Source: Diplosphaera chodatii (Eukaryota > Chlorophyta > Trebouxiophyceae > Prasiolales > Stichococcaceae). Taken from it: a stretch of DNA of 64,000 nucleotides. Numbering within the stretch: position 1 is the first letter of the stretch; every line of letters begins with the position of its first letter. This document shows, piece by piece, positions 1 to 64,000 of the stretch. Under the pieces are notes generated by a model. It saw only the letters and a program-made list of their open reading frames with translations. It did no database searches and was not told the DNA's origin. The translations under genes and the position numbers were made by a program. The stretch is from assembly GCA_032358165.1 (NCBI GenBank), contig JAALGY010000057.1:1550001-1614000 (forward strand). The letters run 5' to 3'.

Positions 1-3000
1 TTGCCGTCGTCAGCGGCGAGCGCCAGGCTGACGCCATCAGAGTTGCAGGTGGCACTGCTGCTGGCGGCCGGGCGCAGTCGGCAGAACACCCGGATCTGCA
101 CGCAGGGCAGCAGGATACATGCTGTTACTTAACAGTGCATGTGCGAACCGACAATAAGGTCGTAATGGTGTTGCTACCTGACAGATGTGGCACATCAGGT
201 TATGGTCGGGCATGCGGTGGCCAACCCCAACATTCGGACGGATGAGACAGTAGAACAAACATGGCAAGTCTGCTCTCACGTTGCCGCGGAGGCGGATGAG
301 CTGGTTGTGTGCGTCACGCCGCCGGGCCTCTGCCTCAGCCACGGCCAGCTCCAGCGCCGCCACACGGCTCACCAGCCGACTCAGCATCTCGCCCTGGTCA
401 CCGTCTCCTATCACGTCCTGGAAGGCCCCCAGTTCCGCTGCAGCGCAGTCGTCACACTGATCAGCAATGCAAGAGAGAGGGTTGGTATGTGTGCCTGGTC
501 CCAGCTGAGTCTTCGCAGCAATCACCACGCCAGTGCTCTGGTGTCCTGTGCTCATGAGAGCCGCACGGAGCTGTCTTGACCAGTCCAGTTCGTTACAAGG
601 GTCATGAGGGATATGGCGGTGATTACAAGGCACAGCAGCTGGCGGCAGGGTGTACCTTCCAGGCGGTCCAAGCGCTGGACTTTGTCACGCATCGCGGTCT
701 CTGTCTCCGAAGCGCGCTCCACTGCGGCGGTCGCCTCCGCCAGCGCGGTGGTCAGCTGCGTCTGCAGGCCGTCTGCGCGCCCGCGCTGCTCTGCTGCAGC
801 CGCCTGCTCGGCACTGTGGTCCCTGGCGAGCTCCTCCACCTGCCAAAGACGCATCTCAAGGATGCTGTCAAGGTGGCTGCCGGACTGCTGCAGTCTTGCA
901 ACAGGATGCACAGGCGGACAGCAGCAGGTGATCATCAGTCGTACGCACTTGAATGCACTGCGCAGATGACAATCTGATTGGACAATTGTGTGTGCGCTTG
1001 ATCTGGCGGACAGTGGCAGGGGTGTCTGAAGCTGTTGACAAATGCCTGGCCGGCGGACACTGGACTGCAACTGCAGCGATGGCGCCCAACACACCCGCTG
1101 CCGCAGGTCCCCGGCGTCCGCGCTGGCCGCGGCCAGGGACTCCTCCAGCTCCTCCTGCCGCGCGAAGGCGACCTTCATGCCCGCCTTCAGCTGCGCCTTC
1201 TCCTCCGCCAGCGCCGCCTCCCGCGCCTCAGCGCCGTTTGCACGCTCCACAGCTGCAATACACCGCTCCTGCAAGATGGTCGGGTTCACGTCATGGCCAG
1301 ATGCTGTCAGTTGAGCAGCCACCCTGCCAGCAGCAGCGACCTGCCTGTGGACACCACTCGGATGCAGCCACTGTGGCGTACATGACGTCGGATCGTCGGG
1401 CGGGGCCCTGTTCAGAGCGCCACTGTACCTCCAGGCGGGCATGATCCGTGGCAGCGGCGGATGCTGCCTCGGCCGCTGCGGCCGTGGCTGTTGCTGACTG
1501 GGTGCGCAGCGAGTTCAGCTGCGACGTGAGCGCCTCGCACTTCTGCTGCTCCGCACGCAGCTCGCGTGTGGTGCGTGCGGCCGCTGCCACCGCCTGCGCA
1601 TGTGCGGCGGCAAACTGCGCCTGCTGCGTGCCAGCCTGCATGCCAAGAGTAGCGCTCTCACCCTGCACATTGAGTGACAGGCGGCCATGGGTTGGGTCTA
1701 CGCTGCTCTGCACCTACTGCTTGCCATTCGTACCGTGTGCAACTGGCGGCCAACAGATGCACACCTGCAGGCTGTCTGTGCGCAGTGCCTCGTGCGCCTG
1801 CCGCAGGCTCTCCAGCTCACCGCGCGCCTGCTGCTCAGCCTGCACATCATACATGATACCTGAGTGCTCTTGCGCACTATCCCAATGTATACCCCTGACA
1901 GCAAGCATGTATCCCGAGAGCAGCGCCTCACCAGGCTGAGCTCCGGCTGCGCACCTGGGTGTGTCTTGTGCACTGTCCAGATGATATGTAGCTGACAGCA
2001 AGCATGCGCTTCGAGAGCAACGCCTCACCAGGCTGAGCTCCCGGCTGCGCGCCTCTGCTGCCGATGCCCGCTGCTGAGCCGCCGCCTCTGATGTCCGCAA
2101 AGCAGCAAGTTCAGACTCTAGCCGTGTGGCCCTGGTGGACGCCGTGGTGCCCTTGCCCCTCGCCTCCTGCATCGCTGCCGCCGTCTCGCGCTTGTGTTGC
2201 GTGAAAGCTCCATCCAACTCTGTCCTCGCTGCCTCCGCCCTGCAGACGGTGATGCATCTGTCAGTCGTACTGATGTTCGCAGAGCTGGCGGCTGGGCATG
2301 CAGGCCAATTGCTATTGTGGACAACCGCTATGCCCATGAATGTCACTATCTGCTATGCATTGATGAATGCAACACGCTGAATAGTAGCTGACCGCTGTGC
2401 TTCCTCCCGGGCCCGGTCCCGCTCAGTCTCAGCTCGCTGCACCTCGCCCCTGATGCGCTGAACCTGCATCATGGCATGGCGAATGTGCATGACGAGCTGA
2501 AAACACTCAGTGCTGGCAAGGGGCATAAGTGTAGGAGAGCCGCAGCATCGCTTTCCTACGTGTGGCAGTGTAGCAAGTCACCTCCTTCTCATGCGTGCTG
2601 CACTCTGCTTGCCATGTGGCTGCCGCCAGCTTGTGCGCTGATGTGGCCTGCGCGGCGTCGCGCTTGGCATTGGCCAGCGTCGCCTCCAGGTGTCTCCTCT
2701 GCGACTCCGCTGCCAACTTCACTGCCTCGATCTGAGGACAGTGAGCATTCATCAAACGCTGACCACTGGTGTAGTACAGCAGTCGTGAACACTAGACCAC
2801 CTGCCTGGCAACTAGCCCCCTGCATCTCTCAGCAACCGCTGGCGCACCTGCTGGGCTGCATTCTTCTCGAACTTCAGGCTGTGGGTCACGAACTCGCGGT
2901 TCTTGACTGACAGCTGCGAGAACACTTTTCGCAGCAATCGTACCAGACCTGCAGGGGTGAAGCACGGATGACTGGACCCATGGAGCAGCGACATCCTGAT

Positions 3001-4111
3001 GTACTGGTGGAAACAGGGTGTCTAGCGCCGCCCTGACAGCATCGGGCCATGCCGTGCTGTGCCGGAATCAAGGCGCTCAGTGCTGTCCATGTCGTCAAAA
3101 CGCTCTGCCACTTTCACACCTACCGACAACTCACCAGCGAGCTCATGGATGCGGGACTCCTGGGTGGCACCATCCTTGGTGCGCTGCAGCCGCATGGACA
3201 CCCCCTTGCTGCAGGCCGCCTTGAACACCGCCTCCTCGAACAGCTCCTCGGCCAGCGCCGCCAGGCTGCGGTCTGCAGACGCCCCGCCCCCACTGCTCGA
3301 GCTGCACAACAGACAATTTCTTCTTATATATTTCCTCAGGGCTGCTCCCAACCCTGTGCATCGACACATCGGGTGGTGTGCCGTGGTGACGCGAAGGCGG
3401 CGCTTGACAGCCCCTCGTCTTCCGCGTTGTGCTCGTGATCCCGTGGTCCCGCACACCTGCTTGACGGCTGTGGGCCGCCAGCCGAGGAGCTGGGGCCAAC
3501 GGCATTCTCACGCCGCAGCGCTTCAAGCCGTGCTGCGATGTCTCTGCTGGGGCCAGCGTGCCCACCACCTGCCTCGCCGTCGCCGCCCTCCGGCTGCAGC
3601 AGGTCGTCGTCCATGCCGCCGTTGGCCGCTGTTGACGGAGCATGGTTTGCACGCGGCACTGCTGCCTGGGCCCCCGGCCGCTGTGGCGCCTAAAAGACGC
3701 CATCAATCCTTTAATGAGCTGCTGTGTGGGATCCTTGGGCATGCTACCATGCAGCAAGCCACCGCGCCGTACCTGTCCTGGCTGAGCTGCCGAGCCATCT
3801 GGCCGGGGTGCGACCGGTGCAGGGGCGGAGGTGCCACGGTGCTGGCTGGACTTAGTGGCTGTCAGATACCGGGGCTGTCCCTCGGCGCTGGGTGCCGCTG
3901 CCGCTTGCGCCTGCCCTGGTGCTGGCTCGTTCTCACATCCCGCGGGACTGCGAGCCCTTCCGGCCTTCGTGCCTGAAGGCCGCGCCGCTGGAGGCACCGG
4001 CCTGCTGCTGTTGACAACCTGCTCCAACGGCTTGCCGCCTGCCTGCCTCGCAGCATCTCGCTTTGCCCGCCACTCCGCCAAGGCCTGCTGCCTGTCGACC
4101 GTGCTACTCAT
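1..4111 (-). CDS. Kinesin-14 (C-terminal motor kinesin), 3' part missing
   Basis: This is a minus-end-directed microtubule motor of the kinesin-14 type. Translation starts at the ATG at 4109-4111 (MSSTVDRQQALAEW...). The first exons encode a basic, disordered head. About ten exons of heptad-like, Ala/Glu/Arg-rich coiled coil follow, for example around 3230-3140, 2925-2820, 2740-2590, 2230-2050, 1840-1760, 1680-1450, 1260-1110, 860-640 and 460-280. The last complete coiled-coil exon ends in RRRDAHNQLIRLRGN at 280, with a GT donor at 279-278. The next exon starts at 95 after an AG and reads IRVFCRLRP. Joined, these give the neck and first motor strand (GN-IRVFCRLRP) that marks C-terminal-motor kinesins. 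The ATPase domain (P-loop, switch I and II) lies beyond the left edge. The family call rests on this neck/motor junction plus the long N-terminal stalk. Cargo and mitotic role cannot be read from this part. Confidence 0.82.
1871..2055. repeat. Tandem duplication, about 98-bp period, within the kinesin gene
   Basis: Two imperfect copies lie at roughly 1871-1956 and 1969-2055. Both carry the shared blocks CTGACAGCAAGCATG and GCCTCACCAGGCTGAGCTC. On the minus strand the right-hand copy contains the end of a coding exon (RSRELSL) and its GT donor. The left-hand copy repeats that exon end and donor inside the following intron. The copies differ at about one base in ten, so the duplication is not brand new. 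Confidence 0.8.
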
Positions 4112-4647
4112 TGCAGCACCCGGGTGTCTTGGTCAACTTCGCATGGGTTAGCTGCACACCTTACGGTGCGGTATCGGTGTTTGCTGCACCTATGATGGCA
4201 TCTGCTCGCCGTTCGTTGGTCTCGTAGACGTCGAGGCGTGCCGAGAAGCACAGCTGTCGAAGCGGAACTCAGACAACTTCAGGGTTTGGATCCATGCCAG
4301 GTCAGCAGATCTGAACAGCGATCTGCTGATCACCGGGAGGTTCATCACTTCGTGTGATCAATGCTTAGCCCGGTCACAGCTTTCCTGTGAACCTACGTTC
4401 AATACGTATGCTGCGCTGAGACCTTGCCTGATTGTCTGGTCTGCTGACTTGCGGCACCGTCGACAATTGCATGAGATTACCGCATGCATGTAGATTGTAG
4501 GATGCAAACCACCTTGTTGCACAGCAAGCACGGTGTATTGTTGCGCAGCACAGTTGTGACACCATTTCCTGGACGTCAGACACCAGTTCGAGCGTTCTTC
4601 AACCCTTTTTCTAGGTGACCTCCTGCGTAGTCGTTTTGGCGGTGTAA
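4112..4647. other. Intergenic, divergent promoter region
   Basis: This stretch separates the 5' ends of the kinesin (-) and the SET methyltransferase (+). No reading frame looks like a protein. It contains an inverted-repeat-like stretch around 4300-4335 (GATCTGAACAGCGATCTGCTGATC) but no recognisable TATA box or RNA gene. Confidence 0.5.
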
Positions 4648-6391
4648 ATGCAGATGTTGGCCCGGTGGCGATTGCCTGAGCAGTTTGTTTACCTGCCGAA
4701 ATGTGATATCGCGTCTCGTTCTTTCAGGCAGTCGGAGACAGTCACCGACCACCTCCCAGCACAGACGCACCAGTGGCTGCGGGCACGGGGGCTGCCGCAG
4801 CAGCAGCTGGCAGCACAAGAATGTGGCGCTGCAGGCCGAGGACTGGTTGCAAGCAGCCGCATCAGGCAAGGGGAAGCGCTGCTGCGCGTTCCAAGGCAGC
4901 TGGTGCTCACAGCAGACGATGCGCTGGCAGCCTCGCAGTGCTCCACGCTTCTGGAGCGAGCAGACCTGCCTGCCTGGAGCGTGCTCGCCTTCTTCCTGGT
5001 GGAGGCCAAGCTGAGCCGGGCCTCTGTCTGGCAGCCATACGTCAGCATGCTGCCCGATACGTGCGAGTGCGTGCTGGAGTGGGGGCAGTGCCAGGTGAGG
5101 CCGTGCTGCATTTGATTCCACACTGTGCAGCGAATACGTCTGGGTCTTCGATGTGCGTTCCATCTGCGAAAGAGAGCTCCACGACTCGCTTCTCTGCGCT
5201 CGGACGCATACTTTGTTAGGGGATCCTCAACAGTTGTTCGCACATGAATGCACAGGTTGACGGCCTACTAGCTGGGATGCCGCTGGCAGATGACGCGCGA
5301 GAAATCCGAGCAGCAGCAGATGCATCCTGGGAGCAGCTTGAGACGGTTTTGACAGAGAAGGCAGCGGTGTCGGCGTTTGGGGGCCGCTGCCCCACCCGCG
5401 CAGACTTTCAGTGGGCGTTCAGCATGCTGCTCAGCCGTCTCATCCGGCTGGGGTCTTTGGGACACCGGGAGGCGCTGGTGCCCTGGGCCGATCTGCTGAA
5501 CCACAGTCCGGACTGCGATGCGTACCTGGACTGGGACGCAGCGCAGCAGGCGGTCGTGCTGCGGGCCGACGCGGCTGCGGAGCCTGGGCAGCAGCTATTT
5601 GCCAGCTACGGCGCCAAGGCCAGCGGCGCCCTGCTGCTCAGGTGCAGAGCGAGTGTGCTGAGCGAGTGTGCACATCTGGCACTCTCAGAGCGTGGGTCAA
5701 ACCTGCAATGGATGGCTGCATCAACCACTCTACCTAGCAAGTGCATGCTGGGGAAGGCAAGGGTGGCTGGGCTTGCGGGTCAACAACGAGATCGCTTCGC
5801 TGCGCAGCTATGGCTTCGTGCCGGAGGGCGTCAATCGGCACGAGGCGGCAGAGCTGCGGCTGGGCTTGGCTGCTGACAGCTTGCTGCATGCGGAGAAGGC
5901 GCAGGCGCTGGCGGCACTCGGGCTGCCCACCGAGCAGAGGTTCCCGCTGCAGCTGGGCGCCTTTCCAGCCGGCCTGATCACGGTGTGCTACAAAGCAACA
6001 TGCTGACCTGAGTGTTGGCAACCCTACACATTCGCCAGCCGGTCTGCACATGCATGACAGCCGTTTGCGGCTGAACATGCAGTATGCCGCCATCCTGGCA
6101 GCATCAGACGGCACAGGCGTCCAGGACGCCTGGGGGGCACAGCGGTCCGGCGCCGAGGACCGCCTGGGCCCTGCCGCCAGGCTGGCAGCGGTGACGCTGG
6201 TCAGGGACGAGTGCGGGCGGCGGCTGGATGCGCTGGCGGCGGGCGCTCCCGCCGTCGACAGAGGGCGTGAGCAGAGGCTGGATCGGCTGGCGGCAGAGGT
6301 CAGGGTGCGGGAGCGGCGCATCCTGGAGCGCGCCAAGTTCTTGCTGACCCAACAACAGAGGCAGCTGCGCAGCTTGGCCACTCCAGTCTGA
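4648..6391 (+). CDS. SET-domain protein lysine methyltransferase, Rubisco LSMT / SETD3-like
   Basis: This is probably a plastid protein-lysine N-methyltransferase of the Rubisco large-subunit methyltransferase type. The ATG at 4648 opens a first exon reading to about 5094. It holds the N-terminal SET strand (GRGLVASSRIRQGEALLRVP) and a donor after EWGQCQ. The second exon restarts after the AG at about 5255 with VDGLLAGMPLADDA. It contains the SAM and lysine-channel motif VPWADLLNHSPDCDAY near 5490 and the late SET tyrosine in LFASYGAKASG near 5600. A later exon (about 5780-5990) reads SLRSYGFVPEG, a family hallmark. The last exon, from about 6050, holds the helical Rubisco-LSMT substrate-binding domain and ends at the TGA at 6389-6391. 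The first 25 residues could be a transit peptide. Substrate (Rubisco, aldolase or other) cannot be told. Confidence 0.8.
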
Positions 6392-7680
6392 CCTGTGGTG
6401 ACCTGTCCAGCAGTGCAGCAGTCGAGTCGATCAAATGAGTTGCAACTCAGATTGGAAGGGCCGATCGAGGCATTGCGTGTATGTCATGTGTACGTCATCA
6501 ACTTATCTGGAATCGAAGATGTATCTGAAAGGTGCGCTGCACAGGCTGTGCCGTCTCTTTTAGGGGCCTTTCGTTGCCCCCAGGCCTACTTGCGGGTGTC
6601 TCCTGGGCTTGCGCTTGCGCTCCCGACCCCCAACCCCGCTGACGTTTAAAAGTCTGACTGTACAGGTGACCCCAGCTCTATACAGCCCCGTTCCTACCTG
6701 CTTCCCTGGTGCATCTGCGGTTGAGGTATGCCTACACTTGTATGTTGGGCCCAGGAGACCATGCATCTGCTTGCTAGGCACGCCACTCTGCTAGTGTATC
6801 ACGACTTGTTTCACTGAGTACGTTCATGGACTACCCCGCTGACTGGGAGTGCAGTGTGCCCTAGTCAGCCGGAGAAAATACCCAGGCCTACTACACCACG
6901 GCGCAAAGCACGGCCTCTGAGCGTCCCTGTACTTAGACTTCAACTCAGCACGGCACTCATTGGTTCTCCCACGCGTTGTTCGTAGTTAACCGTGCAATGC
7001 CGTATCGTTCCAACGCGGTCCCCGTAAATGCCTCTGACGCTCTCAATGAGACACTGGTCAGCGCGAAGCGCAGCAACCCGACCGTATGCCATCGGAATCA
7101 TGCAGCGCATGTGCTTTACATTGCTTGGCCGTTGTGTTGGGCGTGCGGGACGCATCGCTGCCAGTCTTTGGCGCGGAAGGCGCGGAGTGCCACCGCCCGT
7201 CGGTCAGTGCTTCGACACGCTATATAGACCCACGCGGTGCTTTGCGGTTTTGGCTTGCTTCTGGAAGCGCGTGTCAATGACTCTGCGTCACGTGCGTCCC
7301 AGCTTGCGTCCCTTGCTCGCGTGGCAGCGCATTTCTACTGTCGACCCTGAACCGTTCGGTGCCTTCACCGTTTATCTGCCCACCAGACCCGTTAGCAACC
7401 CCTCGGCAGATTCCGCGCTCATTGATGCCTTTTCAATATCAGCTGCACACCTCTTCGCGCTTCACAAACGATCGTGGCAACACCCACCCGGCCCAGTTCT
7501 TTCATGCACCCCCCGCATTTAAATCTGACAATCGCCTGGGGGCCCAACTACCTGCGCACTACCTCAATCAAGGCAATGGGTGTACGTCATCACGACTGCG
7601 GTTGGATGGGACAGTGGCAGACGTTGTGAAAAATAAGCACGCTTGAATAAGTCTCATATGGCTTTGTTACGCGGAGCATC
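6392..7680. other. Long intergenic region without a supported gene
   Basis: About 1.29 kb. Open frames exist (for example 7028-7522), but none shows a domain, a codon pattern like its neighbours, or sensible splice partners. Composition is more even and pyrimidine-rich than the flanking genes. CTATATAG at about 7222-7229 and TTTAAA at about 7518-7523 are TATA-like. The first half is presumably the 3' UTR of the SET gene; the second half would include the CCS1 promoter. Confidence 0.4.
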
Positions 7681-10600
7681 ATGTTGATTGTGGCGGCGGG
7701 CTCCCTTACCCCTGGCCTGACCGCCTGCAGCAGCAGCAGTATGCAGACATGCAGGTGCAGCGCACGCAGCGAGCGCTTCGCTCTGAAGTCGGGCGCCAGG
7801 TCACAGGGGTGTGTCAGCGGGACACACCTGGGTTGCCGCAGCAAGCAGCTGCTCCACCAGCACGGGCGACGGCACGTTGCGGCGCAGCGGCGCCAGCACC
7901 CAGTCACAGAGGCCGTGCAGACCGGTACATCTACAACTGGGATCCCTCGTGTGTTGCTGCGCCCTGTCACTAGACCAGGAACGCTCGCTGATCTGGTGCT
8001 GGTTCGACCCCAGGCCGCATGCGCTCGGATGACGCCGCCCCGGCGCTGGCAGACCAGCCCGCCCCGGGCCTCAGCACCACCAGCCGCGGGCGGCTCCCCA
8101 AGCAGCTGCCGCCGACGCCGCAGGGCGCCGACGCGTCCCTGCTGAAGATCCTGTACAAGCGCACCCTGCGCCGACTCAGCTCCCTGCCGCTCGCCATAGG
8201 GGAGATGTTTGTGATTGCCGGCCTCTCAGCCGTGGGCACGGTCATCGAGCAGAACAAGCCCATCCAGTTCTACATCGACAACTATCCCGATTCCGGAGCC
8301 AAGGTCTTGGGCTTTTTGACATATGACATCATCTTCAAGCTGCGTCTCGACCAGATTTACACAGCGCCGTACTTCCTTGGCCTCATGGCACTGCTGGCAG
8401 CGTCCCTCGCGGCCTGCACCAGCACACGGCAGTTTCCTGCGGCCAAGGTGGCAAGGCGGTGGCGGTTTGCCGGCACGCCGCAGCGTGTGCACAGCCAGGG
8501 CAATGCACAGGTCCTGCCTGCAGCCAGGGTGGCAGACCTGGCAAACCTGCTGGCCACACGCGGCTTCCAGGTATGGTGGCGATCTGTGTGCAGACGAGGG
8601 CTTGGGCTTGGCGCTGCAACAGTCGATTATGAAACTTGAGAGCGCTTTGGGTGTTGAGTCACTGTACCATGCAGCGTTTGGCATCTGTGGCAAAGCTGTG
8701 CAGGGGTCGCACAAGGCGAGCGGTTGATAAGTTAAACATCTCGCGTCACAAGGCCTGCTCGAGCTCAGGGCAGCCCACCCTGCTTTTGTCACAGCCTGGC
8801 ACTGGGAAGCTGGATTCAGTGGACACCCGGCTCTGGGTGCGGCCCTGCAGGTGTTTGTGCGGGACGGGGCGCTGTACGGGTTCAAGGGGCTGGCGGGGCG
8901 GCTGGGGCCCATCGGCGTGCACGCCAGCATGCTGGCGATCATGGGCGGCGTCGCGTGGGGCGGGCTGGCCGGGTGGAAGGGCACCGCCATGGCGCCCCAG
9001 GGCTCCGAGTTCCTGCTCGCCGACGCGGTGCGGCCGGCCAGCCCCCTCGCGCGCCTCCCCGACGGTGCGCCCCGCTGCAAACTGTCCCGGCGCTGTGCAG
9101 TTCGAGCAGCAACTCAGTGTGCTTGATGCGTGCAACCGCCAGCACCACATGGCTACTCAGCTTAATTGGGCTTGGCGTCCATGAAGGGAGGAGGACGTGA
9201 GATTGGGCTTCCATCACTGCAAATTGTACTGCCACCGGGCATGGGGGTCGCACACCATGGGGGTTATAACCTGCTGCACCACTCCACGCCACAGGGGGCG
9301 CCGCGGTGGTGCGTGTGGACAAGTTCAGCATCGACTACAGGGAGGACGGCTCCGAGCGCCAGTTCTACTCCGACCTGACGGTGCTGGACGGCACCACCGG
9401 GCAGCCCCTGTCCACGCAGCACATCAGCGTCAACAAGCCCCTGCGCTGGGGTGAGGAGCGACTAGCTGCACAAAGCTGTGTCCGCTTGCTGTTGCTGCTG
9501 CTGTTTGTGGATCAGCCATGCCAAAGTTAGGCTTGCACCTGCTACTGCTGTGCCTTTGGTCATAAGATGCTTGGAGCAACAGAGGATCCTGTACTGTGCG
9601 CTCAGGTGGCTTGACAGCATACCAGACCGACTGGTCGGTGTCCACCCTCATTCTGCGGGCCAAGGGCTCGCCACTCGCAGACCCATCTGGCGCGCCGATC
9701 AGCCTGGCAATGGCGTCGCTGGAGGGCCGCCCTGGTAAGCTTCACCTGCAGTGAGTCGGCATCAGCACCCTGACCACAGTGCGCATTGCTGCATTCCCAC
9801 CTCTGTCCGGTGCATTCGTGCAATATCCTACTTGCGATGCCCAACTGCAGGCGTGAGCGGGCGGTTGTGGGGTACCTTCCTTCCGGCTGAGGCGCCTACC
9901 TCGGATACAGAGGCGCCGCGGGGGGTGTCCATCCTGGCGCGCGACATGCAGTCCGTCGCAATCTACGACTCCCAAGGCCAGTTCGTCGGCATCCGGCGTC
10001 CAGATTCTGGCCGGCCCATCGAGGTGTGGGTGTGCATGTGGCGGTAAAGAGTCGATGTGTATGAGAGTGCTTTCCTACCATCCAGCATCTACACAGTCAA
10101 GCGAAGGCTTTGTCAAGCTGGCCTCTATGATGACATGAAGCAAGCTCTCCTGGTGCAGCCTGTCAGCTGGCGTTGCACTCTGCTTGTGACTGTCCACCAC
10201 ATTGTGCAGGTCGAGGGCATGGAGCTGGTGATAGAGGATATGGTGGGCGCCACCGGCCTGGAGCTCAAGTCGGACCCGGGCGTGCCATATGTGTATGCCG
10301 GCTTTGCTGGCATGATGGTGCGCGATCCTTGCTGCAGTGTACCGCAACCTGCATATTTCCTTTCCTGATGCTGTGTCATTGTATCGTATCGAGGCCTGCA
10401 TCTTTGTAGCACTAGGTCGTTCCAGCCAGGCTCAAACTGCCTCCGCCAGACTGCCATGTCGACAACAGCTGTCGCCTCATGGTAAGCTGATGCTTCGTGA
10501 TCTTCCTTGCAGATCACAACGCTGGTCAGCTACCTGTCGCACAGCCAGGTATGGGCCCTGCAGGAGGGGGCCACGCTGCACATTGGCTCGCGCACCAACC

Positions 10601-10701
10601 GTGCAACCTTCCAGTTTGGCAGGGAGATGGAGGCAGTGCTGGATGCCATGCCCGAGAGGCCGCCTTCCGCGCCGGTGCTGCGTGATGCTGCCAGCAGTTA
10701 G
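7681..10701 (+). CDS. CCS1: Cytochrome c biogenesis protein Ccs1 (ResB family), plastid
   Basis: Ccs1 works with CcsA in the thylakoid membrane. It delivers and ligates haem to apocytochromes f and c6 (System II). A candidate transit-peptide exon begins at the ATG at 7681 (MLIVAAGSLTPGLTACSSS). The conserved part begins by about 8019 and reads LYKRTLRRLSSLPLAIGEM, then a membrane segment, IDNYPDSGAKVLGFLTYD and LRLDQIYTAPYF, the typical ResB start. Later exons give RLGPIGVHASMLAIMGGVAW (8905-8960), KFSIDYREDGSERQFYSDL (9320-9380), GLTAYQTDWSVSTLILRAKG (9606-9660) and GVSGRLWGTFLP. The last parts are MELVIEDMVGATGLELKSDPG and the final membrane segment with VSYLSHSQVWALQEG near 10520-10570. 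The stop is TAG at 10699-10701. The join between the first exon and the 8019 region is not resolved, so the true start may differ. Confidence 0.88.
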
Positions 10702-11051
10702 ACTGTGGGCAAGTGGAAACCGCAGGACATCCATGCAGCATATCGAATTCATTTCGCATGTACCTGTATTGTACTGTGCATTTTGTTGCATACCGTACAA
10801 TCATCGGTTTTGAGGCACCTGCTTCCATCAAAGCTTGTATGGGCACCAACAGTATCGTAGTCTATGGCACGACTGATGGCTTCTTCTCATATCGGAACAT
10901 GAGGCTATGGTGTGTCGACGTTCAGGTGGACCACAGAAGCATTGATCTGATCTGTGCCTGCAGCGCTGCTGTTCGCCAACCTTCACGCAGACTGTAGTAC
11001 AAAAGAATGGCTGACCATGGCGACCTGAGCTTCATTTGCTGCCGCCGAGTG
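10702..11051. other. Convergent 3' intergenic region
   Basis: Lies between the 3' ends of CCS1 (+) and TEF30/MET1 (-). It is AT-richer than the genes. I see no gene, repeat or clear terminator; it should hold both 3' UTRs. Confidence 0.5.
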
Positions 11052-13597
11052 TCACTTGTTGCCTCCAAAGATGCTCCTGAGCGCTCTGCAGCCCAGGGGG
11101 TGGCAGGTCAGCTGATGCTGAGAAGCAGCCACGACCAGTTGCAGCTGAATAAGTGTCGAAAGACGAGTTGGTCGACACCGGGCACACACGCAGAGACCAC
11201 GCAACACCCACTTGAGGGCGCCAGAGTTGAAGACAGGCTCATCGTATTCGTCGATGAGCTTGGTGAAGCGCGGGTCCGACCGCAGTGCGTCCAGGTTCTT
11301 GTCCTCCCGGACCACCTAGGTGTGACAGGAGAACGCTGGGTGGTGCTGCTGATTGGCACACAGTTGAAAGCGTTGCGCGTGCCCCCATGCCGCGCGGCAA
11401 GCCGAGTGGCAGCCAAGTGGACCCACCGTGCTCCCTACACACAGTCAGGACAGCCGACATGGGGCTGTTTCAGGCGTGCAGCAGCCTTGTACCTTGTACT
11501 GGTCGAAGCCAAAGCGCAGCGCATCAGACAGCGCCTCCAGGCCCGGGTCCACCTGCAGCGGGGCGCCCACCTGGTCACGGTTGAACCCTTCATGACCGAC
11601 CCAGCTATCAGGTGCATGTGGTGGCGGCGGGCTGTGCACGAAGCGGGGGCGCACCGAGCCCTGCGCCGCGTAGCAGCAGGCGATGTTGTACTGCGTGACG
11701 CGGTAGATGTCGGTGATGCGGGAGAAGTTGTCGCCCACGTAGTTCTTGGGCTCCATCGCCAGCACATTCTCGAAGTCGATGAGCGCCTGCCGACAGAAAG
11801 CTAGCTCGTGACAACGTCTCATGAGGACACACCCTGCTCTCGAGGCAAGCGTTTGACATCGGCTGGTGCGGTATGACGTTGAGGGCTTTGCGACGACAAG
11901 GTGTCAGGGTCACGCACCCCCTCGATGTCCTTGGCGTTGAATTTCCCGAGGGCGCCCTCGAACAGCTGCTCCCGCTCCTGCTCCTGCTGCTTGCGCCGCT
12001 CGTAGTTGCGCGCCTGCGGGAACGCAGCGGCCGTCTGGCGGGAGATGCTGTGTGCAGTGCCCGCTGTGCGCACGGTGCCGGTGTGCTCGCATGTCACTGG
12101 ACCCACTGCCATACGTCTGCACCCCTTGAGACCCTCATGCACCAAGCACGACGGCTGCTGAGCCTGCAGATCACGCACGGGCCGGTCGAGCAGCGGCACC
12201 TGCATCTCCTTGGTGCCGACGCCATAGTTCCCGCCAGCCTTTTCCGTTTGGAACCGCTTCTGCGCCTCTGAGACCTCCTCCTCCTGCAACGACATCATGC
12301 AGGCCTCTGTACCAGATGCCACTGCAGACGGAGCTAGCAATGTGGACGCACACTGCCAGCGCCGTCTAAAAGGTGCTGACAATGCCAAGTGTAGCACTCA
12401 GCATGTAAATCCTGAGCCTCAACCGCAGATAGACCAGCACAGGCTGTACTGTAGATGGCACCGCACCTCAAAGATGCTGAGGTCTCCGTCACGCTTCAGC
12501 AACTTGAAGTAGAGGCCGCCGTTGCGTGTGCGGAGGGCATACATCACCTGCCCAAAGTTCTTTGCCTCCCAAACATCTGAGCCGAACGATGCGCTGACAT
12601 ATAGCAGCTTGTCGCCGGGCTGTGACATGGTGGCAAAGCTTCTTGAGCAGCAGAAGTGATATGCACCTTGTCAACAGCATGCATTCCATCTCAGATGCAA
12701 CCTACTGAGGTGTGCAGCACATTCCGAGGTGCTGTTGTCGAGCTGCAACACCTGCACTCTGTCATCTGTGTTGCCCGTCCGGGCGTCGGACTTGAGCACG
12801 TAGGCGGCGCCATCGTTACCGCGGCCAAACCTGATGCCGATTGGCTTGTCAATCCTCACCTGTGTCAACAGTGAAGGGTTTTGCACTTGTGATGTGCTGC
12901 TGCGCAGCATCACATGCAGCAAGACAAACCTTCTGCCTTTGCGTGATCACTGCGAAGGCCTCAACAGTCACCTCATAAGTCTCCCCCTCTGCTACCCCTG
13001 TGTCTGCCTGCACAGCCTCTGCAGCCGCACGCATGGATACAAGCGACCGGCTGTGCGCAGGTGAATGCCGCTGCCACTGGGACTGCCCTGTCGCCTGCTC
13101 AGTCAAGCACGCAGGCTGTCGATGGCGAAAAGGCCAGAGCGTCTGGCAGTCTGCAAGGAGCAGTTCTGCACAGAAGCACAAGCGCAGCGGAACGCACCCG
13201 CAGGATTTGTGCGAGCTTTGCGGGCTGTCTGCATGCTGCAAAACTTCTGCTGGCACTGACCGTGCTGGGCCTGAAGCTGGCTGTCAACCTGCGTGTCAAG
13301 ATGCATGGTGCATCTGTGTGCGCTTCAACCGAGAGCACATGCAGTGCATACGTTCTACTGTGAATTTCAGGTGTACACAATGCATCCATGTGATGACTCA
13401 TGATCGCCAGTGTCGACATGCTCAAGCAAAGAGCTGGCACATCATTGCGCACCTCCTGTGCGAGGGCAATCTGCAGGTTGACACCCGGCCACCATCGACG
13501 GTGGAATTCATGGCTGCAGCAGGGTTGCTGCGCTCGTCTCTCCGGCTTACAGCAAGGCTGATGCGGTCGGGGCTCCACCCAGCGGCGACGCAAACAT
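11052..13597 (-). CDS. TEF30: TEF30/MET1 thylakoid PDZ-TPR protein (photosystem II assembly and repair)
   Basis: This is the homologue of Chlamydomonas TEF30 and Arabidopsis MET1/ZKT, a stromal-side thylakoid protein that aids PSII assembly and repair. Proposed exon 1 is 13597-13551: [19 protein letters not shown], donor GTAAGC. After a 500-bp intron, exon 2 starts at 13050 and continues [18 protein letters not shown], then the family start [18 protein letters not shown]. Next come [20 protein letters not shown] (PDZ), [20 protein letters not shown], a basic coiled stretch ([18 protein letters not shown]), and the TPR part ([47 protein letters not shown]). The end reads [20 protein letters not shown]. 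The last mini-exon is joined so that the protein ends [14 protein letters not shown], stop 11054-11052. This agrees with the family layout of transit peptide, PDZ and TPR. Confidence 0.87.
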
Positions 13598-14434
13598 GTT
13601 TGTTGGGCCTTTGTGGCTGCGATCAGCTGCAGTTGCGATCTCTGTGCAAATGACACGTCATTGGGTACAATAACTGGCGGTGGGATCCCTTCGCCATGTG
13701 CAACTGAGGATGTCCGGCGAAATGCGTGTCATCTCACCAGTGCAACCAATGCAAATCACAGGTTTCGTTCCTTCGGACAGGTTATCTAGCGTGATGACCG
13801 TTCATACACTGCTGCTCGTGCAATGCCTGACTTGAGGTCCCACTAGATTGCTGGGTGTGCTGCTGCAGATTGGCAGAGCACCTACCCCGCTCCATTCACG
13901 GGCGGGCCTCCACAGTCAACAGGGAAGAACTTGCACTATCGTCACGACGCAGGTATGATGGCTGAATGCATGCGTCTGGCGGAAAACATGCATGTGCCTG
14001 TTGCCTGATGCCCTGGTATATGCTGTCTGTGTGAGGCAAGAAAGCATGATATTGAGCTTACATGTAACTGCTGGGCGATGTGATGCGCTATGCTGTCGAA
14101 GACCTCGTCACATATGGGAACACACCCGTTGCCCGAGCATGCACAGCGTGCATGCGCATAGCAATAAGTCAGAGCAAGTGCCCATATATCGTCGAACATT
14201 GGATACGGAACGGATGCTATCACATTCCTATGGCATCATCTGGACGTGCACTTGGAACAGGATGCTGAGCTAAGTTAGTGATGAGAATCGGCTTCAAGCT
14301 GGTTGAAGCTGATGTCAGGGCACAAGGGTCGCTAACGTGATCGCACCACGTCGGACAGGTAAGGGACCACGAGCTCGACAAGGATGTGGTACGCCCACAG
14401 CTGCACCCCCACAAAACCGCATCCGATTGCAGCT
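13598..14434. other. Divergent intergenic region, TEF30 / cathepsin
   Basis: About 840 bp between two 5' ends, so it should hold both promoters. No frame has protein-like features. I see no TATA box at a convincing distance and no RNA gene. Confidence 0.4.
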
Positions 14435-16814
14435 ATGGCAAGGATACGTCTCACCCTCGCCTGCTTACTGCTTTCGGTCGGCTCGGCGTTCAGCAGAACG
14501 CTGCCGACCCTGCAGCAGGACGATGTCCTGCTGGGCCCCAGCCAGTTTGCCACCGTCATTACGCCCGACCCACGTTACGAAGAGCTCATGTGCGCAGCTG
14601 TAGCGCACCCTGCGTTCATTTGGATGCGTTCACTGTATACCACGTGCGGCAGCAAGTGTTGGCATCCGAACGGATTGTCCGTTGCGCGCGAAGCTCCAAC
14701 GCCCTGAACGCGATCGGGCTCGCTTATACACCATGTTAAGACCCTGCATGCCGGCTGTGCACCCGTTTGCCCGGTGTCTGCCGGAGTGCAGCTTCCTCGT
14801 GTTGCTAGGGTCGTGTTGGGGGTTCAAACCTGTGACTTATGAGGTGCCGCTGGGCCTGTTTGCATGAGCAGAGTGTCTCAGGAGCACCTGCTGTCTGCTG
14901 CAGTGCTGGGCACGGTGGTAGCATGCAGCCGACGCTTTGTCAGCAACTGGGCAGCCCGGACACCTTTCCTGCCGTGCATGAACCGTGTCCAAACAGGCTG
15001 GTGCTGACCATGCAGATTGACACCGCAGCCGCACACACTGCTGGGTGCGGACCAGCTGGCCGAGTCATGGGACTGGTGGGTTCATCGCTGATTGTTGGCC
15101 TATCCATGTTGGTGTCGACTGCTCGCGCAAGAGGCTGATTGTGATGCCGTGCCACAGCACACTAATATGCCGGGTCGCTGTCGCATTGCAGGCGCAACGT
15201 GAACGGCACAAACTTCCTGTCGACGACACGCAACCAGCACATCCCGCAGGTGGGCCTGACTCGAGTTGTGCTGTGCACCATCCCTGGTGCTGTGTGTGGA
15301 TGATGCCTTGATGTTTCCTGTTTGCAAGGCAGCCCTCAGGAGGTTACACTTGTGTTACACTGCCATGCAGTACTGCGGCAGCTGCTGGGCCATGGGCGCA
15401 ACCAGCTGTCTTGCGGACCGCATCAACATCATGCGGGGCGGCGCCTGGCCTTCCGCATTCCTGTCGGTGCAGCACGTCGTCGACTGCGGCAACGCGGGCT
15501 CCTGCCATGGCGGTGCGCTCCTGCGATGCTCAGCTTGCCCAAGCTCCTACAGCAGCACTGTGGTAGCCTCACAGCACACCTGACAACTTGGGACGCCTAG
15601 GCACATACATCAGCAGACCAACCAGCTGTGTACATCACAGGATGGGACAGCATGGTGTATGTGTACGCCCACAAAGCTGGCATCCCCGATGAGGGGTGCA
15701 ACAACTACCAGGCCATCGACCAGGAGTGCAACAACGAGAACCAGTGCTACACATGCACCCCTATGGGCGGTTGCAGCCCTGTCAAGGTGAGTCGTTGGCC
15801 GACAGTACCTGCTGTCAGTGCTTCGTCTCAGAACGTTGATGGCACCAACCTTTGTGTCAATGCGCAATTTCGCAGAGCCATGATGCACAAGCGCACTATC
15901 TTATCGATGTGTAAGACGCAGCTCAGTGCGATGGCCGATACCATGCAATCATGGTGTCCTGCTGTGTATTGACCGTTTTGGTGCCGTGCTGCAGACGTAC
16001 AACAGGCTGATGGTGTCAGAGCACGGGCGCATCAAGGGCCGTGAGGCGATGATGGCCGAGATACAGGCACGGGGTCCCATCTCTTGCGGCATCGACGCCA
16101 CTCTGAAACTGGACAGCTACGAAGGTGGGCGTGCTTGGCTGTTGCTGCCATGGCATTGCAACGTACCTGGTCAACCTACCGCGAACGGCCATTGCTTCAG
16201 AGCACCGACCGTGAGTTGTGGGTGGACGGCAGGCGGCATCTTCACGCAGAGGAAGGAGTACCCAACAATCAACCACATCGTGTCAGTGATTGGCTGGGGC
16301 GTGGAGAATGGCGTGGAGTACTGGTGAGTGTCGAACGTTGGTGCTGCATGGAGTCTCTGGAGTTGTGTGCAGTCCAGTGAGCATGGTCCGGTTGACAACA
16401 AAATTGCACCTGTCTGCGCTGCTGATTTACGACCTGGCCTGGACATGGTCAGGATCGTGCGCAACTCTTGGGGAGAGCCATTTGGCGAGCAGGGCATCTT
16501 CAGGATTGTCACATCTGCATACAAGGATGCGGAGGGCAACAATGGCAACCTATACAACCTGGCTCTGGAGCACTCGTGCGGTGCGCAAGCATTTGCAGGA
16601 ATGATTGAGCCGAGTGCCCAGAAGATGCTGCAGATAGTGTGGCGCACTTGCTTGCATCAGCTTCATTTCAATCAAACTCGAGTTTGCGAGTCTGCGCTCA
16701 TGCTCCTGACAGGAACTATGTGCTGCTGCAGGCTGGGCTGTGCCGTCTGGCTTCATGAAGTACAACTCCGTCACTGGCAGTTATGCTGGTGATGTCAGCA
16801 TCAATGTGGCTTGA
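14435..16814 (+). CDS. Cathepsin X/Z-type papain-family cysteine protease
   Basis: A lysosome/vacuole-type carboxypeptidase of papain family C1. The ATG at 14435 starts a signal peptide ([20 protein letters not shown]). A short propeptide follows, as expected for cathepsin X. The mature enzyme starts near [10 protein letters not shown] (about 15050), spliced to [19 protein letters not shown] and then YCGSCWAMG, which carries the active-site Cys at about 15376. The HIP tripeptide just before the catalytic Cys is the mini-loop specific to cathepsin X and explains its exopeptidase action. Later exons hold [65 protein letters not shown], the catalytic His in [11 protein letters not shown] (about 16270) and Asn in [13 protein letters not shown] (about 16455). 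The end reads [17 protein letters not shown], stop 16812-16814. Nothing essential is missing. Confidence 0.92.
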
Positions 16815-17595
16815 TCCAGTTAGACGCAACCAGCCGTGTGGCGCAACATGCCCCGGCCCATACCAGCAGCCAGTCAGCGAAGTCCCAAAAGCGGACCTCG
16901 AGCAGGGGTCGAATCACAATAGTTGTTAGGCAGTGCCGCGCTGCAATATTGCAATAGGTCGTTCTGCAGCTTTGCAATGATATCTCCCAAGAGTTGCGGG
17001 CCCATTGGCTTGCGGGAATGCAGCATTGTACTCGGTCTGTACTCGTGCTTGTCGTTTAGCCGTTTTGTACCGTATGGTCGTCGTCTGATCGTCAGTATGC
17101 ACACAATTCTTCACTGTTTGCAGAACAAACAATTATATTGTTTGCCGCTGTAATTCGCATAGCATTGCACATCGCGCCATTGTTATGCAGCGTGAAGCCT
17201 GCACTACTACTGGTTGGACCGATGACCTCTACACTGTCAGCCTGCCTGCGGTATACATCTCACAGCAAGTGTCAGCAATCGGCTGGGTGCATTCACAGAT
17301 CAGCAATTTGTCTCACAAGAGGGTAACTACTGTTCGCACCAACCCCCTGGGGGTCCCGGTCTACATTTGATTTCGCACCCTACCATTCTGCTGCAGCTCA
17401 CGACCTCAAGCTGCAAACCTGAGAACGTCACGCAAAGTCTTCTTGCCTCCATACACTCTATTGTTGGGGCGTTTGGCAGCATTGTCGCTACTCCACGCTG
17501 TCCACTCAGGACCTGGAAAATCTGAGACAGCACCAGTGTGTGCTCCCTACCATGTGACACGACGCTTCGCTTCATAGCATACCAACGTTAGCCGC
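16815..17595. other. Intergenic region
   Basis: About 780 bp between the cathepsin 3' end and the DnaJ start. It is AT-richer than the genes (for example 17095-17160). A T-loop-like GGGTCGAATC at 16906-16915 is not part of a foldable tRNA. No gene seen. Confidence 0.45.
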
Positions 17596-18982
17596 ATGCA
17601 GATGATGCTGAACACGCCACCAGCTGCCGTGCTCCAGCCACTTCCAATTAGGGGCCATTACAGACCTTGTCAGCAGGCGCGGCACAGGTATGCATGTACG
17701 TGCAGCAGCTGGATGATGTCACGGGCAATGCCAAACGTACAGGCCTCCGGCCTCGTTCATCTTACCTGTCTGCAAGCTTGTGACTGATACCCGACTCTTG
17801 CACAGGCTTCATCATCGGCAGCGGCAGCGGGACTCAGTTCAGGTTGCGCGGCGCCATTGCGTGCGGTGTAGTGCAGCAGCAGGCAGCCAGGACTACTACG
17901 GCGTACTGGGCGTGCAGCGAGACGCGTCTGCAAAGGATATCAAGTCTGCTTTTCGGAAGAAGGCGCTGAAGCTGCACCCCGATGTCAACAAGGCGGTAAG
18001 CATGACAGACGCACCGCTGCTGCACCCCATCTGCTTGGCAGGACACCTGCGACGAGGGCTCCTCCGTGATATGAGCAACTATCATAGGCAGCTGTGCAAT
18101 GTGACCATTGCTGGTGCAACAGCCGGATGCAAAGGAGCAATTCATGGCAGCGAAAGAGGCATTCCAGGTGCTATCTGATGCCGAGACTCGCTCCCGCTAT
18201 GACCGACAGGTGGGTGCTGGTACTCCCCTCAGACGCACTCGCACGCAAGAAGAGCACACAGCTACATGAGTGGTGTGTGGCTTGTGTAGATGCTCCATTG
18301 ATGACGGTCTTGCAAACTACAGGCGAGAGGTTCTGGGGGGTTCGATTGGGGCAACCCCTTTGGCAGCGTCGGCTTCAGTGGCGGCAGCAGCACCAGCAGC
18401 AGCAGCAAGGGCAGCGGGTCCCAGCGCAAGGGGCAACCAGAAGAGGAGTTCTATGGACTGAGCGCGTTCTTTAACGATGTTGAGCGGGAGTGGAAGGAGC
18501 GGCGGCGGCGGCGGCAGAAGGAGCCGGCATCCCTGTGGGAGGAACTCGCCGACATCGGCGAGGAGTTTGTAAGTATCGCCTGCAGCCAAGTGCTTTACAA
18601 CTCAACGAATCTCGCATCCCAGCACAAAATGGCCGATACGGCAAAACACTTCGGCTGCAGCCCGCACCTGTTCTCTTGTGTCATGTTTCATCTTGTAACT
18701 TGTGCTCATGCGCAGGTTGAATTCTTGGAAAGGGAGCTGGGCCTGCCTTCCTATGAGGCCGAGGCACAGGCCGCCAGCAGCAACAGCGACAGCCGCAATG
18801 CAGCCGCGAGGCAGGCGGCGGCCAGCGCCACGCAGCGCGCCGACAGCGGCGCACAGACAGCAGCCCGGCGGGCAGCAGACAGTGCCGCCAGAGCAAAGCA
18901 GGATGCCGAGGCCAGGGCCAAGGCAGTCAACGACGACGTAGAGGACATGCTTGCTGAGCTCAAACGTAAGCGTGGTGGATAA
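17596..18982 (+). CDS. Plastid-targeted DnaJ (J-domain) co-chaperone
   Basis: J-domain proteins stimulate the ATPase of Hsp70. Exon 1 (17596-17687) and exon 2 (from 17806) join across a GT-AG intron. The result is a basic, acid-free leader ([20 protein letters not shown], then many Arg/His) that suits a chloroplast transit peptide. Exon 2 then runs [20 protein letters not shown] and [12 protein letters not shown], with the HPD motif that activates Hsp70 (about 17976-17984), and ends at 17995. The third exon gives [20 protein letters not shown] and RSRYDRQ, completing the J domain. After it comes a Gly/Ser-rich linker ([17 protein letters not shown], about 18380-18420) and the acidic/basic [20 protein letters not shown] stretch. 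The Ala-rich helical tail ends at 18982 ([10 protein letters not shown]). No zinc-finger or C-terminal DnaJ substrate domain is present, so it is a short type III J protein. Confidence 0.85.
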
Positions 18983-19643
18983 GAAGCAGTAAACTATGAG
19001 TTTTGGCATGCCTGGGTGCACTTGCTTGACATGAGAGCATCTGCGCCTGCCGGCTGCAAATTGATTTGCGTACTGCGTGCAGTCACCCCGAGTAATGTGC
19101 TTTGATGATATGCAACTGCTTGGCAGACAACAGCAGCACCCATCCCAGATGGAGGGGCGTTGTAAGACACGATGTTGCTGGGATGCTGCACGTAGAGTAC
19201 GTAAGTAGGGCTGCCTCGTGCCATGCCGTAATGGTGACTAAGCACGCTGCAACATTGCGCAGCACAAACGTGCTGCTCGAGTATACACTGCTCTCATTAG
19301 CATTGAGAGATGCAGAAAGCCTTGCAGGCTGTCTTTGGACATTTGAGTACCTGAGATCATACCTGCAGTCCTGCAAGGAACACTTCACCACCTGCTTCAA
19401 TTCTTCCGTTCTCCAAACTAGGATTTGTGTTCGGCGACCTGCATGGCAATTCTCTGAGGCTGCTTCGAGAGCCTTAAGAGGGTTCATCAGCCGAGGACCT
19501 TTGACTGTAGTTGGCGGGTCGTTGGCAAGCCAGCATTGGAGGCGTCAGAGCGGAGGCGCCACCTGGTAGAGCTACTGGCCACACGGCATCAGGCTCAAGA
19601 CGGAGCTTGCTGACGCTGGGCGCGGCAAGGGCTACCCTCCGTC
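18983..19643. other. Intergenic region
   Basis: About 660 bp. Open frames on both strands (19102-19569 and 19083-19487) overlap head to head, and neither resembles a known family. Probably DnaJ 3' UTR plus the promoter of the next gene. Confidence 0.4.
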
Positions 19644-21860
19644 ATGGAGGGCATGTCGGGCCACAAACATGATGACTTTGCGCCGCACGGTGCTTTCTTG
19701 GGACATGCTGTGCCGGTGAGCGACACGAACCCGAGGTGCCTGGTCATGGTTGAGCTGTTGTGACACCTGAGAAGCAGGGTCTTCCCAGTGCCTACGCGCT
19801 GCCGCAGGGAAGCTTCTTCATCATCTGGTCCAGCTGGTGGCTGTTCTCATGCATGCGGGAACACATCCTGTCCACCCCCGCCAGACCATACCGCTCAAAG
19901 TGCGTCTGATGTCCGGCACTGGTTGCTGAGACCGAATTCAGCGTTGCAAGTGCCAAACATGATAGCTGTAGTGTCTGTTACCAAGCACACTTGGTGGTCT
20001 GCTGCAGGGCCTGGTTCGAATTGTCGCTGCTACCCGGTGTGCCACTAGAGCCATACTTCAAGATCTTCTTCACCTTTGTTGGCATCTTCGGCGAGCTGTG
20101 GGTCGGCCAGAAAACTTTCACGTGAGCGGATCTGAGGATCATGCAGATCATTTTCCGCTGATGACAAACCGTGCTTCACTTGATGGTACACAGGACCTCT
20201 TCTGTGACGGCACTGAACAATCGGGAGCATGCCAATCTGCAGTGCTGCTGACTTGTCTGCGGCTGAGGCAACACCATCACTGCATGTGCAGGTACATGTT
20301 CGACCCAGATGGCACCTTCAACGACAACCACATCAACAACTGGCAGCATGCCGCCATGTATTTTGGTTACATGGTGGCTGGCATCGTGGATGCTGCAGCC
20401 CACTTCTCAGACTTGCCAGCAGACAGCGGCCAGGTGCAGCCTGCTGGATATGCAAGTTGGATGTGGCCAGCGTACTTCCGTCATTTCTGGGTCCCTCCAC
20501 ACTGCACACATCTTTGCATGCCGAGCCAAAGGTTGTCAAACGCTGCAGGCTGCACTAGCTGTGGCTTTCATTGTGGAGGGCCTGCTGCTGGGCTTCCACC
20601 TCAAGGGGTCCCCCCTCGAGGTGCACATCGTATCGCAGAGCGCCTGTGCTGCATCAAGACACTCTGGTCATCTGTCTGCCTGCTCTGACGCTGTGCCACA
20701 TGTCCGCACGCCCCGCAACAGTCGTGCAGCGTTGGTGCACTGCATGCATCAACAGCTGGGGCTGCTCTGACTGCAGCCCCTGGCCGCAGGTGCTGGTGCA
20801 CAAGATCCTGGTGATCACCATCGCGGCCAGCGCGGCGGTGATGCTGGCGGAGATGCGGTACAAGGACAATGTGCTGCTCACCGTCGCGCGCGCGCTGCTG
20901 GTCGGCCTCCAGGGCATCTGGTTCATCCAGATCGGCTATATCATGTTCCGCCGTGCGTGCTGCACACGGATGCAACCACATGTGTTCATGCAGTCCAGCC
21001 CTCCAGATGTGATGAGCATAGCCTCGTTGAGCACAGCCAGGTTGTGTTTCTAAGATAAGCTATGCTCTTACCTAAGCATGCCCTTACTAAGGAAGCTGCA
21101 AAGTGATGCCAGCTGTCGCAGCCAGCTCCCTGGTGGTGCTGGTGCAGGCCTGCCGCAGTGGGACCCGCACTCGATGAAGGGCGCCATGATGGCGCCGGCG
21201 CTGTACTGCCTGGACATCATGCTCCTCACCCTCGGCGCCCTCGCCGGTGCGCTGCGCAGCCCCTGCCACAAGCGCTCTACACCCTGGCCCTTACTACATC
21301 AGCCTGGTCGCGTGTGCTGCTGACAGCTCTGCTACCCGGCCTGTACTGTCTGCGTGCCTCAATTCATCACCTCCAGCATGGGCTCCGAGAGACCAGCGGT
21401 CGAGCTGTGCCTGGTGGGCGCCACGCAGTGTACATGGTGCTGCGGGTGGTGCTGGTGCGGCTGCATGGCGGCGCCCTGCACGCCCACCAGCCGCTGCGCC
21501 AGACCGACGAGGAGTGGTCGCTGCCGGTGGATGGGGAGTCCGCCCAGCCAGGTGACACGTGTGACCAGTGGCGTGGATTCCCTCGTTGCAACCTGCCGTT
21601 TGTACGCAACAAAGCCGCAAGGCTGTCAACCCATGGTAGTGTGCTGCGTGCATCCACAGCCAAGCCAGCACCCTATCAACTGCTGATTGATCGTGGACCG
21701 TAATGCGCCTCTCTCGTGCTTTTGGGCAGGCACCCTCAAGCTGGATGGTCTGCCTGGCGGCCATCTCAATGGTCGTGCCGGACGCAGCGCAGCACGGCAG
21801 AATGGTGCAGTGGCGAGCCAGTGGTCACCCGCCAAGAGCGTGCAGCTGGCTGATCTGTGA
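19644..21860 (+). CDS. TMEM45 / DUF716 family multi-pass membrane protein
   Basis: Function in algae is unknown; plant and animal relatives are multi-pass proteins of internal membranes. The ATG at 19644 reads MEGMSGHKHDDFAPHGAFLG and splices into GSFFIIWSSWWLFSCMREHI. This matches the family start (a GH-rich head, then G-x-x-F near W-W). Further exons hold LEPYFKIFFTFVGIFGELWV, FNDNHINNWQHAAMYFGYMV (conserved Asn-x-x-His of the family), ALAVAFIVEGLLLGFHLKG, VLVHKILVITIAASAAVMLA, RALLVGLQGIWFIQIGYIMF and MKGAMMAPALYCLDIMLLTL. About seven membrane segments are seen. The C-terminal exon joins as ESAQP-GTLKLDGLPGG and ends at the TGA at 21858-21860. The tail is polar and short. Confidence 0.8.
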
Positions 21861-22590
21861 AGGGTTCATAATGTGGGCAATGAATCTCTGGACACAGGCT
21901 CTGCACATGGTCGCTGATTGCTTGCATCGGCACCATCACATAATGGTGCCTTGACACTTGCATGCGCTTTCGGCTTGCTACATTCAAACCTGCAGCAAGA
22001 CTACCGTAGTCACAGCAGGAAACCTGATAGAGAAGTCCAATGGATGTCAGCGAGACACCAGCTGGATATCATGCTGATTATCAGCTGGATATACCCTGTA
22101 GCGGGATATTGGAGAAACGACTGTACTCATTCTGACAGTCATCATGATTAACAGCAGTTCAGCGCCCTGCAGTATCGGTGTTTATCTCAAACCGGCTATC
22201 AAAAATTAGAGGCAAACCCACAGTCAATGGCGCCTCGGCTGCACAGCTGGAAAGAATCTTTTGGCCGACATGATGAATGATGGGCGCAGCGGGCAAGCAT
22301 GTCCCCAGACTCTCTAGCGGCCCTATGGAGTGCCCTGCCTACACACCCACAAGTGGCGGTCTACACAACAAATGGCTGGCGATGCGGTGGAGTCACAAGC
22401 ATCGCGGCTGCCCCTGGGTGCAGCCGCACAGCGAAAGGGGGTCGAAACTACACTACTGTCTACAGACTTCCCACCCCACATAATGCAACCCCTCAAGGCA
22501 AGAAACGGCCGGGGGCTGCTGGTCTTACAATCGCATTCCGTAGTGTGCCCGGCGCGGAATGGTGCACTGCAGCAGCCACGTCGCTCTGTA
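21861..22590. other. Convergent intergenic region at the left edge of the sunscreen-type cluster
   Basis: About 730 bp between two 3' ends. It holds a direct repeat, CAGCTGGATAT, at 22059-22069 and 22082-22092, and AT-rich patches around 22140-22220. No gene or transposon end was recognised. Confidence 0.45.
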
Positions 22591-25500
22591 TCAGCAGCCC
22601 AGCGCTGCGGCTGCGCGGGCGACTTCGTGTGATTCGACGTCATTGACGAAGGCGGCATTGCCGATGCCGTCCATGAGCGGCATGCGCTGCAAGCCGTCAC
22701 GTGCCTTCGTCGTGTCCTTCAAGCCCTGCAGGCGGTAGTATAGACAAGTGGTGAGAGCAGACCAGCCAGGATGCATGCCCTTCACATAAGCTGCCCATGC
22801 CGTCGAGCCATCAGGAGAGGATCGGGCACTTATATGCATAAATAACGTTGATGACAATCAAGCAGGCAAGTGATGGTACTGTTACACGATGCAGGGACAA
22901 GATGCAAGGACGACCAAGGAGAGCATTCAGCCGGGGGGGTTGCACACCTTCATATACAGCTTTGTGTTGCAGACCTCGTGCTTCATGGGCAGCTGCAGCG
23001 CGCGCATCACCCGGAAGACGCGGTCACGCTGTGCCGGGCTGATCAGCCCCCGGTTGCAGGAGATCTGCAGCAGCACAAGCAGGCATCAGTGGCGTGTGCC
23101 GCCATCACGTAGCTCAAGCGCTACTGGTGCTGGCTGACAGTTTGTACATGCGATGCGAGCATGCAAGCAGAGCTCCTCAAGACGCACCTCTGTGGTCAGA
23201 GCCATGTCGATGTTGACGGCCTCGCCATGCAGCAGCTCGTTACCTGACGCCAGCGCCGCCATCTCAATCTGCGCACCAGACGAAGCACAGTGAGAAGAGG
23301 CTGCCGCCAAGAGGAATGCTGGCGGCCAGGCCGTCAGACGACTCCCGGCACCACCGTGACCACTCACGGACATGCCGCAGGGCACACCACACTCGGTGCT
23401 GCGGCCGCACCTCGGGCGAGAAGGTGTGGCCGTAGTCGACCAGGCGGCACAGGATGTGCTCCCACAGGTTGTACTCCAGCTCCTCCAGCATGCCCTGCAC
23501 CGACCGCCGCATCGCCTGCCCCGCGATCGGGCCCTGCACATGACACACCCTCCGTATGAACAGCTGGATCTCGTCGCCGCTCAAACATGTTGCCGCCGCT
23601 CAAGCATGTCCGAACAACATGTCCGAACACAGGCAGGCAGCATGGTCTGTCGTCACCATGACCCATGCAGCATGCCTCTGAATCATGTTGCCTCACACCC
23701 TGGCGTGCTGTTGTGCCAGTGACAGGAGTGCTGAAGCGCATGCAGCTGCTGGCGGTGCGGCGCACCTGGAACTTGCTGACCATCATGTCCTCGGCGTGCT
23801 CCTCCAGCAGCTGGAACAGCTCCTCGTCCTTGATGCACGCCATCTTGAGCATCTCTGCGGCGCCGTTGCTGATGTTGCGCTGGTCCAGCGACCGCAGGAA
23901 CGACCTGGGGAGAGCGGCGGCGGCGTCAGGTGACAACTCCTCGTGTGAATCAGCATGCATGGCTGCATCGTGGCCGAGTACCATTCTGAGGTGAGCAAGG
24001 CAAGCAAGAAACGCGGCAGGTAAATGCTGATGAAGGCACCTGTCGAGGAAGACAGCCAGCGGCGGGCAGTAGGTGCCCAGCTTGTTCTTCTTGTCCTGGA
24101 AGTTCACTGCCGTCTTGATGCCCACTGACGCATCAACTGCTGCCATCAGGGTGGTCGGCACCTGCACAAGTGCAGCCTCCTTGAGATGAGGGTACACGAA
24201 GGGCTGCTGTCAACAGTGGTCGAGCGGCCACTGTCGACTGGCCACTGCTGCTTGTGTCAGGTCAACAGTCGGCAAAAGCGACGACCAGCAGTTGTCGATC
24301 AGCAGCACCTTGATGACTGGTGTGTTGCGGCGGTACAGGTTCGCAGACAGACCGGCAACATCCAAGCACACGCCGCCACCGATGGCAATGATGGGCTCCT
24401 TCCGCCTACGCCATGCAACTCAGCAGAGTCAGCCAGCAGCTCGTATGTACGGACAGGCACTCAGCCCAAGCAGGGAATAACACCTTCATGCAGCGTGTGA
24501 TGGTCACGAACGACGTCTGATGGCCACGAACGACCGGACCTGTTCAGGCCGAACTTCTCCAGGGCGGCTGCCACCTCAAACACCAGCTCGAAGCTCTTGT
24601 TGGCCTCGTTCGTTGGCAGCGCCAGGATCTCGTACTCGAAGCCATGGTGCGTGAAGTACTGCACAGGACACCGGCATGGTCAGCCCTTGCCACATGCCGC
24701 CCAGGCCAAATGCCACCCAGGCCTGATGACAGGCACCACACGTGGACGTCATATTGACCAGAAGACACAAAGCACCACATACCTCCTCGACCTTCTCGCC
24801 ATAGAGCCTGTACACATTGTCGTCCATGATGATGAAACGCCGCTGGCCGACCTCCTGCGACGGCTGCGCAGCCAGCTGGCTGGGGAAGGAGCCGGGCACC
24901 ACCCCCCGCAGCAGGCTCTGTGTGCATTGCATGATGTCAGCCATGACATCTCTGAGCCGGCGCACGGATACGTTGCAAAATAGCAGAGATGGTCATCCTT
25001 TCTGCTGTTGAGCGTCGAATGATGCTTGTGTTGCGACAGGATGCGGCAGGAACAGCGCTCAGAGGATTCACTGACCTGGTTGTCGAGCTCCAGAAGCCCG
25101 ACGACTTCGTTGATTGTGTAACTGACAGGCTGCGCCGCCACCACCTGGAACGAACCCTGCACATGCCATACGAAATATTCGGCCAGAGCTGTACTGCTGT
25201 GAATACGTCTGGCTGCAGAGCTGGTTGTGGCACTGAGCGTGATGGCGCGTGCCGAAGCGTAAACGCCCCCAAGTGAGCACTTCGAGGCAAAAGCACTTGG
25301 TACTTTTGGGCTGCTCCAAGCATTGAAAGATGTGAGGTGCACAGCTGGTTCGAGAGGCATGGGAAGCCGGAGAGCACACCGTCTGCAAGCCGCTGATGCC
25401 GCCAGCGGTCAGGCCGTTGAGGCCAGGCGTGTTCATGAGCCCCTCAACGGGCTTCGGGATGAACGCCGGATCAGCCACCGTCGAGGGAGGAAACTTCACG

Positions 25501-25622
25501 GCCCGCTCTGGCGCCGCGATGGCCGGCGCCTCCACACCCTTCGGCGGGGAATGCTTCACGGCGGCAGAGCTGCCCAGACCAGCGCCCCCGGCTGGCCCCG
25601 GAGCCCTGTTTGCGGGTGGCAT
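22591..25622 (-). CDS. mysA: Sedoheptulose-7-phosphate cyclase (desmethyl-4-deoxygadusol / 2-epi-5-epi-valiolone synthase type)
   Basis: A member of the dehydroquinate-synthase superfamily. In mycosporine pathways it cyclises sedoheptulose 7-phosphate to desmethyl-4-deoxygadusol; EEVS relatives make 2-epi-5-epi-valiolone. The tentative start is the ATG at 25622-25620, with a Pro/Ala-rich head. Exons in order: GSFQVVAAQPVSYTINEVV; RRFIIMDDNVYRLYGEKVEE; YFTHHGFEYEILALPTNEAN; KEPIIAIGGGVCLDVAGLSA (NAD-binding GGG, near 24380); VPTTLMAAVDASVGIKTAVN then NKLGTYCPPLAVFLDR (near 24150-24050). Next come ISNGAAEMLKMA (metal-ligand Glu and Lys, near 23860), LVDYGHTFSPEV (His) and LLHGEAVNIDMALTTE (second metal His, near 23230). 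After these, ISPAQRDRVFRVMRALQLP and GIGNAAFVNDV lead to the TGA at 22593-22591. The VDASVGIKTAVN, GH-x-x-SP and NIDMA blocks separate it from true dehydroquinate synthases. DDGS versus EEVS activity needs an active-site comparison. Confidence 0.9.
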
Positions 25623-26702
25623 GAGCAACACATCACGGCCTGATCAGAACAAGCTGCAGGTGCACTGCCGTTCGGCAGCATCAGGTCAACGTTAAAGGGC
25701 AGCATAGGTGCATAGAAGCCCGATGCAGACACTGCATGCACAATTAGATAGGACCGCCGGCGGGTGTCGTGCCACCGGCACCGATCGGCCACGTCAATTA
25801 TCCGGCATGCGCCGCAAGATATGCCCAGACATGGGAGCTGGACCGCTCAGGTAAGACTTGTGGTACTACGATCCGACAGACAGGCACAGTTGCGGAGCGC
25901 GGCGCCGCACCTGGCGGGTGTGGCGCCCTGCTGCGGCCTGCCGGGCGTGCGTGTTGCAGAAGATGCCACATGCCGGGCTCCGGCGCTGGCGTGGCAGTGC
26001 AGAACGCCTCGAAGCGCCATTGCGGTCGTTGATCGACTGCGAGCGCAGCCGCCGGGGGCCGCCTCGTTGAGTGCTGTGCGATGCAAAAATCGCTCTCGCT
26101 GACGTCGAAAGTCCCGAAAGCTGAGCCTGGGTGCAGCTGGAGCGGATTTCTGGCTGGCTTGACTATGCGATCGATCACACAATCATAGAGCGGCTGAGTG
26201 CTCGGTGTGACTGCGACTATGCGGTCCGACGGCGGCCGGCAGGTTGTAGGAGGACGAATCTACTGGCAGCAGGCATGAAGCTGGCAAGCTCCCAGCACGT
26301 GTGACGCTGTGCCACGTCTGTGGCTGACTACTGTGTACAACTGATCTCCTGTGCAGACTTTGGTGCATGTTTGTCATTGAATAGCCAAGCTGCCAACAGA
26401 CGTGGCGGTGGCACGGCTGCTGCGGTGTCCGGCGCTGTCCCAGACAAGGTGCAGCATCAATTGCCGAGATTCTGCTGGTGCACGGAGTTAGGTCCATCCG
26501 CAATCGCCACTCAATCTGTACACTTGCGGGATCTTGTCTCATTTGATCGAGCCTGGCGTTCCAACATGCATCACCGGCTAGTTGAACGGCATGTCAGCAG
26601 CACTGACAAGCATCGGCGGCTGCGGCAGCACTCAGATGTTCATCATGATTAAACTTGTTTCATGTCGTGTACGCAGGCAGTCGATCATAGCAACTGATCG
26701 CA
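25623..26702. promoter_or_regulatory. Divergent promoter region shared by the mysA-like and mysB-like genes
   Basis: About 1.08 kb between two 5' ends. It presumably carries both promoters and 5' UTRs. Open frames within it (25798-26178 and others) overlap on both strands without homology. A small extra 5' exon of the cyclase gene around 25650-25750 cannot be excluded. No specific light- or UV-response element can be named from sight. Confidence 0.5.
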
Positions 26703-28279
26703 ATGGCGGCTGACCAAGCAGCCAGTGGATCGGCGCAGAACGGTGCTGCTGCGCCCGATGTCAATGCCGCCGGGCAGCCGGACACGCCCGTGGAGGTCGT
26801 CACCGCGTTGCTGGGCAGGGCGCTGGAGTCGGGCGACCACAGCTCCATGAAGCAGCTGGTGCAGCAGGCGCATGCGGTCCTCGCGGGTCTGGATCCGTAC
26901 CTGGACAGCATCTCCACGCCGCCGTCAGATGTGCGCCACATCTCCAGATCCGGCTGCTTTGTTGAAGTTCTTGCCTCGTATGTCAGCAGTGTTCGTGATA
27001 CGGACTTGCATATCTATACACAAACATACACACGCCATACAGCATGCGTCCATCTTGATTACGCCAGGTGTGCCAGGAGCTCATCAGCGCATCGCTGTCA
27101 CACAACTGGCCGGACGCGCATCAGCAGGTAAGGCTTGACAGTCAGCTCAGTCCTTGTTGGATTCTGGAACTGCTGACTCCAAAGCAGCGCACACATTGGA
27201 CGATATCCCATGTTGGCGACCGCGCAGGGCAAGACGCAGTTCCTTCAAAAGTCGGAGTGCTGCGCGGGGGCGCTGGAGGGCCGCTTCATCGCCACCCTGT
27301 GCCGGCTGACAGGCGCCAAGACGGTGCTGGAGGTGGGCATGTTCACGGGCACCACCACGCTGGCGGTGGCGCAGGCGCTGCCGGACGACGGCAAGGTGGG
27401 GTGATGGAAAGCACGCGCCAGCCGCTGGCATCGCACTGCGCTGTCCGTCGCACCTGCATGTCATCTCTGTGCACGGGTTGCTGTGGTAGGTGGTGAAGCA
27501 GCTGCTGTGGCTGCAGGTGTACGCTCTTGAGATCGAGCAGTACATGAAGGACTTTGCGCAGCCGGTGTTCGAGCAGGCAGGAGTCGACCACAAGGTGATC
27601 TTGTAGCCATCGCCACTGGCTACCCTCCCCGCATTGAGCCTTTGACTGCGCGACCCGTGTCACATCATAAATAGCAACACAAGAGTCACATTCATGCCCC
27701 AAATCATCTACAGGTGTCCGTGGTCGTGGGGCCAGCCAATGAGGGCATCGAGCAGCTGGTCAAGCAGGGCGCGCGCTTCGACCTGGCGTTCTTGGACGCT
27801 GACAAGGGCGGCTACCTCGGCTATTACAACCAGGTGGCCTGCCTGTGCGTCAGCAAGCTCACAATATCACGCAGTGCAGGCAGTCAGACCGAAACCTCTT
27901 GGGCTGTCTCCAGACGACTTTAGTCGGTGTGTGCTGGACTGACTGGTTCTGGATCCTGCCCCTCAGCTCATGGACAACAACCTCATTGTGCCGGGCGGCG
28001 CCATTGTGGCAGACAACACCCTCATGAAGGTGCAGCTGTTGTACAATATCAGCAAGACCTGTCTGCTGAGGAACCTGCCTGTTGCTTCGTGTCAGTAGAG
28101 CACCGCAGCTGCCGCCAACGCCATTCATGCATGTGCTGCAGGGCCGGCCTTACACAGACCAGAAGGATGAGCTCGGCACAGAGATCCGGAAGTTCAACGA
28201 GGCCATCCGCAATGACGACAGGGTGGAGGTCATTGCCACGCCCTTCCGTGACGGCGTCAGCATCATCATGCGCAAGTAG
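26703..28279 (+). CDS. mysB: SAM-dependent O-methyltransferase, MysB / 4-deoxygadusol type
   Basis: Class I (caffeoyl-CoA-type) O-methyltransferase. In mycosporine pathways it methylates desmethyl-4-deoxygadusol to 4-deoxygadusol. The ATG at 26703 starts an Ala-rich head, then AHAVLAGLDPYLDSISTPPS, a segment shared with the cyanobacterial pathway enzyme and not usual in ordinary CCoAOMTs. Further exons give CQELISASLSHNWPDAHQQ, FLQKSECCAGALEGRFIATL, the SAM-binding TVLEVGMFTGTTTLAVAQAL (near 27325-27385), YALEIEQYMKDFAQPVFEQA, FDLAFLDADKGGYLGYYNQ (metal-binding DADK, about 27780-27835) and NNLIVPGGAIVADNTLMKG (metal-binding DN). The end reads RVEVIATPFRDGVSIIMRK, TAG at 28277-28279. It has about six introns. 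It is divergent from the cyclase and next to a dehydrogenase on the same strand. Confidence 0.9.
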
Positions 28280-28500
28280 GGCACGCATGTCATGGGTTGC
28301 ATGCATCGAACTCCGTCTTGCCAGAGCGTCGTCCTACAGCAGTCACAGCAACGTTTCATGCATGCATGGCGACTTCAAATTGCTTGCCAATACTTGACGC
28401 TTGTGAGGGCCCTACCCCTCACCCTTGCAACGGAGGGAGGAAGGTTTTTCAGTTGGCAACACATGTGCTGATGCAGTTGATGTGTCATTACCCCAGGCAG

Positions 28501-30028
28501 ATGCAGCAGGGCGACCCAGTGAACACAGGGCTGGCTGGCAACAACATCCTGCAGCGTTTCAAGCTCAACGGGCAGACAGCACTCATTACAGGTGCTGCAT
28601 GCGCGCGGCCTGACCTCCTTGTTGTGGGTGATGGTATGCACACTCCTGCCTGATACTGCGCTCCACCTGTGCTGAGAAGGGCTGGTAAGTGCTGCAGGCG
28701 CCGGGCAGGGCATTGGTCGTGCATTTGCGCACGCATTAGGGGAGGCAGGCGCTGCCGTCGCAGTGGTCGACATCAACGGCGAGAAGGCTGAGGAGGTGGG
28801 GGGCGCTCTCCAGATGTGTACGTGCAGGCTTGGCAGGTATCAGCATCGTGTTGTCAAACGTTGACACTGGACTCAGTGGAGAGCATGCGATCTGCAGGTG
28901 CGGGGGGAGCTGGCTGCAAAGGGCATCCGCTCCATTGCGATCTCCAGCGACATCACCAAGGCAGACACCTGCAAAAGGTGCACAGGCTGGCAGACGCAGC
29001 AGCAGCAGCAGCAGGTCTGCATGTGTGCTTGTCTGCGATTGTCCATGCGTGGTGACACAACATGAGATGCGCCACATCCGCCTCCTCCTGCAGCATGGTG
29101 GAGCGGGTGGTGAGCGAGCTTGGCGGCCTGGACATCGCGATCAACAATGCGGGCGTGAACCGCAACCATGCGGCGGAGGAGTGCTCCGAGGAGGACTGGG
29201 ACCTGACCTTCAACCTCAACACGCGCGCGGTGTTCCTGTGCTGCCAGGCCGAGGGCAACCACATGCTCAAGCAGGGTGAGCCCAACCTTGCAGTCGGGTT
29301 CGTCTGGGCTACTCTGACGATGTCATGATGTGCCAATGCCTTGGGCAGCAAAGCACGCTGCTGCTATCAGATGTGCTGGCATGCTGCTGTTTTTGCCTCG
29401 ATGTCAGTGAACATTGCATGTGGCTGATACCGCAGGCCACGGCAAGATCATCAACACAGCCAGCATGGCCAGCCTGTTGGTGCCGCACCCCCAGAAGCAG
29501 ATTGCATACAACGCCTCGAAGTCAGCAGTTGTAAAGATGACACAGACGCTGGGTGAGCGTGCCTGCACCATTGCTCTACCTATGTTGTGGTGTCATCTGA
29601 TGCTTGACGTCAAGAGCATAGGCTGCTGTGTCTTCAGCAGAACCATGTCATATGCAGGATGTGAGTGGGCAGACAGAGGTGTGCGCGTCAACTGCATCTC
29701 GCCCGGTATCGTCAACACAGAGCTTATCCAGGTGCGCCGCCGACAATGCCGCATTGCAAGCCCGTGTTTGCGACCCATACCTGTTGGATAGCACAGCAGA
29801 TGCTGTGAAGACGCTGATGATGTAGTGGCTGACATGAGCTCACTGACATCGCAGAAGTCGAAGGACTTGCAGCCGCTGGTGTCCGAGTGGATCGACCACC
29901 AGATACCCGCGAAGAAGCTGGCAGAGGTCACAGACCTGCAGACCGCCATCGTGTTCATGGCGTCATCAGCATCAGATTACATGGTTGGACATAATCTGGT
30001 GCTGGAGGGCGGTCAGAGTCTTTGGTAG
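28501..30028 (+). CDS. Short-chain dehydrogenase/reductase (classical SDR), cluster gene 3
   Basis: NAD(P)-dependent oxidoreductase; substrate unknown. The ATG at 28501 begins MQQGDPVNTGLAGNNILQRF. The first splice joins ALIT-GAGQGIGRAFAHAL, completing the cofactor motif TGxxxGxG. The acidic Asp in AVAVVDINGEKAEEV suggests NAD(H) preference. NNAG is at about 29144-29155, the catalytic Ser in IINTASMAS near 29455, and YxxxK in IAYNASKSAVVKM near 29505-29525. The substrate loop reads RVNCISPGIVNTELI. The C-terminal exon (about 29860-30028) ends DYMVGHNLVLEGGQSLW, TAG 30026-30028. It resembles polyol/sugar and xylulose/sorbose-type reductases. It starts 222 bp after the mysB-like gene on the same strand and converges with the mysC-like gene (235-bp gap). 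A role in oxidising or reducing the cyclohexenone product is inference. Confidence 0.88.
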
Positions 30029-30262
30029 GATGAACATCGTAACTGTAGTATAGAATCCTATTATTCATGACTTTGAGTGGCAGAAATGTTCCACTGCGCC
30101 TAAAACTACAGGAGATTTGTGGGTCTGCCATGCGAGTTTTTACATCGCATAGCCCACTGCTCACATTGCTGAGTATCTGAGAATTTGCAATGCTCAGCAA
30201 GTGCCCCCTGTGAACCTGCACTATCCCCTTCTATCAGCTAGCCAGCTATCTCCCCAGACATC

Positions 30263-33200
30263 TCAGTCACCACCCAGCTCGACGACCTTGCCGCTGCAGA
30301 GGTCGATCTTGATCCAGGGCTTGCCGCTGGCCACAATGCGCATCAGCTGCACGGGAATCTGCAGGAAGTGCAGCACGAAGAACGGCAGCGGGTCCGCCTC
30401 ATCTGCCACTGCGTCTGTCCCGTTGAAGATAGTGGCCAGCCGCCTCGCCGTGCTCTGGTAGAGCGCTCCAATGCTACGAGCCTGCATGAAGTGCATCACG
30501 TTGCCCAACTACCTCAGGGCTCATGACCAGATGAACCACGCATAACAGCACACTGCAGCATGGATGAGCAGCCGGCCTCGGGATGCTGAGCAGCAACCAC
30601 CCCACCTTTAGCAAGTCGCTGAACAGAAGTCCTCCAAGCTCGTTGTACACCCAGTGCACTGGACGTGCTGTGGGGTGCGGCTGCAGCGGCGCTACACAGG
30701 CATCAATCACGGCCTGCGGCACACAGGCAGGATGTTCACGCCACATGGCTCTGGAGGCCAGATGTACAGCCACCGCATCACAATGCTGCGAGTTCAATCT
30801 GAGTACAAGCGCGGCTGCAACCTGAGGCTTGAAGAACGCCACTGGCAACCGCTCGTCATTGTAGAAGGCGAGGAGATTGGTGCTGGTCCGAGGATTGCCT
30901 GTGTGTTTGCGTGAACACTCAGATAACCGACAGTCACAGCACTGAGTGCACTCACAGCTCGTGCGAAACACACAGCTGCAGCAATGCTGTAACGTCGGCT
31001 GGACCCAAGGAGGAGTTCACCGAGATGACATGTGGCAGCTGAGCACGTTGAGAGACTCACACTCGATGCAGTAGAGGACGTTGTCAGCCTCGTTGAGCAT
31101 GAAGTCGAAGCAGATCTGTCCAGACATGGGGTGTGCCGTGCAGCACTTCTGCACCCACTTCAAGATCTGCAGACACGCAGCAAGAACATGATACCTCACA
31201 GTGCTCGAAGTACAGTGGTGCTTCACCAATCCGTGACCCGTAGCTTCCACAAGAGAGTTCATGAGTCCCACCTCTGGACTGCCGACGTGCGCATAGTTGA
31301 GGCAGGACAGCTCCGCCACATTATCAGCATGCGCGACGACGTTGCCTTCGTGCACGATGGAGTACGATGCGTACTCTGGCCCGCGGATGAAATGCTGCAG
31401 CAGCCACGGCTGGGTGTCCGAGATCTGGAGCCCGGCAATGTACCGCTCCAACACCTGCAGGTGGTGTGGCATATGTCAGTAAGACCTTGCGTCTGCACAA
31501 AGTCTTCCCAGCGGGAAACGCCCGTCACACCAATCGTCCATCTCATACTGGCCGTCCTGGTCTGCTTATGCAGGTCCAGCTTAACGCATACAGCTTTGCT
31601 CAAGCCAATGCACATGCGTGCATCCATGCAAACATTTGTTGCAACACCTGGATTAAATCAGTGAACAGCTAGACAGCCAGATGCAGGCCAATGTCTGAGG
31701 CACCAAACCAACCCATGAACCTCCACACCAGCTGACCAGGCGGCTTCGATGCAGTCTGCATGCAGGGAGCACCTTCTGGTCGCATGGCAGCGTGAACAGG
31801 TCAGCGCGTGCAATCGCCTGGTAGCCGACGCTCTTCAGCAGGTACGTCTTGCCCTGGAATACCTCTGGCCTGCACATCGTACACAACACAACATGACTTA
31901 GTGTGCGACTGAACTGCTGCACTGGAGCCCCATTCTCTTGCACCTCTTCCTCTTGTCTGTTTGCAACTGCGATATCCACCAGAGCTGGTGACTCTGATGT
32001 GTCTCCCAGGAAGCAGCTCTTACACGCAAGGGTGCCAGAGAAGGAGGTCACTTTTGGTTCAGCTCCAGCAGCTCGGCCTTGGAGGTGATTGGGAACACAT
32101 GTGGTGAGGAGAGCCCATGCTTTTCGCAGAACTTCTGGAACTTGATCTTGTCGTTCAGGAAGGCCACCTACAGTAGCCTGGGAGCGGGTGTCGATCACAA
32201 GGTAGACATGCGGCAGCGATACACATCAGCGCACAGCGATTCCCGCATGAGTTAGGTGGTGCACATGACTGAGCCTCAGCATGTTGACGTACGCACATCT
32301 CTCGCGTTGAGTGTGCAGTTGTGGCACCCCGGCGGCATGAGCTCAGCGGCCAGTGCTTCGTACACGCTGTACTGGGCGATGGACACTGGCACAAACAGCG
32401 ACACGTGCTCCCGGGCGCCAATCCTCGCCATCGCCTGCATGCACCCAGGACTACGTGGGTGATTCGCAGCCCGCATGTGTGGGCTGCCTCCTGAGGTGAA
32501 GTCACCGTGAGCATGCAGCACAAGGAAGATGTGCTACCTTCAGATAGTCCAGAGGCCTTTCGTTGGGGCTTGGCACACTGTAGAACTTTGCCACGCTGTT
32601 TGAAAAGCGAGTGCAGCTGGACCAATTCCTGCGTGTGGGCATGCTGCAGGCTGTGAGTTGTTTCCAGCACACAGATGCTGTTGGGTGCAGCTCTGGGCGT
32701 ACAATGCGGGTAGTTGGTGGCAGGTAGCTGATAAGTTGACGCACTTGCTGCTGTCCACCAGGACCACACGCCAGCCGGCACGGTGCAGGTGCCTGCTCAC
32801 ATGCAGCGCCTTTGTCTTGTTGCCCCCTGCACAGGCAGTCGGCAGCGTCCTTAACGACACCTTCGCATATGACATGCCGCTGATGGAGCCTGAAAACTTG
32901 TAAATGATGCCTTGCCACCAGGTATGGCAATGAGCAACGCCGCAGATCCTGCCAGCGCACCGCTGACGATGGCCGTGCCGCGGGCCTTGCTGCCGTGGCC
33001 GTCCATGGTTGCATGCTTGGTGCTGCGGTTACCGCTTGCCACCGACTTTGATACAAACAGCCACGAGAGCAGTGCACGAGCTGCCGCGGCGGCCAGCGTC
33101 ACCGGCAACACGACGTAATATAAGAGACCCAGCAGCGCAAGTGCCTTGATGCGCGAGATCAGCTTCGTGCTCGCAGACCAGGCAGTGCTCTGCTGGCTGA

Positions 33201-33524
33201 GCGGCGGCTTGTTGCGGATTGGGTAGTCCTGTTTGAGGGCGTCCAGCACATCCTGCAAAGATTGGCGTGTCGTGTGCGCATCAGCGGCGGTTGACATGAC
33301 GACATTGCATGCCAGCAGGCGCATGATTCTTTCGGGGACTGGGAGTATGCCATACTGAGCATGTACTTTCATCACATGGTCGTCATCTTCGAAATATGCT
33401 GTCATAACAGCCACAAAGTACTCGCCTCGTTGTCCGCTGCCGGTACCAGCGCCACAATGCGCTTGATCAGGCGTGCATCAGCCACCGCCTCATCGCCGCT
33501 CGGCTCGCCATTCAGGGCGTCCAT
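30263..33524 (-). CDS. mysC: ATP-grasp ligase, MysC (mycosporine-glycine synthetase) type
   Basis: In cyanobacteria this enzyme joins glycine to 4-deoxygadusol using ATP, giving mycosporine-glycine. The proposed start is the ATG at 33524-33522. Exon 1 ends at 33426; a GC-AG intron (33425-33253) then gives ADNE-DVLDALKQDYP. An alternative start is the ATG at 33297. A membrane anchor follows (ALALLGLLYYVVLPVTLAAA), as in cyanobacterial MysC. Then come IPGGNKTKALHVSRHLHRAG, RVVLVDSSK, SVAKFYSVPSPNERPLDYLK, REHVSLFVPVSIAQYSVYEA, FLNDKIKFQKFCEKHGLSSP (near 32150), GKTYLLKSVGYQAIARADLF (ATP-grasp Lys), PWLLQHFIRGPEYASYSIVH, GQICFDFMLNEADNVLYCIE, CNPRTSTNLLAFYND (metal/phosphate Asn near 30880) and VHWVYNELGGLLF. 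The end is GKPWIKIDLCSGKVVELGGD, TGA 30265-30263. The C-terminus is a signature of this family. About ten exons. Confidence 0.9.
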
Positions 33525-34146
33525 GCCGTGCCAATGATGCTGCTGATCACCCCTTTGACACCAGCTAAGTGAAACTCAAGTGCAATGTGCGGCCGCACAG
33601 CAGTGACCTTGTTGACAGCAAGGCTGAAGCTCCCAAGCACGCAATGACATTCAGACTTCTCTGTGCCTGAAGATATCCAAACAAGGCGTCAATGTCGGAT
33701 CGCCCAGCAGTACCACGCAACCATCAACTCTGAATCCCGCAGGATATCTGCGTTGTTTCCGACAAAAGCTGCGGGGTTCCGGTGGACTGATGATGTTGCA
33801 TTGTGTCAGCATCGAACAGCACGTGCCGGCTGTGCGCTGGCCAGAAGCTGCATGTGTCAAGATAAGTGATTGGTACCGTGGCACCAGCATTGCTGGCCGC
33901 AGGGGTGCCTACACATGGGCATGGAACACATGGTTGTGGACATGCATGCGATACCGTTGCTGAACCCGCAGCACTGATGTCATTGTCTGCGTTGCTAGAC
34001 ATCATGCTCGACTCTGCAGCAGTGGAGTTTGAGGCTAGCCGCTTATGTAAGGATGAACCCCATTGATCAGAGAGGCATTCCTCTGCCTGGCATGACCAAA
34101 GGAATGCCAACAGTCTGAGCACAATATGGACTTCAAATAGCCGTCT
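33525..34146. other. Intergenic region upstream of the mysC-like gene
   Basis: About 620 bp containing the promoter and 5' UTR of the mysC-like gene and the 3' UTR of the second SDR, both on the minus strand. Open frames on both strands here lack features. Confidence 0.45.
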
Positions 34147-35513
34147 TCACCATTCTAACCGCTCTCCAGGCTTTGCAGCGTCCCAATACTGGCCACTGTT
34201 CTCCATGGTCACCCCCTGCAGCACACGCCAGATGCCATCTGCCGACGCCTCTGGCGTGATTGAGTTGTCTCGAATCTTCTCGGGTGCAACCCCCCGCTGC
34301 GTGCGCAACGTCTCCAGCATGTCGGTGAAAACGACGCCCGGATGTATGATGGCCACCGGTATCTGCAGCAGCAAGATGCAAATCATTGGATGGCAGAAGG
34401 ATGTGAGCATTCCAGATGCATCTGTGGTCAGTCAACTCCATGACAGCCTCGAGTGTCCCAGTAGTGTCTGTGGCACCATGCCATAACGTCTCTACGTAGT
34501 GCTGACCTGGCTCTCTGACAGGTCCTTTGCCATGGCCCCGCCTGCCATGTTGAGTGCCGATTTGGACATGCGGTAACCATACTGCAGGAGTATCACACCA
34601 TTGAACAGCTGCTCTAGACTCTGAATGTATAGCTAGCCACTCACACTGTACGTGCAACCATACAGAGACGTCATTGGCCACCATGGATGCTACTGAACGC
34701 GCTGAAGCTGTGCTCACCATCTCACCGCCCGTCATACCAACAGCTGCAATGGATCCCATCTTGCTTGCAATGAGCGCGATCTGCATGTGTTGAGCACATA
34801 AGTCAGTCCCACTAACATCACTGCCACCCCATAGAGCGCTGGCTATGCATGCACATCTGCAGCTGCTGCGACACATGTTCCGCAAGCGCACCTTGCTGCC
34901 TGAATGCAGTCGTGGCAGCAGCGCCTGCACTACGAGCACTGGCCCGAGCGCATTGACCTCGAACTGCCGCATGATGATGTCTCGCGTCGCCGTCTTCAGC
35001 GTATCAACCTCCTGAATGCCGGCTGCCACCACCAGCAAGTCGATGGTCGGGTGCCTGATGGCGTCCTGCAACTGCGATGGGTCGCTCTTGGCGATGTCAT
35101 ACCCTGCAGAGATGTCACCACTTGCGTCTTGAAATGCACAAGAGCACAATGGCAATAGCCCTGGGGAGCTCTGAGCAGCAACCGCTGTTGATTTCGATGG
35201 CAACAAGTGCGATCTGGCACCGGCACTGTCCACTCACCGTTGATGCACTCGACATGGGCTGCCTCGAGCTCGCTGCTGGGGCTGCGCACAGTGCCAATTA
35301 CCGTGTACCCCTCCTGCTTGAGCCTCTTACACACCTGCAGTACACAGGGCATGGGAATCAGCGCCTGCATGTATCAGTTGCTGCTGTCTGCTGGCCACTA
35401 CCGTAATGACGGCTACCATGTCTGCACAAGCACATTGTGTGCATACCGCCAGGCCTACGCCCTTGCTGGCGCCTACCACCACCGCAACCCTACTGTCCGA
35501 CCCCATCCTGCAT
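34147..35513 (-). CDS. Short-chain dehydrogenase/reductase, cluster gene 5
   Basis: NADP-type SDR with unknown substrate. The ATG at 35513-35511 reads MGSDSRVAVVVGASKGVGLA and splices to VCKRLKQEGYTVIGTVRSPS. This gives the cofactor motif GASKGVG and an Arg in place of the acidic residue after strand 2, which favours NADP(H). Later exons give TIDLLVVAAGIQEVDTLKTA (NNAG is replaced by VAAG), QFEVNALGPVLVVQALLPRL, KIALIASKMGSIA (catalytic Ser) and YGYRMSKSALNMAGGAMAKD with YxxxK at about 34565-34580. Then IPVAIIHPGVVFTDMLETLR, and the end QYWDAAKPGERLEW, TGA 34149-34147. It resembles C-factor / sniffer-like SDRs. It is divergent from the aldo/keto reductase, sharing a 523-bp upstream region. 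Confidence 0.85.
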
Positions 35514-36036
35514 AGACGGCGTACACGAAGTTTATGATCGCATCCACCACTGTTGCCATTCGACCATGTGCTGGCAGTGTGCAGGGAAGTCCATGCTGTG
35601 AAAACGCAATCTGAATGAAAACGAGCAGTCGGATGCTGGTCAGAGTTGCCGGTGACAACCTTTGCAGATTTGCAAGCGTTCGCATAGGTGATGCCATACA
35701 GGTTTGTGCAACCCACCTGTGTGTGTGCCCAGATTCTAGTTTGGGCCTTGCCGGTTGCGATCACCGATGGGCGGTCAGAAGCAGTGCATATAATGTCAAC
35801 ATATGTGCCGCAGGTGGTTGCGATGCAAGCAAGTCATGAGTGGATCACTGCACATGCAATCTCTTGCAGTGACAATGCACGTGTGCAGGTGGCGCCACGC
35901 AGCTCGCTGCTTTGGAAGTCTGCAAAACCGAACGAAGCGTCCTTCGCTGGTACTTGATCAACCTCAAATTTCAGCAGGTATCCGGAGATTGCCGCAGTTG
36001 AGCACTCGTCGAGGTACAGGGTCTGCTCCGTGTTGC
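35514..36036. promoter_or_regulatory. Divergent promoter region, SDR 2 / aldo-keto reductase
   Basis: 523 bp between two start codons. No protein-like frame, TATA box or known motif is convincing, but by position it must hold at least one promoter. Confidence 0.45.
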
Positions 36037-38244
36037 ATGATGGCTGCGCCAAGTATTCCGCATCGGGAGTTCGGCGCCACTGGAGCCCAAGTCAGCGTCG
36101 TCGGCATGGGATGCAGCCCCTTTGGTCATGCATACGGGGTGAATGCTGCCCGCTGTGGTCGTTGCACATGCCATCTGCCATGCTGTTGGTGTGCCCCTGC
36201 AATGGGTTCCCCCTGCTCATGTGGCCTTGTAATATCACCGCCTGCTGTTGCAGACACCTGACGAGGATGCCGCGCTGAAAGCCATCAAGCTGGCGTTTGA
36301 CAACGGTGTCAACTTTTTCGATGTCGCGCCGTTCTATGCAGCCGGCAAGGCTGAAGAGGTCCGAGTAGACTGCTTGACATGTTTCTGCTGAGCTTTCCAG
36401 GAATGTGGACGCCTGCCTGCATCATTGTGTACCTGAAGTCCGGGTCCAATGAGCAGGCTGTTGCCTCAGTCCATGCACTGCGCCATCGGTGGCGTCTGTC
36501 TCGAAACGATCAGGATTTGTGACTTGGCATGGTGCCATGCGCCTGCGCAGCTGGTGGGCAAGGGGCTGGCGCAGCTGCCGCGGGACCAGATCTACGTGGC
36601 CACCAAGGTGGGCAAGTACAAGGCGGGCGAGCCGGAGGACTTCTCCGGGGAGCGGGTGACGCGCAGCGTGCACGAGTCACTGGAGCGGCTCGGTAGGTCT
36701 GCCACACAGCTCGAGCGCAGGCTCTGCATGCACACCGTGCAACTTGGCCTTCACATGATGCATCACTTGACAAGTTTGTCGAGATTCAATTGCAATGGCA
36801 GTTGTTACAGCGAGATCTCTATGTCTGTGCAGGCCTGAAGTACATTGACTTGATACACTGCCATGACATTGAGAGCGCAAAGGACATGAAGCAGGTTCGT
36901 GCTTTTCTGAGTTGCGTACGGAGTCGCATACGCTCAGTGCGTGCCTCAGTGGTACATTGCTCCGTGCACAGACCCCAACGCCCCTCATCCCTGAGTGCGG
37001 GGTGGTCCTGTGCAGATCGTGACCGAGACACTGCCGGCGCTCCAGAAGCTGAAGGAGCAGGGCCTGGTGCGGGCCATTGGCATCACGGGCCTGCCGCTGG
37101 ACATCTACCCCTACGTCCTCGACAAGTGGGCCCCGCAAGCCGATGTCGCCCTTTCCAGTTGGCACCATGGCACATGCCGCTCGATATCCATGCATGGCCA
37201 GGTCCATCACCACCAGCTGCGTCTGACAGCGTCTGCACAGCAGCCACTTGCTGACGTGCGTGCCCTGGCTGGCGCAGGGTGCCGGTGGGCACCGTGGACG
37301 CGGTGCTGTCGTACTGCCACAACAACCTGGCGGACAACACGCTGCAGGGGCTGCTGCCGTACCTGCAGGAGAAGAAGGTGGCCGTCATCAGCGCCTCCTT
37401 CTCCTCCATGGGCCTGCTCACCCAGAAGGTGCGCTTCCCGCAACTGCTTCCCATCAAAGCCCGATCTGCGGCACATCCCTGTCCGCTGTTTGCTCGTGGG
37501 GGACGAAGGGCGCCTCCTATATTAGATCACTGGTTCGTGGATCCTTGCACATGCCCTCATGTTGTGGGTCAAGCGGCATCATAGCTGACCGGTGAGCGAT
37601 GTGAGCAGGACCCGCCTTCGTGGCACCCCGCCTCCGACGAGGTGAAGGCGGCAGCGATCAAGTCGAAGGAGCTGTGCGCCTCCAAGGGCACCGACCTCGC
37701 GCGCATCGCTATCAAGCACTGGCTGAAGTGGGTGACCCTGGCATGCAAAGATGATGAGGACGCAGTCCAGTGTCCATATAATTTCCAAAGATACAAGTAT
37801 ACCCGTGCGAGCTGTGTGGTGGCTGCTGTGACCTGTTGAGCCTGTCCCTTTGCGGTCGTTACAGGACACCAGGCGTGAACGTGTTCCTAATGGGTATGGC
37901 AACACCCGCAGAGGTGAACTTGATATTTGTGCCTGCAGCACGCATGTCACATATCATGCTTGAGACACTCTGCACACGCGTGTCGGCTGTGCAGATGCTG
38001 CAGCTGTGAAACGTCGTTGAACGACTGTAACCATTCAAGATGCGATGCGATAAAGGTTCAATATCTAAATGATTTCTCGATGCTGTAGGTGGAGGAAGAC
38101 CTTAAGGTCGTGCGGCAAACGCTGGGGCTGATACCGGACGAGACTGCAGATGCGGAGGCAGCGGTGCTGAAGGAGGTGCAGCAGATCTTCGAGCCTGTGA
38201 AGGATCAGACTTGGAAGACAGGCCGCGACAACAACAGGACGTAA
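36037..38244 (+). CDS. Aldo/keto reductase, L-galactose dehydrogenase type
   Basis: L-galactose dehydrogenase makes L-galactono-1,4-lactone with NAD in the plant ascorbate pathway. The ATG ATG at 36037 gives MMAAPSIPHREFGATGAQVS and VVGMGCSPFGHAYG. Later exons give the AKR active site: Asp and Tyr in NFFDVAPFYAAGKAEEV (36310-36360), Lys in QIYVATKVGKYKAGEPEDFS (36585-36645) and His in LIHCHDIESAKDMKQ (36855-36895). These are followed by ETLPALQKLKEQGLVRAIGI, TGLPLDIYPYVLDK, GTVDAVLSYCHNNLADNTLQ, VAVISASFSSMGLLTQK and PSWHPASDEVKAAAIKSKEL. The C-terminal exon ends QIFEPVKDQTWKTGRDNNRT, TAA 38242-38244. Order and spacing match plant GalDH closely. The final codons overlap a good GT donor (GTAAGC), so a short extra exon is possible. 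It could be a normal ascorbate gene sitting by chance in the cluster. Confidence 0.87.
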
Positions 38245-38440
38245 GCAACAACAGAGTATTTCTCTGGCTATCGTATTGCGATGCAGTAGACGAGATACGG
38301 TACATTGTTGTGTCGGCATTCGGCACTGGTGGTGGAGGTTTATCAGTCACAAAATGTCACACAATGATGGCGGCTGCACAATGTAGCTCAAGCAGCAACT
38401 TCAAATTGACCATATCAGTGCACAACGTTGCACAAGTGTG

Positions 38441-41304
38441 TCACAGCAGTGCAGCTGCTTCGTTGTCTTCGCGCTCCTGTGTCGGCAGGTATCTAAGCAA
38501 CACTGCAAAGTATGCGACTCCGAAGAAGCTAAGGATTGCCATGATGAGCATCGGCATCGTGAAGCCACCGAACTGCGTCTTGGCCCAACCTATGAGCCAT
38601 GGTCCGACCACACCTGTGCGCCATCAACTTCCAGCAGTGTGCACATGTGCGCTTTAGGTGAAGCATGCGCATTGATGGCAGGATGGCTGTGTCAACATGG
38701 CTGCGGGCCGCTATTGCAGGCTCACCACCGTAGCTGGAAACACAATTCGCCACAGCCCAGCCGCTGGAGAGTGCGGCACCATGCAAGTAGGTGGCTGGAT
38801 ACCTGCACAGCACAATAGCAAACATAGGGCTCGCAGTGCAAACGCCAGCATTGCCTGTGCCACCAGCACCGCGTGCCCACACCCATGTCAGCTTTACCCA
38901 CATCGGCACAGCATCCTTTCAGATCAAAGAAGATGCATGCATGCCACAGAGCATCAGCGCAAGCAGACTATTGAGTGGCAGAGGCAAGCGGGACGGGAGC
39001 CACCGTCAACAGACTCACCCCCACTCCAGGGGGTTGGACGCCTGGCTGGTGGCGCTGAGCGTCAGCGCAAAGAAAGCAAGCAGCGGGTGGTGTGCCAGCG
39101 TGAAAGCCAGCATGACCAGGCCGACTGTGCACACCGCCAGGGGCGTCAGCAGGTGCCAGTACATGTCACCTGCGAGCACATGGCGCCTTTAGGACCATGT
39201 ACAGGGTGCCAGCCCAAGGTGCTCGGCGAATGACACCAACATGTCCTTGGCGCTGGCGTGTTGCCTGCCAATGAGGCATGCGCCCACCTGTGCGCTTGGC
39301 GTGCGCTGTGTTCAAATATGTGGAGAGGGCTGCCCAGCTGAATGGCACAGCTGACAGCAGCACCGCCATCGCCCCTTTAAGTCGAAAATGTAACGATCAG
39401 ACTCATGTATAGGCCTGCACTGCGAGTATCAGATGAGGCAGCATCTGCAGCAGCACCTGCGCAGCAATGTCTATGGCTGCACACCTCGGCTGGCCTGGTC
39501 TGGCTCGCTCTTGCTGGGAACACGGCTGCCATTTCGAATTGCATAGACAATGAGCGGCGTCCAATACATGGCGCCATATCGCATGATGCCTGCAGGGGTG
39601 ACGGGGTAGTCATCGGTCGAGAGCATACACACGCTGCTGCAGGTTCATCCCATGCATGCACACAGCAAGCTCCCTCAGCAGCTGCGCACCTGCCCAGCCG
39701 CTGCCAAAGCCCTGCGCCCACACCTTCCAGCATGTGATGCCGTACCAGGTGCTCTGCTCGCCGCCATCCCGCGACATGTCTTCCTGCGTGTCCAGGGCGG
39801 AAACTGACGCTCAGTCAGGATGCACACGCCTCCGCAGCCACCATTCCAGCAGCAGAGCTGCAAGTGTTAAGCAAGAGAGCATGGATGCCACTTGTTGCAT
39901 CGCACACGCACCTTGTGGGCCTTGACGCGCTGGTGGACAAACTCCCGCTCGGGCTGCGTCAGGAAGCTGGCCTCCAGCGGCGTGGGCGACAGCGTGGCCC
40001 ACACCCAGATGCCCAGGAAGATCGTGGGAATGCCCTCCAACAAAAAGAGCCACTGCCAGCCCCTGAGCCCCAGGAAGCCGTCTGCAGCACACGGCAATGG
40101 CTCATGAGAAGCCATCATAGCACAACCCGCACAACATATTTCTGCCGCTTACACCCCCCTACACCCACTTAGATGCCAGCTGCTGGGGCTGGGGGTGACA
40201 GGCGTATGAATGCGCATGCAGGGGCAGCGCACCTGTCAGCAGCAGGGCTGTTGCAATGGGCGCCCCTGCAACCTGCCAGCACACATCGACAGTGTGGCGA
40301 AAACAGCAAGCGACTCGACCCTGGACGAAACGTAGTGTGCACGATTGAGCACAATGGCACGTAGGCTGAGCCTGGCTGTACCTGTGCCAGCGGCTGCGCT
40401 GCAGCTATGTAGCTCCATGCCACAGCCAGGTCGGGCCCGCTGGCGTAGAACAGCGTCATGTGCGCCCACATGCTGCGGCGGCAAGGCTTCACACGGTCAG
40501 CCGCCGTGTGCCAAGAGTGCGTATGACAGTCGTGATACGGCAGGATGACGACTGTCGCGACGCATGCTTACCAGGGGAATGCGCCTGCTTCCATAAAGCC
40601 CAGCAGAAAGCGGAGCCCGTACAGGTGCAGCGGGTTGCTGGACAGCCCCGCAAAGCTGGTGGCCACCAGGCCCCACCCGACCATCAGGATGCCAATGCCG
40701 CGGGGCAAGCCTATGCGCTGCGCCGTCAGCTGGATGGGCACCTGCAGGTATGTTGCTCATATCCGTGTGACAGCAGCAGAAAGGAACCCTTACGGGCGTG
40801 TGCATGGCGACATGCAGAACTGAGCCATAACATAAGCTGGCTGCTGACACACAGAGTAGTTGTCCTCGGCTGGCTTGCAGCTTCAGGCAAACCCCACCTG
40901 AAAAACGGCATATGATACAAAGAATACACCAGCTGCAGCGCCGTAGACCGAGTCAGAGTAGCCCAAGTCCTGGTTCAATTGCACTGACGCATATGCCTGC
41001 AGGTCAGCAAGCGCGGTCAGCAGCTTCAAGTAGGCTGCGCTTGCATGTGCATCATGAATGTGGGAGCTGGTTCAATCTTTGCTGGTGCTCACCAGGTTTG
41101 CACGGTCCATATGGTTCAGTAGTGTCTGCACAGCAACCAGAAGCCCTTAGCACAGTGCGCGTCCACATTGACTGCAGACCGTGGGGCTTATGCGTAAGTT
41201 TGCAGGTTCCTGTGTCTCACCAGAAGACAGAACTTGACCATGATGTGCATGTTGAGCTTCCGCAGGACGGCGTCAGGCTGAATGGTACTGCGCGTGTCCT
41301 GCAT
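38441..41304 (-). CDS. MFS transporter, anion:cation symporter (ACS) / allantoate permease-like
   Basis: A 12-helix transporter of organic anions in relatives. The ATG at 41304-41302 reads MQDTRSTIQPDAVLRKLNMH, then TLLNHMDRANL, the ACS signature at the first helix (L-N-x-x-D-R-A-N). Next exons give YASVQLNQDLGYSDSVYGAA, VPIQLTAQRIGLPRGIGILM, GLRFLLGFMEAGAFPW (helix 4 motif, near 40590), a loop, and GWQWLFLLEGIPTIFLGIWV with FLTQPEREFVHQRVKAHK (39920-40060). The second half holds several hydrophobic exons between 39740 and 38650. The last exon is GPWLIGWAKTQFGGFTMPML, then LIMAILSFFGVAYFAVLL and a polar tail, TGA 38443-38441. An additional 5' exon (41537-41361, Ser/Arg-rich) is possible but does not join in frame by a clear splice. 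Placement suggests export or vacuolar loading of the cluster product (inference). Confidence 0.8.
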
Positions 41305-42077
41305 GATGTAAAAAAGACAGGCAATGGTCCACGTGAGTGAATGTGGTGGCTCACATCTCTCTACTTGATGCGCCGTGCTGAAAAGGGGTAGGCACCACCG
41401 GTTGTGGGTCGCACCGGGGCAGCACTGGACCGGCGCCGGGGCCGCGCTGGTGAGCCCGTGGGCGAGTCCGCTGTCGCCACATCGTCCAGCGTCTTGCTGT
41501 CCGTCCTGCCCAGGTTCTCCAGGTCCTGGCCCCGCATGCTGCGGGCTCCTGCATGTTCAACTGGAGGCGCGCTGAGACTTCTGGACGCTGCCTTTCTTGA
41601 GGGTGCGCGCCATGGGGAGCAAATGGAAACACCGTGCGCGGAAGGACAGGATGCGACTGTCAGCAAACCAAAGGGACTCACTTGCAAACGCAGAGCCCCC
41701 TCGCCCGACAGTCATGAGCCCTGCCTCGCCCTGTTGCAAAAGCTCATTTGAGCTGCAAATGCACCTCACATGTCTCACATCAGCCGCACAGCTATCGCTG
41801 ATGGCTGCAACATGCGCGAAGCACTCACGACGGGGCTACAGACCAGACGTGCGTTTGCGTTTCTTGCCCTGCCCCACATGCGCTTTGCGTCATCTGCACC
41901 TGGCATCACGTGCGGCGACGAAGATCTCGGCTGATGAGAAGGCACACCGAAGTCGTGGCAGCACATCATAGGTGCGGCGCCAATCGCGACGCTGAAAGCT
42001 GCACATGTGCTTACGATAGTCTTGCGTTTCAGCATCAGACTTGCTATTTGACAGTCGCTACAGCTAAGGCACTCACC
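41305..42077. promoter_or_regulatory. Divergent promoter region, MFS transporter / O-methyltransferase
   Basis: 773 bp between start codons. On the minus strand 41537-41361 encodes MRGQDLENLGRTDSKTLDDV and an Arg/Ser/Pro-rich stretch. It could be an upstream transporter exon or a 5' UTR. The rest shows no gene. Confidence 0.45.
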
Positions 42078-44866
42078 ATGGCCAGCGCAAACGGTGCAGA
42101 GAATGGCACCGCCAACGGCACAACTTGGAGCAGCCCCCAGCAGGACCTCGCCGCCACAGGTGGCCGCCGTTACGCTAGCTTTCATCTTTCTGCACATCTG
42201 CTTATTGCTATGAGAGCTCCGGGATCCAGCTGATCATTGGGGCTGTTGCAGTCGACGTCACAGCCGACAACTCCGTTGATCGCGAGGCAGCCTATGCAAC
42301 CTTGAGGCTGGGCACTCAACGTGTGTATCATCATACCTGCAGCAAAAGTGTTCCAGGCGATCCAGGGCCACTGGCTGTCAGCATGTCTCGGCGTCATCAT
42401 GAAGCTCAAGGTCCCAGGTGTGATGTATGCGAGTGCTGCATCAATATTCAGCCACGATGCGACAACCAAGCGTCTCAGAATGACCCTCACACTGTCTGGC
42501 TGCAAGCGCAGAGATCCTCACAGAAGCCGGCGAGGCACTGTCATTTGAGCAGGTATGCATCGCTCGACGTCCTTGGCGAAGTCTTCAACGTCAGATGTCG
42601 TCAGTTCACGACAACCTGACCCAGTGGTGTCGTTGTACATGCAGCTGGCAGACAAGGCAGGCGTGACAGATGGTGGTCACGACCACTTCTACAAGGTGCC
42701 GCTCTGCATGTGCACTTGGTGCTCCAGAATGGAGACCACACACCACTGCTCAAATATGTACTTTCACGAGGCAAGTCACATACCAAAAGCAATTTGATGC
42801 TGTGCAGGTGCTGCGGATGCTGGCGCAGTTCGAGATGCTGGACGAGGGCGAGGGCCGCACATTCTCCCCCAGCACCGCCACCAAGCTGCTGGTCCGCGGC
42901 CAGGAGGCCACCCTGGGCCACTTTGTGGTGCGCCCACAACGAACCCATGCTTGGACGACTCGCGACAGCGTGTGCACCAGCATTCCGCATACAGCTGCTG
43001 CTGGTTCTCTTCTGCTCATGCATGATGTATGCCGGCGAAGGGTTCACTGCACATGTCCTCTGCCATGACCCACAGGACCACCAGATCAACGAGCCCAAGT
43101 GGGACGCGTGGAAGGTGCTCCCAGAGGCAGTGCGCACCGGGCAGGTCGCCTTCGCCCTTGCCCACGGCGGCCTCGACATGCACGAGGTGCGCATGCATGC
43201 TGTCACACACTGACACACTCACACGCGCTGAGAGACGGTTTCGAGCGTGAATGGTGCTCGTCGCCCTGACAAATTGGCTGCTGACTGTCCATTGGCCCTC
43301 TATTTGCTGGTCCTGCTGACGTCTTTGCAACTGCTTGGGTTGGCGCCTGCAGTACGACGAGGTGGAGGGCCACGAGAAGTTTGCGGACGACTTCCAGCAG
43401 GCGATGACGTACTACACGAAGCAGAGCCTCATGGGCGGCGACACCGACCTGCAGGACGCCTACGACTGGCGCTCCGCCAAGGTGCGCACACCAACACCCT
43501 TCAGTCGTGTCCTGAAACCATGCCGTCTTGCATGTCAGGGGGTGTTACATATGGCGGTATGCTTTCGCGTCACCCAAAGGTGGCGAACCTTCGGACCCTC
43601 GCCCCACTCTTCAATCGTTCCTCAGAGTGGCATCTGCTCAGAGCCATGGAGTGTATCATTGCTGATGTCCGGCGATCTCGCGGTTGGCAGGTGATTATGG
43701 ATGTGGGCGGCGGCCGTGGGGAGCTGCTGGCGCGCTGCATGCTGTACGCGGGCCACGAGAGCCGCGGCGTCCTGTTCGACCGCCCCTGGGTGCTGGACAG
43801 GTACGGCGAGGACCGCCAGGCTTACCTGTACACGTGAATGCCATCAGCTGCACAGGCATGAACAGTCGGATATGCTTGGTTAGGTTTGTAAACTGGGGTC
43901 CCAGTGAGTACCTCCTCTTGCTGCAGTGTGGACTTCAAGCAGACGTTCGAGTCGAAGGGCGTGCTGGACGCCAAGCAGCGGCTGTCACGGGTGTCGGGTG
44001 ATGTGCGGGAGCCCTTCCCCGATGCGGTGCGCACCTGCGCTCTTCTACACATTCATGATGCCCTCCACACTGTCTGCTAACCGCCGTGGGCTGCTCAATG
44101 TCGGACAGCTGATGCAGCAGAGAGGCCACCAGGCCACCCCATCTTTGCTGGACCTCTGCTTGCACCATGTGTGTGCCTGGTCTACCTTGTTATGCCGTGC
44201 AGTCTGGCTGTGCACATGGTCATGGCGTGCAATGTGTCGTGTTTTGCAGGTCAAGGACGCCAAGGTTGACACGCTGGTGATGAAGCACTTCCTGTCAGGG
44301 TTCTCAGACAACGACGCAAAGCTCATTCTCAAGCACTGCAAGGAGGTGCTGCCCAAGGAGGCCAACATCCTGCTGCTCCAGGTGCGATCGTTGTTGTGAC
44401 CATCACTAGGCATGGTGTCGTGCACGGCATGCCTGTATCTTTGTACATCATGTCATATACCGCTTGGCCGTATGGCAAAAGTCTTCAGCTGTTGAGGTTG
44501 TTCACCTGCCACTTGACCGAGCGTGTGTGCCTGTAGACCATCGTGCCAGAGGCAGGCGACCGCTCGCACAACACCTGCAAGGACGGCGTTGCACCAGGTA
44601 CACAGTTGTCTTCTTTCTGGTCACAATACTTAGTATGACCATAAGGGCATTTGGGCGGTGCTCCTTGTCAGCAGCAGGAGTGTCAAACCAACGCTGTGCC
44701 ACATGCAGGCCTGTTTGCAATCGAGATTCTGGCACAGTGCCCCGGCGGAGGCTGGCGCACGCTGTCAGAGTGGAAGGCCCTGTTCGCAACTGCTGGCTAC
44801 AGCCTGAAGGACAGCAAGCCAGTTGGCTCGAGCATGGACATGCTCATCTGGCAGCAGGACAGCTGA
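42078..44866 (+). CDS. COMT-type (class II) SAM O-methyltransferase, cluster gene 8
   Basis: Plant caffeate/acetylserotonin-type O-methyltransferase; substrate unknown. The ATG at 42078 gives MASANGAENGTANGTTWSSP. The N-terminal dimerisation domain follows: VFQAIQGHWLSACLGVIMKL, LTEAGEALSFEQ, LADKAGVTDGGHDHFYKVLR and MLAQFEMLDEGEGRTFSPST. Then EATLGHFVV, EPKWDAWKVLPEAVRTGQVA, YDEVEGHEKFADDFQQAMTY and the SAM motif VIMDVGGGRGELLARCML (43690-43745). Later exons give GVLFDRPWVLDR, SGDVREPFPDAV, DTLVMKHFLSGFSDNDAKLI with the catalytic-base His (about 44285) and LKHCKEVLPKEANILLLQ. The end is TIVPEAGDRSHNTCKDG, GGGWRTLSEWKALFATAGYS and SSMDMLIWQQDS, TGA 44864-44866. About ten exons. It is unrelated to the class I mysB-like enzyme, so the cluster holds two separate methylation activities. 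Confidence 0.85.
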
Positions 44867-45153
44867 GCATTCCGCCATGCTCATGAATAGGACAGCGTGT
44901 TCCTCTTATTTCAGCAGCTCAGCCTGCAGATAGGTGCAGAGCAGAACACCTGCTTACGAACGATATTGATTGCAGTGACACGCGCCACAGCGCAGCATTT
45001 TTGGAACACTGCTATTCATCCTTGCCAATTGCGATTGGTAGTGCATGCTCAATGTGATGCGGGTCTTTGACGGAGTATATCCTAAAACATCTGCTCATCA
45101 AAGGAGTGGTCACATCAGGCAGTCAAGCCACAGAACTGCATGGTCCAAACTCG

Positions 45154-48100
45154 TTATGGTACACAAAGCGTTTGATGAGTCTGTATGATCTGTGTTGCGG
45201 CGGTCTGCCCATGGTGCAGCTGCAGCACTGCCACCGCCTCCTGCACCAGCTGTGCCTCCTGCTTGTCACGCTGCAAGTGGTGCAGCAGGGCGGCCAGCTT
45301 GAGCTTGCCGTGCGCCACCGCTGTGCTGTTTGCGGGGTAGGACTGCGACATGATGTCCAGGCTAGCCTGACAGTGCTGCGCTGCCTCGGCGAACTTGCCG
45401 CTGGCTGCGGTGACGTCAGCAAATGCGTCCGCTGTGGCGCCCAGCAGCTCGTTGCGTGGATGCAACTGCGCACGCCGGATCTGCAATGCGTGGGTCACAT
45501 TCAGCAAAGGGTCTCGATCCGCATGCGCGATTCAGCCATTGACAGAGCGCGCGTCAGGCAGGGTGAAGCAGATGGTTTCCCGAACGAGCCGCACCCGCAT
45601 GCACTCGTGCAGCGCTGCCGCCGCCTCGCCACCATCTGACGCGTCTGATGCCCTGCTGAACAGCGCCTGTGCCCGTTGCAGCTGGGAGAGCGTGGCGGTG
45701 CGGCGACGCCGTGGTAGCTCCTGGTTACACCTGCTTGCAGATGGTCAAGCAAACCGTCAAGTGTGACTAAGCTGATGGCAGCTCGAGACAGCGCAGTGTC
45801 AGCAATCAGGCACTCTGGGTCCAGCGCTGAGATGGTATGTGAGGACGCATGGAGGCAAAGGTGCCCACCTGGTGCATTGCTCTGTCAGCCAGCCTTCTGG
45901 CACGCTGTGGAGCGATGTGAGCTGCGCAACTTCGCACGGCAGCACCACTGCACCGCCGCAGCTGCTGTCGCCACACCGCACGCCGACCTGCGCGGCCTCA
46001 GCAGCCGCATCGGCGTCACCCTGCCGGCAGGCGTCGCACCTGCAGCAGCAAAGCAGCACTGTCCAGCAACGTGCTGCCTTGGATACTTCGATACAGCCGT
46101 GGATGCTATGCACGTCAGTAGGGATCATGGTGCATGTGCTGGTGCACGCAAGAGGCGCACGCGCATTGGAAGTGGTACTGTTGCTGCAGCAGCTGCCGCC
46201 GCAGCGGCGTGATGTGCTCCCCGGCCTGCGGGCCATAGCAGTGCAGCAGCTCCGTCCCAGGCGGCAGGTCCCGCAGCGCCCTGACCACCAGCCGGCTGTC
46301 CTGCTGTACAGTACAGACGGCCGTCCTCCAGACTGCTCGGGTTGCTTCTGTGGGAGCGACAAGGTGGCAGAGGTGTGCACGACAACAGCGTTGTAATGCA
46401 GGCATTTGCCTTCCGGAACGAGCATAAAAGGTGCAGGCTTTCACATCCCTGCGTGATCGCAGCCAATCCTTGCCACTGCTTGAGGGTCTTTCGCAAGTGC
46501 CCCTTGTGTTTGCTGAAAGGCCAGGACCGACCCTGGCTGCCTCCAAAACACTGAACTCCTGCACTTGAACGGTTGCAAGAAAGGGCAATGAGCACACCTC
46601 GAACGACATGGACACGTTCGGACAGCAGGAGTGGTTGAGCAGCGATGCCAGGGGATACAGTGCCAGTGCCCGCCTGCAGGGTAAATCCGTGGATTTCGAC
46701 TCGGTTGATAGTGATATGCAACATGGCCCAGTCATTCTGCTCTTGTCATTCTGCTCTTGTTGACGTTGCGATAGTTCCTACCAAAGCAACGCTTCAAAGA
46801 AGTGGACAGCCACGTACAGGTAGGGCGTACACCTGTCAGCCGGTGTGCGGACGACAGGCGGCACTATGGCGACGCCGTTCACGGCCACCTGGCACACAGC
46901 CGTCAGCGTCGCGGCTGCAAGCCGCACCACGGCGCTTGCTGGCGGGTCCTGGGAGCATGAAGCTGTCACGACTGCCAGCACCGCGAGCTCCAGCCGCTGC
47001 TCAAAGGGCAGCGCCTGCAGGTGGCTTTCAAGCGAGGCCATGTGCGCTGACAACCCGTCATCCTGCAATCAGCACGCTGCACACGGTGACGAGCTCACAT
47101 CCCTACTCACTCCATGCTTGCTGTGCCCACCGTGGGAGCGAGCTCCTTGGTGTCACATGACCGATGGAAGAACGTGGTGTGAATGCTGTTGCGGTGATAT
47201 CTCACCGATGATGCCAGGCGCCTGGCGGCACGGTTGGCCAGGAGCGCGTCCTGCGGCAGCAGCAGCGTCCAGGGCACGCCGCACTCGCAGCCGCCCGGCT
47301 GGTGCGCGCTCGCCTCGCGGCAGTCGTCGCTGCAGAAGGTGACCAGCGGGCACATGCCGCAGGGGAGTGGCACCGGCTGCAGCGGCGCCGTGCACTGGCT
47401 GCACAGCTGCATGCGGGGCACAGCGTTGATTGCGTGCTGACTGCAGTGGTTGAGGTGCCCAGATGCCGCATGATATTGCAAGTCATGGTGCTAGAGCCTA
47501 CAAAGCCAGCATGCCTGTCACCTGCTGCCTGTGGCGCTTGTGCGGGGCAGTCTCGAAGGGCAGGTCGAACAAGGCGGTGCTGCCCGCAGAGATGGCGTCT
47601 TTCGCGACAAGCGTTCGTCCGGCACCAGCGCGCTCCTGGACTATACAGCAGGACCCAACGCCTTGTCAACACATCCACAGGCCACAAGCTGTGCTCTGAC
47701 CATATTCAGTGGTACAGCCTTGTGCTGCATAAAAAGGCCAGGAGGTAGAACCCAGCACGGTCACTTGCGACATGCACCAGCGGCACAGCGCCCCCACCCT
47801 CAACAGCCGGGGCTCGAGAAGTCAGCAGGGCCGCAAGGCTGGGTAATGGCATTTCGCGAGCCTGCCAACGAGCAAAGCCATCCGCAGTATTGGCTTTGGC
47901 CTCCCAGAAGCCGCCCTGCATATCCCACGCAGCTGGTGTGAGGCAAGGCAGCAGCAATTGCCAGACACCGCACTGCACAGTTATATGCATTGGGGTGCAT
48001 CCACACAACCTTGGGACCGTCCAGTCTTGCGGCTTGTCGAGCGTGTGATAAGGCGATCAGCGTGTTTCTGTCTGAGTGAGGGAATTCCATCAGGCACCGG

Positions 48101-48701
48101 GATGCAGTGTTGTGCATCTGCACGGCATGCCGCCTGCCGGCAGCGCTTGTTGCATCAAGATACCTGAGCGCCTCTGCAGCAGGCAAACCCGGAGGCTAGG
48201 ACATGAGGCTGCTTCAATAGACTCGTCAGATGCTACGTCCACAGACATGCGATGAATCATATGAGCCCCTCACTGCTGTACGAGCAGGCTGCTCCCAGCG
48301 GATCGCCGCGGCACGATGCGGCATCGCCCTCTGCTTTATGTCGCAATGCTGTGGCATTATCGCAGGCTGCATCCTGCCCGCCAGAAAGCACGCCTCGACT
48401 TTGTCAGTATGTGGGAGGCGCATCTTGCAATGCGTTCTGCTGGTGGGTCTCTGCGCTCTGCTAGTAGGGAGAACTCCACAGCGGAGATGGTATACTGCTG
48501 CTTAGGTCGATCAAGCCACATCGCAGATCACAGTACCTTGACATCGCGACTGGTAAGCTGTTGGATGGTCTGCTTGAACAAATCGCTGTCCGCGAGGCTT
48601 CTGTACACCAGGTCTGTGAAGCGCACGGCATCCTGCGGCGCGGCTCGCAGCTCAGCTTGATGGTCGTGGAGGCTGTCGAGCAGCGCGGTCAACGGCGACA
48701 T
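45154..48701 (-). CDS. SET and MYND domain protein (SMYD-like) with TPR-like ends
   Basis: Probable protein-lysine methyltransferase. The start is the ATG at 48701-48699 (MSPLTALLDSLHDHQAELRA, then AVRFTDLVYRSLADSDLFKQ). Helical repeats follow (RRHAVQMHNTASRCLMEFPH, LIALSHARQAARLDGPK, 48180-48010). The split SET domain starts GAGRTLVAKDAISAGSTALF (about 47635-47575). It is interrupted by the MYND zinc finger CSQCTAPLQPVPLPCGMCPL then VTFCSDDCREASAHQPGGCE (47420-47280). SET resumes with YPLASLLNHSCCPNVSMSFE (NHSCxPN core, about 46655-46595), ALRDLPPGTELLHCYGPQAG and the Cys-rich post-SET YHFQCACASC (about 46165). The C-terminal helical domain reads ALHECMRVRLVRETICFT, LHPRNELLGATADAFADVTA and KFAEAAQHCQASLDIMSQSY, ending TAA 45156-45154. 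The SET-MYND-SET-postSET-TPR order is the SMYD layout. Confidence 0.82.
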
Positions 48702-49255
48702 GAAGCATCCTTCACGCTTGAGATGGCAAAACAGAGCGCAAACGGAGTCGTGTGTGGTCAGGGTCAGCACCTGAGCCATTATGACTTGATAGATGGAGAC
48801 ACATGCGGGATTTGCAGAAGTGGCCTTAGCAAGACATCTACGCGTGCACACGGGTGGGGCTGCCGTCCAACATCAAACCGTTACAGCAACGTGTGGTTCC
48901 GACAAGCGAACTGCAGTGAACTGCTCTGGCAAACACCACTCACACTCATGCAGCTGTCAAGCGCAACAATACTGTACATCACATGGCGCATCAGAAAGTG
49001 CAAGGTGCAAGGTCCCATCTCAGCACACAACTACCCTCATGCACGCGCATCTTGTAGAGCCGCAAAAACCAAAACGCCCTCACGTCTCTTGCGTCTCACC
49101 GTTCCATATGCGGTTCCGCTCAGCCAACATCTCTCGTGCTGAACTCTCGCCGAGTTGCTCCCTGCTCACCACCAGGTTCCCATTTTCGATCTGTCAACCT
49201 GCTCCGCTGGGTGGTGTTTTGAACTTCATATGCGTGCCTGCATGTGGCGCCCGCG
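48702..49255. other. Intergenic region
   Basis: About 550 bp between the 3' end of the disordered-protein gene and the start of the SMYD-like gene, both on the minus strand. Long plus-strand frames here (48561-49142) show no family features. No RNA gene seen. Confidence 0.4.
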
Positions 49256-50328
49256 TCACAGCTGTGCAGGCGCCGTAGGCGGCATTACAAACGGGCCGCC
49301 GTAGTGCTGATGCCCTCGCTGCATCGGGGACTGCTGATCGGGGGTGCGAGGGCTCGCATCGCTGTCCATGCAGCTGGCAGCCGCGGCCTGCGCCGCGAGG
49401 CTGTTGCTGGACAGGCTGGCGTTCAGGGCGTTGACTGTCGCAGCGCAGCTGTGGCGCACCATGATAGCCGGCGCAGACTCCTGCGGACAACACCACACAG
49501 ATCGTCAGCACCGAAGTGATGACGTTGGGCAAGGTGGGCTCAAAAGGTGGTGCGCTTTGCAATGCACACGGTGTCACATACCTGGCGCGATATCAGCGAA
49601 GTGTGGCCCAGCAGCTGCACGGTGTCGTCCAGCAACTGACTCAGGACCACAGGGTCTGTCAAAGCGGCATCCTGCTGCAGAACCAGGGTGCTGTGCTGCT
49701 GCGCGGCCCCATCGACATGGCGCCGAAGCACAGTGCGGGGTGGGACAGGCGTGGGCGGCCTGCTGCCGGCACCGCTGATGGGAATGGGCTGCGTTGGGCG
49801 CCGAATGTGGCTGCCTGGGTCTGTGCTGCGGCGCACGCCACCGCCGCCGCTGTCCTGCACCTGCTGCGCTGCCTGCCGCAGCAGCTGCTGCTGCTGCCCC
49901 GGCAGTGCTGTTTCTGGGTGCGGCTGCTCGAGGGATCGCCGCTTGGGCTGCTCCACTGCCACGCCCGAGCTGCTGTGGGCACGCTTCAGGCCTCTGTGTG
50001 CGACATCATCCTGCTGCTCGCTCTCTTCCTCCTCTCTCCGCTCCAGCGGCGCCTCCAGCATTGGCGGAAATGACTTGCCGAAGCGCCCGTAAGGGCTGGC
50101 AGGCGAGCCAGATGACAGGCCATGGCCCAGCCGGCAGGGTCTGGGAGGCGGCCACTTTGCATTGTATCGCTGCTCTGCGCTCACTGATGCACTCCGCTGC
50201 TTTGACGATGGCAGCCGCGCCGACGGTATCAGATACATGTTGCTGCGTGACCACTCCTCAAGGCTCTCCGACTCATGACTTTCCGGCAACCAACTCAGCA
50301 ACCACCTCGCAGCACTCGGGACGCCCAT
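49256..50328 (-). CDS. Disordered Ser/Pro/Gln-rich protein of unknown function
   Basis: Not recognised. The tentative start is the ATG at 50328-50326 (MGVPSAARWLLSWLPESHES). A conserved-looking patch follows (LEEWSRSNMYLIPSARLPSS), then a low-complexity region rich in Ser, Pro, Arg and Glu (RREEEESEQQDD), a basic patch (VAVEQPKRRSLEQPHP) that could be a nuclear signal, and a Gln run (PGQQQQLLRQAAQQVQ). The first exon ends LLDDTVQLLGHTSLISRQ with donor GTATGT. The second exon begins after an AG at about 49480 (ESAPAIMVRHSCAATVNALN) and ends YGGPFVMPPTAPAQL, TGA 49258-49256. The two amphipathic helices on either side of the splice are the best candidates for a folded part. It may be a regulator or scaffold; no enzyme motif is visible. 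Confidence 0.6.
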
Positions 50329-50751
50329 GTTCGCTGTGCGCTCATCCGACGGGCCTGTGTGCCCGCTGGGATTGCCGCCGCCCGGATTAAGCTGCGCCCG
50401 GCCTGTCAGGACTGCAGGACAGCGCTGCGCCTGGGGTTTGTGCAGTTTCAGGCCCGGCTGCCAGTCGAGAGCGCTCACCACCCGGGCATGCCAGGCAGGC
50501 CGCCCCGGACAAGCTGTCTGGCGCAACGCCTGCGCGATCGCGGAAGCTGGACTGGCTCAGATCGCCCGAGATTTAAGCCTTCAAGGGGTGTCAATAGGTT
50601 TTGCGGGGGTGGGGCGCCACCGCGCCAGGGCTTTGTGACCAATGCCACCCGGCACCCATGTGCGAACCAGCGGCCGCTGCGAATTCCGTGTGCACTGCCG
50701 CTGCATACACCAAAGTATCTTGGTGCCCTGCAAGGCAGCTGCGTGGATCAA
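50329..50751. other. Divergent intergenic region, disordered protein / BASS2
   Basis: About 420 bp between two start codons. Frames are open through it, but no homology is seen; it should hold the BASS2 promoter. Confidence 0.4.
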
Positions 50752-53537
50752 ATGATGATGATTAGCAGCGGCCGCTGCCATGGCAGGCCACTCGCACAGC
50801 AGCCTCAGTCGCACCCTGTCCTGCGCTGCAGCAGGCCAGCAACGGCCCCGATTGCCAGCTTGCAACGCTCTCGACACCCACAGCAGCGGATTGGCCTCCT
50901 ACCCCCTGGCCTTCAACACATGGCTAGTTGCAGCTTTGACCGTCTGAAGTGGGTCCTCCGACACTGGTCTGGCTGTCCCTGGCACCAAACTCTGGTATGG
51001 AGGGTGCAGATTCTTCCGTAAGAGGTAGGAAAGCAACCATGACTTTATCTGCAGCCAAACCGTATTCCTGTGCTGCTTAAAATAGGCAGGAGCATGGTCG
51101 GGACATGCAGCGGTGCGCGGCAACAGAATCTTTTGCGGCTGTTCCGGAGCCGCCCACCGCTCCGGAGGGCTTCGACAAGTTTGTCGAGACCCTGACGACT
51201 ATGTTTCCCATCTGGGTGAGCTGTTGCCACACCAGCATGTCCTGCCGGCCCTGTGCAGCACCCTGGCTGCATTCCCACCACTTGGCAGCATGTCTGTGGG
51301 CTGCATATCTGCACTAAACACCCGCCGTAACGGACTTTAGGTCATCCTGGGGGCGACGCTGGGCATCACGCGGCCGTCAGCAGTCACGTGGCTGGACAGC
51401 AACCTGTTCACCTACGCTCTGGGCTTCCTGATGCTGTCAATGGGCCTGACGCTGACTGTTGACGACTTCAAAAAGGTGACATACCGTTTGACTGCCACTC
51501 ACCTACATGTCAAACTTCCAAGTGACTGATGCAGATAGGACACATACGAAATATGATGTATGCAGCGAAGGGCTGTCTAGCCTTGTACTGATGCCACAAC
51601 ATCCTCATGACGCTGCAGTGCCTTGCGACGCCAGCCCCGATTGCCGTCGGCTACTTTGGGCAGTACTTCATCAAGCCGTTGCTGGGCTTCATAATCGCCA
51701 AGGTGGCCATTTGCATTGGTCAAAACACTACTTGATCACGGGTACATTGCTTCAGGGTGTGTATGTCGTTGAGCAATGGGCTACCCCTGGCTGACTGCAA
51801 TGCCGCCGTCTCAGGTGCTAAACCTGTCGCCCGCTCTGGCTACTGGCCTTATTTTGGTGTCCTGCTGCCCTGGCGGACAGGTCAGTCACGCTGCAGATAA
51901 GTTGCCATTCTGCTGATGCTGCGCCACAGGTCAGCGCCCTATGCGCAGGCAACCAGTTGGTGATTCGCAACCCTGCTGCATGCTGTGGCAGGCGTCCAAT
52001 GTGGCGACGTACATCGCGCACGGGGACGTCGCGCTGTCGGTGCTGATGACCACAGCATCGACGGTGGGCGCGATCGTCATGACGCCGCTGCTCGTGAAGG
52101 TGCTGGCTGGCGCCATGGTCCCCGTCGACGCCAAGGTGCTGCCTGCTGTCAGAACGTCCGACGCCCTCCCGAGCAGCAATGTTCTTTTTCCTGCACGGAG
52201 TAAGCGCGTGCTGTGTTGCACGCTGCAAACTGGATCGCTGCGATTGCCGGACCCGGGAGGGCGCACTCTTGACAGCGCCTTGGGCCGCTGCATTGCGCAG
52301 GGGCTGGCGCTGTCCACGTTCCAGGTGGTGCTGGTGCCGACCATCGTGGGCGTGTCCCTGAACGAGTTGTTCCCGCGCCTGGTCAAGAAGTTCACACGGG
52401 TGCTGCCCCTGGTGGGCGTGGTGCTGACCACGCTGCTGTGCGCCTCCCCCGTTGGGCAGGTCTCGGGCGTCCTCAAGTGCGCCGTTCCACCTTTTGTTGT
52501 CTGTATGCTCTTTTGTTGAATCTGCCACCCGTAGCAGCCCATGGCCACCAGGTCCTTAGGTACCACACAAGCTTCACAGCGGATATGCTCCTCCCCAGTA
52601 CGGGCTGCATCTCATGCTGCATTGTATTTGCCAGGCAGTGCACTCCAGCATCACCCAAACGAGCAACGAGCACCCTGCACGCTGACAATTCCACCGCCGC
52701 AGCTCAATGGCAATGCATCCACTTTGCTGGGGTGTCCACAGTTTTGAGGCCGGAGTGTGATCACGATGCTGCCGTGTGCAGGACCATGGGTTCCCAGCTG
52801 GCACTGCCCGTGGCTCTGCTGCACGCATTCGCCTTTGGACTGGGCTACTGGATGTGCCGCTTCCTGGGCTTCAACGAGAAGACTGCGCGCACGGTGTCTA
52901 TCGAGACTGGTGCGGAGTCAACACCCTGCTGCTGTATCTGACGCATGTGCAGCGCTTGTCTGCATGCAGTTTGTCGTCTCTGGGTGTCGCGCAACATGAC
53001 CGCCAGCATGTGCCAAGGGCTTGACTCCTTTTTGCTTTCATGCTCACTTGTGCAGTCCAATATGCACGTCAACACGATGCTTGGCTGAAGTCGTTTGATT
53101 CCTTTGGCAGAGGCACTACAACGGCATCGAAGCTTGTAGGGGCTACTGGCACAGCAGCTGACCCAGTGGTCATGCTTCGTTCTGCAGGCATGCAGAGTGC
53201 AGCGCTGGGCTTCATGCTGGCGCAGGCCCACTTCGCTGACGCGCTGGTGGCTGTGCCATCTGCTGTGTCAGTTGTGTTCATGGTGGGTTTGACACTTCTG
53301 GCATTGCTCTTGTCAGCAGTCGAAGCTGTGGCCATCAGTCTGGTGGTGTGTTTCTGGGTGTTGCAGTGAGAAGCCATCAGCACGTGGCTGGTTGGATCTT
53401 TTGGGATGTTGACGGTTACAACGCTGTTGATCACATGCGCGACCTGACCGGCGCAGGCGCTGGGCGGCTCTGGGCTGGCGGTTTTCTGGCGCAACCGCCC
53501 CGTGGATGTGGATGATCATATACAGAAGTCGCTGTAG
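50752..53537 (+). CDS. BASS2: Plastid sodium:pyruvate cotransporter BASS2 (bile acid:Na symporter family)
   Basis: BASS2 imports pyruvate with Na+ across the chloroplast envelope. A proposed first exon, ATG 50752 to about 50990, is basic and acid-poor ([20 protein letters not shown]), like a transit peptide. It joins an exon at about 51090 reading [20 protein letters not shown], then [17 protein letters not shown]. The membrane core follows: [80 protein letters not shown] (Na+-binding CCPGGxxSN, about 51840-51885 and continuing at 51990); [100 protein letters not shown] (second Na+ motif, E-x-G-x-Q). The end is [23 protein letters not shown] 53535-53537. The order matches plant BASS2 throughout. 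The first exon is the least certain part. Confidence 0.9.
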
Positions 53538-54201
53538 GGTATATGCACTGCACTTCACACTGGGCGCTGCAACTCTCGGGCTGTGCAGTTTGCATTGCGG
53601 TCAACGCCTATCAGTGTGGCAGCCAAAGCCAAAGGCGGTCACTGCATGCATCGGTACTCCAGGTGTTTTGTGCAGAAGGGCTTTGAAGTTACTGCTTCGC
53701 CCTGTGTCTGCGAGCGGCTGCCGCAAGCCATCACCGTGTCAGCCAACAGCATGACCAGGGAGAATTCTTTTGAGAGAGCTTTTCAGAGTCGCACGTTTGA
53801 GCGCTATCAGTTGGCGACAGCAATCTAGTGTGTTCCACATGTCGGCTGTGCATATGTCATGATCGTCAGGTTCTGTGCATCAGTGTTGAATGACTGGGGC
53901 AGAGTGAGAGCTGTGGGTTTTCGCAGTAACCTGACCCAGTACTCCATTCAAAACGCCAGACCGCAACCCAACATGTCCATACACTGCAAAAATCCATTGC
54001 AGCCTATGACGTTACCATAGTGATCAACATCATATGGTGCACATGGGGTGCCAGCAGCTACCCATTTGCAGCTACACATCAGCGCTGCGTCACACTGCTA
54101 CAGATTACGCTCGCTGCAGCCTCACTATCCCAGCACTACACCACCCCATGGCTAGACCAGCCGGCAGTCACACGTAACCAGCTTTTGCCACCAATGGCGA
54201 C
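53538..54201. other. Convergent intergenic region
   Basis: About 660 bp between the 3' ends of BASS2 and the C2-like gene. It is more AT-rich than the genes; no gene or repeat was recognised. Confidence 0.45.
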
Positions 54202-55689
54202 TCAGCCAAGCAGCCCCTTCCTTTTCGGCTGCTCTGGCTGTGGCAGCGGCTCATCGCGCCTGCCCCGCTGCTGCTGTGCAAACACCAGTGCTCCGGCTGC
54301 GGCGGCGCCCAGCACCAGCAGCTTCACCACATTTGGTACCCCCCTGTACGGGTTTGATGTGTGAGTGCTTTGCCGAGTGCGGCGCGCCATGTGCGCATAG
54401 GTGCCAGCATTGACGTCCCAGTGCCGTGCACACATGCCAGGCAAACATGCACAGCCAGCCCGAGGGTCCCTGACACATCGGACCCACCCGTTCCTCTTCT
54501 CCTCGGGCTGGGGCTGAGTGGACTGAGTTTGCTGCGCGACATCAGCGCGCTGCCCCTGCCCCTCATCGCCCGCACCGTCCTTGCTGTAGCTCTTGAAGGA
54601 CAGCTGCGGCATGAAGGGCGCCGGCGAGTCGCCTGCCAGCCAGCGCACATCAACGGCTTGAGTGCGGCAGTGGCATGATGACTCATGCAGCAGCCGGCCC
54701 CTGGCCTCTACACCAAAATGTTGAGCCAGACGTGAAGCCTGACCATGCTGCAATGTGTCCAAGCACAACGACAGCCAATCACCTGAGAGGGCATCCTCGG
54801 CGGAGTCTGTTGAGAAGTTCATGGCGACCCGGATGAAGCCGCCCTCGCCGCCGTTCTTGGGCTTGAACAGCTCGAAGTACTTGTCGATGGGCACCGCCTC
54901 CAGGATGTCGTCCACATAGATGCCTGCGCGCAGCACGCAAGGCGGTCAAGCCGGCTGGCGGCTGTTGCAGCGGGCACTCGGGCTGTGCAACGATGCCGAT
55001 GCCTCGGCAAGTTGGGGTGGTGCCAACGGCTGCACAGCGTCGCGCACCGCAGGCCGCCACGACGGAGGTGCCGGTGCTGCCGCCGCTGCGCTTCTCCTTG
55101 CACAGCATGATCCGCAGCTCCGTCGCGCCCTCCAGCACCTCGCTGCAGCGTGGGCAACTGCTGTGATCACGGGGCCTGACGGACAACGATTGGCCGGGGT
55201 TGTGCAGATGGATGGCAATCTCTTGCGATGACCCAAGTACATACCATGTCAAATCCTCCTGCCAGCTGATCTGGCTGGACAGCACCCGCTTCTTGGAAGA
55301 CGACACCTGTAAGGCTATTGTGTCTCTGTGAGGCCTTGGCTCGGCCGGGCATACGTGCCTTCTGGATGGACTCAAATGGGGTAAAATTGTCGCTGGCTTG
55401 TCACCTTGACTGTGGGTGTGTCAGGGCTGCCGCCGCGGATCTCAACTGCATGGATGCGAATATCAGCTCGGGTGTGACGTAGAATGGTATGATGTACGTG
55501 ATCGACGTTGACGTTGGGCGCATGCCAACACGAGTCCCGAAAGGCTTTTGATCACGGGCAGGCGGGGCCGCGCGGCGCACCTTTCACGAAGCCCTCATAG
55601 AAGCTGGGGTCCCACACCTCCTCCTCATCCTTATTGCGTCCTGACGCCTCTGCCACCGTGACAACCAGATAGCCCCGCACGGCTGCCAT
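54202..55689 (-). CDS. C2-like domain protein with C-terminal membrane anchor
   Basis: Tentatively a membrane-bound, phospholipid- or Ca2+-binding C2-type protein. The ATG at 55689-55687 reads MAAVRGYLVVTVAEASGRNK, a typical first C2 strand. It continues DEEEVWDPSFYEGFVKG, VEIRGGSPDTPTVK (55440-55405), VSSSKKRVLSSQISWQEDLT (55315-55250) and VLEGATELRIMLCKEKRSGG. Then come AGIYVDDILEAVPIDKYFEL and GGEGGFIRVAMNFSTDSAED (54930-54790), an acidic/polar linker (PAPFMPQLSFKSYSKDGAGD) and a Gln/Pro-rich stretch. The final hydrophobic helix VVKLLVLGAAAAGALVFAQQ, with a basic tail (QQRGRRDEPLPQPEQPKRKG), ends TAG/TGA near 54202. The single C-terminal helix suggests a tail-anchored protein. The C2 call rests on strand pattern only. 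Confidence 0.58.
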
Positions 55690-56380
55690 GACGCCACCGC
55701 CCCAGATCTGCGGGCGCAGATAGTATGGTATACATGCATGTGAACAACCCAGCCGGAGGACGCTGGCAGGGGCACGCATGTGAAGACGATATGCACAGCA
55801 ATGTACCTGGCTATAATTTGATTGCGCAGCAGCCTCGCACTTTTGCAGTAACGGAAGTCAAGATCGGATTGCTCGAATTTCAGACGAAAGGGCAGCAGTC
55901 GATGGTCGCCTTGCAGATCCGCAAACGGCACGAGCACAGGGCAGGGCTTTATCTCAACCTCGTCACCTTGCAAGCAGGCCTGGGCCGCATCACTGGGCCC
56001 AGGCGATCTGATCGCAACCTCCCTGTCGCTACCGAGCTGTGAATATGCCTGTAGTTTGACAGCTTGCTGCCTGTTGTGTCTGTGAGCACTCACTTGTGCA
56101 ACACATATAACACTACACATCACATCAAGTCAATCTTGTAAGCTCATTGCTGCTCCTGAATCTGTTGAGCCGCAAGGTTGACACCGCGACCAAATAGGTG
56201 AAGCAATTGCTTGTGCTGGAAGGTGCGGAAGTGACGCCACCAGCTCTTGGCGTGGGGTAGTGTAGCCGCTTAACGTCGCCGCTACAGACTTAAACAACAG
56301 CTGCGCACAGGCTGTGAAGTTTTGTGACGGACATCCACGAATCATAGCCATGGTGCGGACACGCAGAACAGTCCCACCTC
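55690..56380. other. Divergent intergenic region, C2-like gene / UMP1
   Basis: About 690 bp. A minus-strand frame (55920-55840) looks slightly protein-like but has no start or splice partner that makes sense. Holds two promoters by position. Confidence 0.4.
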
Positions 56381-57345
56381 ATGTCACTGCCTGCCAACGA
56401 TAATTCCTCGCCTAACACTAACGCTAACTAATGCTGAGCGGCGCCTGTTGCACGCGCGACAGGACGGCGGCACGGGGCTGCCAGTGCAGGTGGTGCCGCA
56501 TGACGCACTGCGGCAGGGGCTCAGCTCATTGAAGCAGACCGCCGAGGTATCGCACCCCGTGGAGGCCATCCAGGACAACGTGAGTACCTACTGCTGCACT
56601 CATCACTGGTGGCACCCTCCTCATCGCTGAAGAGAGTATGATGTCCGCGACACGACACCATGCAGCCAGCGATGCATGACATCATTGCGGCCAACGATAC
56701 ATGTTGTTTCTGTGCAGCTTCGAAAGCAGCACGAGCAGTCGCGGGATGAGATGCTTGGCAACATCTACGGCTCTGCGCTGCCAGCACGCATGCAGATCAA
56801 GCGTCAAATCCTTCGCAAGTGCGTGCCCGGCTCACCATGGTTGTGCTTCTGCCAGGCTCCACGCATTGGCAAGCACCTGGCTGGCTGCAGAGTGCTGTGT
56901 ATCACGATGCCACTGGCTGTGCATTGCACACCATGACGAGTTGTCCTAAGCTGGGCTGGCGGTTGTGCCGTGCTGACCTTGCATGACACCCAAGAATGCT
57001 TGCCTAGTTTGTGGGGAACAGAAGACAGTGGCGGTCTCCCGTGCTGCTGCCTGACTTTTCAGCAGAACAGCTGCGGTGTCACCCTCTCTTGATTGCAGCC
57101 AAAGCGACCATGCACACTCTGCGTCCTTCGTGCCACGCAGCGTGCGGCGGCTACCCGGCATGCCGTCATCGCATGCACTGTACGAGGCGATGGCCGGCGA
57201 CCTGGACGACTTCGGGCTGGAGGCGTATGTGGGCAACCCTGCCGAGCGGGAGGTGCCTGGCGCGGACCTGCACTCGCAGATGGAGGCGCGCAGGGGCAGC
57301 GGCGCCCGGGCCGGTCCAGTACCCGCCACGCGGGCCTTCTTCTGA
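56381..57345 (+). CDS. UMP1: Proteasome maturation factor UMP1 (POMP)
   Basis: UMP1 is the short chaperone that holds half-proteasomes together and is degraded when the 20S proteasome closes. The first exon body reads GTGLPVQVVPHDALRQGLSS, LKQTAEVSHPVEAIQDN, donor GTGAGT at about 56580. Exon 2, after the AG at 56718, is LRKQHEQSRDEMLGNIYGSA, LPARMQIKRQILRK. The last exon (from about 57133) is RLPGMPSSHALYEAMAGDLD, DFGLEAYVGNPAEREVPGAD and LHSQMEARRGSG, stop TGA 57343-57345. The HPVEAIQ, YG-x-ALP and LPG-x-PSS blocks are family hallmarks. The start is unclear: the ATG at 56381 gives MSLPANDNSSPNTNAN and then hits a stop one base out of frame with the rest (see findings). Confidence 0.85.
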
Positions 57346-57785
57346 ACGCTGTCAGCAATGCCCCGCGCAGCAGACCGTTTGTGCCTTGTGGGTGACATAC
57401 ATGTTTGATCGGCAACTTCTGCGGCACACTGTGCTGTAAGCAGTACGGCATGCTGGACTGGTCGCAGGTTCATCATTCACATGCATCACATGCATGCTGC
57501 ATTGTCGAGCAAAGGCCAACCCAATTGTCATAACCATCTGGCAGAATCGTAGTTCCAGACAACACAGCTGCTGAGTGCTAATTGCCATCATCAGCGACCT
57601 GGGGTCACCGTTTTAGGGAGTTCACTTCGCAATGACAAGCACACCACCTCAGATTCTGCGCCTCAAGGCGCCGATAGATGCGATACAAGAACCAGCCGAC
57701 CGCCTGCCAGACAGCAAAGTCAAGTGACACTCTGATAGTGAGCTGGCAGGCGACGCGTGTGCATCTTAATGCCAGGCACTCTTGC

Positions 57786-58741
57786 TCAGGTGAAACCAAC
57801 ATGGAGATGTGCACCTGGCAGGCTGCAGGCAACATCGTCATGGATGTCGAAGCCATGCTGCTGGTACAACCGCCATGCTGCATCATTGTCGCAGTCGACA
57901 TGCGTATATAGCCTTTTGGCCATCAACTGCTGCGCTGCTGTCTCCACTGCTGCTGTGATCAGCATGCGGCCGATGCCCTGTCCCCTGAATTGCTCATGTA
58001 CTGATACATTGACTAAAAATGCGCCCCCTGGGTCGTCCTGCACGGCAAAAGCTGACGTGAGGCCGTCCAAGCTGCAGCTTAGCAGACTTCGCACAGGAGA
58101 ACATGTGCATGAGCTCAAACTGAGATATTCAAGCCATGCATTTGTGTGTCAACCCACCTCTGGGACACCTGGAGGATGGCAGCCGGAGACTTCAGCTGGC
58201 AGCCGCAGATCAAGTGAGCCACAGACGCACTCGCCAGGCCTCACAGCCACCAGGCAGATGCATGACAGCCGGCCATCCGTTTGCACGGCTGTCCGGTTGC
58301 GTAGCCCGTGGTACTCTTCGCGAGCCATCTTATTGGCGAGCGATGCTGCAAACCGCGGCATCGGCACCATTGCCTGCAAGTGGCACAGGCAGCACAATAC
58401 ACGGCCGCAAATCACGGCTTGCCGCCTCACAACAGCTTGCCATCCACCCATGCATTCAATCGCCCCAATGGTTGTGACCGCACATGTGCATGCACTTGGC
58501 GCATGCTGACCTCATAAAAGCATTCTGCGCGTATTTGTGCAGCTTCCTCGAGCTCAGCGTTGTTCTGAGGCTCGCGCACAGTCACAGAATCGGCTGTTTG
58601 CCGCTCATGCGCTGATTGTTGCCGCACAGCTGCTGCATTGCAGATGGCGCGCTTGCGATGCCTAGCACTGCTGCAGGCTCTACAAGAGAATGCTGACGGC
58701 CTAAGCAACCAGTGTTTAGTTTGTAACGCCCCATATACCAT
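57786..58741 (-). CDS. GNAT-family N-acetyltransferase, plastid-type
   Basis: Acetyl-CoA-dependent N-acetyltransferase, likely plastid-targeted. The ATG at 58741-58739 begins MVYGALQTKHWLLRPSAFSC and a basic Ser/Arg/Cys-rich leader, then SVTVREPQNNAELEEAAQIR, AECFYE, the first GNAT helix. Following exons hold SLANKMAREEYHGLRNRTAV, CICLVAVRPGECVCGSLDLR, DDPGGAFLVNVSVHEQFRGQ and GIGRMLITAAVETAAQQLM. RGQGIG (about 57985-57968) is the acetyl-CoA pyrophosphate loop. Then LYTHVDCDNDAAWRLYQQHG gives the Asn and Tyr of the last conserved helix. In this frame the protein ends at the TGA at 57788-57786. An alternative end through a further splice to a hydrophobic segment (WQAVGWFLYRIYRR), ending at 57605, is possible. 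Confidence 0.8.
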
Positions 58742-59261
58742 TTGAAGTGCGACTGAATATCGAAGTCTCAGAAATGAACATGTCGATGCTGAGTTTGCGC
58801 AAGCATCATGCCTACCGCGCTAGCTACAGCATGACCGGCATGTTCCTTTCTAGTAATCAATGCGGGCTGCTGTCGAAGCAGGCTGACCCGCAGTGGCCAA
58901 TGTTCTTGTGAAGGGAAAGTGTACATTGTGCAGAAGTGAATTGATGGTTATGTATGGTGCCAGCTGGCAACTCGGTCGGAGACTGTGGTGTTCGAGGCTA
59001 TCTGACGCCAGCAGCAGTGCCTTTCTCAGGTGGAGCCTGCCGTTTGATCGCATGGCCTTCTGAATGAACAACTCATTCTCTCCTTTCCACAAGAGGCAAC
59101 ACACTCGTTCTGAGCGGCTACACTAACAGAAGCAGCTAAGTTGCTAGCGATGCTGATGTTGGTTACTGAGCATCTGGTGTTTCCTAACAAAAATGGTGCG
59201 ATTGGCGCTGTGAAGGTGGCTGCGGTCACCATGCAGTTGTCGACTGAAGCCGCCAGAGCGG
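58742..59261. other. Intergenic region
   Basis: About 520 bp between two minus-strand genes. A minus-strand frame at 59280-59026 could be a further exon of the next gene, but no splice choice is clear. Nothing else seen. Confidence 0.4.
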
Positions 59262-60098
59262 TCACGGCACACTCCGGCACAGGCCGATGGCGAGCGCAGC
59301 CTCCTCCTCCGCCTTCTGCTTGTCCTTCGTGAGCAGGCCCCGCAGCTTGCGCTCGATGTCCAGCTCCTCACGCAGGACTTGCACGGTCTGGTCCTTGTCC
59401 AGCAGCTCCTTCTCCTTGCCCAGCAGGACCAGCTCCTTCTCGGCGAGCTCCGAGCGGATCTCCTCGAGCTCTCGGATGCGCCCCTTCTTCCGCCCCCTCG
59501 ATTTGGTCACCTCCTCCTTCGTGGCGGCCGGCTGCCCCTCCACTGCCTGCTTCACCGCGTCCTTCGATGCGCTGCCGTTGCCTGGTTGGCCGTTTGGCGA
59601 TGCAGGCGCCCCTGGTGCTGATGGTGGTATTGCCGGCGGGGGCTGCTTCAGCAGGGCATCGACCTCACTCCTCAGCGTTGCAGCTGCTTCAGAGCGCACG
59701 CCCGGCTGCTGGGCTGGGCTAACTCTGGGGGCTATTGGCTGCTGTTGCCCTGCGGCATCGCTGACGGGTGGTGCTGAGGCGCTCTTCTGTTCTGCTGTAC
59801 TCGCTGAAGCGGCTGGTGGCTGCGCTGTAACCTCTACAGGCGCAGTAGGCTCTGCCACCGCAACATTAGGAAAAGCTGCGGGACTGCTCAGCAGCGCCAC
59901 ACCTGCCAGGAGCCCGGTGACCTTTCGGCCAGTGCTGGGGTGCTCCCGATTTCTGCATGCATCTGAGCAGCTACTATGCACGACCTGCTTATTGGGCCGC
60001 GCGTGTCGTGGGCCAGAACTAAACGGACGATCGATACGTGTCCCTCCCCATGTAGCATGGCTGACACAAGACTGCGCAGAGCGCAGCGCCTGCAGCAT
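59262..60098 (-). CDS. Coiled-coil protein with bipartite plastid / thylakoid-lumen type leader
   Basis: Not recognised. The ATG at 60098-60096 reads MLQALRSAQSCVSHATWGGT, then an Arg/Ser/His-rich leader. A twin-basic hydrophobic helix follows (GRKVTGLLAGVALLSSPAAF) ending PNVAVAEP, whose A-x-A could be a lumen processing site. After it comes about 110 residues of Pro/Ala/Ser/Gln-rich linker (TAPVEVTAQPPAASAS). A C-terminal coiled coil follows (GRIRELEEIRSELAEKELVL, LGKEKELLDKDQTVQVLREE, LDIERKLRGLLTKDKQKAEE). The single exon ends AALAIGLCRSVP, TGA near 59264-59262. The leader could be a membrane anchor rather than a cleaved signal. A further downstream exon is possible. No enzyme domain is visible. 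Confidence 0.65.
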   Translation of the reverse strand: MLQALRSAQSCVSHATWGGTRIDRPFSSGPRHARPNKQVVHSSCSDACRNREHPSTGRKVTGLLAGVALLSSPAAFPNVAVAEPTAPVEVTAQPPAASASTAEQKSASAPPVSDAAGQQQPIAPRVSPAQQPGVRSEAAATLRSEVDALLKQPPPAIPPSAPGAPASPNGQPGNGSASKDAVKQAVEGQPAATKEEVTKSRGRKKGRIRELEEIRSELAEKELVLLGKEKELLDKDQTVQVLREELDIERKLRGLLTKDKQKAEEEAALAIGLCRSVP

Positions 60099-60432
60099 GC
60101 TGCAACGCTTATTAATCTGTGCAGATGCGTTCAGCACTGGGAAGCAGGTTGCTGCCGGTTCATGTTATAGACGAGCGTGAACCGTGTGTTGTTGTGGTCG
60201 CCCTGCAGCAGATAATTGAGATTAGTCACCAGCTCAGGCCAGCTTCACCGCTTCTCCGTTGCCGTTGAAACGTGCGTAATGTTTCGTGTACGAAGTTTGC
60301 ACAGTCGCAAGTGGGGATTGCACCAGGATGACGTGCAGCCGAGTCTAGCTAGTCTGAGTGCTGAACATTTCGAACTGATCGCAGTAGCTGGCGAAGTGCA
60401 ACCCCTTTGCAGCTTCAGCAGCGCTGTGCAGG
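60099..60432. other. Divergent intergenic region
   Basis: About 330 bp between the coiled-coil gene (-) and PP7 (+). An open plus-strand frame from the ATG at 60216 could be a 5' exon of PP7, but it has no matching donor. Confidence 0.4.
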
Positions 60433-63400
60433 ATGGTGTCGTCATCACAGCTCGCAGTGATCGAGCCTATTGAGCTGCCGGCTGCTTTTACTGCTCAGTG
60501 GGCGATGGAGCTTGGGCTCCGCTTGGATGCGGCAACCCGGCAGCGTGTGCCCCTGAAGCAAGTGCTTCCACCAGAGGCAGCTGAGGCGTTGTTCGCGGCG
60601 GCTACCAGGTTGTTGCTGAAGGAGCCCACGCTGCTGGAGGTGAGCCCTCGAGATGGTAGCATTTGCTCATTGCTGGCATCATGGGTTTGTGCAGACGGCC
60701 AGACAGCGTCACTTTGAGAGAGCATGTCATGAAGGCTGGTGGTTGTTGTCTTCAGGTCACCCCGAGCAGCCCCACAGCCACGGTCACGGTGGTTGGGGAC
60801 ACGCATGGCCAGCTCCACGACGTCATTGGCCCGCTGTGAGCATGTGCCCAGCCTGCATTTCGTGCACAGCCTGCACACACAAGTGCACAAAGCAGCATTG
60901 CCCTTGTTCAGCTTATTGAACGGCCATGTTGTATCTGCGTGACAGAGCGGAGGCGGCAGGGTGGCCGAGCGAGGAGCAGCTGTTTGTGTGGAACGGCGAC
61001 TTTGTGGATCGCGGCGCCTGGGGCGTGGAGCTGCTGGCGGTGCTGGCCGCCTGGAAGCTGGCGCTGCCGTCGGCCGTGTTCCTGCTGCGCGGCAACCACG
61101 AGTCGATCACCTGCACGAAGATGTGAGGGTGGTGCATTGTCCCAAGCTGCACAGCCAGTGCGTGGGCGGACTTCGGCACCCTGCAGCAGTGGCTCAACGG
61201 TGACGTGGCTTTGCGTCCAGGTATGGCTTCTTTCAGGAGCTGCAGGCGAAGTATGGCAAGGTCAAATGCAAGGTTGGTTGTTTGCAGCGTTATGCAGAGG
61301 TCCTTGCCACACCTGCCTTAAAGCACATCAACAAGACTGGCCAACTTGGTTGCGGTGCAGCTGGTTTTCAAGGCCTGCAAGCGCCTGTTTGCAGCGCTGC
61401 CACTGGCTGCATGCATTGCCAGCAAGGTGCTGGTGCTGCACGGAGGTGAGCCGAGTTCTGCGGCAACAGCGTGCTTCTCGGCTGCCTGGGACATCTGCAA
61501 GGATGGGCCTGCCTGACTTGAATGACGTGCCTTCAGGTTTGTTTCGTAAACCTGATGCGGTGGCAAAGTCAAAGAAGCGGCGGAGGAAGCCCGTGTCGGC
61601 TGCCATGGATGATGCTGTCGTTCTGGGGTCGTTGGCGGACCTGCGGGCCGCCAGCAAGGGCGGCATGGACCCATCAGGTAAGGAAGTTCAGGGCATGCAA
61701 CATTTGCTGTTTGTACTTGTACAGCATGCCTTGCATTCCTTGTACAAGTGCCGTGCGGCTGCCTCTGCGTTGGTGTAGGTGTCTACCTGGTGTTCCATCG
61801 TGCATCTTCAGGGCAAGGGTCCACGCTGGTGGCTGCCGATGTGATGTGGTCCGACCCATCAGGGGAGCCGGGTCTGCGTCCGAATGATGCACGCGGTGTC
61901 GGCGTCGTTTTTGGCGCTGACATCACCGAGGTTCGCCTCAAAACCTGAGTCCACCCTGCAATCGAGTGTCTCGAAGCAATGCTGTCGGCACCATGTGTGC
62001 ACACGGAGCGCGCATGAGCCGCATCGCTGATGAGGCTGTCCGTTCCCTTCTGCAGCACTTCCTGCAGCACAACGGGCTGCGGCTGGTCATCAGGTCGCAC
62101 GAGGGCCCCGATGCACGGGTGGACCGCAATGACATGCCGCCCATGACGCCCGGCTACTCCACCGACCATGTCACCGAGAGTGAGCACATGGCACACATGT
62201 GTGAGGTGCTTTGCATGCCTGCATGTTTGGGAAACATACGCAAGATGCGCTTCAGGGTGGCACATGATCTTCAGCAGGCCAGCCGGTGTGCTGTGTCGTC
62301 ACCACTGCAGGTGGCAAGCTGATGACCGTCTTCAGCGCGCCGGACTACCCGCAGTTCCAGCTGCCGGGGGAGCGGTACGACAACCTGGGCGCGGTGCTGC
62401 GCCTGTCGCCGCCCAACTACACCGACCCCGTGGCGCTGCAGTTCTCGGCCAGCCTGCCGCGGCCCGAGGTGCTGCGCTGCAGTGGCTCGCGCCTCTGCTT
62501 CTCCCCTCGAAGTGTACGCGTACAGGCTGGTCTTGCCACCAGCCACAGCTGGGACCGCATCCCCCACCGAGGGTCACCCTGTGATGCAGGCGGACTGCTT
62601 CTATGACCTGGGGGTGCCAGACTCGGACGAGGAGATCGAGCTGGGGGGCTACGCATCGGAGGTCAGCGGCGTGTCCTCGCTCGGCGGCAGCGCCATGTCG
62701 GGGGGCAGCGGCGACGACGAGGTGGGAGCCGCCCAGGCAGCGGATGCTGCATCATCGCCGATGCCGGATGGTGGTCTGGGACGGCCAGCAAAAGCAGCGC
62801 GGGAGGACAAAGCACCAAAGGTGGGCATGTGCATGGCTCGTCTGCAGCGGGGTGCTGCGATTGATGTCCTGCTCCTGAAGCTGCAGTCAGGCGCTGCCGG
62901 GAGTGCGTCACGAGGCGGATCGCGGCTTGGTCACCCCTGCAGGTGCCAGCGCCCGCTGCGCCCGCGGACCTGATGGCGCTGGAGGATGAGCTGTTGGCAC
63001 GTGCAGTGGCCGGTGACAGCGATGCCTCCAGGTGCGCGTGCTCCTGGCTGCTGCGTGGTGCAAACGACGCACCGAACGCACACAAGGGCATCTGATCATC
63101 CACGTGGACCATCACCTACACCACTGTGCACTGCACGACATGGGTGTCTGGGCCCTTGCAGCAATGCCGAGGCGGCGGTGCTGGAGGCGGGCGCCGCGCT
63201 GCTGGGCACCCCGTCCACGGCGGCGGCGGGCAGCCAGGACAGCGGCAGCAGCGGCCCCGCGATGCGGCCCGTGCCGGCGGCAGCGGCCCCCGCAGCGCAG
63301 CTGGTCCTTGAGGTGCTGCCGCATACCCGGCGTGTCATCTGGCTGGTTGTGTTTGGCCGGTAGCACACTGCTTACGAAGTCGAATCCATCAGTGCATCCG

Positions 63401-63626
63401 CGAGGTTTGGGCTACTAGTCGCCTGACAAGCCAGTGCCGCCGTCGCACTACAGGGTGCGCTGCTGCGTGGTGAGTCTGGCACGACAGCGGTGCTAGATCA
63501 GATGCAGGCGGATGCCGAGGCAGCCGATGTCCTGCACCCGAAAGCTGCCAGCGCGCCTGCGGCGCAGCCAGCAGGCGCCCCTGGGCACGCACCTGCATGC
63601 AGCGGTGCAAGGTCACTCAGTGGAGG

Positions 63627-63658
<32 letters not shown>

Positions 63659-64000
63659 AGGCAGCACATCATGCATCCGCCGTTGCACTGGCAACGGACC
63701 GCAGTATGCCACAGGCCCTGAGCAGCAGCGTGGCAGCAGCACCGCAGTTAGCTGCAGGCTCAGCGCCGCTCTCGGCGCCGCTTACGGCCAGCATGCCGCA
63801 GGCGGCCTCCCTGGCGGAGCAGAACAGCACAGCTGGCACGGCCGCCTTTGCCTCGGCTCTGACCGCCGAGACAGAGGGGCTGGCAGCGCCTGGCACAGCT
63901 GCGGCCGCAGCGCCTGGCACAGCTGCGGCCGCCGCTGTGGCGGACAGCGCGGGTGCTGCGGCGGATGGGTCGTCGGGCCAGCAGCTGGAGCAGCTAGTTG
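60433..64000 (+). CDS. PP7: PP7-type serine/threonine protein phosphatase, 3' end missing
   Basis: PPP-family metallophosphatase closest in pattern to plant PP7. The ATG at 60433 reads [20 protein letters not shown], then helices ([20 protein letters not shown]). Catalytic motifs in order: [12 protein letters not shown] (60797), [14 protein letters not shown] (60988), [14 protein letters not shown] (61084), [17 protein letters not shown] (61432) and [16 protein letters not shown] (62080-62130). Next are [16 protein letters not shown] and [20 protein letters not shown] (62323-62382). RSHEGPDAR and [10 protein letters not shown] are PP7-like. Between VLHGG and RSHE sits a large insert with a basic [11 protein letters not shown] (about 61568-61600), typical in position for PP7 and possibly a nuclear signal. 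After the catalytic core an acidic Ser/Gly stretch ([17 protein letters not shown]) and a long Ala-rich tail run past the right edge. Confidence 0.82.
63628..63658 (+). repeat. CAG-type trinucleotide run in the PP7 tail
   Basis: (GCA)n broken by one AAC, read in the coding frame as poly-Ala ([18 protein letters not shown]). It is the purest microsatellite I noticed here and a likely length polymorphism. Confidence 0.75.

Follow-up and report, generated by a model that had tools for sequence, protein, structure and literature searches.

A clustered seven-gene block in the green alga Diplosphaera chodatii, present in two diverged copies and predicted to make a gadusol-based sunscreen

Gene clusters combining an EEVS, an MT-Ox double-domain protein, a MysC-related ATP-grasp enzyme and an OMT have been published, as putative MAA neighbourhoods, for the green algae Klebsormidium nitens, Chromochloris zofingiensis and Coccomyxa subellipsoidea (Foflonker and Blaby-Haas 2020, PMC7826186), and Osborn (2015, PMC4426668) had already pointed out that EEVS and MT-Ox are neighbours in the last of these. 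In vertebrates the same two activities form the gadusol pathway, and zebrafish EEVS and MT-Ox produce gadusol in vitro (PMC4426668). Among eukaryotes, mycosporine genes are likewise clustered in the fungus Phaffia rhodozyma, as DDGS-OMT-ATPG (PMC10057719). Cyanobacterial mysA-mysB-mysC(-mysD) clusters hold the same trio of sedoheptulose-7-phosphate cyclase, methyltransferase and ATP-grasp enzyme. The MysD-type enzyme, which is D-Ala-D-Ala-ligase-like, occurs in only some cyanobacterial mys clusters. On the chemical side, every member of the Prasiola clade that was investigated contained prasiolin, a 324-nm MAA, or a compound like it, and prasiolin was absent from all tested Trebouxiophyceae outside that clade (PMC5947255). 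When PMC7826186 appeared, the enzymes that make prasiolin, klebsormidin and other green-algal sunscreens had yet to be tested, and the papers listed in our literature search included no later test of them.

The window analysed here, a stretch of 64,000 nucleotides of Diplosphaera chodatii DNA, carries a 22.3-kb block of such genes on contig C49, with a collinear block on contig C46. A purpose-written comparative gene finder, with C46 as informant sequence, produced models that together span exactly 22591 to 44866. Pfam, with the first OMT and first SDR entered as separate proteins, recognised a cyclase of the DHQ-synthase family, two OMTs (the first Methyltransf_3, the second Methyltransf_2), two SDRs, an AKR and an MFS carrier. 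The members lie where a preliminary description of this DNA had put them. NCBIfam gave no family above cut-off among the matches listed for the seven proteins scanned (all but the MFS carrier). The many introns noted in that description are matched by 6 to 16 exons per model, whereas its eight genes become seven, since the first OMT and the adjacent SDR most likely form one gene. All seven have a counterpart model in the collinear C46 block, and this second copy is under purifying selection (dN/dS between copies 0.042-0.078 in all seven genes; dS 0.17-0.37). That the block is more than a chance neighbourhood is borne out by these counterparts and by a search of the 85.6 Mb assembly that scored best candidates only, in which all the matches listed for ATP-grasp and the second OMT (OMT2) fell within this block or the C46 block.

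The earlier remark that green-algal genes are rarely clustered by pathway may hold generally, but this type of cluster is already known from a few other green algae (PMC7826186). Clustering may not be universal, because in Elliptochloris the EEVS and ATP-grasp matches lie on contigs that differ in length. Compared by text description with the cluster in PMC7826186, our block shares clustered EEVS, ATP-grasp and OMT genes and, as predicted from splicing and homology, the MT-Ox fusion; the OMT there is described as related to cyanobacterial OMTs near mys genes, and OMT2 here likewise has homologues in such neighbourhoods. What is new relative to the section of that paper on the cluster is the diverged, collinear second copy, three extra genes (SDR2, AKR and MFS) between ATP-grasp and OMT2, four G-boxes and the clade-wide absence of a fingerprint histidine from the cyclase. 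The vertebrate pathway has a homologous cyclase and unites methyltransferase and NAD oxidoreductase in one protein (PMC4426668), as is predicted here, but our block adds an ATP-grasp enzyme and a second methyltransferase, and the fish cyclase keeps the histidine that the window cyclase lacks. In Phaffia rhodozyma the cyclase is named DDGS (PMC10057719), whereas ours is EEVS-type and accompanied by an oxidoreductase domain. For a predicted green-algal sunscreen pathway the block supplies the full set of genes, with their introns and in two diverged versions; it points to gadusol, not 4-deoxygadusol, as the intermediate to seek, and offers a candidate gene for the extra methyl group, three added candidate genes and a regulatory test in the form of four G-boxes.

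In our view the seven genes of the block probably form a metabolic cluster, whose predicted product is a UV-absorbing conjugate of gadusol with an amino acid. Because it is of the EEVS, MT-Ox, ATP-grasp and OMT type, the predicted core of the product is gadusol and not mycosporine-glycine. The first step, from sedoheptulose 7-phosphate to 2-epi-5-epi-valiolone, would fall to the EEVS-type sedoheptulose-7-phosphate cyclase (22591..26020, minus strand; 494 aa, modelled with 12 exons). The predicted MT-Ox fusion (26703..30028, plus strand; 556 aa) would then, like the zebrafish enzyme, oxidise this product with NAD+ and O-methylate it to gadusol. The MysC-related ATP-grasp ligase (30263..33524, minus strand; 535 aa, 12 exons, with a hydrophobic N-terminal segment) would couple one amino acid to gadusol, and OMT2 (42078..44866, plus strand; 399 aa, 13 exons, Methyltransf_2) would carry out another methylation, plausibly the N-methylation found in the klebsormidins, which absorb at 324 nm and contain N-methylserine (PMC7118736). 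SDR2, the AKR and the MFS carrier are candidates for tailoring and transport. An exon-wise six-frame search for PF07478, the family of the MysD-type ligases, found nothing at E<=0.001 in the alga's own genome, while 14/14 control genomes were positive. On this absence of a MysD-type match rests our prediction that the product carries one amino acid only and absorbs near 322-324 nm. The 324-nm compounds of the Prasiola clade speak for the gadusol reading, and the absence of prasiolin from the other Trebouxiophyceae tested counts against it.

The ATP-grasp protein had no Pfam match and no match in the PDB search, but two results mark it as a relative of MysC: tblastn gives matches in 75 of the 80 cyanobacterial mysB loci searched, with 35-37% identity across about 410 residues for the eight best, and in the tree it joins cyanobacterial MysC with support 98. 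P0001 (491 aa, on a 2060-bp contig) aligns to its residues 1-490 at 87%, with a single gap. Homologues of OMT2 lie <=7 kb from mysB in four of the 80 loci.

Each of the four cluster promoter regions contains one G-box (CACGTG), in both copies. On C49 they lie at 26296..26301 between the divergent EEVS and MT-Ox genes, at 33820..33825 upstream of ATP-grasp, at 35878..35883 between the divergent SDR2 and AKR genes, and at 41907..41912 between the divergent MFS and OMT2 genes; all are conserved in C46 except the third: there the C46 region does have a G-box, but it does not align with the one on C49. In 500-bp promoters, 5/7 and 6/7 cluster genes of the two copies have a G-box, against 1/24 and 4/24 other genes. 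Six-mers present in all four C49 regions number 26 (32 expected), and the G-box ranks first among six-mers yet is non-significant over all 2080. No conserved 8-mer is common to three or more cluster promoters.

The preliminary description had instead drawn a cyanobacterial-type route, in which MysA, MysB and MysC lead to mycosporine-glycine; such a route would pass through 4-deoxygadusol. In its favour, the cyclase, MT-Ox and ATP-grasp proteins have tblastn matches in 80/80, 80/80 and 75/80 mysB loci, respectively, and the ligase shares its C-terminus with MysC. The cyclase, however, belongs by its sequence to the eukaryotic EEVS clade: it falls within 22 eukaryotic-type sequences (support 100) that include one fish sequence, apart from a separate clade of 15 cyanobacterial DDGS (support 100), although the joint group of bacterial and eukaryotic EEVS (36 sequences) is supported at only 28. 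Of 16 columns separating EEVS from DDGS, it is EEVS-type in 11, DDGS-type in two and neither in three, and its best PDB match is 4P53 (ValA, an EEVS) at 338 bits, against 225 bits for 5TPR, the Anabaena DDGS; identity as MysA/DDGS was rejected on these grounds. Its neighbours in the tree are proteins of Chromochloris, Klebsormidium and Coccomyxa viridis, in a green-algal group with support of only 60, and P0037 (64% identity) is Cz11g05100, the EEVS query protein of PMC7826186. The first OMT proved no MysB either, as its methyltransferase domain groups with OMT-SDR fusions (100), outside the cyanobacterial MysB clade, and lies beside an oxidoreductase domain. We therefore regard the cyanobacterial route as very improbable; what survives of the earlier reading is a clustered sunscreen-type pathway, likely in a green-algal nucleus. 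Less remote, though still unlikely, is a variant of the same pathway in which methyltransferase and first SDR are two proteins, or are joined in a regulated manner, with splicing yielding MT-Ox and intron retention the methyltransferase alone. The Methyltransf_3 domain (26703-28275) and the SDR oxidoreductase domain (28497-30028), both on the plus strand, flank a predicted intron (28276..28496); an in-frame TAG (28277-28279) overlaps its donor GTAGGG, with the same sequence in C46, so that an unspliced message would stop after the methyltransferase. The splice sites are weak (among 361 predicted introns the donor ranks at the 15th percentile and the acceptor at the 19th), the joined model outscores separate models by only ~3 log units, and an Ulva match (P0141) shows methyltransferase families only. 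Against this, the gene finder predicts a single joined gene on C49 and on C46 alike, and there are four fused homologues (P0139, P0140, P0142 and P0156, one named Coccomyxa elongata), with the P0142 and P0156 alignments continuing through the linker; one MT-Ox gene, fused as in relatives, is most likely. The MT-Ox start was placed by hand at 26703, in place of the first exon that the gene finder had proposed, which is weak. A scan of the genome contigs with OMT1 as single query found no relative, and a later scan used an alignment of ten cyanobacterial-type OMTs.

Within the gadusol reading, there is a somewhat less than even chance that only EEVS, MT-Ox, ATP-grasp and OMT2 cooperate and that SDR2 (34147..35506, minus strand; 240 aa, supported by gene model, Pfam and C46 counterpart), the AKR (36040..38244, plus strand; 330 aa) and the MFS carrier (38441..42006, minus strand; 530 aa) are bystanders. 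The three are unnamed in the published section on the cluster (PMC7826186) and have no homologue in the 80 cyanobacterial mysB loci; yet in each copy core genes enclose them, and a G-box lies in the SDR2/AKR region as well as in the MFS/OMT2 region. The AKR, moreover, is L-galactose-dehydrogenase-like but diverged, and a paralogue on C15/C47 is more canonical: the best PDB match of the AKR is L-galactose dehydrogenase at 314 bits, but the paralogue scores 368 bits against L-galactose dehydrogenases, and a housekeeping role in ascorbate synthesis was rejected for the AKR for this reason. The carrier's two PDB matches are both D-galactonate transporter entries (45-46 bits), and its first exon (41965-42006) is doubtful, with a negative score. 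A further question concerns the first product. Of Leu267, Asp281 and His360, three of the 14 active-site fingerprint positions of ValA, the window cyclase matches the first two but has Ala (residue 458) at the third, so that it departs from the EEVS fingerprint. This position is not His in any of 37 algal/fungal-type EEVS sequences examined and is His in all 82 bacterial-type sequences and the single fish sequence; sites 312 and 320 likewise differ in the algal/fungal type. An EEVS-like clade with changed specificity, making a C7 cyclitol other than 2-epi-5-epi-valiolone, would account for this, but sites 362, 376 and 400 are EEVS-like in all 120 sequences, and gadusol, reported as a degradation product in Klebsormidium (PMC7118736), fits the EEVS/MT-Ox route, so we judge it distinctly unlikely. 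More speculative still, and improbable, is a seven-gene UV regulon in which one G-box-binding factor acts on four promoters and the His-less cyclase has a product unlike that of bacterial and animal EEVS, giving a sunscreen core outside the fish and cyanobacterial routes that is finished by a recruited L-galactose-dehydrogenase duplicate. With the histidine change clade-wide, the identity of the first product becomes an easily testable question. The 5' exon of the cyclase (25911-26020) is weak, with an ATG at 25622 as alternative start, and residues 61-494 are matched gap-free at 95% by P0019, a continuous ORF of 434 aa on a 2151-bp contig.

A comparative gene finder with contig C46 (which holds a collinear second copy of the cluster) as informant placed 19 gene models within or overlapping the window (C49:1550001-1614000 of an 85.6 Mb, 55-contig assembly), of which seven span 22591-44866: in order, an EEVS-like cyclase (- strand), a gene combining an O-methyltransferase (OMT) with an SDR (+), an ATP-grasp ligase (30263-33524, -), a second SDR (SDR2, -), an AKR (+), an MFS carrier (-) and a second methyltransferase, OMT2 (+). 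The cluster put forward in the preliminary description is real, but the cyanobacterial MysA-MysB-MysC route to mycosporine-glycine assigned to it is not sustained: the cyclase lies outside DDGS and the methyltransferase (MT) domain does not group with Nostoc punctiforme P0248 or related sequences. A gadusol-type route, combining EEVS with a probably fused MT and SDR (MT-Ox), better explains the cluster. Clusters of this kind are already published; the new leads are the extra genes, the second copy, a motif common to the promoters and an active-site change that runs through the clade. The spliced cyclase and ATP-grasp models are independently supported by relatives present as continuous open reading frames, P0019 (434 aa, 2151-bp contig) aligning gap-free with the former at 95% and P0001 (491 aa, 2060-bp contig) with the latter at 87% with one gap; these intron-free short contigs are probably transcripts. 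The left-hand model at 14384-21860 is unreliable, as it has a stop after the first codon and, by eye, apparently merges several genes with papain-like, DnaJ-like and membrane-protein parts.

Among PDB entries the cyclase matched the EEVS ValA best (4P53; 338 bits), followed by 5TPR (225 bits), which we take to be the Anabaena DDGS. A tree of 52 sequences took in 20 eukaryote-type matches from those listed, 14 bacterial ones, 15 of 80 cyanobacterial cyclases and both copies, and was rooted on the alga's own DHQ synthase. Here the window cyclase clustered with proteins of fish, chytrids, Saitoella and green algae, nearest to Elliptochloris and Coccomyxa, and DDGS formed a clade apart, each with support of 100; nodes for the green-algal group (60) and for all EEVS jointly (28) were weak. 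At the 16 columns separating EEVS from DDGS among the sequences used, the window cyclase was EEVS-type at 11, DDGS-type at two (115, 240) and neither at three (312, 320, 372). Residue 458 (exon 22591-22725) is Ala at the position equated with ValA His360, presumably so numbered in Kean 2014 and mapped through the 4P53 alignment with an inferred offset of six. Among 120 matches listed of 2005, split by rank and name (many are unnamed) into 38 eukaryote-type and 82 bacterial-type, this position is His in all 82 bacterial-type proteins and the sole fish protein, and another residue in 37/37 algal/fungal-type proteins. The Myrmecia bisecta cyclase record P0036 also bears a Nudix domain, either a gene fusion or an annotation join.

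The OMT and first SDR were merged into one model in both copies, and the two families occur together in four OMT matches (P0139, P0140, P0142, P0156); alignments spanned the linker for P0142, named Coccomyxa elongata (70%, six gaps), and P0156 (68%, three gaps). With fused rows trimmed to the MT part, a 21-sequence tree grouped the window domain with the OMT-SDR fusions at support of 100. The joined model scored better than separate genes by about 3 log units; this margin, a predicted donor (GTAGGG) overlapping an in-frame TAG (both within 28274-28281, identical in both copies), and splice sites at the 15th and 19th percentile among 361 predicted introns leave the join short of proof. Retention of this intron would yield the methyltransferase alone. 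P0243, a methyltransferase labelled as from the fern Adiantum, groups with a fungal Meira sequence at 100 and is therefore probably contamination.

Algal ATP-grasps joined cyanobacterial MysC with support of 98 in a 25-sequence tree (14 of 18 matches, nine MysC and both copies, rooted on two fungal matches). By eye, the window's ATP-grasp has a hydrophobic N-terminal stretch (residues about 68-105), a possible membrane anchor, and the Nostoc MysC of locus L029 has one as well. In the best 80 of 256 cyanobacterial mysB loci, mostly Nostocales, OMT2 homologues lay within 7 kb of mysB in four, and homologues of SDR2, AKR and MFS in none. All listed own-genome matches of OMT2 and ATP-grasp were on C49 and C46. 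For the AKR, the nearest protein is L-galactose dehydrogenase (314 bits); since a copy on contigs C15/C47 scores higher (368 bits), the cluster gene looks like a diverged duplicate. The MFS carrier matches a D-galactonate transporter (46 bits). In Coccomyxa viridis, ATP-grasp g6471 (P0005) and cyclase g6478 (P0029) have the same longest contig, with about six genes between them provided numbering tracks position; in Elliptochloris the two matches lie on contigs of different size.

PMC4426668 had recorded EEVS beside MT-Ox in C. subellipsoidea before PMC7826186, which published the cluster of EEVS, MT-Ox, ATP-grasp and OMT for Klebsormidium, Chromochloris and Coccomyxa and whose EEVS query, Cz11g05100, is among our cyclase matches (P0037). 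Among the papers listed there was no further account of this four-gene cluster in green algae, which does not prove its absence in print. Further sources describe prasiolin absorbing at 324 nm (PMC5947255), klebsormidins absorbing at 324 nm and containing N-methylserine (PMC7118736), and an N-methylated 'algasporine-glycine' (PMC13312787). This chemistry fits the cluster reading, and we propose that OMT2 may add the N-methyl of such compounds. A search of the alga's own genome for PF07478 gave no match and, as far as ligases of this family are concerned, speaks for a product bearing a single amino acid.

Four 5' regions serve the seven genes, three lying between divergent pairs. CACGTG (the G-box), one of four motifs initially examined, occurs once in each region of both copies, at aligned positions in three of four, although the regions span 347-1097 bp and this four-of-four comparison is not length-matched. 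Within 500 bp upstream it precedes 5/7 cluster genes versus 1/24 other models on C49, and 6/7 versus 4/24 on C46. All four C49 regions share 26 of 2080 six-mers (32 expected), and six are shared by all regions of both copies; CACGTG is the least expected in either set. As a lead rather than proof, the shared motif may point to light/UV co-regulation.

A cyclase-family search of the assembly matched four places, two each on C49 and C46 with similar spacing. The two contigs are collinear for about 114 kb at 75-81% identity (aligned blocks >2 kb), and all seven cluster genes have C46 counterparts (dN/dS 0.042-0.078, dS 0.17-0.37). The assembly thus contains the regions compared (the window against C46:1310001-1440000, and C15:430001-440000 against C47:2424001-2434000) in two collinear, diverged sets, with about 75-81% nucleotide identity in long blocks and most dS values at 0.2-0.35. 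This could reflect allodiploidy, an ancient duplication or the co-assembly of two species. In each copy, about 62-63 kb separate the EEVS gene from the DHQ synthase gene (C49:1507378-1509714; C46 counterpart 1324893-1327189).
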